A stretch of 64,000 nt of DNA, taken from Lacibacter cauensis (GTDB lineage: Bacteria > Bacteroidota > Bacteroidia > Chitinophagales > Chitinophagaceae). The stretch is taken from NCBI RefSeq assembly GCF_007830055.1, contig NZ_VLLE01000006.1:248001-312000 (forward strand). The letters run 5' to 3'. Positions 1 to 64,000 of the stretch are shown piece by piece. The position numbers and the translations under genes were made by a program. The notes beneath the pieces are model-generated. The model was not told the origin of the DNA, ran no database searches, and was given only the letters and a program-made list of their open reading frames with translations. Numbering within the stretch: the first letter of the stretch is position 1; the number at the start of each line of letters is the position of its first letter.

Positions 1-842
1 ACACGCCAGGGAAGCAACGGCGCTTTATCAATGGCATCAGTTGGGTTTGCACTCAACCCTTCCCACTGATAATAATCGAGGTTTACAATTTCATCCCAAT
101 CCTGCATTGCTTTTTGAATATCTGCAAAAGGGCGATCGATACAATATTGTCTTGGAACAACAAAAACCATATTGGCGCTACGCAACTCCAGCCATGGTAC
201 GCAGGAAGAACGGATTTGTGTTTGCCATGCAGCATTATCTGTTTGACCTAATACAAAATCGGGCGACTTCACCACGTTTGTAAACGACAGGTTTACAGGA
301 GTTGTAATGGGACGACCTGCAAAAATGTAAATATGTCCGCCATATAAATTCCGCAAATAATTACGGCCGGGATTTAATTGACTGCGTGTGTAAATAACCG
401 GATCACGTGGTGCGTTTTGAATGACTGAAAGATTATCCGTCCATGCACCAATCTGTACCGACAATGAATATTCGTTCTGCGGCACATCAATAATGACCAA
501 CTCTCCCGGTGCTGCATACAACCCTGTACTAAACTGGGGACTTGGCGGAACAGAAATACGCAACTCATCCTGCACATTGTTATAGTTCAGATTCATTGCA
601 AGATCAACTTTTATTCTCGGCTCCGAAGCACACACAAGGCCGGGAAAAACTCTCGCCTGTGCGTACTTGCTTGCATCAACATTTTTAATACTCGTATCGA
701 TGGTAATACTACTTACACTTGCACCATCGCCCGGTGTACCATCTTCAAAATCGTATGCATACTTTTTTCTGCAGGCAGTTACTGCCACTGTAAGCAACAG
801 TAAACAAACCGATAAACGCTTAACAAGCATAACAGCATTCAT
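1..842 (-). CDS. M60-type (enhancin-like) metallopeptidase lipoprotein, C-terminus outside window
   Basis: An open frame runs without a stop from the ATG at 840-842 to the window edge, giving about 280 residues. The start gives a lipoprotein signal peptide with the lipid Cys at residue 24 (AVTAC); the Met at 828-830 is an alternative. The body resembles the N-terminal part of Peptidase_M60 (PF13402): TGLYAAPGE, then QIGAWTD, then GRNYLRNLYGGHIYIF, the block that precedes the catalytic domain. The catalytic HExxH and its distal Glu would lie beyond position 1 and cannot be seen. Known M60 proteins of gut Bacteroidota act on mucin-type O-glycoproteins. It is the last visible gene of a 16-kb SusC/SusD operon, 44 bp after its neighbour, and the only recognisable hydrolase there. 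Family assignment is good; activity is inferred. Confidence 0.75.
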   Translation of the reverse strand, partial: MNAVMLVKRLSVCLLLLTVAVTACRKKYAYDFEDGTPGDGASVSSITIDTSIKNVDASKYAQARVFPGLVCASEPRIKVDLAMNLNYNNVQDELRISVPPSPQFSTGLYAAPGELVIIDVPQNEYSLSVQIGAWTDNLSVIQNAPRDPVIYTRSQLNPGRNYLRNLYGGHIYIFAGRPITTPVNLSFTNVVKSPDFVLGQTDNAAWQTQIRSSCVPWLELRSANMVFVVPRQYCIDRPFADIQKAMQDWDEIVNLDYYQWEGLSANPTDAIDKAPLLPWR

Positions 843-886
843 TTTATTCGTTTTATTATAACAGGTTTAATGAGTTGTTCTTTTTC

Positions 887-2647
887 TTAACCGCCACTTA
901 CATCGCTGTACGTAGGAATCCAGTTTTTTCCATCTAACCGCCATGAGCCGGGTACAGCAATTCCAAACCAGGCATAAATCTGTACTGCAACATCAACAGA
1001 GTTGGGAACTGTTTTGTATACAGGTTCCGATACCGGAGGACAAACATTGGCCGTAAGATCGTTGAAGCTTCCGGGTGAGTAACTGTCGAGTACAAGATCG
1101 TTCTGGTAAGCTGTCTGGTCTTTCATTTTAAATTGTCCGTTTTCGTTTACTACCGGAAAGCCTGGCCAGAATCCGAGCAGGTTATTGTAATACGTATTCG
1201 ATGCATCAATTGAAGTAGTACAGTACGTATTTGCAATGTATGTATCCGGTAACGCTACGTTGAAATAGCGGATATCGGTAATGTAGAAATTACCAAGCCC
1301 TGTAACATTATCGGGAGGAAGATTACCAATGGTAAGCGGTTGTGGACTGTTTAAGTTTCCATAACTGGTAATATCTCTTGTTGCAGCAGAAATACCTGAT
1401 GTATATAATACACCATCGGTATATGTATACACATTTCGGGCAGCACCTTCTTTTCTTACAACAACGGTAAGTGTATGCCACAAGCCATCAGCAATAACAT
1501 GTCCACGAATCTGCCGGTTACCCAAACCGGTTTGCCCAAAGTTTACCATCCAGTAATTTGCTTCTAGGAAAAATACCCACCCAACAACACCGCCGGAAAA
1601 AGAAGCACGCTTTGAAAGAAATGCCGGGTAGTAGTAATTGCCAGCCGGAATTTTTACTTTGCATTGCACCGTCATTTCGCTGGTTGCACCAATATCAAAT
1701 AACGACCCTGCAGTTACAGCTTTTGCTCTTCTGTTTTGCGATTGCGTACCTGAAAACTGTGGTGCTGTTCCGGTATAAGGAATCAATGCGCCTGGTCTTG
1801 TAAGTGCTTTACTGTTAAACCTTGGATTAAAACAAAAGAACATGGTATTGTGTCGTGTATCTTCAAAAGCAGACCATGAACCTGATGGATTGTAAACAGT
1901 ATTGCTTCCTTTGTTAGAAGTAATGATCACCATCCAGTTTTCTGAACTGAATGTAGAACGGCTTTTTAAAGCAGTTAAAATTTCACCAATGTAATTATCA
2001 ATTCTTAAGATCGCATCTTTGTAGTTTGCTGAATTGATACTATAAGAAGTAGCAGCCCCTGCCTTATCCACATCGTGAAACTGCGCCATCACCAAGTCGG
2101 AGTTTTGTGTACGCAACTCATTCTTCACTGCTTCTTTAACCGCAGCATCATCTTCATTAAACGACTCTTTTTTTGTTGCATCTGAAGCAAGTGCAGCTGC
2201 AAGTTCGTTTGAAGAAAAGAATGCAGTAGTACGTAAGCCCGGCTTTTCCTGTTTCATTCTTGTAAACAGCGAAGGATAATCTGCAAAACGATTATTACTG
2301 AAATCAGCACCCGTAACGTTATGCTTATTAACCCGCACACCTGTAAGCAGGTTAGCCCATCCCAGGCTATTGCTAACAGGAACATTGTCGTAATCACTCA
2401 ATGCATCCCATGAAAAGATTGAATAATCAACCAGGCTGTTCAGTACCGGCGGGTTTGCAACCTGCACCTGTGTACCTACAGCACCATCCACGATAATTAC
2501 AAGCGTTTTCGGATTTATAACTTTCGAAGAGTTGCCACCCGGTGCGTTTGCTTCTAAAGGATTCGGGAAAGACTTGTTACAGCTTGCTGCAAAATATCCT
2601 GCACCCGCAAAGAGTAAAAAAATCTTCAGATATTTTAAACGTTTCAT
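887..2647 (-). CDS. Alkaline-phosphatase-like/LamG lipoprotein (DUF4983 type), probably catalytically degenerate
   Basis: The 586-residue protein has a lipoprotein signal peptide (Cys23 after YFAAS). Residues ~48-290 follow the type I phosphodiesterase/alkaline-phosphatase fold: LVIIVDG with Asp54, a nucleophile-region segment ending NLLTG, and AQFHDVD. The block that normally reads SDHG, which supplies metal ligands, here reads TSNKG, so at least two ligands are missing. Residues ~310-470 look like a LamG/concanavalin-like beta-sandwich, and the C-terminal ~90 residues (YNNLLGFWPGF onward) match my memory of DUF4983. It lies between the DUF5008-like gene and the M60 gene in the operon. I infer a surface-exposed ligand-binding lipoprotein rather than an active phosphatase. 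The DUF number is from memory; the fold is clearer than the function. Confidence 0.65.
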   Translation of the reverse strand: MKRLKYLKIFLLFAGAGYFAASCNKSFPNPLEANAPGGNSSKVINPKTLVIIVDGAVGTQVQVANPPVLNSLVDYSIFSWDALSDYDNVPVSNSLGWANLLTGVRVNKHNVTGADFSNNRFADYPSLFTRMKQEKPGLRTTAFFSSNELAAALASDATKKESFNEDDAAVKEAVKNELRTQNSDLVMAQFHDVDKAGAATSYSINSANYKDAILRIDNYIGEILTALKSRSTFSSENWMVIITSNKGSNTVYNPSGSWSAFEDTRHNTMFFCFNPRFNSKALTRPGALIPYTGTAPQFSGTQSQNRRAKAVTAGSLFDIGATSEMTVQCKVKIPAGNYYYPAFLSKRASFSGGVVGWVFFLEANYWMVNFGQTGLGNRQIRGHVIADGLWHTLTVVVRKEGAARNVYTYTDGVLYTSGISAATRDITSYGNLNSPQPLTIGNLPPDNVTGLGNFYITDIRYFNVALPDTYIANTYCTTSIDASNTYYNNLLGFWPGFPVVNENGQFKMKDQTAYQNDLVLDSYSPGSFNDLTANVCPPVSEPVYKTVPNSVDVAVQIYAWFGIAVPGSWRLDGKNWIPTYSDVSGG

Positions 2648-2715
2648 GTATGACTGTTTTATAAGATCCAGGCATTACGCAATGCCGAATTATTTTTAAT
2701 AAAGTATCCGCTCTG

Positions 2716-4419
2716 TTAGTTATCCAACTTTAGTTTTACAATATCCCCTACCGGTTTACCATCGAACCTGTCGAAATCTCCAACCAGAATTACACCCGGT
2801 GTACCGTTGATTGTAATCTGTACCATGTCATTAATAATTCCACGAAACAAACCTGTGTTGTTGTAGCCAAGTGCCAGCGATCCATCGCTTTCCAGCACCA
2901 TAAAACCGGGGCGAACAACATATTTATCGGGCATTGTTACATAATTGTAATTGTAATGACTGAACGTACCGGCAACCAGAATTTTTCCATTGCTTAATTG
3001 TGCTGCAAACTCAGGAATACCGCCTAAGGTTTTTCCGAAACGGAAAGCTGCATCGGTAGTACCATCGGGGTTGATCATAACCACGCCGTTTGCATCCTGT
3101 CCGTTGTATTTTTTAAACGAACCAACCATCAAAATTTTATTTGTAACCGTATTGTAACGGATCTTGTTAATCGGCCCATCCGCTCCAACACCACCCGGGT
3201 TAAACGTAGCATCTACCAGCCCGTTGGTTGCATTGATGCGTGCAATGTAATTGGCAGTAGTTCCATTGTATGTAGTGAAGTTTCCAACAACAATTATTTT
3301 TCCATCGTTGAGTTGAACGGCATCATAAATAAATCCATTACCACCTTCATAGCCTTCTTTGGTTGCAAAATTGAAATTGAAAGTTGAATCAAATGCGCCG
3401 GTTGATTTCATGCGTATAAGCTGACGCACTTTAACCACATCGATCAACGGACCTGTTTTTGTTGAGCGCTCATAAAATGTACTTACATGGCTTGTGAAAT
3501 TTCCTACTACTGTAATATCGCCTGTTGTGGAGTTAACAAACATTTTACTGATGCCACCGGTTGTTCCTCCGTTTAAGGATGGTACCGTTGCCTGTCCATC
3601 ATTAGGTGCGTTTACCGGATCGGGATTGATAAGATCAACCACCTGTGTTTCCAATGCACCGGCTGATGTTAAACGTGTAATATTGTTGATACCGTTGGTT
3701 GTATCGTAACTGCCAAATGTACCTGCAAGCAAATACTGTCCGCTCGATTGTTGTATAACACTGCTTAAACTTCCTGCCACACCTGTTTTACCTACTTTCA
3801 TTTGATCTGACGATCCTGTTTTAAATTCACCATTTAAACCTACAACTACCATATTGGTAATAGGATTTGCAACGGTTGCGCTGTTTTGATAATTGCTGAA
3901 ACGGCCATACAGGAAATAGGAAGTGTTATCAGAACGCAGGAAGATACCTTTGATCTCACCATTTGAAACATAGGCATCGGTATTAAACGAAGCATCGATC
4001 GATACTTTTCCTTTAATAACAAAGGTTGGACCGAAGTAATACTCCCCATTAATGAGAACGTTGGCAGCACCTGTACTTGCGCCCAATGGCACTTTTACAG
4101 TAATTGCATTTTCTTCAACAGAAATAATTTCTGCTTCGGTAAGGTGTACAAAAAACTTAAACTGTCCTTCTTTACCTTTTAAACCTGTAACATTAAATTT
4201 TACAACAGAACCTTCGCTGCCAATTGCAGGATAAGGACCTCCATCGAGAAACTTCACCAACACTTTAGGCGGTGCAGGATAAACTTCAGCAGGCTCAACT
4301 TTCTGTTTTGTGCAGGAGGAAAAAAGTGCAGCTGCAAACAAACAACTGACTACTCCTAAAGCAAGGGTTGCGTGTTTTATTGTCATTGCAGAACTTCTTT
4401 TAATCGTTTGCTTTATCAT
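2716..4419 (-). CDS. DUF5008-like lipoprotein with delta-60/DUF5122 beta-propeller repeats
   Basis: This 567-residue protein is a predicted lipoprotein with Cys36 after LFSS. Starting at Met12 (4386) would give a more usual 25-residue signal, so that start is a real alternative. After the signal comes an IPT/TIG-like beta domain (residues ~48-135), then five or more repeats of the type 'GKIIVVGNFTTYNG...ARINATNG-VDATFNPG', typical of delta-60/DUF5122 propeller blades. Examples lie around the segments VVGNFTTYNG, MVGSFKKYNG, VAGTFSHYNY and LVGDFDRFDG. No catalytic motif is visible. It is 26 bp downstream of a FAS1 lipoprotein gene in the operon. It is likely a surface binding protein of the locus. 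The DUF5008 name for the N-terminal domain is from memory. Confidence 0.65.
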   Translation of the reverse strand: MIKQTIKRSSAMTIKHATLALGVVSCLFAAALFSSCTKQKVEPAEVYPAPPKVLVKFLDGGPYPAIGSEGSVVKFNVTGLKGKEGQFKFFVHLTEAEIISVEENAITVKVPLGASTGAANVLINGEYYFGPTFVIKGKVSIDASFNTDAYVSNGEIKGIFLRSDNTSYFLYGRFSNYQNSATVANPITNMVVVGLNGEFKTGSSDQMKVGKTGVAGSLSSVIQQSSGQYLLAGTFGSYDTTNGINNITRLTSAGALETQVVDLINPDPVNAPNDGQATVPSLNGGTTGGISKMFVNSTTGDITVVGNFTSHVSTFYERSTKTGPLIDVVKVRQLIRMKSTGAFDSTFNFNFATKEGYEGGNGFIYDAVQLNDGKIIVVGNFTTYNGTTANYIARINATNGLVDATFNPGGVGADGPINKIRYNTVTNKILMVGSFKKYNGQDANGVVMINPDGTTDAAFRFGKTLGGIPEFAAQLSNGKILVAGTFSHYNYNYVTMPDKYVVRPGFMVLESDGSLALGYNNTGLFRGIINDMVQITINGTPGVILVGDFDRFDGKPVGDIVKLKLDN

Positions 4420-4445
4420 GAAAAAATGCTTTCGCTTTTTTAAAA

Positions 4446-5159
4446 TCAGTAAATAATTCCTTTATCAAATACATCTTCGATAAACTGCCCGGTTGCAAAA
4501 CCAAAGAAATGATTGGGATAGTTTAACACATGTACATACCCGTTTTTAGGAGCTACGTTTACAGAAGCTACAATTGCCGAATACCAACTGTTATAATCTC
4601 TTGGTGCCGATACAGAAGGAATAAACGAAATCATCAACTGCCTGTAACCTGCATATTTTACACCGCCGGCATCATTGTAGATAACACCAATGTTCATAAT
4701 GTCGCCGAGATAAGAGCTATAGATCTGCCCGGGGTAAGCCGACAGGTTTCCGGGATCGAGTTGCGGGAAGTCATTCATGGAGCGAGAGCTTTTGAAGAGG
4801 TAACGGCAGAGTTGCTTCTTCCACACCTCTGGTTTTATCTGCTCCAGCTTTGTAACACGTCGTTGGCCTTTTTCATCAAGCTTCGCATTTAATACACGGA
4901 TTGTATTACTGATACAGGAATCGTTGGGCGCAAAAAAGGTAATGGTTTCAGTACTAAATACATTTTCCATGCCTGCAATACGAATAACCTTCAGCAACGA
5001 ATCCCAGCTTTTTGGTTTCGATTTCAAATAATCCAATACCGTACCATCATAATCAGGTGTATGCTTTCCGGTGTTGGTGAAATAATCTTTTTTCTGACAA
5101 CCAACTGCAATGGTTGTAAGGATAACAGCAACGATGAGGAAACGATTCATATATTTCAT
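4446..5159 (-). CDS. Fasciclin (FAS1) domain lipoprotein
   Basis: The 237-residue protein has a lipobox signal (Cys21 in TIAVGC) followed by one FAS1-like domain. The H1 motif is visible as ETITFFAPNDSCI at about residues 72-84, preceded by a 'YLKSKPKSWDSLLKVIRIAGM' type helix. FAS1 domains mediate adhesion and binding to polymers or proteins. The H2 region near the C-terminus (NGYVHVLNY) is the usual 'NGVIHVID' equivalent. It follows a SusD gene by 32 bp and is followed by the DUF5008-like gene. A second FAS1 lipoprotein sits at the equivalent place after the other SusC/SusD pair, so these look like duplicated modules. The binding partner is unknown. Confidence 0.75.
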   Translation of the reverse strand: MKYMNRFLIVAVILTTIAVGCQKKDYFTNTGKHTPDYDGTVLDYLKSKPKSWDSLLKVIRIAGMENVFSTETITFFAPNDSCISNTIRVLNAKLDEKGQRRVTKLEQIKPEVWKKQLCRYLFKSSRSMNDFPQLDPGNLSAYPGQIYSSYLGDIMNIGVIYNDAGGVKYAGYRQLMISFIPSVSAPRDYNSWYSAIVASVNVAPKNGYVHVLNYPNHFFGFATGQFIEDVFDKGIIY

Positions 5160-5191
5160 CTGCTTTGTTTTATTTTATTACAGTTCGTTTT

Positions 5192-6748
5192 TTATTGCCA
5201 GTATGTATTTAACGTCATACCAGGATTGTTGATCAACGCCGATGGATGAATAGGCCATGTCCATGCTCCTGCTTTAAATTGTTCTACTGTACAGTGGTAG
5301 CCAAATTTGTATGATGGATCGATGATGCGTTTTGTACGTACTACATCAAACCAGTAATGACCTTCGCCCAGTAACTCACGGCAGCGCTCATAGAAAATAT
5401 CTGTTTTCAATTCTGCTCCTGTACTTGTAATAGGTGCAGCCGCTGCCCTATTGCGTACAATATTTAATTTTTCCTTTGCCTTGCCATCGTTACCAAGATT
5501 TGCCAATGCTTCTGCATGCAATAAAATAGCATCCGTGTAACGGAAGATGATCTGGCTCGCATCAAACGAAGTACCATCTACCGAATTGGGATCACGGTTT
5601 ACAAAAAACTTCAGCATTTTAAAATTCCTGTTACCGCTATACATGGTCGATACATCAAACCAATAATCGGTACGCTTATCGGCCTGCCCTACCGGGTAAA
5701 TTGTTTCCATGAACTTTGTATCGTAACTGATGTACGGATGTGTTGGATCGGGGGCCAAACGATTATAATAAACCAGGTCGTAATAGTAAGACCATCCAAA
5801 CGATTCGCCATAGTTTGCATTCTGTGGTACTTCAAACAAACCTTCTTTCGAACGCCCTTTAAAGATTTCACCATTTCGTTCTAATGGCAACAACGCATAG
5901 GCACCACCATTTTCGTTGTACAGTTCGTCGCCTAATGCATCCACAGCTTCGTAGTAAGCTTTCTCATTACCTGTATCAAACCCTGCAAGCCACATGTTAA
6001 TGTGCATCAGTAATGCAAGTGCCGAACCACGCATTCCTCTTACAGCAACAAACACAGGATCTTTATAGGTCCATGGCAAATCATCCTTCACAGCCATCAA
6101 ATCTTCACGGCACTTCTTCAACACCTCTACCATTGGCATACGTTTCAACGGCGCACTGTGGTAGGCATCGGTATAATATGCAACATCGCCCCACTGACGA
6201 ACCATCAGGAAATAAGCCATGTTACGGATGAAGATTGCTTCTGCTTTGTACTGTCTTTTTTCTTCTGCTGTTAATGAAGGATCTGGTACGCCGTCAACAC
6301 GATCAACTGCAATGTTTGCTGCTGCAATTACTTTATAAAACTGATCCCATTGGCTAAACCGAATCATATTAAACACACGGTACCAGTTGTTACCGCCACT
6401 CGGAGCATCAACAAATAATGCTTTTATGTTATTGTTTGATAAGTTGGCAACATAGGTACGTCCCCAACCTATCTCTGTATTTTCTTTTGCCATGCCCCCA
6501 CGTAAATCGCCGCTGAAAGCAAAGAAGGGAAAGTTGAACGAGCTGGCATCGGCTTTCATATCGAGCCTTGCAACAGATTTGCGCAGGAGCTCGTACATAC
6601 CATTCGTATAGTTTTCCAGATCAGTTTTTGTTTTCCAGAAATTATTACCCGATAACGCATTCGGCGGATCGAGACTTAAAAACTTTTTGCAACCACTACC
6701 CACAAGGAGCAATGTGGTAACTACAAGTATGCTGATAATACGTTTCAT
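5192..6748 (-). CDS. SusD/RagB-family nutrient-binding outer-membrane lipoprotein
   Basis: SusD-like surface lipoprotein that would cap the SusC channel encoded just upstream (6771-9929). I chose the ATG at 6748, 22 bp after the susC stop. The upstream Met at 6784 would overlap susC and extend the n-region with charged residues. From 6748 the protein has 518 residues, a signal ending LLLVGSGC, and the usual start of the mature part (KKFLSLDPPNALSGNNFW). The alpha-helical SusD C-terminal hallmark is present: ERCRELLGEGHYWFDVVRTKRI-like pattern, and the family's closing 'WPIHPSALINNPGMTLN' segment. Ligand specificity cannot be read from sequence; the neighbours suggest a glycoprotein or peptide. 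Confidence 0.93.
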   Translation of the reverse strand: MKRIISILVVTTLLLVGSGCKKFLSLDPPNALSGNNFWKTKTDLENYTNGMYELLRKSVARLDMKADASSFNFPFFAFSGDLRGGMAKENTEIGWGRTYVANLSNNNIKALFVDAPSGGNNWYRVFNMIRFSQWDQFYKVIAAANIAVDRVDGVPDPSLTAEEKRQYKAEAIFIRNMAYFLMVRQWGDVAYYTDAYHSAPLKRMPMVEVLKKCREDLMAVKDDLPWTYKDPVFVAVRGMRGSALALLMHINMWLAGFDTGNEKAYYEAVDALGDELYNENGGAYALLPLERNGEIFKGRSKEGLFEVPQNANYGESFGWSYYYDLVYYNRLAPDPTHPYISYDTKFMETIYPVGQADKRTDYWFDVSTMYSGNRNFKMLKFFVNRDPNSVDGTSFDASQIIFRYTDAILLHAEALANLGNDGKAKEKLNIVRNRAAAAPITSTGAELKTDIFYERCRELLGEGHYWFDVVRTKRIIDPSYKFGYHCTVEQFKAGAWTWPIHPSALINNPGMTLNTYWQ

Positions 6749-6770
6749 CTTTTTCGTTTTTCTTTTACAA

Positions 6771-9700
6771 TTAAAACTGAACATTTAAACCAACTGCATA
6801 ACTCCTTGCATTGGGATAACCACCGGAATTATCTCTGCCCAACTGCGTAACCAGTTCCGGATCGGGGCCACTGTAATTTGAAAATGTATAAACGTTGTTT
6901 ACCGTTAATGTTAAGCGGCAGGATGTCATATGCAATCTGCTGATCATTTTCCTGTCGAGATTGTATGCAAGCACAACGTTGTTAATTTTCCAGTACGAAC
7001 CATCTTCAAGGAACAAAGTTTGGTTACTGCGGAATGGTTGCATTACACCAGCTCTTCTGAAATCGAATGGATTTGGATATTGTGCATTCGGAGTACCACT
7101 TCCTTTATCGAAAGCTGATGGTTTCCAGTAATTGTATTGATCAATTGGCACCAATGCACCCGGTGTTGTAGGACGGCTGAAGTTTTGCATGGTTTGCGAC
7201 AAGGATGCATTCAGCAGATCACGAAACAAGGTATACGATGCATTGATGTTTAACTGGAAGTTTTTATACTGCATCTGCGACAGAATACCACCTGTTACTT
7301 TTGGTATTGGATTACCAATCGGCAACAGATCTTTTTCATCAATGATATAGTCGCCGTTTACATCTGTCCAACGTGGATCACCACCCTGGAAATAATAACC
7401 GGTACCTGAACCCAACTGCTGACGTTTACCTGTTGCAATGTTTACAGGCACATCGCCCGTGTTTGCATATACGCCTTGCGTATGATAAATAAGATTGGAA
7501 ATTGCACTGCGGCCTATTCTGTAAACAATCGGCACATTACTTCCTCCGTCTGTAATTTCCTGGCGAATCTGGCGCAGGTTATCAGGCAGTTTGGTTAGTA
7601 TTTGTTTGTTGATGGCACCGTTTACTGAAAGCGTCCATTGAAACGGTTTGCTTTGTTTAAACATACGCATCATAGCCGACCATTCCATACCATAGTTTAC
7701 AAGACTTACTGCATTTGTCTGTAATTCGTTAAAGCCACTGGTGTTCGCCAGTTGAATACGCATGATCTGGTTATCAATAGAACGGTAATAGGTTTCGTAG
7801 GTTAATTGTAAAGCATTATTGAAGAGACCTACCTCAACACCTCCATTTGTTTGTGTTTGTGTTTCGGGTAAAAAGTTTTCATTGGGTACCGTTGCATAAT
7901 CAATAGCAACAGTTGGATTATTGTTATATGGTAAACCAACAATATAACGTCCATACGTATCGAAGATGCTACCTGTTGGTTTAATATTACGGCCCCACGA
8001 TACTCTTGCAGAACCATAACTCAACCAGCTAACTTTCTCCAGCCATTTTTCACGGTTAAAATTCCAGCGTGCGCTTACAGATGGATTTTGCGAATATGGT
8101 TGCTTTGAACCTGTTGTTGACAAACCATCGAAACGGAAATTGAAATCGAGTACATATTTCCGATCGTAGTTGTAAGAAACCGATCCACCGTAACCATGCT
8201 GTCTTGTTTCACGGATATTATTCAATGTACCGCCACGAGAGCTTGCCCAACCGTAACCGATTGGTCCGGTTATCTGATCATTTGCTGTGCGATCAAGACT
8301 GATCACGTTTGCCTGGAAACCATAGGTATTAATTTCATTAAACACATAGGCATTCAGATTGTGCAGGTTATACAATGTTTTGGTAAAGTTGATCAGCGAC
8401 CTGTTATATAAAGTATATGTTCGGTCGTTATAGCTGTACGACTCTGATGATCCGTTACTGAGAAATGAAGGAGTAAACCTGTCGGCTGTACCGGAAATAA
8501 AGTTGTAGCTAAGCAGGTTACCAAAACGAATACCTTTAATTGGCTCGTACGATATGTCGAGGCTTGTAGCAATATTTGCTGTTTTGTTATTGTTGATTAC
8601 TCTCGATGCCGCCAATGCGCTGTTGTTCTCCGAAAACAATGATGGCGGCGGCAATAACGAAGAGGATGAACCTCCGCTTGCTATACCTGTTTGGATCAAT
8701 CCTACACCACTACCGTTTTGCTTTTGCCCAAGTGAACTCGACAGGTTCATTTGTACACGCAGCTGGTTGGTTGGTGCATACTGTGCATTCATGCTAAGAC
8801 CATAACGTTTAAACCCTGTGTTCTGCACAATACCGTTTTCCTGGTAATAGTTGAGGTTGGTTTTATAGTTGAACCGATCATCGCCACCACGTATACTCAG
8901 GTTGTGCTGCTGGTTATAAGTGGTACGGTAAAAATAATCCTGCCAGTTTGTGGCGTTGTTGTAATACGGATTAAGGCTATCGGATAAAAACGGGGTTTGA
9001 TTGATCAGCGCCTGTGCCGCAGCGGCCGATGTATCATAATCTAAAATGGTACGTATGCGGAACAAACGTTCCTCTTTACCACCAATTACATCACGCAGAC
9101 GGGGCGGAGCTTTTACAAAGAAGTTAGTTGAGTATTGTACAATCGGCACTTTCGATTTACCTCTGCGTGTGGTAACAATAATAACACCGTAAGCAGCTCT
9201 TGCACCATATACAGAAGTGGCAGCAGCATCACGCAATACTTCCATCTGCTCAATATCTTCAGGTGGTATTAATGCCAACGGATTAATACCGGCACCTCCA
9301 CCCTGGAAACCATATTCGTAATTTGTATTTAAATCTACAGGTACACCATCAATAACAAACAAGGGTGATGTTGGTGTTAAGAAACCATCACTGCTTACGT
9401 TAATACTGGAAACACCACGTAAGTTAATAGTGCCCATACCACCCGGCGAACCGGAGTTGTTTTGCACGTTTAACCCGGCCACTTTACCCTGCAACAATTC
9501 CACAACGTTCGATACAGGTACATCCTGTAAAGCCTTACCGCTGATAACAGCACTTGAGCCTGTAGCTGTTTCTTTTGTTTTTTGGCGGAAGCCCTGTATA
9601 ACCACTTCCTGCATGGTATTATCCTTTACAGACATAGTGATTGATACAGAAGATGTGCTTGCCATAAATGTTTTGCGAACAGCAGCGTAGCCGGAGTGTG

Positions 9701-9929
9701 TAAATACAAGCTCGGCACCTGCATCGATAGTTACAGTAAACGCACCGTTTGCATCGGTAGTTGCAATTGTTTTAGAAGGCTTGCTTGTAGAAACAGTTAC
9801 ACCCTGCATTGCGGTTTGTTGTGCATTGTCTTTTACAACACCCTTTACAGTAATTTTATTCTGTGCGTGCGTAGGCACAGCAAAAAGAAGCAGGCAAGCC
9901 AGCACGCCTATACAGGGTAACCATTTCAT
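6771..9929 (-). CDS. SusC/RagA-family TonB-dependent outer-membrane transporter
   Basis: The start at 9929 gives MKWLPCIG..., a Sec signal peptide ending THAQ; an in-frame Met at 9965 would add 12 charged residues. The 1052-residue protein has a carboxypeptidase-regulatory-like N-terminal domain (ITVKGVVKDN...GVTVSTSKPS, residues ~25-105), a TonB-box-like EVVIQGF, a plug with LLQGKVAGLNVQNNSGSPGG and INLRGVSSI, then a 22-strand-type barrel ending in an aromatic residue (SYAVGLNVQF). It is the energised import channel partner of the SusD gene that follows. It is 48 bp downstream of the DUF5007-like gene in the same operon. Family is certain; the substrate is unknown. Confidence 0.95.
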   Translation of the reverse strand: MKWLPCIGVLACLLLFAVPTHAQNKITVKGVVKDNAQQTAMQGVTVSTSKPSKTIATTDANGAFTVTIDAGAELVFTHSGYAAVRKTFMASTSSVSITMSVKDNTMQEVVIQGFRQKTKETATGSSAVISGKALQDVPVSNVVELLQGKVAGLNVQNNSGSPGGMGTINLRGVSSINVSSDGFLTPTSPLFVIDGVPVDLNTNYEYGFQGGGAGINPLALIPPEDIEQMEVLRDAAATSVYGARAAYGVIIVTTRRGKSKVPIVQYSTNFFVKAPPRLRDVIGGKEERLFRIRTILDYDTSAAAAQALINQTPFLSDSLNPYYNNATNWQDYFYRTTYNQQHNLSIRGGDDRFNYKTNLNYYQENGIVQNTGFKRYGLSMNAQYAPTNQLRVQMNLSSSLGQKQNGSGVGLIQTGIASGGSSSSLLPPPSLFSENNSALAASRVINNNKTANIATSLDISYEPIKGIRFGNLLSYNFISGTADRFTPSFLSNGSSESYSYNDRTYTLYNRSLINFTKTLYNLHNLNAYVFNEINTYGFQANVISLDRTANDQITGPIGYGWASSRGGTLNNIRETRQHGYGGSVSYNYDRKYVLDFNFRFDGLSTTGSKQPYSQNPSVSARWNFNREKWLEKVSWLSYGSARVSWGRNIKPTGSIFDTYGRYIVGLPYNNNPTVAIDYATVPNENFLPETQTQTNGGVEVGLFNNALQLTYETYYRSIDNQIMRIQLANTSGFNELQTNAVSLVNYGMEWSAMMRMFKQSKPFQWTLSVNGAINKQILTKLPDNLRQIRQEITDGGSNVPIVYRIGRSAISNLIYHTQGVYANTGDVPVNIATGKRQQLGSGTGYYFQGGDPRWTDVNGDYIIDEKDLLPIGNPIPKVTGGILSQMQYKNFQLNINASYTLFRDLLNASLSQTMQNFSRPTTPGALVPIDQYNYWKPSAFDKGSGTPNAQYPNPFDFRRAGVMQPFRSNQTLFLEDGSYWKINNVVLAYNLDRKMISRLHMTSCRLTLTVNNVYTFSNYSGPDPELVTQLGRDNSGGYPNARSYAVGLNVQF

Positions 9930-9977
9930 TGCAGTTATTTTTTTGCTTTTGTTTATACTTAACATGTGTGTCCTGTA

Positions 9978-11030
9978 TTAATCGTTGGTGAATTTTGGAT
10001 TATCGTTTTTAAACGCAAATACTATTTCCCAATCGCCCGGTTCATAAATGGCAAAGTCGAGCCCGAGTACTGCAGTTTCTCTGCCTCCATTAAAACCAAG
10101 ACGAGAATAACTGAATCTTGTTTTTGCACGACGGCCATCAGAAGTGGTGAAGCGTGTAGGAACTTCCACAGCAGGTATTGGATAAGCCATTTTATAGGTA
10201 ACACCTGTTGCGGTTATTTGCTTTTCAAAACCATGCACCAGGTTGTTCCAGTCTGTTTCAGCAAATTTTGCAGGATCAATCGGGTTGTACAGCGTATCAA
10301 GAAAACGGAAGGTTAAGGTGTTGGTTGCAGGCACACCTGCTTTTACTATTTTGCGTATATACACATCAACATCATTGTACGAAAGATAACGGTTGGTATT
10401 TGCTCCTTTAATGTTGGTAACAACAGAAGCATATACACCATTCGATACAGGTTGCCCTGTTGATGCGTTGTAGTTAGAAGGTTCGTAAGGGCGCTCCTTC
10501 AACGGCATCAGTTTAATATTACGATAATACCTGCGGCCACCCGAATTCGACAACTCTACATCAAACAAATAACCTGAATCGGGTTGCGAACGTACAAATG
10601 CCGAACGAGCTTCTGCCCACATGGTAAATGCTCCTGAGTGTGGCCCTATTTCAAACAACGGACGGTATTGCTTTACACGTTTTGCTTCAATTTCTGCAAC
10701 CGATTTTTCAGTTCCATCATAAGCTTCTTTCCAAACCATCACGGGAAAAACATCGGTAAGTTCCGGTGCAGGATCGCCATTACGTCTGCGTGGATTTACA
10801 ATTTTAAAATCGGAAGGATAGGTAGTACTGCCCTGGTAAAAATTATCAGTAAAAAATGTTGTACGTCCCAACACCGGTTGATACGTATCGATGGTGTATT
10901 GCGAATCGGCTCCTACCGTTTCTCTTTCCTTTGGTAGGTATTTTTTACAGGCACTTGCAGCCAACAGTACAGCAACTGCAAGCATGTAGTAACGGCGTTT
11001 ACGCACAACTTTTTGTATTTTCTTATTCAT
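9978..11030 (-). CDS. DUF5007-like surface lipoprotein of the SusC/SusD operon
   Basis: The 350-residue protein has a basic n-region, a hydrophobic stretch and a lipobox (Cys28 in LLAASAC). The rest is mostly beta, without a recognisable catalytic motif. The recurring words FTMWAEARSAFV and VELSNSGGRRYYRN and the closing segment 'EPGDWEIVFAFKNDNP' fit my memory of DUF5007, a Bacteroidota lipoprotein family seen next to SusC/SusD genes. It lies between a FAS1 lipoprotein gene (40 bp upstream) and the second SusC gene. By position it could be a surface glycan- or protein-binding protein (an SGBP analogue), which is inference. Confidence 0.6.
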   Translation of the reverse strand: MNKKIQKVVRKRRYYMLAVAVLLAASACKKYLPKERETVGADSQYTIDTYQPVLGRTTFFTDNFYQGSTTYPSDFKIVNPRRRNGDPAPELTDVFPVMVWKEAYDGTEKSVAEIEAKRVKQYRPLFEIGPHSGAFTMWAEARSAFVRSQPDSGYLFDVELSNSGGRRYYRNIKLMPLKERPYEPSNYNASTGQPVSNGVYASVVTNIKGANTNRYLSYNDVDVYIRKIVKAGVPATNTLTFRFLDTLYNPIDPAKFAETDWNNLVHGFEKQITATGVTYKMAYPIPAVEVPTRFTTSDGRRAKTRFSYSRLGFNGGRETAVLGLDFAIYEPGDWEIVFAFKNDNPKFTND

Positions 11031-11070
11031 CGTTATCTTCTGTTTTAGAGAAAATGAGATTTACTAGTGC

Positions 11071-11757
11071 TTATCGTTTATTAACCCGTTTAATAAAATC
11101 ATTTCCGAATCCAAAATCATGACCGGCGGGTAAGAGGTGCACAATTCCGTTTGTTGTTTTAATATCTACAGTAATGGTGTTAACCCTTACCCAGTTACGT
11201 GTAAAAATGGAGTTACGGGGATCGCTGAAGGTGATTGCCTTGGGGCCACCACCTAAAAAGCCCGATGCATTGGTTGCTACATACTGCAACTGCATATTGT
11301 AATCGTAGCGGAAAGAAGCATAGAGTTTACCATCAGTAAATCCTTTCAGGCTATCAGTATTTTGCAAACCTGGAATAATATAGCGGCAAACAAATGTGTC
11401 GAGCAATGCAGAATCAATTGTTGCAAGCGACAACTTCGGCATAGCAGGAATAGAATCTTTACGAGCCTGGTTAATATTAAAAAGCGCCAGTTCAAAACTT
11501 CGGTTATTCGCTGCAAACAGTGTAATACTGCCCGACTTAAGTGCATCGGTTAAACCTGTTAACCGGCTTGCTACAAATAACAGCGAATCATACACACCTG
11601 TTTGTGCTGTAAGATATTCGTAGGTAGATCCTTTAAACGTACCTGCTGTGTTTGTATAATTGTAGTACTCTTTGTTGTTCTTGCTGCAACCTGCCAGGCT
11701 TGCTGCAGTTAACACACATACTGCAATCACTAAAAAATTATTTCTGATAAAGCTCAT
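11071..11757 (-). CDS. Fasciclin (FAS1) domain lipoprotein
   Basis: The 228-residue protein carries a lipoprotein signal (Cys24 in AASLAGC) and one FAS1-like domain. The H1 motif is SGSITLFAANNRSFELAL (about residues 75-92), in which the usual Pro of 'FAPTN' is replaced by Ala. The H2-like segment near the end is TNGIVHLLP. The helix before H1 (GVYDSLLFVASRLTGLTDAL) matches the equivalent part of the FAS1 protein at 4446-5159. The gene follows a SusD gene by 50 bp and precedes the DUF5007-like gene. It is probably an adhesive or ligand-binding component at the cell surface. Confidence 0.75.
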   Translation of the reverse strand: MSFIRNNFLVIAVCVLTAASLAGCSKNNKEYYNYTNTAGTFKGSTYEYLTAQTGVYDSLLFVASRLTGLTDALKSGSITLFAANNRSFELALFNINQARKDSIPAMPKLSLATIDSALLDTFVCRYIIPGLQNTDSLKGFTDGKLYASFRYDYNMQLQYVATNASGFLGGGPKAITFSDPRNSIFTRNWVRVNTITVDIKTTNGIVHLLPAGHDFGFGNDFIKRVNKR

Positions 11758-11807
11758 TGTTACGTTTTTACTTTTCTGAAAACATTTCGTTTATACCAAC
11801 AACCTGC

Positions 11808-13385
11808 TTATTGCCAGTAGGCATTTTGTGTAATCTTTGCATTCCTGTTTAACACATCCTGCGCTATCGGCCAGTAAATGCCACCTTTATCTATCAATTC
11901 ATTAAATGCAGCATTGGTACGTTTTAATTTATTGAAGCGAACCTGATCGTACCATCTCCAACCCTCGCCCATTAATTCTCTTCTGCGCTCTGCAAAAACT
12001 TCTGTTAACAGATCACGTGATGGTGCAGGCGATATAGATGCAAGACCTCTTACACCTCTTACTGCATTCAGTTCCTGGTACGCAGCATCTGTTTGTCCTA
12101 ATACTGCCAATGCTTCTGCACGGAGTAATTTTATTTCTTCGAGGCGTGTAAATACAATAGATGAATTAAATACAGCAAACTGTCCGGCATTACCAACATT
12201 ACCATCTACCACTCTTATCTTTTTAAATACAGGAACCGCTGCGCTGTAATTTTCGAAGTAGTTGGTATAAATGGTTTGTTGTACAGAAGCAGGGTCTACA
12301 CCAAAACGTTGATCGGTTCCGCCGTTACTCCTGGGGAATATAGCTGCGATTGAATCTTTTGGAACATAGATTTCGGGCAGCGGTTTCGACATTGGATACA
12401 AGGTTGTATTTGCCAAGGTGAGCTGCTCAATATGTCCTTCCGAAGTGGTTTCGCCAAGGTTTCGGTTAAAGCTGAAACCAAGCAGCTGGTTGTAATTATT
12501 ATTTACGCCACTGTTGAACAGTGTTGTTACAAGATTGCTTGTACTTACTAAAGAGAGATTACTTTTTGAAGCATTGTTAACGATATACTCAGTATAAACA
12601 GCAGCATCAATATAACGGCCCTGCCATGCAGCCACATGTGCAAGAATTGCATACGCTGCCAAACGTGTAACCGGCGCATTTAACCATTGTGAAGAATTAT
12701 AACCATAATAATTGTTTGGATAAAGTTGCGCAGGATCAACACCGGAATAAAGGAATGGAAGACTTGGCGCTACCTGGATCAACTCCTGCTCTGCAAAAGA
12801 AAGCACAGCATTCTGGCTTGTACGTGGTAATGCATCAAAACTTCCTTCTTTTGTATTAACGATCAACGGAACATCGCCCCAAATGCGTACCATGTAGAAA
12901 TAAGTGAATGCACGAATAGCTCTTGCCTGTGCAACATCCAGTTTGTAATACGATTCGGTATAACGCTGATCTGCTTTACAACCACCCACCCGTTCAATAA
13001 ACAGATTACTTGCATTTATTACTGCATAAAACCTGCGCCAGTTTGTAACGGCATCAATTGTTGGAAACGATGCATTGAGTTTACCATCAATCACTGCCTT
13101 CAGATCGGTTCTGTAAACTGAAAGAAAATCTCCGTTACGCAGCTCGCCCCACATCCAATGCGCATTGTTATCTGCGAGTGCTGCACGCAACAAACCATAC
13201 AGCCCCATCAAACCACTTCTTGCATCTTCGTACGAATCCCAATGTCCCAGTTCATCGGCCTGGCGAGACGATTTGATGTCCAGTTGTTTATTACAAGCTC
13301 CCATGAAAAGCATCAATACTGTAGCAAGCAGCACTTTTTTTCCAATCTGCATTGCTTTGTTTGTTGCTGTTGAAATCATCTTCAT
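11808..13385 (-). CDS. SusD/RagB-family nutrient-binding outer-membrane lipoprotein
   Basis: SusD-like protein paired with the SusC gene at 13413-16364, 27 bp upstream. The listed start gives 525 residues. Met12 (start 13352) would give a compact 20-residue lipoprotein signal ending LFMGAC and may be the true start. The C-terminal SusD hallmark is clear: ERRRELMGEGWRWYDQVRFNKL-like, followed by 'YWPIAQDVLNRNAKITQN'. The TPR-like helical core around 'KLLRAEALAVLGQTDAAYQELNAVR' is also typical. It differs well beyond simple duplication from the SusD at 5192-6748, so the two modules probably bind different parts or kinds of ligand. Confidence 0.92.
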   Translation of the reverse strand: MKMISTATNKAMQIGKKVLLATVLMLFMGACNKQLDIKSSRQADELGHWDSYEDARSGLMGLYGLLRAALADNNAHWMWGELRNGDFLSVYRTDLKAVIDGKLNASFPTIDAVTNWRRFYAVINASNLFIERVGGCKADQRYTESYYKLDVAQARAIRAFTYFYMVRIWGDVPLIVNTKEGSFDALPRTSQNAVLSFAEQELIQVAPSLPFLYSGVDPAQLYPNNYYGYNSSQWLNAPVTRLAAYAILAHVAAWQGRYIDAAVYTEYIVNNASKSNLSLVSTSNLVTTLFNSGVNNNYNQLLGFSFNRNLGETTSEGHIEQLTLANTTLYPMSKPLPEIYVPKDSIAAIFPRSNGGTDQRFGVDPASVQQTIYTNYFENYSAAVPVFKKIRVVDGNVGNAGQFAVFNSSIVFTRLEEIKLLRAEALAVLGQTDAAYQELNAVRGVRGLASISPAPSRDLLTEVFAERRRELMGEGWRWYDQVRFNKLKRTNAAFNELIDKGGIYWPIAQDVLNRNAKITQNAYWQ

Positions 13386-13412
13386 GATTACTGATTATTT
13401 TAAATGATTCTA

Positions 13413-16364
13413 TTATAATTCTATTCTAACACCTGCTATAACTGTTCGTGAAAGCGGTAATCCATAACCTGTATAAATACCGTTGTAGTTCACCAGTTCA
13501 GGATCATCGCCTTTGAAAGAGGTAATGGTTAAGAGGTTGGTGCCTGTTATGTAAAACACACAACTGCGCAGCGATTTCTGTTTTGCGTTTGCTTTTGCCA
13601 GCTCGTAACTGAGCGTTACAGACCGCAGCTTCAAGAAAGAAGCATTATCGAGGAACAGGCTTTGATCGAGACGGTAAGGCACTACCGAACTCCATGGATT
13701 GTACATGGGATAGCCCGACAAATCCATTTTCTTTTGCCAGAATGTAATTTCTTTTACAGAGTTGATATTATTACTCGCTTCTACATTAATAAAATCGAGA
13801 CGTGATGATGCATACTGATTTAATACCTGGTGGCCCAATGCTGTATAAAACTGCATATCGAGGGTAAATGCTTTATAAGCAAGTGTTGTACTGAAACCAC
13901 CTGTAACTTTTGGCAAATAGTTCCCTGTTACGAGTTTATCCTCATCGTTGATGCGGAAATCATTGTTTAAATCTAACCACCAGGGATCGCCCATTGTAAC
14001 AGGCACACCACGATAGTTCAATGCTACGCCTGTTTGCGGGTTAACGGTGATCTGGCTTTGACGTTTATACGTGCCGAAATTTTTCAGTAACCAGAATGCG
14101 TCGATACGTTTACCAACAACCAGTTTATTGTTACCGATGATGAGCTCGTTTAAACCACCGGGCAAGCCAACAAGTTTGTTTCTGTTATAATTAAAGTTGG
14201 AAGAAATACTCCAGCTGATACGATGGTTCTCTGCAGGAAGAATATTGGCAAACATGGTAAAGTCGATACCGTTGTTGCGCACATGCAGTCCCGATTTGTA
14301 AGCACCGGTATAACCCCATTCTGTTGGTACAGGTACAGGCAACAGCATCTGTTTATCTTCTCTGTTATACACATCAATACCAAATTTGAGATTGCTGTTC
14401 AAGAAAGCCATCCGCACAGCAAGGTTCGACTGTTCGCTGCGTGCCCAGGGTATACCATAACCAACCCATCCACTGGTATACGGTCTTGATATGCCCGGAA
14501 TACCTGCATAAGAACCCAATGTTGGTTCATTACCCCAACCCATATCTACACGGTATTGAGCACCTGCATTAAAACGGTCGTCATTCAACAATCTTCCTAA
14601 ACGTGCCCACGATGCGTTTACGGTAAATGCATTCATGTTGGTTAATGCATCGCCATACTGTTTCTTCACATCCCATTCAACGCCACCGGAAAAATTCGTC
14701 GTCCAGCGGTTATCCGGTTGCATGTTCGATGAGCCATCCCTGCTTACTACAGCATGCAGCTTTACTACATCATCAAAGGAGTATGTTGCTTTACCCGAAA
14801 AAGAAGCCAACGCCGAACGCATTTTACTTGGGAAATAATACACTCTGAATGCAGCAGGCAGTAAATAGTCGCTTCCGGTAGCACCATTTACAACATTGAT
14901 CTTCACGAAATCGTTAGGACCATTGTAAGCATAGGCATAATCGTACTTATAAGTATCGGCCATAAAATTCTGGCCTGCTTCGAGCATTAATTTTTGTTTA
15001 CGGTTTACATCAATTTGGTAGGTTGCCGTATTACTTACTACCATCCGTTGATTGTAGCCGAAATAATTTGACACGAAATTGTTCTTCTCTAATAAAGTAG
15101 TTGGCCAGAAAACATCACGAATACCTTCATTATAATCGAATGCAATACGGCCACGGTAACTGAATTTGTTAAGGTTGGCTGATAAAGCAAAATAACCTTG
15201 AATAACGTTAGATGTATTATTATCGATTACCTTATTAAACTCGTTCAGATAGGCACTGTATAAATTTTTATTAGGTGTAAGCGGGTTGGTTAAATCGGGG
15301 ATATACCGTTGTTCTGCGAGGCGGTCACGTATGTTACGGTTACGTGTACGTTCTAAACGGTTATAGTTAAGCATGCTCGATACCATTAACCATTTAATGG
15401 GAGCAGCATTAATAAAGAACGATCCTGTGTAGCGGTTGATGGCTGTACGATCGGCACTGGATGCATTTTTTGTAGCACTTCCGAAGAACCTGAAATTAGC
15501 ACGCTCCGATCCGCCTGTTAAGCTCAGATCAAGATTGTACAGCGCAGCATTATCGAAATACTTATCGCCCCAGTTTGCCGGACCATAATAATCAGCATTT
15601 GTTGAATCTCTTAAGTACGGCGGATAATTCAACCTGTCTGCGATTGTACCAAAACGATCGTAAAATGGTTTGCGGAAATTATTTTCGTAAGCTGCATTTA
15701 CAGGCGTATAGGATGGCTTCATTGCATAACCATAATAACTGTTTACCGTTATTTCTCTGTAACCGGAATGTGCATTCTTTGTTGTAATCCAGATAGCACC
15801 GTTTGCTGCAACCGGACCCAAAGCCGCAAGTGTAACCGGGTCTTTAATAATTTCAATCGATTCAATATTATCGGGACTAATGGCTGCAAGCAGATTGGTA
15901 GCAGGGCCAATACGGTTAAAATCGTACTTCTGTATTTCGTAAGCAAAAGGATTATCCTGTGCTAGCGGAATACCATTCAAAAAAATTGCTGCCTGCTGAT
16001 CGAACAATTCACGTTTGCTGAGTAATGGAGAGGAGATGCCACGAATAAACACATTCTGCTCGCTGCCAGGTTCACCACTTGGCTCCTGCACATGCACACC
16101 TGCAGCGTTACCTTTCACTATTTGCTGTAACGAAATAACCGGCTGCTTGAGCGCATAACGCAAAGGCACAAAGCTGATTTCTTTAAACCCTGCTGTTGCA
16201 GTTTCTACTTTAATACCATTGGTAACAAGCATTTGTACAGAGTCGCCTTTGAGAGAGGCTGAAGTAGTGTCGGATTGGGCACTTGCATTACCAATAAAAG
16301 AAAACAGGAATGCACCAACAATAAGCTTCTGTGCTGTCGCAGACAGAATCATTCGCTTCTTCAT
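13413..16364 (-). CDS. SusC/RagA-family TonB-dependent transporter lacking the usual N-terminal extension
   Basis: First gene of the 16-kb operon. It has 983 residues, with a signal peptide ending GNASAQ at residue 30. The mature N-terminus is short. The plug begins almost at once, with VISLQQIVKGNAAGVHVQEPSG and NVFIRGISSP at residues ~75-115, and the carboxypeptidase-regulatory-like domain found in the other two SusC proteins here is absent. A plausible TonB-contact segment (IKVETATAGFKEISFVPLRYAL) precedes the plug. The barrel ends with an aromatic-poor 'RTVIAGVRIEL', unlike the usual terminal Phe. Expression likely starts at the promoter 312 bp upstream. The family is sure; the reduced N-terminus could change energisation or regulation. 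Confidence 0.92.
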   Translation of the reverse strand: MKKRMILSATAQKLIVGAFLFSFIGNASAQSDTTSASLKGDSVQMLVTNGIKVETATAGFKEISFVPLRYALKQPVISLQQIVKGNAAGVHVQEPSGEPGSEQNVFIRGISSPLLSKRELFDQQAAIFLNGIPLAQDNPFAYEIQKYDFNRIGPATNLLAAISPDNIESIEIIKDPVTLAALGPVAANGAIWITTKNAHSGYREITVNSYYGYAMKPSYTPVNAAYENNFRKPFYDRFGTIADRLNYPPYLRDSTNADYYGPANWGDKYFDNAALYNLDLSLTGGSERANFRFFGSATKNASSADRTAINRYTGSFFINAAPIKWLMVSSMLNYNRLERTRNRNIRDRLAEQRYIPDLTNPLTPNKNLYSAYLNEFNKVIDNNTSNVIQGYFALSANLNKFSYRGRIAFDYNEGIRDVFWPTTLLEKNNFVSNYFGYNQRMVVSNTATYQIDVNRKQKLMLEAGQNFMADTYKYDYAYAYNGPNDFVKINVVNGATGSDYLLPAAFRVYYFPSKMRSALASFSGKATYSFDDVVKLHAVVSRDGSSNMQPDNRWTTNFSGGVEWDVKKQYGDALTNMNAFTVNASWARLGRLLNDDRFNAGAQYRVDMGWGNEPTLGSYAGIPGISRPYTSGWVGYGIPWARSEQSNLAVRMAFLNSNLKFGIDVYNREDKQMLLPVPVPTEWGYTGAYKSGLHVRNNGIDFTMFANILPAENHRISWSISSNFNYNRNKLVGLPGGLNELIIGNNKLVVGKRIDAFWLLKNFGTYKRQSQITVNPQTGVALNYRGVPVTMGDPWWLDLNNDFRINDEDKLVTGNYLPKVTGGFSTTLAYKAFTLDMQFYTALGHQVLNQYASSRLDFINVEASNNINSVKEITFWQKKMDLSGYPMYNPWSSVVPYRLDQSLFLDNASFLKLRSVTLSYELAKANAKQKSLRSCVFYITGTNLLTITSFKGDDPELVNYNGIYTGYGLPLSRTVIAGVRIEL

Positions 16365-16675
16365 AATTAACTAGTTAGTTTAGGTTTATATCCAAAAAAC
16401 ACTGCAGCAGTTAACAGCAGTTTTCCTGTCTATCAAAATCAATCTCCACCTTTCAGGCTCTTGATCAAATTCGCTTCAATCTTCTAATCGGGCTGCACTG
16501 GAATAATCTTATCCTTATCATTTAATCTCCTGTTTACTCGATACAACTTATATCAAACAGGATAAAGGATTTTCAATCGTAATCAAGCAAATCGTTCTCG
16601 ACAGTCTTTTCATACATCGTCAACTTTATCGAACGATTACTTTGTTGTGATGTAATGATTAACTCTTCGTTAAAC

Positions 16676-16707
16676 CAAATTTAGACGGGTGATTTTATCT
16701 CTCCAAA
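16676..16707 (-). promoter_or_regulatory. Bacteroidota-type promoter of the SusC/SusD/FAS1/M60 operon
   Basis: On the minus strand, TTTG (16707-16704) is followed after 20 bp by TAAATTTG (16683-16676), an exact match to the Bacteroidota -33 TTTG / -7 TAnnTTTG consensus. Transcription would start near 16669, leaving a leader of about 300 nt before the SusC start. Two identical boxes lie directly upstream. Confidence 0.65.
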
Positions 16708-16728
16708 AGCCCTGAAACCCTTTACACT

Positions 16729-16763
16729 TGCGCAAACGGTTGAAAAACCTGCGCAAACGGTTG
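16729..16763. promoter_or_regulatory. Two identical 14-bp direct boxes 21 bp apart, upstream of the SusC operon promoter
   Basis: The word TGCGCAAACGGTTG occurs at 16729-16742 and again at 16750-16763, a 21-bp period (two helical turns). The boxes lie 22 bp upstream of the -33 element. The core CAAACGGTTG fits the LacI-family half-site pattern CAAnCGnTTG, but direct repeats of this period next to a -33 element are also typical of AraC-type or hybrid two-component activators. No regulator gene is adjacent. Confidence 0.6.
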
Positions 16764-16936
16764 TGCTATTTTTCAAAGAAAAAGTTGGCACATAGTATTT
16801 CGGGCCGATCGTGGGTTTACAAGAAAAAAAGAATGCATTCTGTGTGTTAATTTTGGTCACTAAAATTGCCATTGCAAAGAATATTATCGTGATTTTCGCC
16901 CTCTAAACAGCATTCGCAGATTTGCCCTATTTCATT

Positions 16937-16944
16937 TAGTTTTG
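16937..16944 (+). promoter_or_regulatory. Possible -7 element of recN
   Basis: TAGTTTTG matches TAnnTTTG and ends 8 bp before the recN ATG. Transcription would start within a few bases of the start codon, giving a leaderless or near-leaderless mRNA. No good -33 TTTG is at the expected distance, so this is a weak call. Confidence 0.35.
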
Positions 16945-16952
16945 AGCTGCTT

Positions 16953-18605
16953 ATGTTGCTACATTTATCTATACAGAATTTTGCGATTATTGATGAGCTT
17001 ACTGTCGACTTTCAGCAAGGGCTGAATATTATTACCGGTGAAACCGGCGCCGGTAAATCTATTTTACTGGGAGCATTGGGCCTGGTTTTAGGTAACCGTG
17101 CCGACAGCTCTGCCTTACGTGCGCCCGATAAGAAGTGTATTGTTGAAGCCACGTTCAGCAGTAATAAAAAACAACTGCAGCAATGGTTAACACAAAATGA
17201 AATTGATATTGAGGAAGAACTGATTTTACGCAGAGAGATTGCAGCCACTGGAAAATCGAGAGCGTTTATTAACGATACACCCGTTACACTTACACAGCTG
17301 AAAGAACTTACCGCTGCTTTGGTTGATCTGCACCAGCAGTTCGATACATTGGAATTAGGCGAAGAGGATTTCCAGCGTGAGGTGATTGATGCATTGGCGG
17401 GCTGTACAGAAACAGTAGAACACTACCGCACGCAATACCTCAGTTTTGCCCGTTTGCAAAAAGAACTGGAACAGTTAAAGCAACAACAGCTTCAACAACA
17501 AAAAGAACAGGATTACAAGCAGTTTTTACTGGATGAACTGGAGCAAGCTTCATTTAAAGAAAACGAATTGGAAGAGGCCGAGCAGGAATTAAAACTGTTG
17601 AACAGTGCTGAAAGCATTGCGGCAGTGTTAACCGATTCGGTTTCTTTTCTAAAAGACGGCGAAACCCCTGTTGTGCAACAACTGAAAATTGTACTGCAAC
17701 GTTTACAGCAATACAAAGATGTACATCCCGATATCAGCAACATCAGCCAACGGTTGTTGAGTGCGCAAATTGAACTGAGCGATATTGCTTCGGAGCTCGA
17801 TCATTTGCAAAACAGCATCAGCATTGATGAAGCACGTATGCAGCAGTTAAATGAACGGATGGAGATCGGTTATAAACTGCAGAAAAAGCACGGACTGCAT
17901 TCTACCAACGAACTCCTTGCCTTACAACAACAACTGGAAAATGAACTGCAGGCCGTAGCGGATGCAGACAACACCATTGCTGCAAAAGAAAAAGAAGCGG
18001 AGCAATTAAAACTGCAGCTGGAGAAAGAAGCTAAAGCTATTCATCAGTTACGCAGCAAACAAACAGAGCCATTTGTGAAACAGGTAAACGCATTGCTTGC
18101 ACGTGTAGGCATGCCCAATGCACAATTAAAAGTTGAACTCACTACGGGTGCATTGCAACCCTATGGTATCGATAAAATTAATTTCCTGTTTGATGCCAAT
18201 AAAAGCAACCGCTTTGAACCAATCAGTAAAGTTGCCAGTGGTGGTGAGTTAAGTCGCTTAATGCTTTGTATTAAATCGCTGGTAGCCGAACGTATTTCAC
18301 TTTCCACAATGCTTTTCGATGAAATTGATACGGGCATCAGTGGTGAGGCTGCAAAGCAGGTAGGCATTTTATTAAAGGAGCTGGCGAATCGTCAACAGGT
18401 AATCACCATTACACATTTACCACAAATTGCTGCGAAAGCCGAAGCACATTATTTTGTTTATAAACAGGATGAACAATCTGTTATTAAAACTAAAATCCGC
18501 AGGTTGACAAAAGATGAGCAGATCGAAGCAGTGGCAAAAATGCTCAGCGGAGAAAAACCTACCGATTCATCACTTGTTACTGCAAGAGAAATGGTAACGG
18601 GTTAA
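16953..18605 (+). CDS. recN: DNA repair protein RecN
   Basis: SMC-like ATPase of double-strand-break repair, acting in the cytoplasm with RecA. The 550-residue length is normal for the family. The N-terminus (LLHLSIQNFAIIDELTVDF) is the RecN signature; Walker A is GETGAGKS at residues 29-36. The middle (about 155-370) is coiled coil, rich in Glu, Gln and Leu. The C-terminal head has SKVASGGELSRLMLCIKSL (ABC signature) and LFDEIDTGISG (Walker B), followed by QVITITHLPQIAA. It stands alone on the plus strand, divergent from the SusC operon and convergent with xylA, and ends at a hairpin terminator shared with xylA. Confidence 0.97.
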   Translation: MLLHLSIQNFAIIDELTVDFQQGLNIITGETGAGKSILLGALGLVLGNRADSSALRAPDKKCIVEATFSSNKKQLQQWLTQNEIDIEEELILRREIAATGKSRAFINDTPVTLTQLKELTAALVDLHQQFDTLELGEEDFQREVIDALAGCTETVEHYRTQYLSFARLQKELEQLKQQQLQQQKEQDYKQFLLDELEQASFKENELEEAEQELKLLNSAESIAAVLTDSVSFLKDGETPVVQQLKIVLQRLQQYKDVHPDISNISQRLLSAQIELSDIASELDHLQNSISIDEARMQQLNERMEIGYKLQKKHGLHSTNELLALQQQLENELQAVADADNTIAAKEKEAEQLKLQLEKEAKAIHQLRSKQTEPFVKQVNALLARVGMPNAQLKVELTTGALQPYGIDKINFLFDANKSNRFEPISKVASGGELSRLMLCIKSLVAERISLSTMLFDEIDTGISGEAAKQVGILLKELANRQQVITITHLPQIAAKAEAHYFVYKQDEQSVIKTKIRRLTKDEQIEAVAKMLSGEKPTDSSLVTAREMVTG

Positions 18606-18645
18606 TACTTCCTTCCAATTATCAATTACAATACTGCATAAAAAA

Positions 18646-18664
18646 CCCCTTCATTGCGAAGGGG
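18646..18664. terminator. Bidirectional terminator between recN and xylA
   Basis: CCCCTTC (18646-18652), loop ATTGC, GAAGGGG (18658-18664), flanked by A5 on the left and a T-run on the right. It can end transcription from recN on the plus strand and from xylA on the minus strand. Confidence 0.85.
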
Positions 18665-18693
18665 ATTTTTTTATGCTATTCAACTACGCCCGT

Positions 18694-20022
18694 TTAGATA
18701 AAGCGGTTGATGAGATTTTCAAGATACTCCTGCTTACCACTTGTAGCAGCAGGTTCACCATGTTCAATGGCGTATGCACGTAAATCTTCCAATGTTAATT
18801 TACCTTCCTCAAACTCTTTTCCTTTACCGCTGTCGAACGAAGCATAACGGTTGCTGCGGATTGTTTTGTAGTCTGATTTCTGCAAAATATTATCTGCAAT
18901 TACCAGCGAACGGGCAAACGCATCCATACCGCCAATGTGTGCATGGAACAGGTCTTCCATATCGGTACTGTTACGGCGAATCTTTGCATCGAAGTTAATT
19001 CCACCACCTGCAAAACCACCTGCTTCCACAATTACCAGCATCGCTTCAACCAACTCGTTAATGTTGTTAGGGAACTGATCGGTATCCCAGCCATTCTGGT
19101 AGTCGCCACGGTTGGCATCCATGCTGCCGAGTAAACCTGCATCGGCAGCTACCTGTAATTCGTGCTGGAAAGTATGACCAGCCAGTGTTGCGTGGTTCAC
19201 TTCAATATTCAAGCTGAAGTCATTCAACAGATCGTATTGACGAAGGAAGCCAATTACTGTTTCGCAATCATAATCGTACTGGTGTTTGCTTGGCTCACAA
19301 GGTTTGGGTTCAATAAAGAATTTTCCTTTGAAACCGTTCTTGCGTGCATAATCTTTTGCAGTATGCAGGAAACGTGCAAGATGTTCTTTTTCACGTTTCA
19401 TGTTTGTGTTCAGCAAACTCATGTAACCTTCACGTCCGCCCCAGAACACATAGTTCTCGCCACCGAGCGCAATGGTTGCATCCAATGCTGCTTTCACCTG
19501 TGCGCCACCATGTGCCAACACATGAAAATCAGGATTTGTTGAAGCACCGTTCATGTAACGTCTGTTCGAAAATAAATTTGCTGTACCCCAAAGCAATTTT
19601 ACACCGCTTGCAGTTTGCTTTTCGGCGAGATAGGCTGTTACTGCCTGTAAGCGTTTATCGTTTTCATTAACATCGTTGGTGTAATCCACCACATCCACAT
19701 CGTGAAAACAATAGTAAGGCAAGCTAAGTTTGGTCATAAATTCGAAGGCCGCATCAGCTTTATCTTTTGCACGCTCAACTGCATCTGCTTTTTTATCCCA
19801 AGGAAAAATATGTGTAGGTTCTCCAAAAGGATCGGCACCACTTCCAACAAAACTGTGCCAATAGGCGCAAGCAAAACGTAACCATTCTTTCATGGTTTTT
19901 CCTGCAACTACCCTGTTCTCATCATACCAGCGGAACGCAAGAGGATTATCACTACCAGTTCCTTCAAATTTAATTTGAGGAATGCCCTTGAAAAATTCTG
20001 TTTGTCCAGTTACTACTTTCAT
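18694..20022 (-). CDS. xylA: Xylose isomerase
   Basis: Converts D-xylose to D-xylulose in the cytoplasm. The 442-residue length fits the class II (long) enzymes. The catalytic His is H107 in FHDVD. Metal ligands are seen at E238 (IEPKP), E274 with the following NHA (IEVNHA), D302 in MDANRGD, and D313/D315 in GWDTD. The WGGREGY loop (about 195-201) is also present. The gene follows xylB by 54 bp on the same strand, so the order of transcription is xylB then xylA, and it ends at the hairpin shared with recN. Confidence 0.97.
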
Positions 20023-20076
20023 GGTTGTTTTTATTTAACTGCTGTTCTACAGCAGCGTTATCGAATGTTTACTATT

Positions 20077-21555
20077 TCAGTTAATTTGTTTGTGCAGCAA
20101 GGTATTCCATTCTGCATATAATTCATCGTACAGCTTACCTGTACTGTCCGGTTCAATTACTGCCAATGGCTTTGCGTTACTAAAGGCTTCTTTTGCATGT
20201 TTATAAATTCCTGCGCCAATGCCTGCACCCAATGCTGCTCCAACACTTCCATCGCAATTGTGCAATTCAACAGGAATGTTAAGTGTATTCACAAATGCTT
20301 TGGTAAATACATCGCTTAAAAACATATTGGCTTTGCCTGCACGAATAACAGAAGGATTCATTTTATTTTCCCGCATAATATCCAGACCATAACGGAATGC
20401 AAAAGCAATGCCTTCCTGCGATGCACGGTATAAATGTGCCTGTGTGTGTGTATTGAAATCGAGCCCCTGTATGTGGGCGCCGGCAATTTTATTTTCCAGC
20501 ATACGTTCGGCGCCGTTACCAAACGGTAGCACAAATACACCATCACTGCCAATGGAAACAGCAGCTGCAGCTTCATTCATTGCCTGGTAACTGTTGTTTG
20601 CAGTAAGATTTTTCATCCAGCGATTGAGAATACCTGTACCGTTAATGCACAAGAGTACGCCAATACGTTTTGCTTCGTTTGTATAATTAACGTGGGCGAA
20701 ACTGTTAATGCGTGATTGCGGATCGAATGTCAGTTCATCACTCACACCATAGATCACTCCACTTGTTCCTGCAGTTGCAGCCACTTCGCCAGCTTCAAGT
20801 ACGTTTAGCGATAATGCATTGTTGGGCTGATCGCCTGCTTTGTATGCGACAGGAATGCCTGTCTTCAACGAAAGTTTATTGGCAACCTCTTCACTTAAAC
20901 GGCCATGTTCTGCAAATACATTTTTAATTATTGGAATAAAACTTTCTTTGAATCCATAGTACTCGAACACATCTTTCGACAGTTCGTTATTCACAAAATC
21001 CCAGAACACGCCTTCCGACAAGGCTGAAATACTGGTGGTAACCGAACCACTCAACTTCATGGCGATGTAATCACCGGGCAGCATTACATGTTTTACCTGC
21101 TGGTACAACTGTGGTTCGTTCTGTTTTACCCAAGCAAGTTTGCTGGCCGTAAAATTTCCCGGTGAGTTGAGTAAATGTTGTAACGATTTGGAAGGACCGA
21201 TTTCATCAAACGCCTTGTTACCAATTTCAACTGCACGGCTGTCGCACCAAATGATGCTCTCACGCAACACATTGTTGTCTTTATCGGTAATTACAAGCCC
21301 GTGCATCTGGTACGAAATACCGATAGCCGCAATGTCTTTCGGGTTATACAAATTACTGGCATTGGCTTTTTGTATAGCCAGCTGGGTATGCTCCCACCAT
21401 GTATCGGGGCTTTGTTCGGCCCAACCGGGTTGTTTCGAAATAATTTCCGTTTCGGTATCGGGCCAGTTGACCGACACAACACGTTGTTGCGTTTGTGCAT
21501 CCGCTACCGAAACTTTAATCGACGATGTTCCTATATCAATTCCTAATAATAACAT
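20077..21555 (-). CDS. xylB: Xylulokinase
   Basis: FGGY-family kinase that phosphorylates D-xylulose to xylulose 5-phosphate, feeding the pentose phosphate pathway. I place the start at 21555 (MLLLGIDIGTSSIKV), which puts the phosphate-1 motif DIGTSSIK at the very N-terminus as in the family and gives 492 residues. A Met 14 codons upstream (21597) is less likely. Other marks are the catalytic-site segment CDSRAVE, the FGGY-like VAYKAGDQPNNALSLN, and TAGTSGVIYG. It forms an operon with xylA. No xylose transporter or XylR-like gene is next to it. Confidence 0.95.
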   Translation of the reverse strand: MLLLGIDIGTSSIKVSVADAQTQQRVVSVNWPDTETEIISKQPGWAEQSPDTWWEHTQLAIQKANASNLYNPKDIAAIGISYQMHGLVITDKDNNVLRESIIWCDSRAVEIGNKAFDEIGPSKSLQHLLNSPGNFTASKLAWVKQNEPQLYQQVKHVMLPGDYIAMKLSGSVTTSISALSEGVFWDFVNNELSKDVFEYYGFKESFIPIIKNVFAEHGRLSEEVANKLSLKTGIPVAYKAGDQPNNALSLNVLEAGEVAATAGTSGVIYGVSDELTFDPQSRINSFAHVNYTNEAKRIGVLLCINGTGILNRWMKNLTANNSYQAMNEAAAAVSIGSDGVFVLPFGNGAERMLENKIAGAHIQGLDFNTHTQAHLYRASQEGIAFAFRYGLDIMRENKMNPSVIRAGKANMFLSDVFTKAFVNTLNIPVELHNCDGSVGAALGAGIGAGIYKHAKEAFSNAKPLAVIEPDSTGKLYDELYAEWNTLLHKQIN

Positions 21556-21721
21556 TCTTCCTTTTTTGAGTTTAAATAAAGGGGGAACGAGAAACATTCC
21601 CCCGTGCTGTTGATTATGACCCTAAACAAACTAACATGAGAAAAGGAGCTTCTACCTTACCTTTTCGAGTATTATGCTTAATTTTTAATTGCTGTTTTCT
21701 GCTGTTCATTTTTATATTATT

Positions 21722-23836
21722 TCATTTTATCTGCAACAATGCTTCGTCTGTTTGCTCTACCGGTCTTTTACAACTTGCATTACTGCATACATAGATCATT
21801 GTTTTTTCAGGTTGATATTTATTTGCCAATAACGGAAGATTTTCATTACTCGTTTCGCCAAGAAACACACTGGTAGGCAGGTATTTTTTTTGCAATGCGA
21901 TATTGTGTTCGTTTGCACGCCTACCCATGATGGCTACTTCGTATGTTTTGCCTGCTTTTAAACCCGCCAACCGACACCATTGTGCATAATAGATTGGTGC
22001 TGCTTTTATTTTTTCTGAAACTGCCAGCAACATCTTTTCACTTTTAGCAGTATAGGCCGTATCGGAAAATAATGTACCCAACTGATGCAATACAAAGCCC
22101 ATCATTGCATTGGAAGAAGGCACTGCATTATCCTGTAGTTCCATTTTGCGTAACACAGCATCCGATGATGCTGCAGTATTATAAAACAAACCCGATGCAG
22201 GATCATAAAAATGTACGATTGCATGATCAGTTATCTTCTTCGCAAGATCTATCCACTGTTTTTGAAATGTAACCTGGTAGAGTTTGATGTATGCCCACGA
22301 CAACCACGCATAATCTTCAAGAAAAGCAGACACTGAAACTTTACCTTGATAATAATTCCGCATCAATTCCCCGTTTGCACGAAGCATATTTTTTTGAAGG
22401 AACGAAGCATTCGCTAATGCTCTTTGTAAATAAGCATTATTGCCGGTTGCAGTGTATGCATCTACATATCCACTGAGCATGATGGCATTCCAGGAGGTTA
22501 AGATCTTGGTATCGGTAACCGGCTTGGTACGTTTGTTTCTTGCAGCCTTTAATTCTGATCTGCTTTTTTGGAGCAACTGTTGAAAGGCAGCGACATCCAT
22601 ATTTTTTGCAGCTGCATATACAGCAGGATCATCTATTGCATACAACAGGTTCTTTCCTTTTTCCCAATTGCCTTTTTCTGTCAGGTTATAATAGTCGGCC
22701 AACAACTTTTTTTGTTCGCTTGTAACTACATTGTTGAACGCATTATAACTCCAAGCATAAAAACTTCCTTCTCCATCTTCTGTATCTGCATTTAACGAGC
22801 TGTAGAAACCACCTTGCGGCGCAGACAGTTCTATATCGATAAACTCCAAAGTTTCAGTCAGTACTTTTTTGTACAAACTGTTTTGCGTTAATTTATAAGC
22901 CTGTGCATACAAACTCACTAACTGGCCATTATCATTGAGCATTTTTTCAAAATGCGGCACACGCCATACACTATCGGTACAGTAACGGGCAAAGCCGCCA
23001 CCTACCTGGTCGTAAATACTGCCGAGTGCCATTTTTGTAAGCGTGTGCAACGTAGCATCCTTTGCTTTTTGATCGCCGGTGATGTAGTAGTACTGCAGCA
23101 TAAAATCCCAAACAGGTGCTGTTGGAAATTTCTGCTTGCCTTTTATTCCTCCGTTTACAACATCAACCTGCTGATACGCTGCTTGAAAAAGAGAAGTATG
23201 AAATGCTGCATCAACGGTTGATTTTGTACCTGCAGGTTGAAGGTTCAACTGATCATTATCAATCATACCATAATAAACTGATGCAGCCTGCAATTCTACT
23301 TTAGTACGTTTGGTTCTGTAACTTTCTGCTACCTGTTTCAGCAACGTGATCCAATTGCTTTTTGCATAATACGTACCGGCAAAAAAAGGTTTACCATCTG
23401 GCAATGCAAATGCATTCAATGGCCAGCCTGCATCGCCATTGTTTAAAAGACGGCAGGCATTCATGTATAAATTATCAATATCAGGACGCTCTTCTCTGTC
23501 AACCTTTATGCACACAAAAGATTCATTCATGATTCTTGCAACAGCTGTATCCATGAATGATTCCTTTTCCATTACATGACACCAATGGCAGGAAGCATAA
23601 CCCACACTAATGAGTAATGGTTTGTTTTCCTTTTTTGCTTTGGCCAATGCTTCTTCGCCCCATTCATACCAATCAACAGGATTGTCTGCATGCTCCTGCA
23701 AATAAGGACTTGATGCATTGCTTAATTTATTGCCTTCCTGTTTATGTTTTCCCAACAAAGAACAGCCGCTCAACAACAGCAATGTAATTGCTGCTGTAAA
23801 AAGTCTTGTGTGATATGTCAATTTCTTTGCTGGCAT
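21722..23836 (-). CDS. Lipoprotein form of the DUF255/YyaL thioredoxin-like protein
   Basis: The 704-residue protein has a lipobox at Cys25 (LLLSGC) followed by the DUF255 thioredoxin-like domain. The signature [25 protein letters not shown] leads to GYASCHWCH, with the redox-type pair C83 and C86. The C-terminal two thirds is the (alpha/alpha)6 glycosidase-like toroid typical of the YyaL/SPATA20 family, with no proven activity. Usual members are cytoplasmic; a lipid-anchored one is less common. It is the last gene of a three-gene lipoprotein operon, 11 bp after the FG-GAP gene. Its role, perhaps thiol chemistry for the neighbours, is inference. Confidence 0.85.
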
Positions 23837-23847
23837 TCTTACAACTA

Positions 23848-26800
23848 TTAACGACGGCTTTCAAAAACACGCAATCTGTCGTTATTCGAACTAACCAATA
23901 CAGCGTATCCGCTGTTTGTTTTTATCGGTTGAATATCTTTTACATTGTAGGGAACAAAAAATCCACTCTGTCCCGGTTTGTAACTTTTGAATTCGTTGTT
24001 ACCCATGCCTTTCAGGAAAGCACCGGGTGATGCATCGGCAGGCGTTGTTTCTACTTCAACATCAAACTTATTACCGGCGATCAGAATATCTTTCTTTCCA
24101 TCGCCATCAAAATCTTTAACGATGATACCGTTTACTGTAGAGAGCTGTGCTTCCATCGGCAACTTCTTTGTTACAAATTTTCCTTTTTCATTTACAAAAA
24201 GAACCGTTGAGAAAAGATGTGCTTTGTAATGCAATGCTGTTTTCATTTCATCTTCGCCAAGAATACCCGACAGATCACTTTCTGCAAACGACAGATACGT
24301 TGGGAATTTTTGTAAGATCATCGGGCATTGCTGCGATGTACATTCACGACCACGGATGGGCACCATTTTATCGCTTAAGTGTTTTGCTAAAAAGATATCG
24401 TTGGTACCATTGGCATCAAAGTCTTTTGCAAACACTTCAAATGGCTTGGCTGTACTTGCCTGGAACTTATAGTTTTCGCCAATGTTTCCTGCAACCAAAT
24501 CCTGATCACCATCTCCATCAATGTCATCGGCTATGATTCTGTTCCACCAACCTTCTGTATTTTGTAAACCGTATGCAGCAGACACATCTTTCATTTTACC
24601 ACTTGCATACTCAAATATTTTCACCGGCATCCATTCGCCAGTAAGAATCAATTCTGCCTTTTTATCCGCATTCAGATCGGCCCATACTGCCGACTTTACC
24701 ATCCCCGCTTTTCGAAGTTCTGGTGCTATTTCATTTGTTCTGTCGGTAAACTTTCCTTTATCATTCACCAGCAAATAACTTTGTGGTGCATACGGATACT
24801 GATGCGCCACAACTTCGCCTCCTCTGAAAACATCGAGATCACCATCCCCATCCATATCAAATACCGCAACACAAGAACCGCTGCTTACTGTTGCAGGCAA
24901 CATGCCTTTTGAAAAATTACCTTTCCCATCGTTCAGGTATAACCTGTCTTGATACATCGCCGAACCTTCGTTGAACTCACTGCCGCCGCTTACAACATAC
25001 AAATCAAGATCACCATCTGCATCTGCATCAAGGAATGCGGTGCCCATATCTTCGTACTGCTGATCGGCTTCAAATGCTGGAATAACTTTGTTGATGAATT
25101 TTCCGTTTTGCTGCAGGTATAATTTACCTGCCTGGTTTTTAGCAGCACCAACATAAAAATCTTCCTGTCCATCTGCATTTACATCACCTGTGGCAATAAA
25201 AGGTCCGCTCCTGCTGAATTCGTGTGGCAGCAAAACCTGGTCGGCATATTCATTGATTTTATTTTCGGTATGCAGAAACGGCGTTGCTAACAAATTCGCT
25301 GATGCCTCTGCAAATAAAGGAGATACATTCGCTGAACGCACAAACTGAACAGCTTCTTTGTAATTAACTTTTACTACCTGGTTAGCTGCTACATTACTGA
25401 TTGTATTTTTTTTGCCGTCGGGCCAGAGAATGACTACGCTATCAAGCTTATCTTTTTTACCTACACCAAAATGAACTGTTGGTTCGTTGGATGAAAGATA
25501 ACCACGCACCAGTTTTTGTTGAAAGAATTGCTGCAAACCACCATCATAATATAATGAAACTGTTGCACCAATACCATCCTGATTTTTTTCCGGACCTGCC
25601 AGTTGAATACGCAGGTGATTATTCTTCTTGTTGGTTACATTCTCATACAAAAAAGCTTCTTCATCAATATTGTTGATTGCAAGATCAAGGTCGCCATCGT
25701 TATCAAAATCTGCAACAGCTGCACCATTTGAAAATGTACTGTCTTTAAAGCCCCAGGCTTCCGATACATTTTCGAACTGCAGCTGACCTTTATTTCTGAA
25801 GAGATAATTTCTTACTTTGATGGGATCGTAAATACTTAGGTATTCCTGGAAACCTTTGGTAAACATTTCGTCGGCAGATTGGTACTTGTGCATGTTGGCA
25901 CGCACATACATGTCTTGCTTTTGCTGAATATCACCATCAAATAAATCACGACGATAACCGTTGGCTACAAAAATATCCCGCTGTCCATCGTTATCGAAAT
26001 CAGATGCCAATGTAGACCAACTCCATTCTGTTTTGGAAATACCGGCCATTTGCGACACATCGCTGAAGAAACCATTGCCATGGTTCAAATGCAGCACGTT
26101 GTGCATATACTGCTTGTGAAAACCACTGTCAACAATTGCCCAGAAGCCTTCCACATCCATACGGGGCATCGATACTTTTGAACGCTTGTAGTTTTCGGGC
26201 AACATCTCCATCACCAGTATATCTTCATAACCATCATTGTTGAGATCGGCGATATCTGCACCCATTGAAAAGAGCGACAAATGATTCGTCATGCTCTTCA
26301 CTTCATCTTTGAAGGTTCCGTTCTTTTGATTAATGTAGATGTAATCGTTATCGGCATAATCGTTCGAAACAAAAATGTCCTGGTAGCCATCGTTATTGAG
26401 ATCGGCTGTTACTACCGACAAGGCATAACCGAAATTATGATTGATGCCTGCCTGTTTACCGATTTCTGTAAAACGTCCGTTATCGTTCCGGTATAATTTA
26501 TCCCGGCACATATCGGGCGGGTTTCGTTTGCCTGAAACCATTCTCGACAAACCGAGATAAAACGAATCGGGCCTGTTGGTGAGATACATATCCAGGTCGT
26601 TATCATTATCCATGTCGAAGAATGCTGCATGAATAGAATAACCAGCATCATCTAACCCATAATTCTTTGCCTGCTCTTCAAAGGTTAAGTTGCCTTTATT
26701 GATAAATAACAAGTTTCTTCTTTCTTGCTCTGTATCTCTAAACCCACCTCTGCAAACATAAATATCGAGATTGCCATCGTTGTTAATATCAACCAGCGTT

Positions 26801-27183
26801 ACACCGTTATTCCAGCCGTTGCCACCATCTACACCGGCTGTTGCGGTAATATCTTTAAACTTTAAGGAACCGGTATTGAGATAAAGTTTATTCGGCACCT
26901 GATTACCGGTAAAATAAACATCCATCAAGCCGTCGTTATTAAAATCGCCGGTGGCTACGCCCGCTCCATTGTACACATAAGCAAACGTATCGAAGTAATA
27001 ACGCTGATAGTCTTCTTTTAAATAATTAGCGAAGCCGATACCACTTTGCGATGAATCTACTTTTCTAAACACAGGATCAACTGCAGCAGCATCAGCACTT
27101 TTTTCTTTACACCCCTGTAAAAGTGTAGCTGTAACAAAAAAGATCCCTAAAGCGCAAAGTGTAATGAATGCTTTTTTTGTCAT
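23848..27183 (-). CDS. FG-GAP/VCBS repeat lipoprotein with ASPIC/UnbV domain (CRTAC1-like)
   Basis: The 1111-residue lipoprotein (Cys25 in LLQGC) has about fourteen calcium-binding DxDxDGxxD-type loops, such as [36 protein letters not shown] and DFDGDGKKD. These make two beta-propeller blocks (residues ~60-500 and ~650-1080). Between them lies an ASPIC/UnbV domain, recognised by [12 protein letters not shown] and [12 protein letters not shown]...VILWPDGK. Such proteins are integrin-alpha-like surface binding proteins; no enzymatic motif is seen. The gene is 21 bp downstream of the haloperoxidase-family gene and 11 bp upstream of the DUF255 gene, so all three are probably co-transcribed. Confidence 0.88.
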
Positions 27184-27204
27184 GGTTGATAATTATGCAA
27201 TCGC

Positions 27205-28653
27205 TTAAATAGTTTCACCAATATGGTATAAATATTTTTTCCAAACTGCTGCTGCCACATTACGTCCTAACTGCAGACCCTCTTTGTTTTCACATTGTAT
27301 GTGATAGCCACCCAACACTCTCGACAAACCTGCCATGTTTGCTGTTTCTGTAAAGCTGTTAAACTTTAATGTCACCTCTTTTCCTTTTCGTTCAGGCTCT
27401 GTCATTTCTCCGGGTATGCGTTTCACTTCAATACCAAAATGATCGCTGCCCGTAAACAACTTTAAAATTTCGGCACAAGCTGCACTAATGCTGCTGTGCC
27501 CGGAAATATAACTGGGGAACGGAGGGCAAAGAAATGTTTCAGGAGAGTAAGGACGCCATTCCTGCCCTTTCATTTCAATCATTCCTTTTTCCGGACCACC
27601 CCAACCTTTAATTGTTTTGTCTTTATAGTAGTAATGCACCAACGTATAAGGCCGTGCAAAATCATATTCCATTTTTGTATCCCAACAGGCAATAAAACCA
27701 TCCATTGCTGCTGCTTCAACAGCAAAGTACATTTTCACATCTTCATCAAGTGTGTGCTTGTCTCTTACAGAAACATCCTGCGCAAAAATGAGCCAATGAC
27801 CTGCCTGTTGTACACTCTTTGGACCATCACGCATAAATTCAACCAATGCTTTTTGTTCATTGGTAAGGTTTGCCTGTAACTCCACGACTTCTTTCACCTC
27901 CTGTTGCAACTGCACCGAACCAATAGCTGGTGGCGGCTGGCAACGAAACTGACTTCCTGAATCTAATAAGAGCGGCTTTACTTTTCCCCAGTGTGGCGTT
28001 AAACAAGCCGGTGCAAATTTACCACCTTTGCCATCGGCAAAATATTTGGGCTGCCAACGTTTAATATCGTTTAGTGTATCGGCACTGTTAACAGGCCGGT
28101 AACCTGTATAATCTGCATAAGCTTTGCCGGCAGAACCAGGCATAGTTCCTGTTTCGTTTGAACCATCATTTTGTCTGTTTTCGAGAACAGCTTTGGCGGC
28201 GAGATTGCCAATACCTTCTGGTGTAGTTGGGTCAAGGGATTCGCTATCGGGATCAAAACCAAATTCTTTCATCTTATTCCGAAGCATCACCGAATCGGAA
28301 TAAAAATAGGTGCGCATCATTTTGTAAGCAGCATAACTGATTGCGGCTTCTTTATTCTTTAACGTACGGTCGCTTACAGCTACTCTTTCTACATTTTGCA
28401 AATAAACAGGAACAGCTTTCGCATCGTATCTCGACCATGCATCAAAAACAGCTGTCCATACCAGCCCCAACATTCTGGAAGTAACAGTTGGTCGTGGTCT
28501 GAATTTCTCTGTATCATTTGCGGTTGCTTCTAAAGCAATTTTACCCCATTTGTAGGCTGCATTCTGAGCTCCTTCAGGTTCTGCAATAGCTTGTTTATTG
28601 CTTTTACAAGAGCAAACTATTATAAAGAGAATAAAAAGAATCCGGACACTCAT
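27205..28653 (-). CDS. Vanadium-dependent haloperoxidase/PAP2-family lipoprotein
   Basis: The 482-residue protein has a short lipoprotein signal (Cys14 or Cys16). The three PAP2/haloperoxidase motifs are present: KX6RP (K327, R334, P335), PSYISGH (380-386, catalytic H386), and SRX5H (S444, R445, H451). The last acidic position of the third motif is Glu455 rather than Asp. It binds vanadate in haloperoxidases and phosphate esters in phosphatases; sequence alone does not decide which. The length and alpha-helical N-terminal half favour the bacterial haloperoxidase-like group. It heads a three-gene lipoprotein operon and follows the SusC/SusD pair after a long hairpin. Confidence 0.82.
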   Translation of the reverse strand: MSVRILFILFIIVCSCKSNKQAIAEPEGAQNAAYKWGKIALEATANDTEKFRPRPTVTSRMLGLVWTAVFDAWSRYDAKAVPVYLQNVERVAVSDRTLKNKEAAISYAAYKMMRTYFYSDSVMLRNKMKEFGFDPDSESLDPTTPEGIGNLAAKAVLENRQNDGSNETGTMPGSAGKAYADYTGYRPVNSADTLNDIKRWQPKYFADGKGGKFAPACLTPHWGKVKPLLLDSGSQFRCQPPPAIGSVQLQQEVKEVVELQANLTNEQKALVEFMRDGPKSVQQAGHWLIFAQDVSVRDKHTLDEDVKMYFAVEAAAMDGFIACWDTKMEYDFARPYTLVHYYYKDKTIKGWGGPEKGMIEMKGQEWRPYSPETFLCPPFPSYISGHSSISAACAEILKLFTGSDHFGIEVKRIPGEMTEPERKGKEVTLKFNSFTETANMAGLSRVLGGYHIQCENKEGLQLGRNVAAAVWKKYLYHIGETI

Positions 28654-28715
28654 GTTGTGGTAAACTGCTACAAGTTAATAATCAAAATTCTTCTTCGTTT
28701 TGTTTTGTACAGTTA

Positions 28716-28755
28716 AATCAAACCGGGAACCAGTTAGCTGGTACCCGGTTTGATT
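28716..28755 (-). terminator. Long hairpin downstream of the SusD gene
   Basis: Arms AATCAAACCGGG (28716-28727) and CCCGGTTTGATT (28744-28755) pair perfectly, with an inner ACCAG/CTGGT stem and one A:A mismatch. The loop is TTAG. The minus-strand 3' flank has only a weak T-run, so it could also be an RNA processing or stability hairpin that separates SusC/SusD mRNA levels from the downstream genes. Confidence 0.65.
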
Positions 28756-28779
28756 AGTTTATCTACAATTTGCTAAGCT

Positions 28780-30564
28780 CTATTCGTAACCAGGATTTTG
28801 CGGGAACTTAGGTCCTTCGGTTACCAGATCAATCTGCGACTGAGGAATTGGTCGCAGCATATTAAATGGTTGTACACCTGCAGCACCTTCAGTGTTGTAC
28901 AGTTTAACACGTTCAACAAGTTTTTTCGTTCTGGCCAGATCCCACCAGCGGGTATCCTCTGCAAACAACTCCCGGCTTCGTTCTTCTAATATAAAATCGA
29001 TTGTTATCTGGGCAGCTGTAATTTGCTGAGCTGCTACTGCTGCTGCATATTCTGCAGGGGTTTGATTTGCTTTTAAAGCAGCCCGTGTTCTTAACACGTT
29101 GATCATATCTGCCGCATCCTGCATAGTAGCACCACCTTTTGCCGCCGCTTCTGCAGCAACCAAATAAACTTCTGCAAAACGGAACAAGATATAAGGTCTG
29201 TCAGAATAGTCATTGAGGTTGCCTCTTGTAGAGTCATCGAACTTACGTACACTTGGGAAGTAGCTTGCAGTGTATGGAACTGCTGCACCTGGTAAGTGGT
29301 TAGGTTCAAACATAATTCCTTTAAATGCTGCTCTTTCTGCAGGTGTAACCAAACGGTCACGCATCCAGATGGCAGTATCTACACCGTTGATCAACTGACC
29401 TCTCGGTGTAGTTGCACCAAGCGAACCTCTTACAGACATTTCAGAACTGTTAGAAAGCCACACAGTTTGGAATGTTCCATCGAAACGAGAATCAGTTGCA
29501 CGGTTAGCAAATGCTACATCCATGATATAACGTGTGTTTGGACGAATACGCTGGAACGGACGACCATTGTTAATATCACGCACTGTAACATTTGCACCAC
29601 CACCTGCAGGATAGTTGGCATTGATGGTGGGATAGTTAGGACGCCAGAAGAAGTTGGCTTTGTTTTCAGAACCGTTTGTAGCACCTGCGCCAACTGCAGA
29701 GTTCTGTCCAAACTTCAAATCTTTTGTATGATCAATTACCATCAATACTTCTGAGCTGTATTCACGACCTTCTCTGAAAACATCAGGGAAGAATGGCTGT
29801 AATGCTAAACCATAAGTTGCTCTGTTATCAATTAATGCTTTTGATATTGCATATGCCTGCTGAAAATCGTTTGCCTGCGCTACATTCGACCAGCCTCTCC
29901 AGAGATATGTTTTTGCAAGTAAAAACAAGGCAGTTGGTTTTGTTGCCGGTTTACCTAAACCAGCTCCGGGCGTATTGGGTAAATCTGCCGCTGCTTCTGT
30001 AAAATCTTTAATAATTAACGCATATACATCTGCAATAGGTGCAGGTGCATCTGCAGCAGAAGGTGAAGTATTGAACTTTGTTTTTAAAGGAACTGCACCA
30101 AACGTTGTAACGAGATAATAGTAACAAAATCCACGTAAGAATTTTGCCTGCGCCAGTAACTGTGTTTTTGTTGCAGCCGGAATATCGGCATTTGCACCAT
30201 ACTCCAATACACCATTTGCTGTATTGATGTTGATGAACATGCTGTTCCAGAAACCTTCATAGTTATTGGTGTTACTTTTAATAACCGCATTGTTGTATTC
30301 AAACCAGTGTTGCACATCTGCCGCAGCACCCTTCAAACTTTCATCGGTACCGGCATTAAACAATTGCGTAAAAATTTGTGTACCCCAATGTCCACGAAAG
30401 CTGGAATAGATACCCGCAATCGCACCTTGTATACCATCCGAAGTTGCAAAGAAGGATGGTGTGAATGATGTTCTTGGCTGCTCCTCTAATAATTTCTTAC
30501 AACCCGAAGCCATAAGAAGGAGACTGCCGAGAAACAGACTGAATATGATTTTTTTATATTTCAT
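28780..30564 (-). CDS. SusD/RagB-family nutrient-binding outer-membrane lipoprotein
   Basis: The 594-residue SusD-like lipoprotein has a lipobox at Cys22 (LLMASGC), and the mature protein starts KKLLEEQPRTSFTPSFF. The SusD C-terminal hallmark EERSRELFAEDTRWWDLARTKKL-like is present, and the end is 'RPIPQSQIDLVTEGPKFPQNPGYE'-like, the canonical SusD closing motif. It partners the SusC gene 18 bp upstream. With the divergent LacI-family gene this suggests a sugar-responsive uptake unit, although no glycoside hydrolase is adjacent. Confidence 0.95.
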   Translation of the reverse strand: MKYKKIIFSLFLGSLLLMASGCKKLLEEQPRTSFTPSFFATSDGIQGAIAGIYSSFRGHWGTQIFTQLFNAGTDESLKGAAADVQHWFEYNNAVIKSNTNNYEGFWNSMFININTANGVLEYGANADIPAATKTQLLAQAKFLRGFCYYYLVTTFGAVPLKTKFNTSPSAADAPAPIADVYALIIKDFTEAAADLPNTPGAGLGKPATKPTALFLLAKTYLWRGWSNVAQANDFQQAYAISKALIDNRATYGLALQPFFPDVFREGREYSSEVLMVIDHTKDLKFGQNSAVGAGATNGSENKANFFWRPNYPTINANYPAGGGANVTVRDINNGRPFQRIRPNTRYIMDVAFANRATDSRFDGTFQTVWLSNSSEMSVRGSLGATTPRGQLINGVDTAIWMRDRLVTPAERAAFKGIMFEPNHLPGAAVPYTASYFPSVRKFDDSTRGNLNDYSDRPYILFRFAEVYLVAAEAAAKGGATMQDAADMINVLRTRAALKANQTPAEYAAAVAAQQITAAQITIDFILEERSRELFAEDTRWWDLARTKKLVERVKLYNTEGAAGVQPFNMLRPIPQSQIDLVTEGPKFPQNPGYE

Positions 30565-30582
30565 ACAATGAAAATTTAAACG

Positions 30583-33500
30583 TTAAAAGCGAACATTAAC
30601 TCCAAAAATGATCTGGCGTGTTGGAGGAACACCCATACCCACGGTAATAGCACGTCCGGGAACCGGTGTTACACCACCACCTTGTGAACCTACAGCATTA
30701 CCGTTACCGTTTCCTTCAGGATCAATACCTAATCCATCTCTAACAAGCGGAGCCCACAAAATGAAAGGATTTTGAGCCGAAGCATAAATACGCAAACCGT
30801 CGATCTTTACTTTCTTAAGTTTTGCACTTGGGAAACTGTAACCCAAATCAATTGTTCTGAGTTTTATGAAAGAACCATCACGATACGTGAGTGTTGAAGT
30901 AAACAGCAACGCATCTTTACTTGCATCGGGCTGAGGGAACGCATTGGTTGGATTGGTTGGAGTCCAGTAGTCAACCTTATGCTGATTAACACGGCTGTTG
31001 AGGAAGAATGGATAACCTGCACCACCGCCATCAGCAGATAAATAGTTTACAACAACTGTCTGACCAAAACGACCGAACATGACAATGTTCAGATCAAAGT
31101 TTTTGAATTCAAATCGGTTGGTTAACCCAGCAACAAGTTTCGGCTGGAAGTTTCCAATAATCTGTCTGTCTGCTGCATTAATTACATTGTCCTTATTTAC
31201 ATCTTCAATTTTGATGTCGCCGGGAGCAGATCCGTATACAGCAGCCTGTGCAGCTTCTGCTGTTTGCCAGATACCGATTTTCTTGTAATCAAAAATGGTA
31301 GTAATTGGCTGACCAACAAACCATCCGTTTCCTAAATCCTGTTTAAGACCTAATTGCAGTGCAACAATTTTTTCTTTGTTGAAGAAACCGTTGAAATCAG
31401 TGGTCCATTTGAAACCGTTTTTGCTTTGAATGTTTACACTGCTTAACGAAAATTCTAAACCATAAGAAGAAGTCTCGCCGGCATTTACCAAAATAGAGTT
31501 TACACCATTACTACGTGGTAATTGACGTTGCAATAAGATGTCAGTAGTTTTATTATTATAAAAATCAACTGAACCTGAAATACGATTTTTAAATAAACCG
31601 AAATCTAAACCAAGGTTGATACCAGTTGTTTTTTCCCAGGTAAGATTTGGGTTTGGACTTGTATTGATGAGGTAACCGTTTACATAGTTCACACCAATGG
31701 TTGAGCCAGAACCGAAGTTGTAGAAGTTGTTACCGAGGCTACCCAAAGTTGTGTAGGCACCAATACCTGCATTTGAACTGATACCCCATCCTGCTCTTAA
31801 TTTCAAATTCGAAATAGCATCAACATCGTTCATGAATTTTTCGTTCGCAATATTCCAACCAACAGAAACCGCAGGATAAGTTACCCATTGGTTACCCGGT
31901 GCGAGCACAGAAGCACCATCCGTTCTCATGGTTGCAGTAAGTAAGTATCTGTCATCGTACGAATAAACTGCTCTTCCCATGTATCCTATTACAGCAGATT
32001 CGTTAAAGTTGCCCGCCTGTGGATTAACGGTGTTAACCTGCAGCCAGTTGTAATCCTGCATAAAGTCGGCAGGAATACCCTGTCCGTTAAACTGCTGCGC
32101 ACGGAAATGGTTTTTCTGTACCTCTTGTAACACCAAAGCCTGTACCTTATGTTTTCCGCCAAAAGTTTTGTTGTAATCGAGCGAATTATTAATGGTATAC
32201 TGCCAACCTTCTGCGTTACTCTGGCTCATGGTAGAACCTGCAGTTGTGGCGTTGATGTTGAATACAGTGTTAGGCCCATTATAATTGCTTGCAAAAGTTT
32301 GCGACCAGCCATAACCAAATGTTGTTTTGAATTTTAAATCCTTAAGGATTTTTACTTCGCCGTAAAAGTTGTGCTGGAACTGGTAGCGTCTGTTAAATGC
32401 AACAATCAGATCGTTATTGCCGATAGCAGTAAGCGGATTGATTTGTGCATTATCAACACCTTGCTGAATAGCTGGTTTAAAGTTCAACGAACCATCAGCA
32501 TTGTAAGGTTTGTATAGCGGACTTAAACGAGTACCTGCACCATACGCATTTGTACCAAGTCTGTTAGAACGGAGTAAAGTATTGAAACTGGTAAAGCCGA
32601 TTTTGATTCTGTCTGATACTTTATGATCGATGTTTACATTAAATGTATAACGATTCAGATTCTGATCATGAATGATACCTGTTTCATTGTAATATCCAAG
32701 ACCAAAATAAAACTGTGTTCTTTCGTTTCCGCCTCTAACACCAAGATCGTGGCTTGTTCTGATACCTGTTGTAAGCAATAAATTCTGCCAATCTGTATTT
32801 ACACCTGCTGCTAAATTTGCTTGTTCATCAGCAGTTAACTGGTAAGGATTTTGGTTGGCAGGATTTGGCTGACCTTCACGTGCGTCCTGCTTAAATTTAG
32901 CATACTCTTCACCGTTAAATAAACGATAAGTGCCAATTGCATTTACAACACCAACAAAGCCGTTATAGGTTGTAGTTGTTTTTTGTACTGTACCACGTTT
33001 TGTTGTAATAATAATTACACCATTAGAACCACGTGAACCATAAATGGCAGTAGCCGATGCATCTTTCAAAATGTCTAAGCTGGCTATATTATCAGGGTTG
33101 ATATCATTCACGCTTCCGCCATACACCATACCGTCTACGACAATTAATGGATTGTTGTTTCCAGTAAGAGATCGGTTACCACGAATACGAATTTCACCAC
33201 CAGCACCGATTTGTGAACTGTTGCTTACAATATCCACACCGGGAGCACGTCCCTGCAGCTGATTAAAAATATTAGGCGCTTTGATTTCATTTAAGGTTTC
33301 GCCTTTGAGTGATACAGTAGAACCAGTAATGTCTTTCTTACGTTGTGTACCATAACCGATTACCACAACTTCACCTAAAGACTTTTCAATAGATACCAGC
33401 TTTACAGTAAGCTCGGTACCAGTTACCCTCACTTCCTGGTCTGCAAAATTGATAGCAGAAATAACTAAAACAGCATTTCTGGCAGCCGAAATGGTAAAGT

Positions 33501-33732
33501 TCCCGGTATTGTCTGTAGTAGCACCTGTTGTTGTACCTTTTACCACTACTGAAGCTCCTTCAACCGGTGATCCGTCTTCGCCTGTAACCTTACCTTTCAC
33601 CGTAAGATTCTGAGCTGTAACGGATGTACTAAATAACAGGAAATGCAGCAACATGGCCATGGCCAGCGTTACTGCATGCATCGCCCTTCGCTTGAGAGGC
33701 GGCAAGTTCATCGTTTTGTTTGGCATAGTCAA
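30583..33732 (-). CDS. SusC/RagA-family TonB-dependent transporter
   Basis: The 1049-residue protein has a long basic n-region, then a signal peptide ending SVTAQ near residue 41. A carboxypeptidase-regulatory-like domain follows (LTVKGKVTGEDGSPVEGASV, ~42-120), then the EVVVIGYGTQRKKDITGS segment that is the classic SusC TonB box, a plug with QLQGRAPGVDIVSNSSQIGAGGEIRIRG, and a barrel ending IIFGVNVRF. It is the first gene of the locus. Its promoter and two LacI-type operators lie in the 596-bp divergent region upstream. The SusD partner follows by 18 bp. Confidence 0.96.
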   Translation of the reverse strand: MTMPNKTMNLPPLKRRAMHAVTLAMAMLLHFLLFSTSVTAQNLTVKGKVTGEDGSPVEGASVVVKGTTTGATTDNTGNFTISAARNAVLVISAINFADQEVRVTGTELTVKLVSIEKSLGEVVVIGYGTQRKKDITGSTVSLKGETLNEIKAPNIFNQLQGRAPGVDIVSNSSQIGAGGEIRIRGNRSLTGNNNPLIVVDGMVYGGSVNDINPDNIASLDILKDASATAIYGSRGSNGVIIITTKRGTVQKTTTTYNGFVGVVNAIGTYRLFNGEEYAKFKQDAREGQPNPANQNPYQLTADEQANLAAGVNTDWQNLLLTTGIRTSHDLGVRGGNERTQFYFGLGYYNETGIIHDQNLNRYTFNVNIDHKVSDRIKIGFTSFNTLLRSNRLGTNAYGAGTRLSPLYKPYNADGSLNFKPAIQQGVDNAQINPLTAIGNNDLIVAFNRRYQFQHNFYGEVKILKDLKFKTTFGYGWSQTFASNYNGPNTVFNINATTAGSTMSQSNAEGWQYTINNSLDYNKTFGGKHKVQALVLQEVQKNHFRAQQFNGQGIPADFMQDYNWLQVNTVNPQAGNFNESAVIGYMGRAVYSYDDRYLLTATMRTDGASVLAPGNQWVTYPAVSVGWNIANEKFMNDVDAISNLKLRAGWGISSNAGIGAYTTLGSLGNNFYNFGSGSTIGVNYVNGYLINTSPNPNLTWEKTTGINLGLDFGLFKNRISGSVDFYNNKTTDILLQRQLPRSNGVNSILVNAGETSSYGLEFSLSSVNIQSKNGFKWTTDFNGFFNKEKIVALQLGLKQDLGNGWFVGQPITTIFDYKKIGIWQTAEAAQAAVYGSAPGDIKIEDVNKDNVINAADRQIIGNFQPKLVAGLTNRFEFKNFDLNIVMFGRFGQTVVVNYLSADGGGAGYPFFLNSRVNQHKVDYWTPTNPTNAFPQPDASKDALLFTSTLTYRDGSFIKLRTIDLGYSFPSAKLKKVKIDGLRIYASAQNPFILWAPLVRDGLGIDPEGNGNGNAVGSQGGGVTPVPGRAITVGMGVPPTRQIIFGVNVRF

Positions 33733-33951
33733 TTCGAGTTTTGAGTTTTGAAACAGTTTAGAATGGTCTTGACAGAATTTTAAAATGATGGAATATGCTT
33801 TTTCAGGTTGGAGGATGTTGGATATTCTTTTCGAAGAAAATCTTAGTTATGTCAAAATCGAAGTTGTGTAACTGAAGGAAGGAACATGATAGCCATGACC
33901 TTTGCCCAGGTAAGGACAAACAGAAAACGCTCTTGCGCAAAAAGGTTGCAA

Positions 33952-33980
33952 CAAACATAGCATTTGGCATAGCAATCAAC
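33952..33980 (-). promoter_or_regulatory. Likely promoter of the SusC/SusD pair
   Basis: On the minus strand, GTTG (33980-33977) is followed after 17 bp by TATGTTTG (33959-33952), an exact TAnnTTTG -7 element. Start of transcription would be near 33946, about 210 nt before the SusC ATG. Confidence 0.5.
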
Positions 33981-34047
33981 ATTCTCATAACAGTAGTGAT
34001 CGATAAATGGCCCCGATATTTCGGGATTTTTACAGGCTTTTTATTTT

Positions 34048-34061
34048 TGCAATCGGTTGCA
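34048..34061. promoter_or_regulatory. LacI-type operator O1
   Basis: TGCAATCGGTTGCA is a near-palindrome with the central CG and the CAAnCGnTTG pattern bound by LacI-family repressors. It is the exact reverse complement of the operator at 34258-34271 and lies about 100 bp upstream of the SusC transcription start. Confidence 0.75.
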
Positions 34062-34257
34062 TAAATCGGGCAAAAAATTAGCATTATCCAACGGATCACC
34101 CGTCTTACAATGCCGTATTCAAATCAACAAAACCAAATCTCAAAGGTTCGATCTGTTGTTACTTTCACCTCCAGCCGTTGCTGAATTTGAAATTTGCCAC
34201 AATTTCGAAATGCCTTACTGCCTTTCTTAAAGCTAATGTAGGAATTATTTTCAAATA

Positions 34258-34271
34258 TGCAACCGATTGCA
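34258..34271. promoter_or_regulatory. LacI-type operator O2 near the regulator gene
   Basis: TGCAACCGATTGCA lies 57 bp before the regulator's ATG and 210 bp (start to start) from O1, which is 20 helical turns at 10.5 bp. Placement suggests autoregulation and possibly DNA looping with O1. Confidence 0.75.
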
Positions 34272-34328
34272 TATTTTTTTTAAAAAATCTTTTCCGTTAG
34301 CTTCATCGTTGAAGACTGTAAAGAACTG

Positions 34329-35357
34329 ATGCAAAAAGAAGTAACGATATATGACCTGGCCCGGGAACTTAATCTGTCGCCCGCAACCATCAGCCGGGGA
34401 CTAAAAAAAAGTACGGCTTTGAATAAAAGCACCGTACAACGCATTTTGGCGAAAGCAGAAGAAATGGGTTACCGTCATAACAACTTTGCCAGCAACCTTC
34501 GAAATAAACGTACCAAAACCCTGGGCATTATTGTTCCCCGACTGAATAGTTACTTCATGACTTCTGTATTGGCAGGTATGGAAGATGTTGCAAGTAAGGA
34601 GGGCTATGATCTTATCATCAGCCAGTCCCTGGAGAAATCAGAACTTGAAAAAAGTAATGCCAATACCATGTTTAACAAGCGTATTGATGGTTTACTGATT
34701 TCCTTGGCTTATAACACAACAGACCTTACACACATTCAACCTTTTTTCGACAGGCAGATTCCTGTTGTTTTTTTCGACCGCAGCTTTCCTGGTGTAGAAA
34801 GCACTTCTGTTGTTATCGATAATTACCAGGCAGCCTACAAAGCAACCGCACATCTTTTAGAGCAGGGCTGTAGAAAAATTATGCACCTGACAGGTGACCT
34901 AACGAGAGATATTTATGCTGATCGTTTAAAAGGATACAAGGATGCATTGGACGAATACAACATCCCGTTCGACCAGAAGCGTGTTGTAACAAGTACATTA
35001 AACGAACAGGACGCAACGAATTTTGCTAATGCGATTCTGGCAATGGATAGAGCACAACGACCGGATGCTGTTTTTTGTGCTAATGATGTTTCTGCCGTTT
35101 ATTGCATGGTACAATTAAAACAACATGGTATACGCATTCCCGATGATATTGCTTTCGTTGGTTTTAATAACGATGCTGTTAGCAGAATGATTGAACCGAA
35201 CCTTACCACCATCGATTATCCCGGTAATAAAATTGGAGAGGTAGCTGTATCCTGTTTAATTAATTTACTCAAAGGAGATGAAAATGTAAAAAACACAAAT
35301 CGCATTATTCTGCATTCCTCTTTATTAGTAAGAGGATCTTCCCTTAAAAAGAAATAA
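34329..35357 (+). CDS. LacI-family transcriptional regulator
   Basis: The 342-residue protein has an N-terminal helix-turn-helix (VTIYDLARELNLSPATISRGL, residues 5-25) and the LacI hinge region (NNFASNLRNKRTKTLGIIVP). The rest is a periplasmic-binding-protein-like sensor domain of the Peripla_BP_3 type, with FCANDVSAVYCM and GFNNDAVSRMIEPNLTTI near the end. The effector, probably a sugar or sugar phosphate, cannot be told from sequence. It is divergent from the SusC gene and two matching operators lie between them, so it most likely controls that pair and itself. A strong terminator follows 21 bp after the stop. Confidence 0.95.
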   Translation: MQKEVTIYDLARELNLSPATISRGLKKSTALNKSTVQRILAKAEEMGYRHNNFASNLRNKRTKTLGIIVPRLNSYFMTSVLAGMEDVASKEGYDLIISQSLEKSELEKSNANTMFNKRIDGLLISLAYNTTDLTHIQPFFDRQIPVVFFDRSFPGVESTSVVIDNYQAAYKATAHLLEQGCRKIMHLTGDLTRDIYADRLKGYKDALDEYNIPFDQKRVVTSTLNEQDATNFANAILAMDRAQRPDAVFCANDVSAVYCMVQLKQHGIRIPDDIAFVGFNNDAVSRMIEPNLTTIDYPGNKIGEVAVSCLINLLKGDENVKNTNRIILHSSLLVRGSSLKKK

Positions 35358-35378
35358 CAACTAACAGCATATAAAATA

Positions 35379-35408
35379 AAAAAGGTAATCATTGCTGATT
35401 ACCTTTTT
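35379..35408 (+). terminator. Terminator of the LacI-family gene
   Basis: Arms AAAAAGGTAATCA (35379-35391) and TGATTACCTTTTT (35396-35408) around the loop TTGC. The 13-bp stem ends in a T-run, and the A-run on the other side may let it work against tRNA-Pro read-through on the minus strand too. Confidence 0.9.
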
Positions 35409-35414
35409 ACTCTG

Positions 35415-35488
35415 TCGGGAGGACAGGATTCGAACCTGCGACCCCCTGGTCCCAAACCAGGTATTCTACCGGGCTGAACTACCTCCCG
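35415..35488 (-). tRNA. tRNA-Pro (anticodon TGG)
   Basis: Read on the minus strand, the acceptor stem is CGGGAGG/CCTCCCG, the anticodon arm is CCTGG-TTTGGGA-CCAGG with anticodon TGG (reads CCA), and the T-loop is TTCGAAT between GCAGG and CCTGT. The 74-nt gene has discriminator base A and no encoded CCA. Confidence 0.95.
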
Positions 35489-35560
35489 CCTTGTTTACCA
35501 GCGGTAAACTCCCCTAAGGGGCTGCAAAAATAGTTGTATGCTGTTAAAGCACCAAAAGAA

Positions 35561-35588
35561 ATCCCGAATTCTTTTACGAATCCGGGAT
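35561..35588 (-). terminator. Terminator of dnaA
   Basis: ATCCCGAATTC (35561-35571) pairs with GAATCCGGGAT (35578-35588) with one mismatch, loop TTTTAC. On the minus strand TTTCTTTT follows. It lies 30 bp after the dnaA stop. Confidence 0.75.
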
Positions 35589-35617
35589 CAATTTTTTTAT
35601 CAGGTTTTGGGGCTTAT

Positions 35618-37051
35618 TTACATTGCAGCCAATTGCACTTTCTGCTGCAGTTCCAGCACACTTTCTTTAAACATACTATCGGTATCCATCAAGTCTTTTA
35701 CTGTTTGGCAAGAGTGAATAACTGTTGTATGATCTCTTCCTCCAAAATGTTCACCAATTGTTTTGAGTGAGTTTTTGGTAAATGTTTTTGCGAGATACAT
35801 TGTAATCTGGCGAGCCTGTACAATTTCACGCTTACGTGTTTTCTGCAACAGTTTTTCGTAAGGCACATCAAAGTAATCGCACACCATTTTCTGAATGGCG
35901 TCGATGGTAATTTCTTTGGATGATGTTTTAACGAAATTCTTCAGCACTTTCTTTGCAAGATCTAAGTCTATTTCTTTTTTATTCAGCGAGGATTGTGCCA
36001 ATAATGAAATTAAAGCGCCTTCCAGCTCACGAATATTGGTATTGATATTATAAGCGATGTATTTTACTACATCCTTATGCATATCCAACCCATCGTTTTT
36101 CATTTTCTTTTCCAGGATCTCAATACGGGTTTCGTAGTCGGGCATTTGCAGATCTGCACTCAGTCCCCAACGGAAACGACTGAGTAAACGTTCCTGCACA
36201 CCTTCCAGATCTTTCGGTGGCTTGTCTGAAGAAAGAATCAGTTGTTTGCCACTTTGGTGCAGGTGATTGAAAATAGCAAAGAAGGCATCCTGCGATTTTT
36301 CTGCACGGCTGAAGAACTGCACGTCATCAATAATCAATACATCTACCAACTGGTAAAAGTGAATGAAATCGTTGATGGCATTGTTACGGCTATGGTCGAC
36401 AAACTGGTTAATAAACTTTTCGGAACTTACGTACAACACTACCTTGTTGGGGTGCTGACGCTTTACTTCGTTACCAACTGCCTGCGCCAGGTGTGTTTTG
36501 CCTAAACCAACACCGCCATAGATCACGAGCGGGTTAAAAGAAGTAGCACCGGGCTTATCGGCAACTGTTTTACCTGCTCTGCGGGCAACACGGTTACAAT
36601 CGCCTTCAATGAATGTATCGAAGGTATAATTCGGATTCAGCTGCGGATCAATCTGCACCTTCTTTAAGCCCGGTATTACAAACGGGTTCTTAACGGGGTT
36701 GTTTATCACGAGCGGAAAATCCATTTCGTTATTTGTATAAGTTTTATATCCATGACCGGGAACATCCATTGTAATGGGCCGGTTACTGTTGTTACCGCTG
36801 TCCATCATAATACGATACTCAAGGTTCGCATCTTTTCCTAATTCACGCTTCAACGTTTTTGCAAGCAGCGTTACATAGTGTTCTTCCAGGTACTCAAAAA
36901 AGAACTGACTGGGTACCTGAATGGTAAGGATCTTATTTTTTAATTCAACCGGTTTAATCGGTTCAAACCAAGTTTTAAAATGTTGCCACTCGACTATATC
37001 CTTAATTATGGTCAAACAACTTTTCCAAACTTGTTCAGCCGTTTTCGTCAT
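35618..37051 (-). CDS. dnaA: Chromosomal replication initiator DnaA
   Basis: Replication initiator ATPase that binds DnaA boxes and opens the origin. The 477-residue length is normal. Domain I is residues ~1-85 (WFEPIKPVEL), then a short linker. The AAA+ domain has Walker A GGVGLGKTH at 179-187 and Walker B VLIIDDVQFF. Domain IV has the DnaA signature GGRDHTTVIHSC near residue 440. The start is the usual MTKTAEQVW-type N-terminus. A DnaA box lies 118 bp upstream. Flanks are tRNA-Pro and a 5'-nucleotidase gene; dnaN and gyrB, common neighbours in other phyla, are not here. Confidence 0.98.
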   Translation of the reverse strand: MTKTAEQVWKSCLTIIKDIVEWQHFKTWFEPIKPVELKNKILTIQVPSQFFFEYLEEHYVTLLAKTLKRELGKDANLEYRIMMDSGNNSNRPITMDVPGHGYKTYTNNEMDFPLVINNPVKNPFVIPGLKKVQIDPQLNPNYTFDTFIEGDCNRVARRAGKTVADKPGATSFNPLVIYGGVGLGKTHLAQAVGNEVKRQHPNKVVLYVSSEKFINQFVDHSRNNAINDFIHFYQLVDVLIIDDVQFFSRAEKSQDAFFAIFNHLHQSGKQLILSSDKPPKDLEGVQERLLSRFRWGLSADLQMPDYETRIEILEKKMKNDGLDMHKDVVKYIAYNINTNIRELEGALISLLAQSSLNKKEIDLDLAKKVLKNFVKTSSKEITIDAIQKMVCDYFDVPYEKLLQKTRKREIVQARQITMYLAKTFTKNSLKTIGEHFGGRDHTTVIHSCQTVKDLMDTDSMFKESVLELQQKVQLAAM

Positions 37052-37168
37052 TGTTCCAAAAGCAGTTTATATAATGAGTTAATAATGTTCTGTTGTTTCT
37101 CTCGTGCATTTTTCTATAATGAATATCATCATAAAAAAATTAGGGGGACGGCGAATATCAACACTTTT

Positions 37169-37177
37169 TGTGGAAAA
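37169..37177 (-). promoter_or_regulatory. DnaA box upstream of dnaA
   Basis: On the minus strand the sequence is TTTTCCACA, matching TTWTNCACA. It lies 118 bp upstream of the dnaA ATG and next to an A/T-only run at 37174-37188. A single box fits autoregulation better than an origin. Confidence 0.45.
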
Positions 37178-37192
37178 AAAAATTTTTTATTC

Positions 37193-38119
37193 TTATGTTT
37201 TTTTACCCACTGAAATGGATTTTGCCGCCGCCAGATTTTTCTTTTTATACGGCATAAATTCATAATCTAAACGACCCAACCGAATGCCTCCCCAACCCAC
37301 CTGGTTAATAAGCACATCCTCGCCTTTTTTATTTTTTACTAACGCCGGTTCATCTAAAAATGTATGTGTATGTCCGCCAATAATGAGATCGACATGTTCT
37401 GTTTCTTTTGCAAGAATCAGGTCGCATATTTTAGTTGAATTTTCACGGTACTGATATCCCAAATGCGACAAACAGATAACCATATCGCAACCCTTTGTTC
37501 GTTTTAGATGGTCAGCTGTTTCATTCAACTTCTGCACCGGATCGAGATACTTGGTGTTACCCGCAAGGTTATCGGGCACCAATCCTTTCATTTCAATACC
37601 TACCCCGGTTACACCTATTTTCAATTTACCCTTGGTAAAAATTTTGTACGGAACAGATTTATGTTCCATGGGCGTTTGCGTAAAATCATAATTACACAAC
37701 AACACCGGGAAACGAACATGTTGCAGTTGTGTGGCAAAATTTTCCAGCCCCGCATCAAAATCATGGTTACCCATAGTACATGCATCATAACCCATCATCT
37801 GCATGGCTTTCATTTCAGGTTCACCTTTATATAAATTAAAATAAGGTGTGCCTTGAAAAATATCGCCTGCATCTAACAACAACACCTGTTCTGCTTCTGC
37901 CCTTATATCCTCTATCAGCTTTGCCCTTGCAGCAACGCCTCCAGCTCCCTGGTTACGGCTGCCGTCCATCGGAAAAGCATCCAACCTGCTGTGCACATCG
38001 TTGGTATGCAAAATAACAAGGCGTTGTACAGCTGTATCTTCTGCAGCAGCCCATTGCACTGCAAGCAAAGCCGCTGCACTTAAAGAAGTTTGTTTTATAA
38101 ATTTTCGTCTATTCAGCAT
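37193..38119 (-). CDS. Metallophosphatase domain of 5'-nucleotidase/UshA type, Tat signal
   Basis: The 308-residue protein has the calcineurin-like metal sites of the 5'-nucleotidase N-terminal domain: HTNDVHSR, LDAGDIFQGTP, MGNHDFDAG, CLSHLGY and IGGHTHTF. The N-terminus NRRKFIKQ is a twin-arginine signal, so export is by Tat after metal loading in the cytoplasm. The C-terminal substrate-binding domain is missing but is encoded by the preceding gene, whose end overlaps this start by 11 bp. Together they equal one UshA-type enzyme that frees phosphate from nucleotides or related esters in the periplasm. Confidence 0.9.
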   Translation of the reverse strand: MLNRRKFIKQTSLSAAALLAVQWAAAEDTAVQRLVILHTNDVHSRLDAFPMDGSRNQGAGGVAARAKLIEDIRAEAEQVLLLDAGDIFQGTPYFNLYKGEPEMKAMQMMGYDACTMGNHDFDAGLENFATQLQHVRFPVLLCNYDFTQTPMEHKSVPYKIFTKGKLKIGVTGVGIEMKGLVPDNLAGNTKYLDPVQKLNETADHLKRTKGCDMVICLSHLGYQYRENSTKICDLILAKETEHVDLIIGGHTHTFLDEPALVKNKKGEDVLINQVGWGGIRLGRLDYEFMPYKKKNLAAAKSISVGKKT

Positions 38120-38855
38120 TACTTACCCTGTTTAAAACGGTTACTGTAACAGGCTTTCCCTGTTTTGAAAATTCCTGGATGTATTCAATTAATGCATCAC
38201 GCAACAACACGCCTCTGTTTATTTGCGGAATTGTTTTGAGCATTTCACTGTTATCGCCACCATTCGCAACATAGTCCGAATTGGCAATGGTATATGTTGC
38301 CGACAAATCGAGGGGTTTCCCTGCAATTACTACATTCGTTGCTTTTCCATTTTTAATGCTCATGGTTATGCCTGCTAACGGCCAACCACCACGGCCTGCG
38401 ATATGATCTAAAAACTGTTTCAACACAGCACCTGATACTTTTTGTAAAATGATGATATTGTCAAACGGCATCATTTCAAATACCATTCCTCTTGTTATAT
38501 TACCGGCCTTTACATAAGGAATACGTATGCCACCATAGTTTACAAATGCGGCATCAATTTTTGTTTCATAATATTTCTCTGCTAAGGTTAACATTGCATC
38601 GGCCATAAAATCGCCCAGCAAACCTTCCGGTTGTCGTTTATCCATATCTACAGCAACCTTGCCAACAACCATATTCATGCTGCTGTTTACACTATCGGTA
38701 TAGGGTTGTAAAAAAGTAACGAACGATGAATCTTTAGCAGTGTTTGCAATTGTATACCCCTTGTATTGTACGGCAGCAGCCTTGTATGCAGGATTGCAGG
38801 CTGAAAAAAAGTAACTAAAAACCAGGAAACTGATCAGCGGGGTAATTCTTCTCAT
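38109..38855 (-). CDS. 5'-nucleotidase C-terminal domain lipoprotein
   Basis: The 248-residue protein has a lipoprotein signal (Cys20 in YFFSAC) and a single 5_nucleotid_C domain. This substrate-binding half of UshA-type nucleotidases is recognised by EGLLGDFMADAML, AAFVNYGGIR, MMPFDNII and the ANSDYVANGGDNSEML segment. It lacks any metal-binding catalytic residues. It is co-transcribed with the metallophosphatase gene (11-bp overlap). The two halves are likely to assemble, one lipid-anchored and one Tat-exported. Confidence 0.9.
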   Translation of the reverse strand: MRRITPLISFLVFSYFFSACNPAYKAAAVQYKGYTIANTAKDSSFVTFLQPYTDSVNSSMNMVVGKVAVDMDKRQPEGLLGDFMADAMLTLAEKYYETKIDAAFVNYGGIRIPYVKAGNITRGMVFEMMPFDNIIILQKVSGAVLKQFLDHIAGRGGWPLAGITMSIKNGKATNVVIAGKPLDLSATYTIANSDYVANGGDNSEMLKTIPQINRGVLLRDALIEYIQEFSKQGKPVTVTVLNRVSNAE

Positions 38856-38952
38856 GTACTCGTGTTAACTTTTGGAAGGTAGTTTTTTTTATACCTAGAA
38901 AAAAATGTTTTTACTGTGCTGCAGTAAAATTTTTATCCATTCCTGTTACCGG

Positions 38953-38960
38953 TATCTTTG
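38953..38960 (+). promoter_or_regulatory. -7 element of the FAD-dehydrogenase gene
   Basis: TATCTTTG matches TAnnTTTG exactly and lies 38 bp before the ATG at 38999. The -33 region is T-rich without a clean TTTG. Confidence 0.5.
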
Positions 38961-38998
38961 CAGCAAATCATAGTTTTTAGGTTAACTGCCTGACACAG

Positions 38999-40600
38999 AT
39001 GCAACAACAAATTACACTTCGTTTATTACCCTCTTTGGCTGCTGATTCTGCTGCCGTAAAAAAAGAAATTGCAGGTACTGCAGGAGTTTCGCCCGATGCG
39101 GTTATAGGCTATTACGTACACAAGCAATCAATTGATGCCCGCAGCAAACAAGCCTATATCAATCTTACTGTACAGGCATTTATTAACGAGCCTGTGCAGG
39201 AGCGACCGGCGATTGCCTTTACGTTTCAAAACGTACAGCATGCAGCCAAAAAAGTGATTGTTGTTGGTGCAGGACCCGCAGGTTTGTTTGCAGCACTCCG
39301 TTTACTTGAGCTTGGTATAAAACCGGTTATTATTGAAAGAGGAAAAGATGTGCGTGCAAGAAGAAGAGACCTTGCTGCTTTAAATAAACAAGGCGAAGTA
39401 AATCCTGAAAGTAATTATTGCTTTGGCGAAGGCGGTGCAGGTACTTATAGTGACGGCAAATTATATACACGCAGCAGTAAACGTGGAAGCATTGATCGTA
39501 TTCTTCAACTCTTTGTGCGCTTTGGTGCTGAGGAAAAAATATTGTACAAGAGTCACCCGCACATAGGTACCAATAAACTGCCGCACATTATTACGGCTAT
39601 GCGTGAGTTTATTATCAGTTGCGGTGGTGAAATTCATTTCGAAACCAAGCTCACCAATTTTATTACAGAGGGTAATACCTTAAAAGGTATCGAGATCAAC
39701 CATGCAGAAAAACTCTATGCCGATGCTGCAATCCTCGCTACCGGCCACAGTGCAAGAGATATATTTGAATTACTGCACAGCAATCACATCGCAATCGAAG
39801 CAAAGCCCTTTGCATTAGGTGTACGTATTGAACATCCACAGGCATTGATCGATTCTATTCAGTACCGTTGTCCGGTACGTAGCGAGTTTTTACCACCAGC
39901 TTCGTATAGTTTAGTAGAGCAGGTGCAAGGCAAAGGTGTATTTAGTTTTTGTATGTGTCCGGGAGGTATTATTGCGCCTGCTGCAACATCGCCCGGCGAA
40001 TTGGTGGTGAATGGCTGGAGCCCATCAAAACGAAACAATGCTTTTGCCAACAGTGGTATGGTTGTTACGGTTGATGCAAAAGATGCCTACCTCTATTTCA
40101 AAAAACAAAACCCAAAATCCAATCCTCAATTGCAAGAAGATGACCCTTTGCTGCTGATGAAATTTCAACAGACAATTGAACAAAAAGCATTTACTGCAGG
40201 TGGTGGTAAGTTTGTTGCACCTGCCCAGCGAATTGTTGATATGTTCGATAAAAAAAAATCCTCTTCCCTGCCCGATTGTTCCTATTTGCCGGGCATCAGC
40301 AGTACCGATCTTTCAACTGTACTGCCGGGGTTTATTTACGATGATCTGCGACTGGCCTTTAAAGTATTTGGCCAGAAAATGAGAGGCTATTTTACCAACG
40401 AAGCAATCGCTGTTGCTACGGAATCCAGAACCTCATCGCCGGTGCGTATTCCACGTAACAACGAAACGTTGCAGCATGTACACATCAATGGTCTTTACCC
40501 ATGTGGAGAAGGTGCGGGTTATGCAGGCGGTATTGTTAGTGCTGCGATGGATGGTGAACGTGTGGCATCGGTAATTGCTGCGGCTGTTGGTGCTGCTTAG
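38999..40600 (+). CDS. FAD-dependent dehydrogenase of the COG2509 type
   Basis: The 533-residue flavoprotein has a ~75-residue N-terminal alpha/beta domain and then the dinucleotide-binding motif VVGAGPAGLFAA (GxGxxG at 90-95). Family marks are NYCFGEGGAGTYSDGKLYTRS, CMCPGGIIAPAAT, and the closing GLYPCGEGAGYAGGIVSAAMDG. The cellular substrate of this widespread cytoplasmic family is not established. The gene stands alone between the divergent 5'-nucleotidase pair and the downstream ABC transporter genes (68 bp away). The start at 38999 agrees with an upstream -7 element. Confidence 0.88.
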   Translation: MQQQITLRLLPSLAADSAAVKKEIAGTAGVSPDAVIGYYVHKQSIDARSKQAYINLTVQAFINEPVQERPAIAFTFQNVQHAAKKVIVVGAGPAGLFAALRLLELGIKPVIIERGKDVRARRRDLAALNKQGEVNPESNYCFGEGGAGTYSDGKLYTRSSKRGSIDRILQLFVRFGAEEKILYKSHPHIGTNKLPHIITAMREFIISCGGEIHFETKLTNFITEGNTLKGIEINHAEKLYADAAILATGHSARDIFELLHSNHIAIEAKPFALGVRIEHPQALIDSIQYRCPVRSEFLPPASYSLVEQVQGKGVFSFCMCPGGIIAPAATSPGELVVNGWSPSKRNNAFANSGMVVTVDAKDAYLYFKKQNPKSNPQLQEDDPLLLMKFQQTIEQKAFTAGGGKFVAPAQRIVDMFDKKKSSSLPDCSYLPGISSTDLSTVLPGFIYDDLRLAFKVFGQKMRGYFTNEAIAVATESRTSSPVRIPRNNETLQHVHINGLYPCGEGAGYAGGIVSAAMDGERVASVIAAAVGAA

Positions 40601-40668
40601 TAGCAGGTCAATATTTTTTTCCGTGCTATCTTGTAACAAATGCCCTAACAGGCACTCTAATACATTGT

Positions 40669-41604
40669 ATGAGTACCATTTTAGAAATTCAGAACCTGAA
40701 GAAATATTTTTCTTCGCAAAAAGCTGTAGACGATATCAGCTTCTCCATTGAAAAAGGATCCATCTTTGGTTTGCTTGGTCCGAACGGTGCAGGTAAAACA
40801 ACATTGATCCGAATGATCACAGGTATCTTTTATCCTGACGCAGGTAATATTTTGCTGAATGGAAAGAAGTTCGATCCTGTAAATGATGTGATCGATATCG
40901 GATACATGCCTGAAGAACGTGGCTTGTACAAAAAAATGAAAGTTGGTGAGCAGGCCATGTACTTAGCCCAGCTGAAAGGCTTAAGCAAACAGGATGCTTT
41001 TGCGAAAGTAAAATTCTGGTTCGAACGGTTTGAAATGGGCAGCTGGTGGAACAAGAAAGTAGAAGACTTATCGAAAGGGATGGGACAGAAACTGCAGTTT
41101 GTAACAACAGTGCTGCACGAGCCCAAGCTCGTTATTCTCGACGAACCATTCAGTGGACTTGACCCCGTTAACAGCAATTTAATTAAAGACGAAATTTTCA
41201 ACCTTGCACAAAAAGGCACCACCATCATCTTCAGTACACACCGTATGGAACAGGTGGAAGAAATCTGTAATCATATTGTGCTTGTAAACAAAGGCAACAA
41301 AATTCTTGATGGCAGTGTAAAAGAAGTGAAGCAGCAGTTTAAGCAACATATTTTCAATGCTGAACTCGATAAACTTCCTGCAACGTTGCAGCATCCTTCG
41401 TTTACGATTGTAGAGCAAAAAGGGAATAACCTTGTATTAAAGATTAACGAAGGTTATCAATCGAACGATATTCTTCTGCATTTCATTAATCAGCAGAGTG
41501 TAGTTGTAGCCTACCACGAAATACTTCCTTCGCTTAACCAGATTTTCATTCAGCTGGTAGAAGGAACACCTAACTCACGCCAATTCCAAACAGTTACTGC
41601 TTAA
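40669..41604 (+). CDS. ABC transporter ATP-binding protein (NatA type)
   Basis: The 311-residue ATPase has Walker A GPNGAGKTT (37-45), signature LSKGMGQKLQ, and Walker B LVILDEPFSGLDP with the H-loop STHRMEQ. The C-terminal ~80 residues are the DUF4162-type extension found in NatA-like exporters. It pairs with the permease gene starting 9 bp downstream. NatAB-type systems export Na+ or drugs, but substrate is not readable here. Confidence 0.93.
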   Translation: MSTILEIQNLKKYFSSQKAVDDISFSIEKGSIFGLLGPNGAGKTTLIRMITGIFYPDAGNILLNGKKFDPVNDVIDIGYMPEERGLYKKMKVGEQAMYLAQLKGLSKQDAFAKVKFWFERFEMGSWWNKKVEDLSKGMGQKLQFVTTVLHEPKLVILDEPFSGLDPVNSNLIKDEIFNLAQKGTTIIFSTHRMEQVEEICNHIVLVNKGNKILDGSVKEVKQQFKQHIFNAELDKLPATLQHPSFTIVEQKGNNLVLKINEGYQSNDILLHFINQQSVVVAYHEILPSLNQIFIQLVEGTPNSRQFQTVTA

Positions 41605-41613
41605 ACTTATTAT

Positions 41614-42945
41614 ATGAATAAAATTATCATCATCATAAAACGGGAATATTTAACCCGTGTGCGTAACAAAACATTCCTGCTTTCAACTTTTTTACTTCCA
41701 TTGGTAATGATGGTATTTATTTTTGGCTCGGCCTATCTCGGTGCCAAATCCATCAAGCAATATAAAATTGCTGTAAAAGACGAAACAGGTTTATATACCA
41801 ACAAACTTAAAAACAGCGATGCGGCTTTTTATGCTTTTCCTGAAAATGCAAGCATGACTAATTACCGCAAAGAAGGTTACGACGGGCTGTTGATGGTATA
41901 TTCAAAAGATCGTACCAATGCCGATTCTGCACGATTGTATTCTGAAAAAGAATTAGGACTTGCAACCGACGAAGCTATTAAAAAACAATTGCAGAAAATT
42001 AATGAAGAACGTCTTTTGCTTGCAAAAGGTGTAAGCCGTGCTATTCTCGATTCAATTCACGCACAAAGCGAAGATGAAGATTTGCTCAACTATCGCTCCT
42101 ATAAAGTAACAGGCAGCGAGTTAAAAGAAGGCAATAAAAAACTCAGCAGTATTGTTGGTTTCATCAGTGGTATCATTATCTATATTACTCTGTTTATTTA
42201 TGGTGCATCGGTAATGCGTGGCGTAATGGAAGAAAAAACAAATCGTATTGCCGAAGTAATGGTGAGCAGTGTAAAACCATTTCAGCTGATGCTTGGAAAA
42301 ATTGTGGGCATTGCTGCAGTTGGTTTAACGCAGCTACTGCTTTGGATTATACTTATTGCGTTACTGATGACTATTCTTCCGATGATCATGTCGCCGGAAA
42401 TGATGCAACAAGCACAAAACGGTCAAGCTCTGCCGGATGGTTCTGCACAAGCAAGCAGTGCTGCCAACATGATTGCACAAAGCACAGGTGTAGATATTGC
42501 CGGGGCTAACTGGCTTTTAATTGTAGGCTGTTTCCTGTTTTATTTCCTCGGTGGTTATTTATTCTATGCATCGTTATTTGCTGCAGTGGGCAGTGTAATT
42601 AACGAAGATCCGCAAGAAGCACAATCGCTGATGCTGCCGATAACAATGCCGATCATTTTTGGTTTCATCATGCTTACATCAACTATACAAAATCCATCTG
42701 GACCGCTTGCATTCTGGGGAAGCATTATTCCGTTTACATCCCCAATTGTAATGATGGGACGCATCCCATCGGGTGTTCCTGAAAGTGTTCCTTACTGGCA
42801 ATTAGGTTTATCCATGTTATTACTGATTGCAGGCTTTTTCTTTACAACCTGGCTCAGTGCAAAAATTTACCGTACAGGTATTCTCATGTATGGTAAAAAA
42901 GCCAGTTGGAAAGAAATGATCAAGTGGGCTTTTAAGAAAGCATAA
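41614..42945 (+). CDS. ABC transporter permease (NatB/ABC-2 type)
   Basis: The 443-residue integral membrane protein has one N-terminal transmembrane segment (about residues 19-42), a large extracytoplasmic region (~45-180), and about five more membrane segments from ~185 to 430. The 'MRGVMEEKTNRIAEVMVSSVKPFQLMLGKI' region is the amphipathic coupling helix of ABC2_membrane_3 permeases. It is the partner of the ATPase encoded 9 bp upstream and ends at a strong hairpin. Confidence 0.92.
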   Translation: MNKIIIIIKREYLTRVRNKTFLLSTFLLPLVMMVFIFGSAYLGAKSIKQYKIAVKDETGLYTNKLKNSDAAFYAFPENASMTNYRKEGYDGLLMVYSKDRTNADSARLYSEKELGLATDEAIKKQLQKINEERLLLAKGVSRAILDSIHAQSEDEDLLNYRSYKVTGSELKEGNKKLSSIVGFISGIIIYITLFIYGASVMRGVMEEKTNRIAEVMVSSVKPFQLMLGKIVGIAAVGLTQLLLWIILIALLMTILPMIMSPEMMQQAQNGQALPDGSAQASSAANMIAQSTGVDIAGANWLLIVGCFLFYFLGGYLFYASLFAAVGSVINEDPQEAQSLMLPITMPIIFGFIMLTSTIQNPSGPLAFWGSIIPFTSPIVMMGRIPSGVPESVPYWQLGLSMLLLIAGFFFTTWLSAKIYRTGILMYGKKASWKEMIKWAFKKA

Positions 42946-42960
42946 AACATTCGCATAAAA

Positions 42961-42990
42961 GAAATCCCCCGGTAAATACCGGGGGATTTC
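42961..42990. terminator. Bidirectional terminator after the ABC permease gene
   Basis: GAAATCCCCCGGTA (42961-42974) pairs perfectly with TACCGGGGGATTTC (42977-42990); loop AA. A T-run follows on the plus strand. It also ends transcription of the minus-strand gene at 43004. Confidence 0.9.
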
Positions 42991-43003
42991 TTTTATTTAA
43001 AAC

Positions 43004-43399
43004 TTAAAAAGAATGAATGGTGATGGGCGATATCAGCGGTTCGTGTATTTCTTCTTCGGCTTCTACCACCTCAAATTCGATTTTTAGAACCAATCCTTCT
43101 TTTACCAGGATGGCTTCTTTTTTACTGGCACGATAACCAACCTTATCAATGATAATTGTGTGCTCGCCTACCGGCACATTGTTAATTTTAAAATTGCCAT
43201 TTGCATCGGTTACAATCTCTTTAAAGAAAGATGCTTTGCGGATTGTTGCGCTGAACGTTGTATTTGCCACAGGCTTTTTTGTTTCAGCATCAATGATGGT
43301 TCCTTGAACTGTACCTGTTTCGGTCCCTTTATCAGCAGTTGCATATGCACTAACCGAAATTCCAGTCATGAGGAGGGATGCAATCAATAGTTTCTTCAT
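43004..43399 (-). CDS. Small secreted carboxypeptidase-regulatory-like domain protein
   Basis: The 131-residue protein has a Sec signal peptide (MKKLLIASLLMTGISVSAYA) and one CarboxypepD_reg/SpaA-like beta-sandwich: GTVQGTIIDAETKKPVANTTF, then VTDANGNFKINNVPVGEHTIIIDKVGY. The same fold forms the N-terminal extension of SusC proteins, but here no barrel follows. The tail is acidic (VEAEEEIHEPL). It is a single-gene unit with no obvious partner. It is likely periplasmic or surface located; its role is unknown. Confidence 0.8.
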   Translation of the reverse strand: MKKLLIASLLMTGISVSAYATADKGTETGTVQGTIIDAETKKPVANTTFSATIRKASFFKEIVTDANGNFKINNVPVGEHTIIIDKVGYRASKKEAILVKEGLVLKIEFEVVEAEEEIHEPLISPITIHSF

Positions 43400-43581
43400 A
43401 ACAATGGTTTTGATGGTGATGATAAGAATTTAAAGTTACACGATCAGAACGAATTTGAACAAGGTTAAATAACAGCCACTACTGTTAAATTGTTCTGAAA
43501 ATCTTTCTGACGATCAAATCTACGAATTAAATCGTAAATAACAAGCCTGTACTCGCACTTCGATGAAGAAATTTTCTGTGC

Positions 43582-44526
43582 CTATTGTCCTAAAGGATTT
43601 TGTAGTGCAGCCTGAAACTCCTGCCAAATGTTTTTTGTAATTGCTACCGCAGGTAAAATATCGTCAAGCAAAGCGCTCACCTGGCCTATTTCGAGTTCTC
43701 CTTCTTGGAGGTTGCCTTCGAACATTCCTTTTTTGGCTCTTGCACGGCCGAGCAGTTGCTGCATTTCTTCCTTGCCTGCACCCCGTTGCTCTGCTTCCTG
43801 TACCTGTTTATAAAACTCGTTTTTAATTAAACGAACCGGGGCCAGTTGTTTTAAGGTAAGAACAGTATCGCCTTCATTGCTGTTGATGACTGCCTGTTTA
43901 AAATTGATATGACTGCTTGCTTCTTCGCTTGCAACGTACCTGCTACCTATTTGCACAGCATCGGCACCGAGCACCATCGCTGCCAGCATTTGACGGCCGG
44001 TAGCAATTCCGCCTGCTGCAATGATCGGAATATGTACAGCCTTTTTTACTGCAGGAATTAATACGAGGGTAGTTGTTTCTTCACGACCATTATGTCCGCC
44101 AGCTTCGAAACCTTCGGCAACCACAGCATCGCATCCTGCTTCTTGTGCTTTTAATGCAAACTTGCTGCTGCTTACCACATGCACAACCGTAATGCCGTGT
44201 TCTTTCAGTTTTGCAGTATATGTTTTGGGATTACCGGCGCTGGTAAAAACAATTTTTACGCCTTCTTCGATAATAATATTGATGTGTTGATCAAGATCGG
44301 GATACAGCAAGGGTACATTTACCGCAAAAGGTTTGTTGGTTGCAGCTTTACATTTTTGAATATGCTCCCGCAACACATCGGGGTACATACTGCCGCTTCC
44401 TAACACACCTAAACCACCGGCATTGCTTACAGCACTTGCAAGCCGCCAGCCACTGGCCCAGATCATCCCTGCCTGGATGATGGGTTTTTCAATACCGAAC
44501 AACTGAGTAATGCGGGTGGAAAACAT
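43582..44526 (-). CDS. Nitronate monooxygenase/FabK-like FMN oxidoreductase
   Basis: The 314-residue TIM-barrel flavoprotein starts at 44526 (MFSTRITQLFGIEKPIIQAGM), which matches family N-termini; a Met three codons earlier is possible. FMN- and active-site marks are AVSNAGGLGVLG, FAVNVPLL, VVAEGFEAGGHNG, IPIIAAGGIA and GADAVQIGSRYVASEE. Nitronate monooxygenases and enoyl-ACP reductase II (FabK) share these motifs. The length and GxEAGGH segment are compatible with either, so the substrate is open. It follows the nucleotidyltransferase gene by 16 bp and may be co-transcribed. Confidence 0.85.
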   Translation of the reverse strand: MFSTRITQLFGIEKPIIQAGMIWASGWRLASAVSNAGGLGVLGSGSMYPDVLREHIQKCKAATNKPFAVNVPLLYPDLDQHINIIIEEGVKIVFTSAGNPKTYTAKLKEHGITVVHVVSSSKFALKAQEAGCDAVVAEGFEAGGHNGREETTTLVLIPAVKKAVHIPIIAAGGIATGRQMLAAMVLGADAVQIGSRYVASEEASSHINFKQAVINSNEGDTVLTLKQLAPVRLIKNEFYKQVQEAEQRGAGKEEMQQLLGRARAKKGMFEGNLQEGELEIGQVSALLDDILPAVAITKNIWQEFQAALQNPLGQ

Positions 44527-44542
44527 AACAAGCAAATTAGAA

Positions 44543-45535
44543 TTAACCTAGGTCAATCTCCGTATTGTCGCCAATGTTCAAGCTTCTGGTCTCGCCTTTT
44601 ACTTCTGTATCGCTGCCAATTAAACTTTCTTCCAGTACAATATCAAACAGATCGGCATAGGAACCAATGATCGACTCTTTAATAATTGAATAGTTGATGG
44701 TGGTGTTATCGCCCACAGCAACGTTTGGACCAATAATGGAATTACGTATTTCGCAGTTTTTGCCGATGCTCACCGGTTCAACAATAATTACATTTTCAAA
44801 ACGGTGATCGGGAGAAATGGAAGTGCCGAATTTTTTCAGCAATGTTGCGTTCGATTCCAGCAACGAATCTTTATTACCACAATCGAACCAGTTCAACACT
44901 TTAAACGATTGAAAGGATGTGCCCTTTTCAATCATGCATTGCAATGCATCGGTTAAACTGTATTCATCCCGGTTTTTTACTCCCTCACGAAAATTCGCTT
45001 CCAGGCAATCGAACAACATCGAGGTTTCAATAATCTTGTAAATACCAACCAATGCCATGTTGCTTTTTGGTATATGCGGCTTCTCCACTACTTTATGGAT
45101 ACGCCCTTCTTCTTCCACTTCTGCCACACCAAAATTGCGGGGATCATCTACTTTCTTCACCGCTAGCATCGACACTTTACTTTGCAATACTTCTTTCACA
45201 TTGTACTCGCAAATGGTATCGCCCAGCACAATCATCACTTCATCGTTTTGTACTGCTTGTTTGGTAAGTAAAATAGCATGCCCTAAGCCTTGGCGCTCGC
45301 CTTGGTTCACAAACGTACTATTAATGGAAGGGAAGGTTTCTTTAATGTAGTCTTGGATTTTTTCGCCCAGGTAACCGGTAATAAAAATAAACTCCTGCAC
45401 ACCGGCTTCCTGTAACTGTTCTACAATAATGCTTAGCACCGTTTTTCCAGCAATAGGAATAAGGGCTTTGGGTTGAGTATATGTATGTGGCCGCAGTTTG
45501 GTACCTGCACCTGCCACAGGGATAATTGCCTTCAT
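44543..45535 (-). CDS. Sugar-1-phosphate nucleotidyltransferase with left-handed beta-helix tail
   Basis: The 330-residue protein has the nucleotidyltransferase signature GAGTKLRPHTYTQPKALIPI at residues 9-28 (Lys replaces the more common Arg of GTRL). It also has IIVEQL, FITGYLGEKI, GQGERQGLGHA-like motifs and VLGDTI (metal-binding Asp). The C-terminal part (from ~residue 245) shows hexapeptide repeats typical of a left-handed beta-helix, such as VSIGKNCEIRNSIIGPNVAVGD. It makes NDP-sugars from sugar 1-phosphates for surface glycans; whether it is dTTP/glucose, UTP or GTP specific is unclear. Confidence 0.88.
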   Translation of the reverse strand: MKAIIPVAGAGTKLRPHTYTQPKALIPIAGKTVLSIIVEQLQEAGVQEFIFITGYLGEKIQDYIKETFPSINSTFVNQGERQGLGHAILLTKQAVQNDEVMIVLGDTICEYNVKEVLQSKVSMLAVKKVDDPRNFGVAEVEEEGRIHKVVEKPHIPKSNMALVGIYKIIETSMLFDCLEANFREGVKNRDEYSLTDALQCMIEKGTSFQSFKVLNWFDCGNKDSLLESNATLLKKFGTSISPDHRFENVIIVEPVSIGKNCEIRNSIIGPNVAVGDNTTINYSIIKESIIGSYADLFDIVLEESLIGSDTEVKGETRSLNIGDNTEIDLG

Positions 45536-45660
45536 AATCTAATCGTAATCTGCTACCGAAGCGGCTAAAGTAGCACATTTTAACTGAACGAATGTAAGTT
45601 CATCTGCAAATACTGTTTATAAAATTTAGAAACGAATTAGGTATGGCGGCTGTTGTGGTT

Positions 45661-45668
45661 TATTTTTG
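45661..45668 (+). promoter_or_regulatory. Possible -7 element of glyA
   Basis: TATTTTTG fits TAnnTTTG. Transcription from here would give a leader of about 120 nt before the glyA ATG. I see no known riboswitch in that leader, and no good -33 element. Confidence 0.35.
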
Positions 45669-45795
45669 CCCCGCCAAACAGAACGTTTTTTGCTGGTGGT
45701 ACGGGCAGTAATGCTTTTTTCATCTCCTGTTGTGTCACTCACTTCGGCGTTTTGTTCTTCGGGCAGCAATCCATCAAATAAACGAACAACTACAC

Positions 45796-47076
45796 ATGCA
45801 AAGGGACACAGTCATCTTCAACCTCATCAACCAGGAACTTCAGCGTCAGCGTCATGGCATTGAACTTATCGCTTCAGAAAACTTTACCTCTCTGCAGGTA
45901 ATGCAGGCCATGGGCAGCGTATTAACCAACAAATATGCAGAAGGTTATCCCGGACGCCGTTATTATGGTGGTTGCGAAATTGTGGATCAAACCGAACAAT
46001 TAGCCATCGATCGGTTAAAAGAAATTTTCAACTGCGAATACGCTAACGTACAGCCACACAGTGGTGCGCAGGCAAATGCAGCTTTGTTAAGCGCTATCAT
46101 TCAGCCCGGCGATGCAATTCTTGGTTTGGATTTAAGCATGGGTGGACACTTAACACATGGTGCTGCTGTAAACTTCAGCGGCAAATTATACAAACCTCAT
46201 TTTTATGGTGTGGTTAAAGAAACCGGTTTGATCGATTACGAAATGCTTGAAACAAAAGCACGTGAGGTAAAACCCAAAGTGATCATTTGCGGCGCAAGTG
46301 CTTACAGCCGTGATTGGGATTATGTGCGCATTCGCAAAGTTGCCGATGAAGTAGGTGCTTTTGTGTGGTGCGATATGGCACACCCTGCCGGTTTAATTGC
46401 AAAAGGTTTATTGAGCTCTCCGTTTGAGCATTGCCATTTTGTAACATCAACTACGCACAAAACATTGCGTGGACCCCGTGGCGGCATCATCCTCATGCAC
46501 AAAGATTTTGAAAATCCATTTGGCCTGAAAGATGTAAAAGGCAACACCCGTATGATGAGTAATCTTTTAGATCTCGCTGTGTTCCCTGGTCAGCAAGGCG
46601 GACCATTAGAGCATGTGATTGCAGCAAAAGCAGTTGCCTTTGGTGAAATCCTCAGCGATGAGTTTACCGTTTATGCCAAACAAGTGCAGCTGAATGCGCA
46701 GGCAATGGCGGCTTCATTTGTAAAGAGAGAATATCAACTGATCTCCAACGGTACTGACAATCATTTGATGCTGATCGATCTTCGTAACAAAAACATCAGC
46801 GGTAAAAAAGCTGAAGGCGTTTTAGGTAAAGCTGATATAACTACGAATAAAAACATGGTTCCTTTCGATGATAAGAGTGCGTTTGTAACAAGCGGTATCC
46901 GTACCGGTGTTGCAGCCATTACATCACGTGGCATGAAAGAAGAACACATGGATTTTGTGGTAGATGTTATTGACCGCAGTTTAATGAATGCAGACGACGA
47001 AGCGATCCTTGCCGGCATCCGCAAAGAAGTAAATGCATTTATGGAACAGTTTCCTTTATACCCTGAATTAGGATAA
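45796..47076 (+). CDS. glyA: Serine hydroxymethyltransferase
   Basis: PLP enzyme that interconverts serine and glycine with tetrahydrofolate, supplying one-carbon units. The start at 45796 ([21 protein letters not shown]) gives 426 residues, the family norm. An earlier in-frame Met at 45730 adds 22 non-conserved residues. Motifs are [34 protein letters not shown], the PLP-lysine segment [13 protein letters not shown], and FPGQQGGP. It is divergent from the nucleotidyltransferase gene and 18 bp before the DUF4293 gene. Confidence 0.97.
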
Positions 47077-47094
47077 GCTTAAAGTTTTTAAACA

Positions 47095-47505
47095 ATGATT
47101 CAACGCATACAAACCATTTGGTTATTACTGGCTGCAGCAGCGTCTTTTGCCAGCTTAAAGCTTTCGTTTTACAGTGGCAAAAAAGATGCAGTATTGTTTG
47201 AACAGTTAAGCGGCAGCACAGGAGGATTTCTTTTACTGGTGCTTTCTGTTGCAGTAGCATTACTGGCTGTTGTAAGTATTTTTTTGTTCAAGAACCGCAA
47301 ACTGCAGATGCGTTTAGCGTTGGCTGCACTCGTGTTGCAACTGGTTGTATTGTTTCTTTACATTCAACAAACAGCTGAATTTATAGAAGGCAATTACACA
47401 CTTACTTCTGTTTTCAGTTTTGTTGTACCGGTATTCTTTATTCTTGCAGTATTGGGTATTCGTAAAGATGAAAAACTGATCAAGAGCATGGATCGCTTAC
47501 GCTAA
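47095..47505 (+). CDS. DUF4293 family membrane protein
   Basis: The 136-residue protein begins MIQRIQTIWLLLAA, the signature of DUF4293, and has four predicted transmembrane segments (about 7-24, 42-62, 72-92, 104-122) with a short basic C-terminus. The function of this Bacteroidota-specific inner-membrane family is unknown. It is 18 bp downstream of glyA, so probably co-transcribed, and is followed by a strong terminator. Confidence 0.85.
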   Translation: MIQRIQTIWLLLAAAASFASLKLSFYSGKKDAVLFEQLSGSTGGFLLLVLSVAVALLAVVSIFLFKNRKLQMRLALAALVLQLVVLFLYIQQTAEFIEGNYTLTSVFSFVVPVFFILAVLGIRKDEKLIKSMDRLR

Positions 47506-47525
47506 AACTGCTTTCGTAATATCAC

Positions 47526-47551
47526 AAAGCCGTTGCAGAAGCAACGGCTTT
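47526..47551. terminator. Terminator after the glyA-DUF4293 unit
   Basis: AAAGCCGTTGC (47526-47536), loop AGAA, GCAACGGCTTT (47541-47551), followed by a T-run. Symmetric enough to serve the convergent T9SS-protein gene as well. Confidence 0.9.
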
Positions 47552-47571
47552 TTTGTTTCTATGTCCAACTA

Positions 47572-49971
47572 TTATTTCAAAAATTTCTGTGCAAACTGCG
47601 AGGTACCGTCGCTGTACTGCAACACATAACTACCGGCCGGTAATGTTGAAACGGCTACAGAAGTTTGCATATTTCCTGCAGGTATTGCACCTTTCATAAA
47701 TACCCTGCCTGTAAAGTCAACCACTTGGTAATATGCGTTTTTAGCCGATGGGTGGCGAAAGATTAAGTGATCGCTCACAGGATTTTGTACAATTATAAGC
47801 CCTGCAGCCAACTCACGTTTTACTACTACGATATTGCTGTATGTTGCCTGGCCAAAATGATCCCACAACTTTAAACGATAGTACACAGTTTGCTGCGTAT
47901 TGGCTTTATCACTTAAGAAATACTCCTCACTTTGTGTAGATGATCGTAATTCTGTAAGATGAGAAAAAGCAAAACCGTTTGTACTTACTTCCACTTCATA
48001 GCGTTGAAACTGTGTTGGGTCTGCTACTTTCCATTTCAACATATTTTCACCAGGCTTTGCATCCGTAGTAAACGACAGCAACTTGCCAGGTAATACATTA
48101 ATATTAGCAACGATATACGAAAAGCCGGAACCTGCAGTACCAAAGTTGGTTACCACACCACTTGTATAAGCTAAGTTGGTTGTATTGTTTGCCACATAGT
48201 TCGGACCAGGTGTATTGGGAGTAAGCAACCAGTTTCCTGTTTCGTAGCGCCAAATACCTATTTGGTTGTTGGGGGTTGCAGCAAATGCCGCACCTTCTAT
48301 ACTCCCGGTAATCCAATCGAAACGTATTGTAGCATTTGCCGGCCCTGCTGTACGATCAACTATCCAAACGGCATCTACCTGGTAGGTACGGCTTCCAAAT
48401 GCAGAACCAGTTGGACTACCATTGGTAGTGGTACCCCGAAACACAGCAACAGAAAAATCGGTGCCTGCTGATGTAGGAGTAATTGTTGCCGGCAAATAAT
48501 TACTGCTGTTCCCAATCGGGAACACTCTTGCTGTTGCAGATAAATTGTTTTGTCTTAACCGGCCATTGGTATTACTTGTAGGTTGTAATATAAAATATGC
48601 ATTCGGTCCCGCATTGCTGATAGAACCTGCATCATCGATTGTTACGATGTTACTGCCCACCTGCAAATAATTACCTGTGCCGGTAAAATTAAATACGCTT
48701 TCAACAGTTATGTTACCTTCAGCAACTTTGGTATTGGCTGACGATATGGTTAAATTTTGATACTGATCGTACGAGCCCGCAAGGCCGTTAAGAGAAGAAA
48801 CAATCTGACCATTTGTACCATAATATTCAACAGTTGAACCTGTCTCTAAATGAATTTGAAAATTATTGCTGTTACTCACTGTACGGACCGATTGGCCGGA
48901 AGTCCATAAACCGGAAGGATGGGCTGTACGAACGGCACCATAATTAGTAATATAAGCATTGGAAGAAGCGTTGCTCATTACATATTGTTGCGCATCCAAT
49001 ACCGAACCAGCTTCTATGTACATTTTTTCTCCGTTGAGATTTGTTCCTAAATCAAAATTGCTGTTCAACAGCACCTGCTTGGAATTTTGCAAAACATAGG
49101 TGAGCCTATTTCTCGATCCACCCGAAAAAGTCCAGTAAGAAGTTCCAGGGCGGTATGTCCAGATTGATCCTGTTGAGTTACTACCGGACGCTGTTATAGT
49201 GCCATTCGAGTGTGTAATATTTCCATAAACATTTATATAACCCGTAGCATTATTTCCTTCTGCTAAATCAACTATGTCATTACCCGAACCTGTGCTATTC
49301 ATAATAAAATTACCGGCAACATATATATCAGGCACTCGTCCATTCGCTTCAGCAAAACGAAACTCACCGACACTTTGCACAGTAAAATCTCCGGCAGTAA
49401 GCAATGTGGCTGAAGGATAGGAAGGCCAGTTTTGATTCCAGTTACCGCTGCCTGCCCAATTGATAATCAGATTACCGTAGTAATAATCATTCCCGTCAAC
49501 TGAAGAAGTAGCAGAAAGACTTAAAGATGACGTTATTGATGTAGAAGAAGATTGCCAGTTATTAATCTGAAAAGTGCTGGATTCACCAAAAGCTTCGGTT
49601 CCACCAAAAATTGTACTGCTTATTGTACCTGTATTGTTATGAATGTACGTGCCGCCATTCTCAATTTCAAAACGATCGCTTGAACCACTGATTGTAATAG
49701 CGTGGTTTGCTGTTACCGTACCGCCACTACGGATTGTTAACCTGTTGACAGTTGCTGTTGCACTTGTACTTTTTGTATGACCGCTTTGTACAACAAGACG
49801 AACACTGTTATTTAATACCGAGGGATTAGCACCTGTGCCATTGGTATTTAAACTCCAACCCGAAAGGGTATTGAAATTGGTACTTGTGTTATTGGAATAG
49901 TACGTTGTTTGGGCCAACAACGTTGCCCGGATAGTACAAAAGAGAAAGAAAAAGAGAACACGGCTCTTCAT
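47572..49971 (-). CDS. Secreted protein with T9SS type A sorting domain
   Basis: The 799-residue protein has a signal peptide (MKSRVLFFFLFCTIRATLLAQ), then a long Ser/Thr/Asn/Gly-rich region (~25-630) whose repeating 'GSTV.Y.GTNGQ', 'GNITVESVFNF' and 'NYGAV' patterns suggest a parallel beta-helix. A fibronectin-III-like segment follows (ENMLKWKVADPTQFQRYEVEVSTNG). The last ~75 residues form a type A sorting domain (VQNPVSDHLIF ... YYQVVDFTGRVF ... LPAGSYVLQYSDGTSQFAQKFLK-like). It should cross the outer membrane by the type IX system and be attached or released at the surface. No catalytic motif is seen. Confidence 0.85.
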   Translation of the reverse strand: MKSRVLFFFLFCTIRATLLAQTTYYSNNTSTNFNTLSGWSLNTNGTGANPSVLNNSVRLVVQSGHTKSTSATATVNRLTIRSGGTVTANHAITISGSSDRFEIENGGTYIHNNTGTISSTIFGGTEAFGESSTFQINNWQSSSTSITSSLSLSATSSVDGNDYYYGNLIINWAGSGNWNQNWPSYPSATLLTAGDFTVQSVGEFRFAEANGRVPDIYVAGNFIMNSTGSGNDIVDLAEGNNATGYINVYGNITHSNGTITASGSNSTGSIWTYRPGTSYWTFSGGSRNRLTYVLQNSKQVLLNSNFDLGTNLNGEKMYIEAGSVLDAQQYVMSNASSNAYITNYGAVRTAHPSGLWTSGQSVRTVSNSNNFQIHLETGSTVEYYGTNGQIVSSLNGLAGSYDQYQNLTISSANTKVAEGNITVESVFNFTGTGNYLQVGSNIVTIDDAGSISNAGPNAYFILQPTSNTNGRLRQNNLSATARVFPIGNSSNYLPATITPTSAGTDFSVAVFRGTTTNGSPTGSAFGSRTYQVDAVWIVDRTAGPANATIRFDWITGSIEGAAFAATPNNQIGIWRYETGNWLLTPNTPGPNYVANNTTNLAYTSGVVTNFGTAGSGFSYIVANINVLPGKLLSFTTDAKPGENMLKWKVADPTQFQRYEVEVSTNGFAFSHLTELRSSTQSEEYFLSDKANTQQTVYYRLKLWDHFGQATYSNIVVVKRELAAGLIIVQNPVSDHLIFRHPSAKNAYYQVVDFTGRVFMKGAIPAGNMQTSVAVSTLPAGSYVLQYSDGTSQFAQKFLK

Positions 49972-50063
49972 ACGATACAGGATTGATTTTAAAAATGGAT
50001 TTTAAGACTTGTTGCAGCAACCACTTATTTTAATCTTAATAAGCGTAAATACATACAACAATA

Positions 50064-50103
50064 CAAATATACACTTAGCTATCTTTTTAAGATACACTAA
50101 GTG
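50064..50103 (-). promoter_or_regulatory. -7 element with an adjoining palindrome upstream of the T9SS-protein gene
   Basis: TATATTTG (minus strand, 50071-50064) fits TAnnTTTG. Directly upstream, CACTTAG (50072-50078) and CTAAGTG (50097-50103) form an inverted repeat, with an inner TATCTT/AAGATA stem around TTT. The palindrome covers the -33 region, where a repressor could bind, and no -33 TTTG is present. Confidence 0.4.
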
Positions 50104-50129
50104 CTTACTTGTATAAAAAAGGGCTGAAA

Positions 50130-50154
50130 TCGGTAAAAAATGGGTATTTACCGA
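50130..50154 (-). terminator. Likely terminator of uvrA
   Basis: TCGGTAAA (50130-50137) and TTTACCGA (50147-50154) form an 8-bp stem; on the minus strand a T6 run follows about 10 nt later (50115-50120). It lies 30 bp after the uvrA stop. Confidence 0.55.
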
Positions 50155-50184
50155 AAAGAAAAATGTAGAAATTACGGTGCAGTG

Positions 50185-53040
50185 CTAAATGAAAGCAGCG
50201 GTTCGGCTCGCTTTGCTTTTAGCAAGATCTTCAGGTAAACCGGCAAAGACCAGCGTTCCTCCGCCATCGCCAGCCTCAGGGCCAAGATCTATGATCCAGT
50301 CTGCACGCTTAATAACATCGGTATTATGTTCGATTACCAGAACCGAATGGCCTTTTTCAATTAAGGCATGAAAGCTCTTGAGCAGTTTATTAATATCGTT
50401 AAAGTGTAACCCGGTTGTTGGTTCATCAAAAATGAACAGAATGTTGCCTTGTCCGTTACCACGGCCAAGAAACGATGCCAACTTCACACGTTGCGCTTCA
50501 CCACCACTCAATGTATCGCTGCTTTGTCCAAGCTTTACATAGCCCAGCCCCACATCACTCAATGGCATCAGCTTACGCACTAAATCTTTTTCTGCACGGA
50601 AGAAATCAATCGCTTCGTCCACACTCATCTCCAGTACATCATGAATACTTTTATCGTTGTACTTAACGTCCAGCACTTCTTCTTTAAAACGCTTACCGCC
50701 ACACACCTCGCAGGTTAAATGCACATCGGCCAAAAACTGCATTTCAACAATCTGCTCGCCCTCACCTTTACAGGCATCACATCTTCCCCCATCCACGTTA
50801 AAGGAAAAATGCTTTGGCTGAAAGCCACGTATTTTACTCAGCGGCTGACTGGAAAACACATCTCTTATTTCGTCGTATGCTTTAATATAGGTAACAGGAT
50901 TACTGCGGCTGCTTTTACCAATCGGGTTCTGATCGACCATTTCTATTTGTGCAATGGAATCAATATCGCCACTGATCTGTTTGTGCATACCTGCTTTATC
51001 GCCAAACTCTCCCTTCAGTTTGCTGAGTGCAGGATAAAGAATATTTTTTACAAGTGTTGTTTTACCACTACCACTCACCCCACTTACAACACACAACACA
51101 TTCAACGGAAACTCAACGGTGATATTTTTTAAATTATGTTGCCTTGCTCCTTCTACTTTAATGCTCCGGTTCCATTTACGTGGCTTACCGAAATCCTGTA
51201 TCTGCAGTTCTCCACTCAGGTAACGACCGGTTAAACTTTTTTTATTGCTGATGATGGCATCATAGTTGCCCTCTGCAATGACTTCGCCTCCTAAATGACT
51301 TGCTAACGGCCCCATATCGATGATGTAGTCTGCTTCACGCATCATCATCTCATCATGTTCAACCACAACAACCGTATTACCCAAATTGCGCAGCTCTTTC
51401 AATACATTAATGAGATTAGCCGTATCTCTCGGATGCAAGCCAATAGATGGTTCATCAAGAATATATAATGAATCGGTGAGGTTGCTTCCTAATGATCGTG
51501 TGAGTTGAATACGTTGGCTTTCACCTCCACTTAAGGTATTGGCTAACCGGTTGAGGGTAAGATAACCCAAACCTACATGCAGCAAAGTTTGTACACGGTT
51601 ATTGATCTCGAGCAAAATTCGTTTAGCTACATCTTTATCATATTCATTCAGCTTTAATTCATCAAACCAGACTTTCAATTCTTTTACCGGCATTTCGCAT
51701 AATTCGCCGATATGCTTACTGCCTACTTTGATATATAAGGCTTCTTTACGTAAACGATAACCACCACATTCGGTACAGGTTGTACGGCCACGATAGCGGC
51801 TTAACAAAACACGATACTGCACTTTATATAAATTCTGTTCTACCTCTGTAAAGAAGTCATCAATACCTAATGCGGTACCAACACCTTTCCATAATTGTTC
51901 GTATTGCTGTTTGCTTAAATCAATCACTGCTTTGTGTACAGGAAAGCCTGCTTTTCCCGCAGCTTTTACAAACTGCTCTCTCCACCAGCCCAGCTTTTCT
52001 CCTTTCCAGGGCGCAACAGCTCCTTCGTATACACTTAAACTTTTATCGGGTATCACCAAGTCTTCATCAATACCCAATACCTGGCTAAAACCTTCGCAGA
52101 CAGGACAAGCACCATAAGGATTGTTGAACGAAAACAAATTAGGCACAGGTTCTTCAAACTTTATTCCATCTAACTCAAACCTGTTGGAGAAATGCTGCAA
52201 TTGTTTTCCATCAATTTCAAGATACACTTCGCCTTCGCCTTCGAAAAAAGCGGTGCCTGCACTATCGCCAATACGATGCAGGTCATCTTCATCAAACGCC
52301 TTTACAACCAGACGATCGACTAATACATAAATCTTTACTTTCGCAGTTTCAGCACCAAACAACTGCTTCAAATCTTTTTCTGACTGCTCCAGTAAATCTT
52401 CAATATGTAGTATTTCGCCACTTTCTGCTTTTGCTTTTGCAGCATCATTTTTTTTATACACCCTTGTAAATCCTTTCTGAATAAGAATATTCAGTTCTTC
52501 CTTAATGCTTCGTTTAGCATGCATCGGAAAATTTACAAGCAACAATATTTTAGAACCTTCCTTACAGTTCTTGATGGCATCAACCACATCACTAACGTCA
52601 TCTTTTTTTACTTCTCTTCCACTTACAGGCGAAATGGTTTTGCCTGTCCGTGCGAAGAGCAACCGCAGATAATCGTAAATCTCTGTCATGCTGCCCACAG
52701 TGCTTCTGGGCGTACGGGTAATGACTTTTTGTTCGATGGCAATGGCAGGACACAAGCCTTTAATGTAATCCACATCGGGCTTGTTCATACGGTTTAAAAA
52801 CTGGCGGGCATAAGCACTCAAACTTTCGGCATAGCGGCGCTGGCCTTCGGCATACAGCGTATCAATAGTAAGCGACGACTTGCCACTACCTGACACACCT
52901 GTTACAACTACAAACTTGTTGCGGGGAATTTTTACAGAAACATTTTTAAGATTATGAACCCGTGCACCTTTAATAAAAATATCGTCTTTGGGTAATGGAG
53001 CAGATAAGTTGACTCCCTTCTTTTTAACCGCTGTTGCCAT
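50185..53040 (-). CDS. uvrA: Excinuclease ABC subunit A
   Basis: Damage-recognition ATPase of nucleotide excision repair. The start at 53040 (MATAVKKKG) gives 951 residues; an upstream Met at 53073 would extend past the likely promoter. It has two ABC modules: Walker [10 protein letters not shown] and GVSGSGKTT, signatures [11 protein letters not shown] and [11 protein letters not shown], and Walker [13 protein letters not shown] and [12 protein letters not shown]. Zinc-binding Cys pairs are CPVC/CTEC in the first half and CDAC/CEVC in the second. All parts are complete. The -7 element sits 7 bp before the ATG. Confidence 0.98.
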
Positions 53041-53374
53041 AGAAAACAAATTTAGCAGAATAACAGATGGCAATGAAAGAAGATGCTAAAACTTATAGGA
53101 AAGAAATCAACTTTCGTTCAACAAAAAGCCAGACAATGCCTTGTCCGAGTTTTACGACAGGCTGAGGAAAATACCATTAGTGCGCTGCGTGGTAATACGT
53201 TAAATAATTCAGAATGTTGGAGGTTACAACTATTTCTATTATTTTTATTCAGAAATTCAGTATCAGAATCAAAACCCAAACTTCTTCGCCTATAGCATCA
53301 ACTTCTACTTAACAATTTTCAGATTGCTTAACCGGCTCTGAAACCCTTTATTGAAAACCATCAACTGTAGAAGT
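53041..53374. other. 334-bp divergent region between uvrA and the ECF sigma gene
   Basis: It holds the uvrA promoter at 53047-53073. In the remaining ~300 bp I see no TAnnTTTG element toward the sigma factor and no hairpin. A 70-codon plus-strand frame at 53083-53295 shows no protein-like features and is treated as spurious. Confidence 0.6.
53047..53073 (-). promoter_or_regulatory. uvrA promoter
   Basis: On the minus strand TTG (53073-53071), 16 bp, then TAAATTTG (53054-53047). Transcription would begin at or next to the ATG (53040), so the mRNA may be leaderless. Confidence 0.5.
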
Positions 53375-53956
53375 ATGCATCTGTATCAACAATTTACCGA
53401 TCAACAGCTTGTTCATCTGTTTAAAGATGGCAATGCCGAAGCTATGGAATGTTTAGTGCTGCGTCATAAAGACAAGCTCTATACCTCTATTTTCCTGTTG
53501 GTAAAAGACAAATACCTTGCCGAAGATCTCTTCCAGGATATGTTTATCAAGGTAATTGACACCATTCGCAGTAACCGCTATACCGAAGAAGGAAAGTTTT
53601 TACCCTGGGCGATGCGTATTGCACATAATCTTTGTGTAGACCATTTCCGCCGGGTAAAGCGGGCTCCCACAATTAAAACAAGTGACAACCACGATATTTT
53701 TGAAGTGTTGAATTTCAGCAACGATAATGCTGAAGAACGCATCATGAAAAACCAGAGTTATGACCGCATCCGCCGGATGCTGGATCTGTTACCTGAAGAA
53801 CAACGTGAAGTGATCATTTTACGTCATTACGCCGATTTGAGCTTTAAAGAAATTGCAACGCTCACTAACTGCAGCATCAACACTGCTTTGGGTCGTATGC
53901 GTTACGGGCTCATTAACATGCGTAAGATGATGGTTGAAAAACAAATCGCTCTGTAA
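53375..53956 (+). CDS. ECF-family RNA polymerase sigma factor
   Basis: From the ATG at 53375 the protein has 193 residues. Region 2 is recognised by LVLRHKDKLYTSIFLLVKDKYLAEDLFQDMFIKV and WAMRIAHNLCVDHFRR. Region 4 is LPEEQREVIILRHYADLSFKEIATLTNCSINTALGRMRYGL-like, with a helix-turn-helix. The overall type is SigW/RpoE-like. No anti-sigma gene follows; the gene ends at a terminator and stands alone, so how it is held inactive is not visible. Bacteroidota often have such orphan ECF factors. Confidence 0.93.
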   Translation: MHLYQQFTDQQLVHLFKDGNAEAMECLVLRHKDKLYTSIFLLVKDKYLAEDLFQDMFIKVIDTIRSNRYTEEGKFLPWAMRIAHNLCVDHFRRVKRAPTIKTSDNHDIFEVLNFSNDNAEERIMKNQSYDRIRRMLDLLPEEQREVIILRHYADLSFKEIATLTNCSINTALGRMRYGLINMRKMMVEKQIAL

Positions 53957-53991
53957 AAATCATTTCCTAAAAGAGAACCTGACAAAACCAG

Positions 53992-54013
53992 ATCCCTCGC
54001 ATATGCGGGGGAT
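53992..54013 (+). terminator. Terminator of the ECF sigma gene
   Basis: ATCCCTCGCA (53992-54001) pairs with TGCGGGGGAT (54004-54013) with one T:G pair, and a T-run follows directly. Confidence 0.85.
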
Positions 54014-54021
54014 TTTTTTAT

Positions 54022-54056
54022 AAAAATAAAGCAGGCATTCCGCCTGCTTTATTTTT
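54022..54056 (-). terminator. Terminator of dsbD
   Basis: AAAAATAAAGCAGGC (54022-54036), loop ATTCC, GCCTGCTTTATTTTT (54042-54056). A 15-bp stem with A/T-rich ends; it serves dsbD on the minus strand and probably backs up the sigma-gene terminator. Confidence 0.85.
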
Positions 54057-54073
54057 ATTTCAATGTGTTGTTT

Positions 54074-56026
54074 TTATTTTTTCTTCTCAAACGCTTCCAA
54101 ACCACATTCCAGCCATTGTTTAAACTCAGCAGCACTTGGCGTGTACCCTTTTGTTTTTGTAAGGGCTGTTTCATCTAAGCCAAGTATTGCATATTGCGGC
54201 TGCGCTACTGCGTTAAAGTTTTCGCTTTGGAAAGTGGCCCATTTATCCCCTACAGTAATGATTTCTTTTTTACCGCCTGTTTTTGTGGTGAAGGTTTGTT
54301 GCTGAGCTGCAGGTAACACTTTGCGCTCATCCACATATAATGACACCACTACAAACTTATTCTTCATTAAATCCAATACATCGGGATTGGTCCATACATT
54401 TTCCTCCATACGTCTGCAGTTTACACAAGCCCAACCCGTAAAATCAATCAGCAATGGTTTGTTTTCTTTTCGTGCCAGCTCCAATGCCTGTTCATAATCA
54501 CGCAAGGGCTCTAAGGATGTTTCGCAGTTGACAGGATGCTTGTACACACTGTAACATAACGGAGGAGGAAAACCGCTGATGAGTGTAAGATTGGCAGCTT
54601 TGGTATTTGTAATACCAGGTATTAAATAAATAGTTGCAGCAGCAAACAACGCAATAAATATCCAACGGGTTGTACCGATTTTTATCTTCTTATCATCGTG
54701 CGGAAACTTAATAACTCCCAATAGGTATAACACCAACAAAAAGCCGATTACCACCCAAATACCAATGAATGCTTCACGAGGCAGAATATGCCATTGTTTT
54801 ACCAAATCTGCATTGCTTAAAAACTTCACCGCCATCGCCAGTTCCAAAAAGCCCAGCACCACTTTTACGGTATTTAACCAGCCACCACTCTTTGGCAAAG
54901 ATTGTAACCAGTTCGGGAACATGGCAAACAATGCAAACGGCAATGCAAGACCTAAACCAAAACCGCCCATACCAAAACTCAGCTGCATAGCACCTCCGTC
55001 TTTCGTTAACGCACCAGCCAACAACGAACCTAGAATGGGACCTGTACAGGAGAATGAAACAATAGCCAATGTTAAGGCCATGAAGAAAATGCCGAATGTA
55101 CTGCCCACACTTGCTTTCGAATCGGCTTTGTTGGCAAAATTGCCCGGCAGTGTTATTTCAAAATAACCAAAGAACGAAATAGCGAACACAACGAATACAG
55201 CGAAGAAGATGATGTTCAGCCAAACGTTGGTTGAAATATTATTGAGTATTTCAGGATCAGTTTGATCGAGTAAATGAAAAGGAATACTCAGCAGAATATA
55301 AATGAGGAAAATAAAGAATCCATAAAGCAACGCATTACGGATACCTTTTGCTCTGCTGCCGCTACGTTTTGTAAAGAACGAAACGGTTAATGGAATTAAG
55401 GGGAATACACAAGGTGTGAGCAATGCAATAAAGCCACCTACCAGGCCCAACAGAAAAATACCCCATAAACTTTTTCCTTCTGTTCCTTCATCGCCACAAT
55501 TACTTACAGTATTGTTCAGATCAATAGAGTTGATTTTAATGCGGGCTGTTTGTGCCACGCCTCCTTCCATCTTCACATCAAACAAATATTCCTGTGCTGG
55601 CAAAAATTCTTCTTTACCACCTGTTGTATACACAAGTGTTCCTTTCAATTGCGCAGGAACTACACCGTTAATCGTAATATCCTGTACAAGTGATATTTCA
55701 TTATTTGCAATAAGTACTTGTTTGCTATCAAACACCGGATCAGCATAACTACTACTGCCGCTCTTAATTTGTAACGGGCCATTTTTTACGATGCTGCTGT
55801 CGGTGAACTGCACCGCAATAGAATCAAGTCCTTCTGCATCTTTCGTAAACAAGTAGAGCAGTTTCCCGTTTTGCACCTTGCCTTTAAACTGTAATTGATA
55901 TTGATCTTTTGTAATTTTCTTACTGCTGACCGTCCATTGAACAAACGATGAATCCTGTGCGAAAACATTGAGCGACAGAAAAAAAGTTGTTACAAGAATT
56001 GCAATCCTGCGTAAACGTAAACCCAT
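54074..56026 (-). CDS. dsbD: Thiol:disulfide interchange protein DsbD
   Basis: Membrane protein that carries electrons from cytoplasmic thioredoxin to the periplasm. The 650 residues comprise a signal peptide (ending NVFAQ), a DsbD-alpha-like N-terminal domain (~25-160), and eight predicted membrane segments with the redox Cys in LTPCVFPLIPL and FSCTGPILGSLL. The C-terminal thioredoxin-like domain has C-V-N-C in GWACVNCRRMEENVW. In the N-terminal domain I see no canonical Cys pair. That may be supplied by the separate DsbD-alpha-like gene 53 bp upstream. Confidence 0.92.
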   Translation of the reverse strand: MGLRLRRIAILVTTFFLSLNVFAQDSSFVQWTVSSKKITKDQYQLQFKGKVQNGKLLYLFTKDAEGLDSIAVQFTDSSIVKNGPLQIKSGSSSYADPVFDSKQVLIANNEISLVQDITINGVVPAQLKGTLVYTTGGKEEFLPAQEYLFDVKMEGGVAQTARIKINSIDLNNTVSNCGDEGTEGKSLWGIFLLGLVGGFIALLTPCVFPLIPLTVSFFTKRSGSRAKGIRNALLYGFFIFLIYILLSIPFHLLDQTDPEILNNISTNVWLNIIFFAVFVVFAISFFGYFEITLPGNFANKADSKASVGSTFGIFFMALTLAIVSFSCTGPILGSLLAGALTKDGGAMQLSFGMGGFGLGLALPFALFAMFPNWLQSLPKSGGWLNTVKVVLGFLELAMAVKFLSNADLVKQWHILPREAFIGIWVVIGFLLVLYLLGVIKFPHDDKKIKIGTTRWIFIALFAAATIYLIPGITNTKAANLTLISGFPPPLCYSVYKHPVNCETSLEPLRDYEQALELARKENKPLLIDFTGWACVNCRRMEENVWTNPDVLDLMKNKFVVVSLYVDERKVLPAAQQQTFTTKTGGKKEIITVGDKWATFQSENFNAVAQPQYAILGLDETALTKTKGYTPSAAEFKQWLECGLEAFEKKK

Positions 56027-56044
56027 AATATGATTGATTTAAAA

Positions 56045-56068
56045 ATCCCGTCTTGTAAGAGACGGGAT
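56045..56068 (-). terminator. Hairpin between the DsbD-alpha-like gene and dsbD
   Basis: ATCCCGTCT (56045-56053) pairs with AGACGGGAT (56060-56068). On the minus strand only TTTTT-like flank (RC of AAAAA at 56041-56045) follows. It may reduce, rather than block, transcription from the upstream gene into dsbD. Confidence 0.6.
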
Positions 56069-56079
56069 CGTGTATTCGT

Positions 56080-56538
56080 TTAACCTTCAAGCTTTACGCT
56101 GAATTTTGCTTTATCGGGAGGCAAACACTGCTTATCATCACAAACCATAAACTCCACATCGCCGGTAACAGCTGTTTTTACATTCGACTTTACAGTTACT
56201 ACCTGTACAAACTCTACTTTGTTCGAATAAAAACGGGAACGTGAGTTCGTTGCTTTATCAAAAGCATCGGTAAGCTTACCAACTTCTTTTGGCTTACCAC
56301 TCACAACAATCAGTGGATTTTTTGCAAAGTTAATTGTGGTAGGCAATGCAATGGCGTCGGTACTTTGTGTTTGGCTGTATAAATGCCAGCCCGGCTGAAT
56401 ATTGGCAACCATACGAATCTCGTATTTCTTATCGCCAAGTTTCTTCACAACAAAATCCCATTTTACTTTACTTCCGCTTTGTGCAAAAACGGCAACTGCA
56501 ATAAATGTAAATGCGAATGCTGCTATAATTTTTTTCAT
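56080..56538 (-). CDS. Small secreted DsbD-alpha-like domain protein
   Basis: From the ATG at 56538 (MKKIIAAFAF) the protein has 152 residues and a Sec signal peptide ending VFAQ; an in-frame Met at 56577 adds 13 residues that spoil the signal. The mature part matches the DsbD N-terminal (alpha) domain: PGWHLYSQTQ, then MVCDDKQCLPPDKAKFSV near the end, with the two Cys typical of the redox-active face. It would pass electrons between membrane DsbD and periplasmic substrates. The gene directly precedes dsbD. Confidence 0.82.
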   Translation of the reverse strand: MKKIIAAFAFTFIAVAVFAQSGSKVKWDFVVKKLGDKKYEIRMVANIQPGWHLYSQTQSTDAIALPTTINFAKNPLIVVSGKPKEVGKLTDAFDKATNSRSRFYSNKVEFVQVVTVKSNVKTAVTGDVEFMVCDDKQCLPPDKAKFSVKLEG

Positions 56539-56648
56539 GCTGTTTCTTTTACAATTCCGGTGCAAAGATGCCTCCAAATCATTAATGGAAATGTCATAAA
56601 AGTCACAAAACTTTATCCATTCATCCTAATTACGGCAGAAGCAGCTGA

Positions 56649-57323
56649 TTAGATTGTAACGGCTGCGTTGATTAACAAACTATTGAGGATAGCCCGGCCA
56701 TCGGTATTACCCAGAATGGCAGATGTTGCACGCTCAGGATGCGGCATCATACCAAATACATTTCCTTCTTTGTTGCTGATACCTGCAATATTGCGGATAG
56801 CACCGTTAGGATTAGCTTCAGCAGTAATATTTCCGTTTTCATCGCAGTAACGGTAAATCACCTGGCCATTTGCTTCCAATGCATCCAATGTTTTTTCATC
56901 GGCAAAATAACGGCCTTCGCCATGTGCAATCGGAATTTTTAAACCCGAGCCGCCCACACCTGTGAGATACACGTTTTTGCAAATGAATTTTTGGTTGGCA
57001 TTACGTAGCAATGCGCCGGGCAGCAAATGACTTTCGCACAAAATCTGGAAACCGTTACAAACACCCAGCACTTTACCTCCTTTGTTGGCAAAAGCAATTA
57101 CGCTTTCCATCATGGGGCTAAAACGGGCAATGGCACCGCAACGCAGGTAGTCGCCGTAAGAGAAACCTCCGGGCAGTACTATACAATCTTCGGTTGAAAA
57201 CATACTCAGGTCTTTGTCTTTATGCCAGAGCATAACTACTTCCTGGTTCAAATCATTTTGCAGTGAGTCCTGCATGTCTCTGTCGCAATTGCTGCCGGGG
57301 AAAACAACGATACCAAATTTCAT
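56649..57323 (-). CDS. purQ: Phosphoribosylformylglycinamidine synthase subunit PurQ
   Basis: Glutaminase subunit of the purine-pathway enzyme FGAM synthase. The start at 57323 ([16 protein letters not shown]) is the family N-terminus and gives 224 residues; the upstream frame to 57398 runs into the preceding gene and has no homology. Class I glutamine-amidotransferase residues are the Cys in GVCNGFQIL and the His/Glu in PHPERA. This is the small PurQ form, so separate PurL and PurS should be encoded elsewhere. A possible -7 element TACCTTTG (minus, 57347-57340) lies 16 bp before the ATG. Confidence 0.97.
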
Positions 57324-57361
57324 AAATAATAAGAAAGCGCAAAGGTAAGGATTGAGGTGGA

Positions 57362-58351
57362 TTAGCTGTTCAGAACAACATAATTTGCTACGATCCACAG
57401 TAAACTAAACCAGAAAATAAGTTCGGGCAGTGATTTCTTTTTGGGATAATAATAAAATGCAGCATGAAACAGGCTGATGGGCACGGCTGCCAGCACCCAA
57501 TAGTCAAGACCGGGCACGCTGTTTATGAACGGTATAAACAAGGCGATAATGAGGTAAAAGATCATGAAATTCCAGCTTTTGCGGGTTTGCACCAGCATCC
57601 GCACCGAATACCGGCGACCTGTAGCCAATCCAATCAACAGCGGAAATACCACCAGGCCAAATTTGACCCAAAATTCCCAGCTAAAACGAATGTTTGGTAA
57701 CCGCAGGTACTGGTTAGGTACTACCGCTTCAATCATGTACCATTTATCCCACACAAAAAAGTACACCAGCAAAAAGTAAAACGGAGTAAGAATACCGAGA
57801 ATCGCTATCAACCACTCTGTTAAATAAAACGGCCGGAACAGCAACAGCGCAACAATCAACAATAACAGCAAGTAGGCCGATGGAAAATAAAAGAACGAGC
57901 AGATACCAAAACCAAAACCGATATTGAACAATACTGTTTTCGGTTTGGGGTGATGGTATAACTCCACCATACGTGGCCATGTAATTACAAGAATAGTGTT
58001 AATGATCAGTGCAGGTGATAACACATTCCACTCAGGTACTACGCTTGTAATAATCAAATAAGAAAGTGCCAACAGGTAGTTGGGTGTAGGAAACAGTTTC
58101 TGATCGTTTACCAACCCGTTGAAAGTAATGGCTTGTGTAAACAATAAAACGAATGCAAAAATGGGATACAGTGTTGGGAAAGCAGCTCCCGGTTGCTTCA
58201 ACACTTTCAGCAGTTCGATGTACAAAAAACCATCTGATTCCTGCATTTGCGGAATAACCGGCGCAGTAAAATAAGGCAGCTTAATAAGCAGCCCTAAAAA
58301 GAAAAGTGTAAAAACATTTAATGGATTATTGCCGGAAAAAAAACGAATCAC
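57362..58351 (-). CDS. DUF6427 family polytopic membrane protein
   Basis: The 329-residue inner-membrane protein has about eight hydrophobic segments. The N-terminus [23 protein letters not shown]-like matches my memory of DUF6427, a Bacteroidota-specific family of unknown function. Basic loops such as [12 protein letters not shown] and [13 protein letters not shown] separate the segments. It ends 38 bp before the purQ start and may be co-transcribed with it, though a biochemical link is not apparent. Confidence 0.7.
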
Positions 58352-58408
58352 GTTAAGCGTTTATTTGCAGCACAAACATTCCGAAAGAAATCGATTTAAC
58401 CAAAAAAA

Positions 58409-58434
58409 ATACCGGGATCAGCTGACCCCGGTAT
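58409..58434 (-). terminator. Terminator of the secreted Trp/Gly-rich protein gene
   Basis: ATACCGGG (58409-58416) pairs with CCCGGTAT (58427-58434), with an inner TCAG/CTGA stem. On the minus strand an eight-T run follows. It lies 19 bp after the stop. Confidence 0.88.
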
Positions 58435-58453
58435 AACTATTTTGTTTGCGTTC

Positions 58454-59998
58454 TTAAAACTCAATACGTGCAAAGCTGAATGAGTTGCGGATAATGCAGG
58501 GTACAATCATTTCCCTTGCACTTACCTGTTTTCCAAAACGGATCATAAACTCAAAGCCTTTGTCTAAACTTTTCAGCGGAGGTTCTTTGTTGATTCTTCC
58601 GTTAGGGTCGAGCGATTGTGCGTTAAGCAACGGCGATCTGCGGCTCCACTCGTTATACAGGAATAACAGTTCTGCACCGCTGTTCATGATCTGGTAGCTG
58701 AGCAGGTTATCCGAATTATCATCGAACTGCGATTTTGCCAGCACATTATCCCATTGGAGGCTGCCTTCTTTATCCAACGAAATCACCATTACATTATCGG
58801 TATAATACCTTGTTTGCTGTGGCGAATTCCAACCATAAGGTGAGTTCCAGCCTCCATAGCCACCCCAGCCCCAGTTGTTATAAGGGTTCCATCCATAGTA
58901 ACGACCAGGATAAAAAGAGTTGCCCCACATCCACGGATTATCCCAACGGTTATAATTACTACCTCTCGAACTGCCGTAGGTATTCTCACCCGTAATCAAA
59001 ACACCACCATCCTTTTTTACAATGATATGCTTCAGGAAATAATCGTTAAACGCATACCTGCTGGAGTTTTCGCCTTTCGCCAATGCACGGAAATCATCAT
59101 CAAATTCGATGGCCTTTTCAATATCCTGGCCGGTAAAACTTTTGTTCACAAAGGCTGTAAACAACCCATCCACATTACCTCGGCGTGATTTTGAATACAA
59201 CGATGTAAGTATATAGCGGCCATTGGAATTATCTACTTTAATACGCAGCTCATCAAGAAAAACTTTATCCAGCGTAAGTTTAAACGAACGGATTGTATCG
59301 TCGTACACGGGAAGCATTACCAACTTGGCTTCATTGATATATTCCCTTTGTCCCGGACGTGAAACATGACTGAACAGGAAGTTACCTTCATTATCGAGAT
59401 AAAAATCGGCAATTGATTCTCTCGAGTTTTCAAGACTGTAGTTAAAAGCACCTCTGCGTATCGGCATCAGGTTATGGCTTAACAGCAAGGTTTGAATATG
59501 GAAATCATCACGCTGTTTATTTTTCATTTTAAACACCATCAGTTTCTGCTTATCATCGCTGATGATAGTGCTGTAAATTTTATTATCGCTGAAAATGCTT
59601 ACTTCCGTTGTATCGAGTTCTAATGGTTCTCCTATTTTCTTTCCATTACCATCAATCTTAACACCCATGCAGTATACCACATTCTTTTTTTGGTATTGAT
59701 AAATAACCATGGAATGTTCGGGATTGGAAAACACATCTACATTAATTGCACGATCGGGAATAAAATCAAGTTCAACTTTATCTTTCTGCTTCATTTCTGC
59801 ATCGTACACAGAAATAAAATGGCGGCTGCGGATGTTTTTGTAAACAAGGTAATTACCCCCGTACTTTCCAAGCACTTCAAACTTCAGCGAACGTAAATCA
59901 TCCCTGTCGGGTTCGGAATAGTAGATGCGTTGTGCATTTACAGTTACAACAGCCAACAAAAAGAGGACAGGCAAAACAAAAGTTTTTATCATCTTCAT
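58454..59998 (-). CDS. Secreted protein of unknown function with Trp/Gly/Tyr/Asn-rich segment
   Basis: From the Met at 59998 (59992 is an alternative) the protein has 514 residues and a Sec signal peptide ending VTVNAQ. The frame is open for 33 codons upstream, to 60097, but those residues are not signal-like. Most of the chain looks like beta strands with the pattern of a WD/YVTN-type propeller ('NPEHSMVIYQYQKKNVVYCMG', 'DNEGNFLFSHVS'). Near residues ~345-400 lies a low-complexity segment rich in Trp, Gly, Tyr, Asn and Pro. I do not recognise a family. It is a single-gene unit with a strong terminator. Confidence 0.75.
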   Translation of the reverse strand: MKMIKTFVLPVLFLLAVVTVNAQRIYYSEPDRDDLRSLKFEVLGKYGGNYLVYKNIRSRHFISVYDAEMKQKDKVELDFIPDRAINVDVFSNPEHSMVIYQYQKKNVVYCMGVKIDGNGKKIGEPLELDTTEVSIFSDNKIYSTIISDDKQKLMVFKMKNKQRDDFHIQTLLLSHNLMPIRRGAFNYSLENSRESIADFYLDNEGNFLFSHVSRPGQREYINEAKLVMLPVYDDTIRSFKLTLDKVFLDELRIKVDNSNGRYILTSLYSKSRRGNVDGLFTAFVNKSFTGQDIEKAIEFDDDFRALAKGENSSRYAFNDYFLKHIIVKKDGGVLITGENTYGSSRGSNYNRWDNPWMWGNSFYPGRYYGWNPYNNWGWGGYGGWNSPYGWNSPQQTRYYTDNVMVISLDKEGSLQWDNVLAKSQFDDNSDNLLSYQIMNSGAELLFLYNEWSRRSPLLNAQSLDPNGRINKEPPLKSLDKGFEFMIRFGKQVSAREMIVPCIIRNSFSFARIEF

Positions 59999-60037
59999 AT
60001 CTTTTCGGTGTTCATGTATTTCTTTAATAGTGTTAAT

Positions 60038-60053
60038 CCCGATAGCGATCGGG
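60038..60053. repeat. Short CCCGAT-type palindromic element
   Basis: CCCGAT (60038-60043), AGCG, ATCGGG (60048-60053) in the intergenic region. A similar CCCGA-TATT-TCGGG hairpin is at 34012-34025. They may be small dispersed palindromes of this genome. Confidence 0.4.
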
Positions 60054-60201
60054 GGCCATATGTTACGCCCATCATTACTTTTGCTGATGTGCAGCAATTA
60101 TTTATGGGCATTTCATATTTAAAATTACGTTGAAAGCGAACAATTCGCCGTTAAGATGCGTTTAAAAATGAAATTACACATTCAATTTTCATAAAACAAT
60201 T

Positions 60202-61113
60202 ATGGCAACCATTTGTATAACGGGCGGAACAGGTTTAATCGGTAAGGCGCTAACTCACTACTTAATCGCCAAAGGTCATGCCATTATTGTCCTTTCCCGT
60301 ACAGAAAAACCCGGTTTACACAAATTAGTAACGTACCGTCAATGGAATCCTGAAAAAGGTACGATTGATGAAAGTGCGATTGCTGCTGCCGATTATATTA
60401 TTCACCTGGCGGGTGCCGGCGTAGCCGATAAACGCTGGAGCAAAAAACGAAAAGAAGAGATTAAACAAAGCCGGGTACAGAGCAGTGCATTGCTGGTTGA
60501 TGCGTTAACCCGTATTCCTAACAAGGTACAGGCTGTTGTGAGTGCATCGGGCATTGGTTGGTACGGACCTGATAACGGAAAAACATTCACAGAAACCGAG
60601 CCACACTTCAACGACTTTTTAGGTACAACCTGTCTTGAATGGGAAAACAGCATAGAGCCCGTTACACAATTGGGCATACGGCTGGTAAAGCTGCGTACAG
60701 GTATTGTGCTTAGTAACGATGGAGGTGCGTTTGCTGAATTTAAAAAACCTGTTCCTTTTGGATTAGCTGCAATACTCGGCAGCGGCAAACAAATAGTTAG
60801 CTGGATTCATGTACTTGATATTGTACGGATGTACGAATACGCACTTGACAATAAAGAGCTATCAGGTGTATTCAATGCTGCTGCCCCCAACCCTGTTACC
60901 AACAAGGAATTGACTGTTGCCATTGCAAAAAAAATGAAGGGCAATGCCTTCATTACAATTCCTGTTCCATCTGTTGCACTGCAGTTAATACTGGGCGAAA
61001 TGAGTGTTGAAGTGTTGAAAAGCACAACCGTAAGTGCCGATAAGATACGGAACAGTGGTTTCAACTTTTTATACCCAACACTTGATGCGGCGATAAACGA
61101 ACTGATTCCTTAA
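60202..61113 (+). CDS. TIGR01777-family epimerase/SDR protein
   Basis: The 303-residue protein has an NAD(P)-binding N-terminus with ITGGTGLIGKAL (residues 6-17) and the family words HLAGAGVADKRWSKKRKEEI, SASGIGWYG and WIHVLDIVRMYEYAL. The C-terminus carries a DUF1731-type end (STTVSADKIRNSGFNFLYP). The family (YfcH-like) is a cytoplasmic extended SDR whose substrate is not established. The gene is convergent with the one at 61110 and the two share the palindromic stop TTAA. Confidence 0.92.
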   Translation: MATICITGGTGLIGKALTHYLIAKGHAIIVLSRTEKPGLHKLVTYRQWNPEKGTIDESAIAAADYIIHLAGAGVADKRWSKKRKEEIKQSRVQSSALLVDALTRIPNKVQAVVSASGIGWYGPDNGKTFTETEPHFNDFLGTTCLEWENSIEPVTQLGIRLVKLRTGIVLSNDGGAFAEFKKPVPFGLAAILGSGKQIVSWIHVLDIVRMYEYALDNKELSGVFNAAAPNPVTNKELTVAIAKKMKGNAFITIPVPSVALQLILGEMSVEVLKSTTVSADKIRNSGFNFLYPTLDAAINELIP

Positions 61114-61634
61114 TTTTTTGAATCGGCCGGTTTCATTACCGGTTGCTTCATTGGAGGAATAACCAAATCCGGACTAAGTTCCGGCAATTTGTCTTTGCTG
61201 TCTTTTTGCTTATACAATAACGCATCAACAAAATACCATTTCCTCCCATCCTGCGATAAACCAATCAACGTTGTTTCTGTTTCAACAGTACCCATCATTA
61301 CTTCTACCGTCATGGTTTGGGGTAATGTGCACTGCATGATTTTTTTATGGGTCACCACCTTTGTAGGATTACCCACCACTATCGACTTCACTTTTATACC
61401 AAACTGCTTTTTGTATTTTTCAACCGAATCAATGCCTTGCTTTAATTTTTCTTTGCTCGAATTATCGCTGACGAGGGTTGGATAAGTAAAGCTTACATAG
61501 GTTTCAATATCCAATGCAGCAAGAGCCCTTGCCATTTTTAATGCTTCAGTTTTTATAACTGTTGACATGTTTTGTGCCGTTGCTGACACCGTAACAAATA
61601 ACAATAGCACAGTTAATAAACGAATTTTTTTCAT
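61110..61634 (-). CDS. Secreted protein of unknown function (NTF2-like fold possible)
   Basis: The 174-residue protein has a signal peptide (MKKIRLLTVLLLFVTVSATAQ). The mature part has an N-terminal helix (KTEALKMARALAALDIETYVSF) and then beta-rich sequence with SQDGRKWYFVDA. This resembles NTF2-like secreted proteins, but I cannot assign a family. The Pro-rich tail (PELSPDLVIPPMKQPVMKP) is probably disordered. It is 3 bp downstream of an ABC permease gene, so it may belong to that transcript. Confidence 0.7.
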   Translation of the reverse strand: MKKIRLLTVLLLFVTVSATAQNMSTVIKTEALKMARALAALDIETYVSFTYPTLVSDNSSKEKLKQGIDSVEKYKKQFGIKVKSIVVGNPTKVVTHKKIMQCTLPQTMTVEVMMGTVETETTLIGLSQDGRKWYFVDALLYKQKDSKDKLPELSPDLVIPPMKQPVMKPADSKN

Positions 61635-61637
61635 ACA

Positions 61638-62456
61638 CTAAAGGTCACGCTTTTTATAAATCCAAAAAACCAATCCCCAGAAAATTAACAGATAGGCAAG
61701 TGTTATAAATATCTGTTCATTAATAATACTAAGTGAATGATCATATACTTTCTGATCGAGCCTGCCAAAAAATGCGGGCACAGGTGTTAACAAATCAGAT
61801 GACTCCGTAGGTAAAAAACGACCTGCTTCCGGATGCACATATTTTTTTAATAACTCTCCGGAGATGTTTTCAACCGGAATCTTGTAAAAAATAAATACAC
61901 CCAACGCAATGAATGCTCTTTTAATAAGAAGACCCAGCAAAAATGCAAATGATAATTGAGCAAAAGTTTGTAATCCAAACAAACCAATATAATGTACCAG
62001 TTGGAATTTATTTTTTACATCTGCACCCGTATTAATAAAGCCAATGGAAAAAGTTACAATTGCGTAAAGTGCTATTACGATGAGAGAAATAATAACTACG
62101 TTAAAAAACTTGGCAATAAGAAATTGATTCCTGCTCCAGCCATCAATCACATTCTGGCGGTTTGTTTTATACGTGTACTCGTTTGTAATTAACATGATCA
62201 CTAAAAGTGCAGGAACCGTTACAAAACATGAGGACAAAAAAGCGGCTGTTCTAAACACTTCCGGAAATTCAAAAGGATTGCCCAACAGCATTTTCAACAA
62301 TTGTGCGGCCTGTTTTGCATTACTTGTTTCTGTTTTGAAAACAAAATAAAACATCCCGTTAATGCCGGGGTAAGATAAAACAGTCATTCCCATCAGCCAC
62401 CAAAAGCCCGGATAATTTTTAAGTTTCAGCCATTCTGTTCGCAATAATTGAAGCAT
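61638..62456 (-). CDS. ABC-2-type transporter permease
   Basis: The 272-residue integral membrane protein has six predicted membrane segments, the first near residues 17-39. NEYTYKTNRQNVIDGWSRNQFLIAKF, on the cytoplasmic side after the second segment, is the ABC-2 permease coupling region. It pairs with the ATPase gene 20 bp upstream at 62477-63370. The exported substrate is unknown. The gene downstream (61110) begins 3 bp after this stop. Confidence 0.9.
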   Translation of the reverse strand: MLQLLRTEWLKLKNYPGFWWLMGMTVLSYPGINGMFYFVFKTETSNAKQAAQLLKMLLGNPFEFPEVFRTAAFLSSCFVTVPALLVIMLITNEYTYKTNRQNVIDGWSRNQFLIAKFFNVVIISLIVIALYAIVTFSIGFINTGADVKNKFQLVHYIGLFGLQTFAQLSFAFLLGLLIKRAFIALGVFIFYKIPVENISGELLKKYVHPEAGRFLPTESSDLLTPVPAFFGRLDQKVYDHSLSIINEQIFITLAYLLIFWGLVFWIYKKRDL

Positions 62457-62476
62457 ATGAAATAGAATTGATAAGG

Positions 62477-63370
62477 TTAATTGTTTGTAAGTTCAAAAAA
62501 GCGCTCTTCCAGTCGCTTTTTCTTAATAGATAACTGCTGCAGCGTAATGCCATTATTGAAGCAGAATTGATTCACTTCTTCGGGCTTTGCTGTTCCTTTT
62601 GGAAAATGTACATGCAGTGTTTGTTCGGCCATGTGTACTTTTGTTTGACCGGGTATTGTAAGCAACAATGATTGCAGTTGCTGCATATCCGAAGCACTTA
62701 CTTCCACCACATCTTCATCTATCAATACTTCATCAACCGAGCCGGAAGTAACCAGGGTACCTGTTTTTAAAATAGCTACATGCGTGCAAACTTTTTCTAC
62801 TTCATCGAGCAGATGGCTGGCCATGATGATGGTGTGGCCTTTTTTACTCAGCTCAATAATTAGCTCACGGATTTCCATAATACCCACAGGATCCAAACCG
62901 TTTGTTGGTTCATCGAGTACCAATATTTTCGGATCGCCCAACAACGCTGCGGCTATCGCTAACCGTTGTTTCATACCTAAACTGTACGTACTGAAACGGC
63001 TTTTGCGGCGTTCGTATAATTTTACCTTTTGCAGCACCGCATCAATCGCTGCAACATCACCACGGCCACTGATGCTGTTGGTGATCTTTAAATTGTTTAC
63101 AGCCGATAAGTAATGATAAAAATTCGGGGTTTCCAGCAAGGAGCCAATGTGCTTCCGTAAATCGGGAGAAGCCGGTTTGCCAAACCAGGAATAATTACCA
63201 CTGTCGGCATTCAGCACATCGAGGATAATGCTGAGCATAGTTGTTTTGCCGCTGCCGTTTGGACCAAGAATGCCAAACACCGAACCTTCCGGCACATCAA
63301 ACGATACGCCTTTCAGCGCCTGAATTTTCCCGTATGTTTTTTTGAGATCCTGAACCTGTAAAATGCTCAT
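62477..63370 (-). CDS. ABC transporter ATP-binding protein
   Basis: The 297-residue ATPase has Walker A GPNGSGKTT (near residues 36-44), Q-loop LLETPNFYHYLS, signature YSLGMKQRLAIAAAL, Walker B ILVLDEPTNGLDPVG, and H-loop ASHLLDEV. It is of the bacitracin/CcmA-like export class. The partner permease is the next gene (20 bp). The pair resembles Bacteroidota ABC exporters of unknown substrate; a link with gliding GldA/GldF is not supported by any neighbour. Confidence 0.92.
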   Translation of the reverse strand: MSILQVQDLKKTYGKIQALKGVSFDVPEGSVFGILGPNGSGKTTMLSIILDVLNADSGNYSWFGKPASPDLRKHIGSLLETPNFYHYLSAVNNLKITNSISGRGDVAAIDAVLQKVKLYERRKSRFSTYSLGMKQRLAIAAALLGDPKILVLDEPTNGLDPVGIMEIRELIIELSKKGHTIIMASHLLDEVEKVCTHVAILKTGTLVTSGSVDEVLIDEDVVEVSASDMQQLQSLLLTIPGQTKVHMAEQTLHVHFPKGTAKPEEVNQFCFNNGITLQQLSIKKKRLEERFFELTNN

Positions 63371-63411
63371 AGATAAATTTGTGATGATAAATGATGTTTA
63401 AATGTAGCAGA

Positions 63412-64000
63412 TTATTTGAATGATTGATAGTTCGGATGATAAATACTGGTAAAATCTCCAAGAACGGCAAAGCCTTTTTCATTAAATCGCAGCTTGTGCA
63501 GTTTTAGTAATTCAATATCATGTAACAATACTTTCCTGTGTCTTGGGTCGAGTGTGCCGCCTGTTACTCCTGCAGCTGCGTTGGGATCGTATTGAAAATG
63601 CGGATCGCAAATAGTTCCCCTGGGATACATCATGCCAGGTATTCCTTTGCCCCGGATATCTAAATTTTTCGGATGATACAAACCGAGCATATGCCCGTAC
63701 TCATGTGCAGCTGTCGTAGAAGTTTGCAACAGGTTGGCTACTTTAAACAAACCGGTATTACTGCCAATGCCATCCACAAACGAAACATCCAACGGTGAAT
63801 ATTCTTCGATGCGGAAGAAAAATAATTTAGGATCGGTATTGTACCACACTTCCTCCGGTTTTAACTGCGGATTATACACTGCTTTAATATCGAAGACCAA
63901 TTTATACCAATCCTGTTTGTATTGAATAGAAGCGTTGGGCTCGTTCCAGTGGCAGGTAATATCATCAGCAATATTTTTGGCGATTGTTGCATCAGCTGCA
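63412..64000 (-). CDS. Metzincin-type zinc protease, N-terminus outside window
   Basis: The frame is open from the right window edge, so the start is not seen; at least 196 residues are present. The zinc motif HEYGHMLGLYH is the extended HExxHxxGxxH of metzincins (matrixin-like M10), and PGMMYPRG about 20 residues later is a good Met-turn. A TTG at 63900 is inside the frame and is not a credible start. Upstream residues include TCHWNEP and WYKLVFDI. A secreted or surface protease is likely but the signal peptide lies outside the window. Whether it hydrolyses peptides is inferred from the motif. Confidence 0.75.
   Translation of the reverse strand, partial: AADATIAKNIADDITCHWNEPNASIQYKQDWYKLVFDIKAVYNPQLKPEEVWYNTDPKLFFFRIEEYSPLDVSFVDGIGSNTGLFKVANLLQTSTTAAHEYGHMLGLYHPKNLDIRGKGIPGMMYPRGTICDPHFQYDPNAAAGVTGGTLDPRHRKVLLHDIELLKLHKLRFNEKGFAVLGDFTSIYHPNYQSFK

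Follow-up and report, generated by a model that had tools for sequence, protein, structure and literature searches.

A conserved two-pump Sus-type operon of Lacibacter cauensis as a candidate importer of fragments from O-glycosylated protein polymers

Polysaccharide utilisation loci are recognised by a SusC/RagA-type transporter beside a SusD lipoprotein, by carbohydrate-active enzymes (CAZymes) within the locus and by a local regulator. At one end of the Lacibacter cauensis DNA analysed here (64,000 nucleotides in all, hereafter the window) lies an operon of eleven genes with two such SusC/SusD pairs and an M60 peptidase. Pfam domains and inspection of the neighbours revealed no CAZyme, whether within the operon or immediately to its left, and no hybrid two-component sensor (HTCS) or ECF/anti-sigma regulator adjoins the operon, its upstream neighbour being RecN-like by eye. 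What does such an operon take up, and is the peptidase at its centre? The answer we prefer, at a probability of about 0.55, is a Sus-type uptake operon whose two pumps import fragments of an O-glycosylated protein polymer (arabinogalactan protein, or a mucin- or proteoglycan-like one), with retired enzymes acting as binders.

The genes lie on the minus strand in the order SusC1-SusD1-FAS1a-DUF5007-SusC2-SusD2-FAS1b-DUF5008/propeller-PDE1/LamG/DUF4983-M60-PDE2 (Table 1), separated by -14 to 68 bp. A preliminary description of this DNA had every gene type present and correctly placed on this strand, and its tight same-strand spacing holds, although it gave gaps of about 20-70 bp, counted ten genes and put LamG in the M60 protein; LamG belongs to the PDE-like protein, and the M60 protein consists of M60-like_N, Peptidase_M60 and F5/8 type C domains. 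Its two FAS1 lipoproteins are borne out for FAS1a, whereas FAS1b on its own falls under the cut-off and yet is matched by the FAS1a profile. The M60 and PDE2 genes extend the operon leftward beyond the window edge, and past PDE2 come convergent genes, a zinc-ribbon protein and a Nif3-like one, with LysR-type regulators farther out (by eye). CAZymes hidden immediately left of the window, a check set beforehand, are rejected, as none was recognised there. A promoter scan with a sigma-70 pattern, unsuited to this phylum, found 38 sites against 43.0 in shuffles, and a terminator scan found 18 against 16.0.

Table 1. Genes of the operon, with positions in the window; C5 marks coordinates given outside the window's own numbering.
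Feature	Position	Strand	Profile matches
SusC1, TonB-dependent transporter, 983 aa	13413..16364	-	Plug 45.1 bits; TIGR04056 374.5 (cut-off 368.25)
SusD1 lipoprotein, 525 aa	11808..13385	-	SusD_RagB 68.3 bits (cut-off 23.1)
FAS1a lipoprotein, 228 aa	11071..11757	-	Fasciclin (PF02469) 25.9 bits (cut-off 22)
DUF5007 lipoprotein, 350 aa, predicted all-beta	9978..11030	-	DUF5007 277.5 bits
SusC2, TonB-dependent transporter, 1064 aa	6771..9965	-	Plug 72.3, CarbopepD_reg_2 39.3, TIGR04056 643.2 bits
SusD2 lipoprotein, 530 aa	5192..6784	-	SusD_RagB 86.1 bits (cut-off 23.1)
FAS1b, FAS1-like lipoprotein, 237 aa	4446..5159	-	Fasciclin 15.9 bits, under cut-off 22; FAS1a profile matches 81/81 FAS1b
DUF5008 + DUF5122 propeller lipoprotein, 567 aa	2716..4419	-	DUF5122 104.8 bits; DUF5008 26.0 (cut-off 25.4)
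PDE1, type I phosphodiesterase fold + LamG + DUF4983 lipoprotein, 586 aa	887..2647	-	Phosphodiest (PF01663) 33.7 (cut-off 23), DUF4983 32.4, Laminin_G_3 30.3 bits
M60 peptidase lipoprotein, 674 aa	1..842 (first 280 aa); full gene C5:246818-248842	-	Peptidase_M60 (PF13402) 142.8 (cut-off 25.8), F5_F8_type_C 59.9, M60-like_N 47.7 bits
PDE2, second PDE/LamG/DUF4983 gene, eleventh of the operon	C5:245067-246791, wholly outside the window	-	PF01663 35.3 bits (cut-off 23)

Gene order in relatives, on which the preliminary description had made its reading depend, is conserved. Peptide patterns of DUF5007 served to select the loci: of 151 matching stretches 88 were confirmed, and the best 80 of these were used. 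The octet from SusC1 to DUF5008 is complete and in order in 78 of these 80 loci, from Chitinophagaceae and Sphingobacteriaceae, with a median intergenic gap of 14 bp (n = 557 gaps); where one gene was broken across two adjacent frames (SusD1 of L034, DUF5008 of L082), it was counted once. The other two are L048, which its contig truncates, and L068, which showed no DUF5008 in the interval from FAS1b to M60. Two genomes of a further family (f30) also have the octet. With 78 full sets among 80 loci collected by DUF5007, the octet is more than a chance arrangement. In the reverse direction, 59 genomes (up to 25 candidates scored in each) gave nine SusD1 matches of at least 586 bits, which coincide with the nine sites that carry a full DUF5007, the next match scoring 233 bits. 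Distance matrices of seven core genes correlate at r 0.87-0.96 over the 78 loci, FAS1a being omitted as it was under the score limit in some of them. SusC1 and SusC2 form separate clades; SusC1 lacks the N-terminal CarboxypepD_reg-like domain in 77 of 77 sequences, unlike SusC2, and the Lacibacter SusC1 scores under the cut-off of the TIGR04057 signature. That the eight genes keep a fixed order despite a mean difference of 53-63% of positions between the core proteins compared suggests that their products form one physical assembly.

After the octet the commonest continuation seen is PDE1-M60-PDE2. The M60 zinc site is intact in Lacibacter, as the preliminary description's peptidase would need (HELGH, 14 residues, E), and fits the M60 pattern HEXXHX(8,28)E, a family described in the accessible part of its source as metal-dependent peptidases that cleave mucin (PMC3267712). 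Elsewhere the enzyme is patchy. M60 is present in 49 of the 80 loci (best 80 of 88 confirmed) and was not found in 31 within the DNA examined, L048, which ends early, among them. HExxH is kept in 48 of 60 aligned M60 rows, which are sequences and not operons, four of the other 12 not covering the site; the motif is lost from the M60-like protein of five Niabella operons, L068 and the two f30 genomes. M60 is thus accessory to the core, and we reject it as the core of the system, given its patchy presence and its motif-dead forms in two groups. For the flanking PDE proteins the Asp-His pair of the intact-looking L103 protein, which we take to belong to the catalytic metal residues expected of PDE1 and PDE2, served as the reference. 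The pair is kept in 5 of 74 PDE1 and 0 of 49 PDE2 relatives, although some metal residues persist (the first Asp in 63 of 74 PDE1 and 49 of 49 PDE2, the His in 37 of 49 PDE2). PDE1 is probably catalytically dead, judged from these residues, and active phosphatases are unlikely.

In some relatives the block does not stand apart from glycan-degrading enzymes. CAZyme or sulfatase genes follow it without a break in at least 12 of 50 M60-type maps and at least 4 of 20 maps without M60, both counts being lower bounds since labels were assigned by similarity to Pfam-scanned proteins and a chain ended at a gap >350 bp or an opposite-strand gene; by the same similarity test, 38 of the 50 mapped M60 operons have no contiguous CAZyme. 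These 70 maps are not a subset of the 80 loci, as some come from additional DUF5007 sites of those genomes (L131, L137, L139, L151 and L187, for example), and close species recur; the GH genes of L131 and L137 fall outside both counts. The preliminary description had taken the missing CAZymes as the mark of a dedicated protein system, and these continuations argue against that. Contiguous genes include GH123, GH109-like, sulfatase, GH20, LacZ-type GH2, GH27, GH29, GH88 and PL8, largely enzymes that act on glycans of glycoproteins and proteoglycans. GH92 is also among the neighbours, GH43 genes adjoin the f30 operons, and three octets (L133, L134, L136) continue into no recognised enzyme. A FASa label on downstream proteins of ~480 aa is probably wrong, that of L088 being BT_3987-like. 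DUF2264 occurs in the downstream cargo too; its identity as the arabinogalactan glucuronidase GH154, which we had presumed, was not adopted, a literature search for DUF2264 together with GH154 having given nothing.

We envisage the operon as a PDE1-M60-PDE2 cassette joined to a core of eight invariant genes, among which are two distinct SusC/SusD pumps. Its nine lipoproteins would work at the cell surface, where the FAS1 and DUF5007 proteins, the DUF5008 propeller and the PDE/LamG proteins, which seem to be dead enzymes, may bind an O-glycosylated polymer linked to protein. In operons with an active M60, presumably including that of Lacibacter, the peptidase would cleave the protein chain at its glycosylated positions, both SusCD pumps would take in glycopeptides or glycans, and enzymes encoded elsewhere would complete the breakdown. 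As substrates we consider arabinogalactan proteins, mucins, proteoglycans or similar glycoproteins likeliest; in Lacibacter, a genus that degrades plant polymers, we favour arabinogalactan protein. The capture-and-import operon of the preliminary description survives in this reading, with its conserved order and intact M60, and its protease-centred emphasis is supported only in part. More tentatively, and as a possibility that we hold less likely than not, the octet could be an ancient and obligate machine with two pumps that serves O-glycans on polypeptides of any kind, be they plant arabinogalactan proteins, mucins or chondroitin proteoglycans, in which pseudo-phosphodiesterases nearly throughout, and a pseudo-M60 in two groups, act as surface receptors and SusC1, without the regulatory-like domain, and SusC2 split the labour in one fixed assembly, for example glycan against glycopeptide import. 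The literature searched contained no treatment of the block as a unit; the present reading offers a substrate lead for a gene order kept across three families, connects M60 glycopeptidases with both plant-type and animal glycoproteins, and makes conserved families of retired enzymes candidate glycan binders.

A lead to the substrate comes from the two SusD proteins. Their closest solved relatives are 3hdx for SusD1 (E 3.8e-133; 44% identity to the SusD1 model) and 3iv0 for SusD2 (E 9.9e-101), which are the Bacteroides thetaiotaomicron proteins NP_809182.1 and NP_809186.1. These are four accessions apart, and the Lacibacter genes are four genes apart, an orthologous SusD pair with octet spacing of the PUL5 type. 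From the accession numbering they would be ~BT0269 and ~BT0273, inside BT0262-90 (PUL5), where susC bt0268 lies beside what are apparently the same two SusDs (PMC6874557). The published gene list reads SusD, hypothetical, DUF5007, SusD and then carbohydrate-binding and alkaline-phosphatase-family products (PMC10434189); compared as a list and not as sequence, its accessible part differs from the octet in that the second SusD is followed by DUF5124 in place of the expected DUF5008, and in naming no SusC between the SusDs. The layout closest to that locus is found in the f30 operons. Accessible portions of the literature assign BT0262-90 to arabinogalactan as primary substrate, report that B. 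thetaiotaomicron responds to larch arabinogalactan and that deletion of the regulator BT0267 leaves growth at 78.9% of wild type (PMC3243724), and show the bt0268 promoter responding to arabinogalactan (PMC3243724, PMC6874557); the Lacibacter operon, in contrast, has no adjacent regulator. This assignment speaks for a plain polysaccharide importer of galactan-type glycans (type II arabinogalactan or other Gal/GalNAc glycans), with M60 retained for its fold or a side benefit and protein not the target, as do the octets without M60 and the f30 operons, motif-dead and adjoined by GH43 genes. We nevertheless consider it unlikely, since most aligned M60 sequences keep HExxH and the GH123, PL8, GH20, GH92 and sulfatase neighbours of relatives are atypical for arabinogalactan.

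The preliminary reading, a dedicated system that captures and imports fragments of protein or of animal-type (mucin) glycoprotein with M60 as its key enzyme, is less probable still, and we give it little credence. The intact M60 of an operon without CAZymes, the prevalence of the PDE1-M60-PDE2 continuation and the known mucin activity of the family (PMC3267712) agree with it, but the core persists without M60 or with a motif-dead one, CAZymes are contiguous in at least 12 of 50 maps, and B. thetaiotaomicron provides the arabinogalactan link (PMC3243724). Nor is the system wholly undescribed, as had been proposed: the accessions of the solved relatives of both SusDs point into BT0262-90, and another B. 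thetaiotaomicron M60 locus without CAZymes is in print (PMC11992087). That locus, around BT3010-BT3017, has SusC/SusD, M60 (BT3015) and a phosphatase-annotated gene and is induced by mucosal glycans or mucus; the available text names one SusD and does not mention FAS1, DUF5007 or the octet (PMC11992087, PMC13176161), and its SusD, BT3013 (7bll), is a distant match at rank 48. The mucin locus BT4240-50 likewise combines an M60 O-glycopeptidase at the surface with a SusC/D pair and a CBM32 surface binder, but it has, in the portion available, a single pair and its own CAZymes and kinase (PMC11992087). Bacteroides caccae BcPUL25, a chondroitin locus, carries M60-like genes that its authors read as possible proteoglycan targeting, but it has PL35, GH88 and GH109, and its accessible text does not report the octet (PMC12269599).

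A complex that serves adhesion or attachment at the surface instead of feeding would suit the two FAS1 lipoproteins, the octets followed by no recognised enzyme and the all-beta DUF5007 protein, whose model (mean pLDDT 91.9) gave weak tandem-Ig matches only, but it is very improbable, as all 78 full octets retain the two TonB-type pumps and their SusD partners, which co-diverge with the rest, and the octet of the two f30 genomes follows an HTCS-like gene (by eye), a kind of sensor usual for nutrient loci. A named fold for DUF5007 was dropped, the top Foldseek match having E 7.3e-4 and TM 0.19.

The Lacibacter genome contains 19 GH43 matches, 17 of them above the cut-off; this count has no direct bearing on the operon and marks a plant-polymer degrader.

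Loci were collected by scanning a DUF5007 alignment against the named genomes, and the best 80 of 88 confirmed loci were kept, from genera that include Arachidicoccus, Mucilaginibacter, Pedobacter, Chitinophaga, Niabella, Sphingobacterium and Pinibacter. The full order SusC1-SusD1-FAS1a-DUF5007-SusC2-SusD2-FAS1b-DUF5008, here called the octet, stands on one strand in 78 of the 80 loci, with intergenic gaps (n=557) of median 14 bp, 551 of which are at most 100 bp. The preliminary description had held that unconserved gene order in relatives would argue against a dedicated system; among these DUF5007-collected loci the order is whole in all but two. Because the loci were selected by DUF5007, the reverse test was made with a SusD1 profile on 59 relatives, up to 25 candidates being scored per genome. 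Nine matches reached 586 bits or more, and these are the nine places with full DUF5007; the next best scored 233 bits.

The seven core proteins compared have diverged together, their pairwise-distance matrices over 78 loci correlating at r 0.87-0.96. A midpoint-rooted SusC tree placed 27 SusC1, 27 SusC2 and 11 other SusCs in three pure groups, and the N-terminal CarboxypepD_reg-like domain is missing from SusC1 in 77/77 and present on SusC2 in 81/82. A single-module cousin, locus L135, may picture the module prior to duplication. The two DUF5007 genes on one Pedobacter frigoris contig lie about 23 kb apart, a spacing that points to a tandem pair of octets, the latter of them mapped in part.

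In L. cauensis the gene types named in the preliminary description are all there, on the minus strand, but the genes number eleven rather than ten, as PDE2, a second PDE/LamG/DUF4983 gene, lies outside the window beyond M60 and is followed by convergent genes. Gaps across the eleven genes run from -14 to 68 bp. The M60 protein (674 aa) has M60-like_N, Peptidase_M60 and F5/8 type C domains with the motif HELGH...E, and a lipobox-like Cys was seen by eye close to the N-terminus of all nine non-SusC proteins.

Features of the operon, its surroundings and related loci
Locus	Coordinates	Strand	Content
L. cauensis window	leftwards from 16364	minus	SusC1, SusD1, FAS1a, DUF5007, SusC2, SusD2, FAS1b, DUF5008/DUF5122-propeller, PDE1 (PDE fold with LamG and DUF4983), M60 (crosses left border)
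L. cauensis window	16953-18605	divergent	RecN-like (by eye)
L. cauensis window	18694-33732		xylose-isomerase-like protein, FGGY kinase, DsbH-type protein, FG-GAP/ASPIC protein, vanadium-peroxidase-like protein, further SusD/SusC pair
L. cauensis window	34329-37051		LacI-type regulator, tRNA-Pro, DnaA, clustered
L195 (genome G705)	5648-6673 and two genes beyond		small genes after octet cassette; no Pfam match for the first
L135	560-10973		ECF sigma gene before; SusC, SusD, FAS1b-like, distant DUF5007 (88 bits); GH43 gene after
L056 (P. frigoris, G487:C15)	356102		DUF5007
L139 (P. frigoris, G487:C15)	379530		DUF5007, then two M60 genes, PL8, GH29 (scanned downstream example)
L180 (Pedobacter nyackensis)			scanned downstream: GH109-like, sulfatase, GH123
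L184			scanned downstream: GH20
L153			scanned downstream: LacZ-type GH2, GH27
L160			scanned downstream: GH88
L144			scanned downstream: PL8

DUF5007 was matched in 9/59 relatives (the weak match of G035 among them), in 5/14 genomes of the genus, own genome included, in 5/395 of a phylum sample (two weak, G035 and G316) and in 3/251 of family f30. The eleven-gene layout recurs in two f30 genomes, G705 and G590, preceded by what by eye is a hybrid-sensor-like gene, split into two frames in G590; the divergent side of G705 holds a pair of GH43 genes, and one of them also encodes a ricin-type lectin domain. It recurs also in G060 of family f22, adjoining an alpha-fucosidase-like gene (by eye).

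Downstream of the octet the content varies. Within the locus DNA examined, M60 is present in 49 of 80 loci, most commonly as PDE1-M60-PDE2; in other loci the core is followed by PDE1 and a BT_3987-like (DUF1735-type) protein, by PDE1 in two copies, or by nothing recognised as an enzyme. Downstream maps (n=70) include 50 with M60, at least 12 of which continue directly into CAZymes or sulfatases, as do at least 4 of the 20 without it. GH92, GH95, GH20, GH29 and GH2 were seen farther downstream or in operons without M60. Many of these enzymes act on glycans of glycoproteins or proteoglycans; but L120 carries a rhamnogalacturonase/epimerase-type protein.

At the positions we take to be the Asp-His motif, compared with one intact-looking homolog (L103), the pair expected of type I phosphodiesterases is found in 5/74 PDE1 and 0/49 PDE2. 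Against complete loss, the first Asp is retained in 63/74 PDE1 and 49/49 PDE2, and the His in 37/49 PDE2. Among 60 aligned M60 sequences, 48 retain HExxH. Of the 12 without it, four do not span the site, two are from f30 genomes, and six, with xEIGR in its place, belong to L068 and to five operons of Niabella. The M60-like proteins with xEIGR or no motif trace (L066, L067, L077, L078, L080, L068, and L195 and L197 of G705 and G590) are apparently pseudo-peptidases, in two groups, judging from the motif. In Arachidicoccus ginsenosidivorans (L132), M60 and PDE2 are each split over two frames. A table of the B. thetaiotaomicron M60 proteins gives HEXXH in three of four (PMC3267712).

The closest solved relatives of SusD1 and SusD2, each well ahead of the next, are 3hdx (E 3.8e-133) and 3iv0 (E 9.9e-101), titled NP_809182.1 and NP_809186.1 of B. 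thetaiotaomicron; these accession numbers differ by four, the same step as from the SusD1 gene to the SusD2 gene in the octet. The gene list of PMC10434189 gives SusD, hypothetical, DUF5007, SusD and DUF5124 products for BT0269-75 and carbohydrate-binding and alkaline-phosphatase-family products for BT0277-79; in that list, unlike the octet, BT0269-75 names no SusC, and DUF5124 stands where DUF5008 is expected. BT0268 is a susC-like gene with a promoter responsive to arabinogalactan (PMC6874557), the primary substrate listed for BT0262-90 in Table 2 of PMC3243724, where loss of the regulator BT0267 leaves growth at 78.9% of wild type. Accession-to-gene offsets of 808912 (BT3015, NP_811927.1) and 808911 (BT4244, NP_813155.1) lead us to expect 808912 or 808913 near gene 270, so that 3hdx would be BT0269 or BT0270 and 3iv0 BT0273 or BT0274. 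The octet may also be present in B. thetaiotaomicron.

A protein-linked glycan polymer would suit an operon that has two pumps, numerous binders and, in some loci, an O-glycopeptidase, and M60 is known for metal-dependent cleavage of mucins (PMC3267712); we give a probability of about 0.55 to the operon serving such a polymer. Arabinogalactan, mucin-type glycans and chondroitin are all found O-linked to protein. A plain galactan importer, to which the arabinogalactan locus also points, is less likely; against it stand the PL8, sulfatase and GH123 genes downstream in relatives, which are not typical for arabinogalactan. Doubtful is the preliminary proposal of dedicated capture and import of protein or glycoprotein (mucin-type) fragments, with M60 as the one recognisable hydrolase and no CAZymes: the known activity of M60 speaks for it, but some octets lack M60 and others run into CAZymes. 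Adhesion rather than uptake, for which the FAS1 proteins might speak, is very improbable beside two SusC/SusD pairs.

No paper joining M60, fasciclin, SusC and SusD was found, nor any that mentions M60 alongside 'arabinogalactan protein', peptidase and Bacteroidetes, in searches that mostly excluded subscription papers and are weak evidence. Two of DUF5007, DUF5008, DUF4983, fasciclin and SusD co-occur in each of four papers, among them the PMC10434189 gene list, and a B. thetaiotaomicron locus with M60 yet without CAZymes (BT3013, BT3015) has already been published (PMC11992087).
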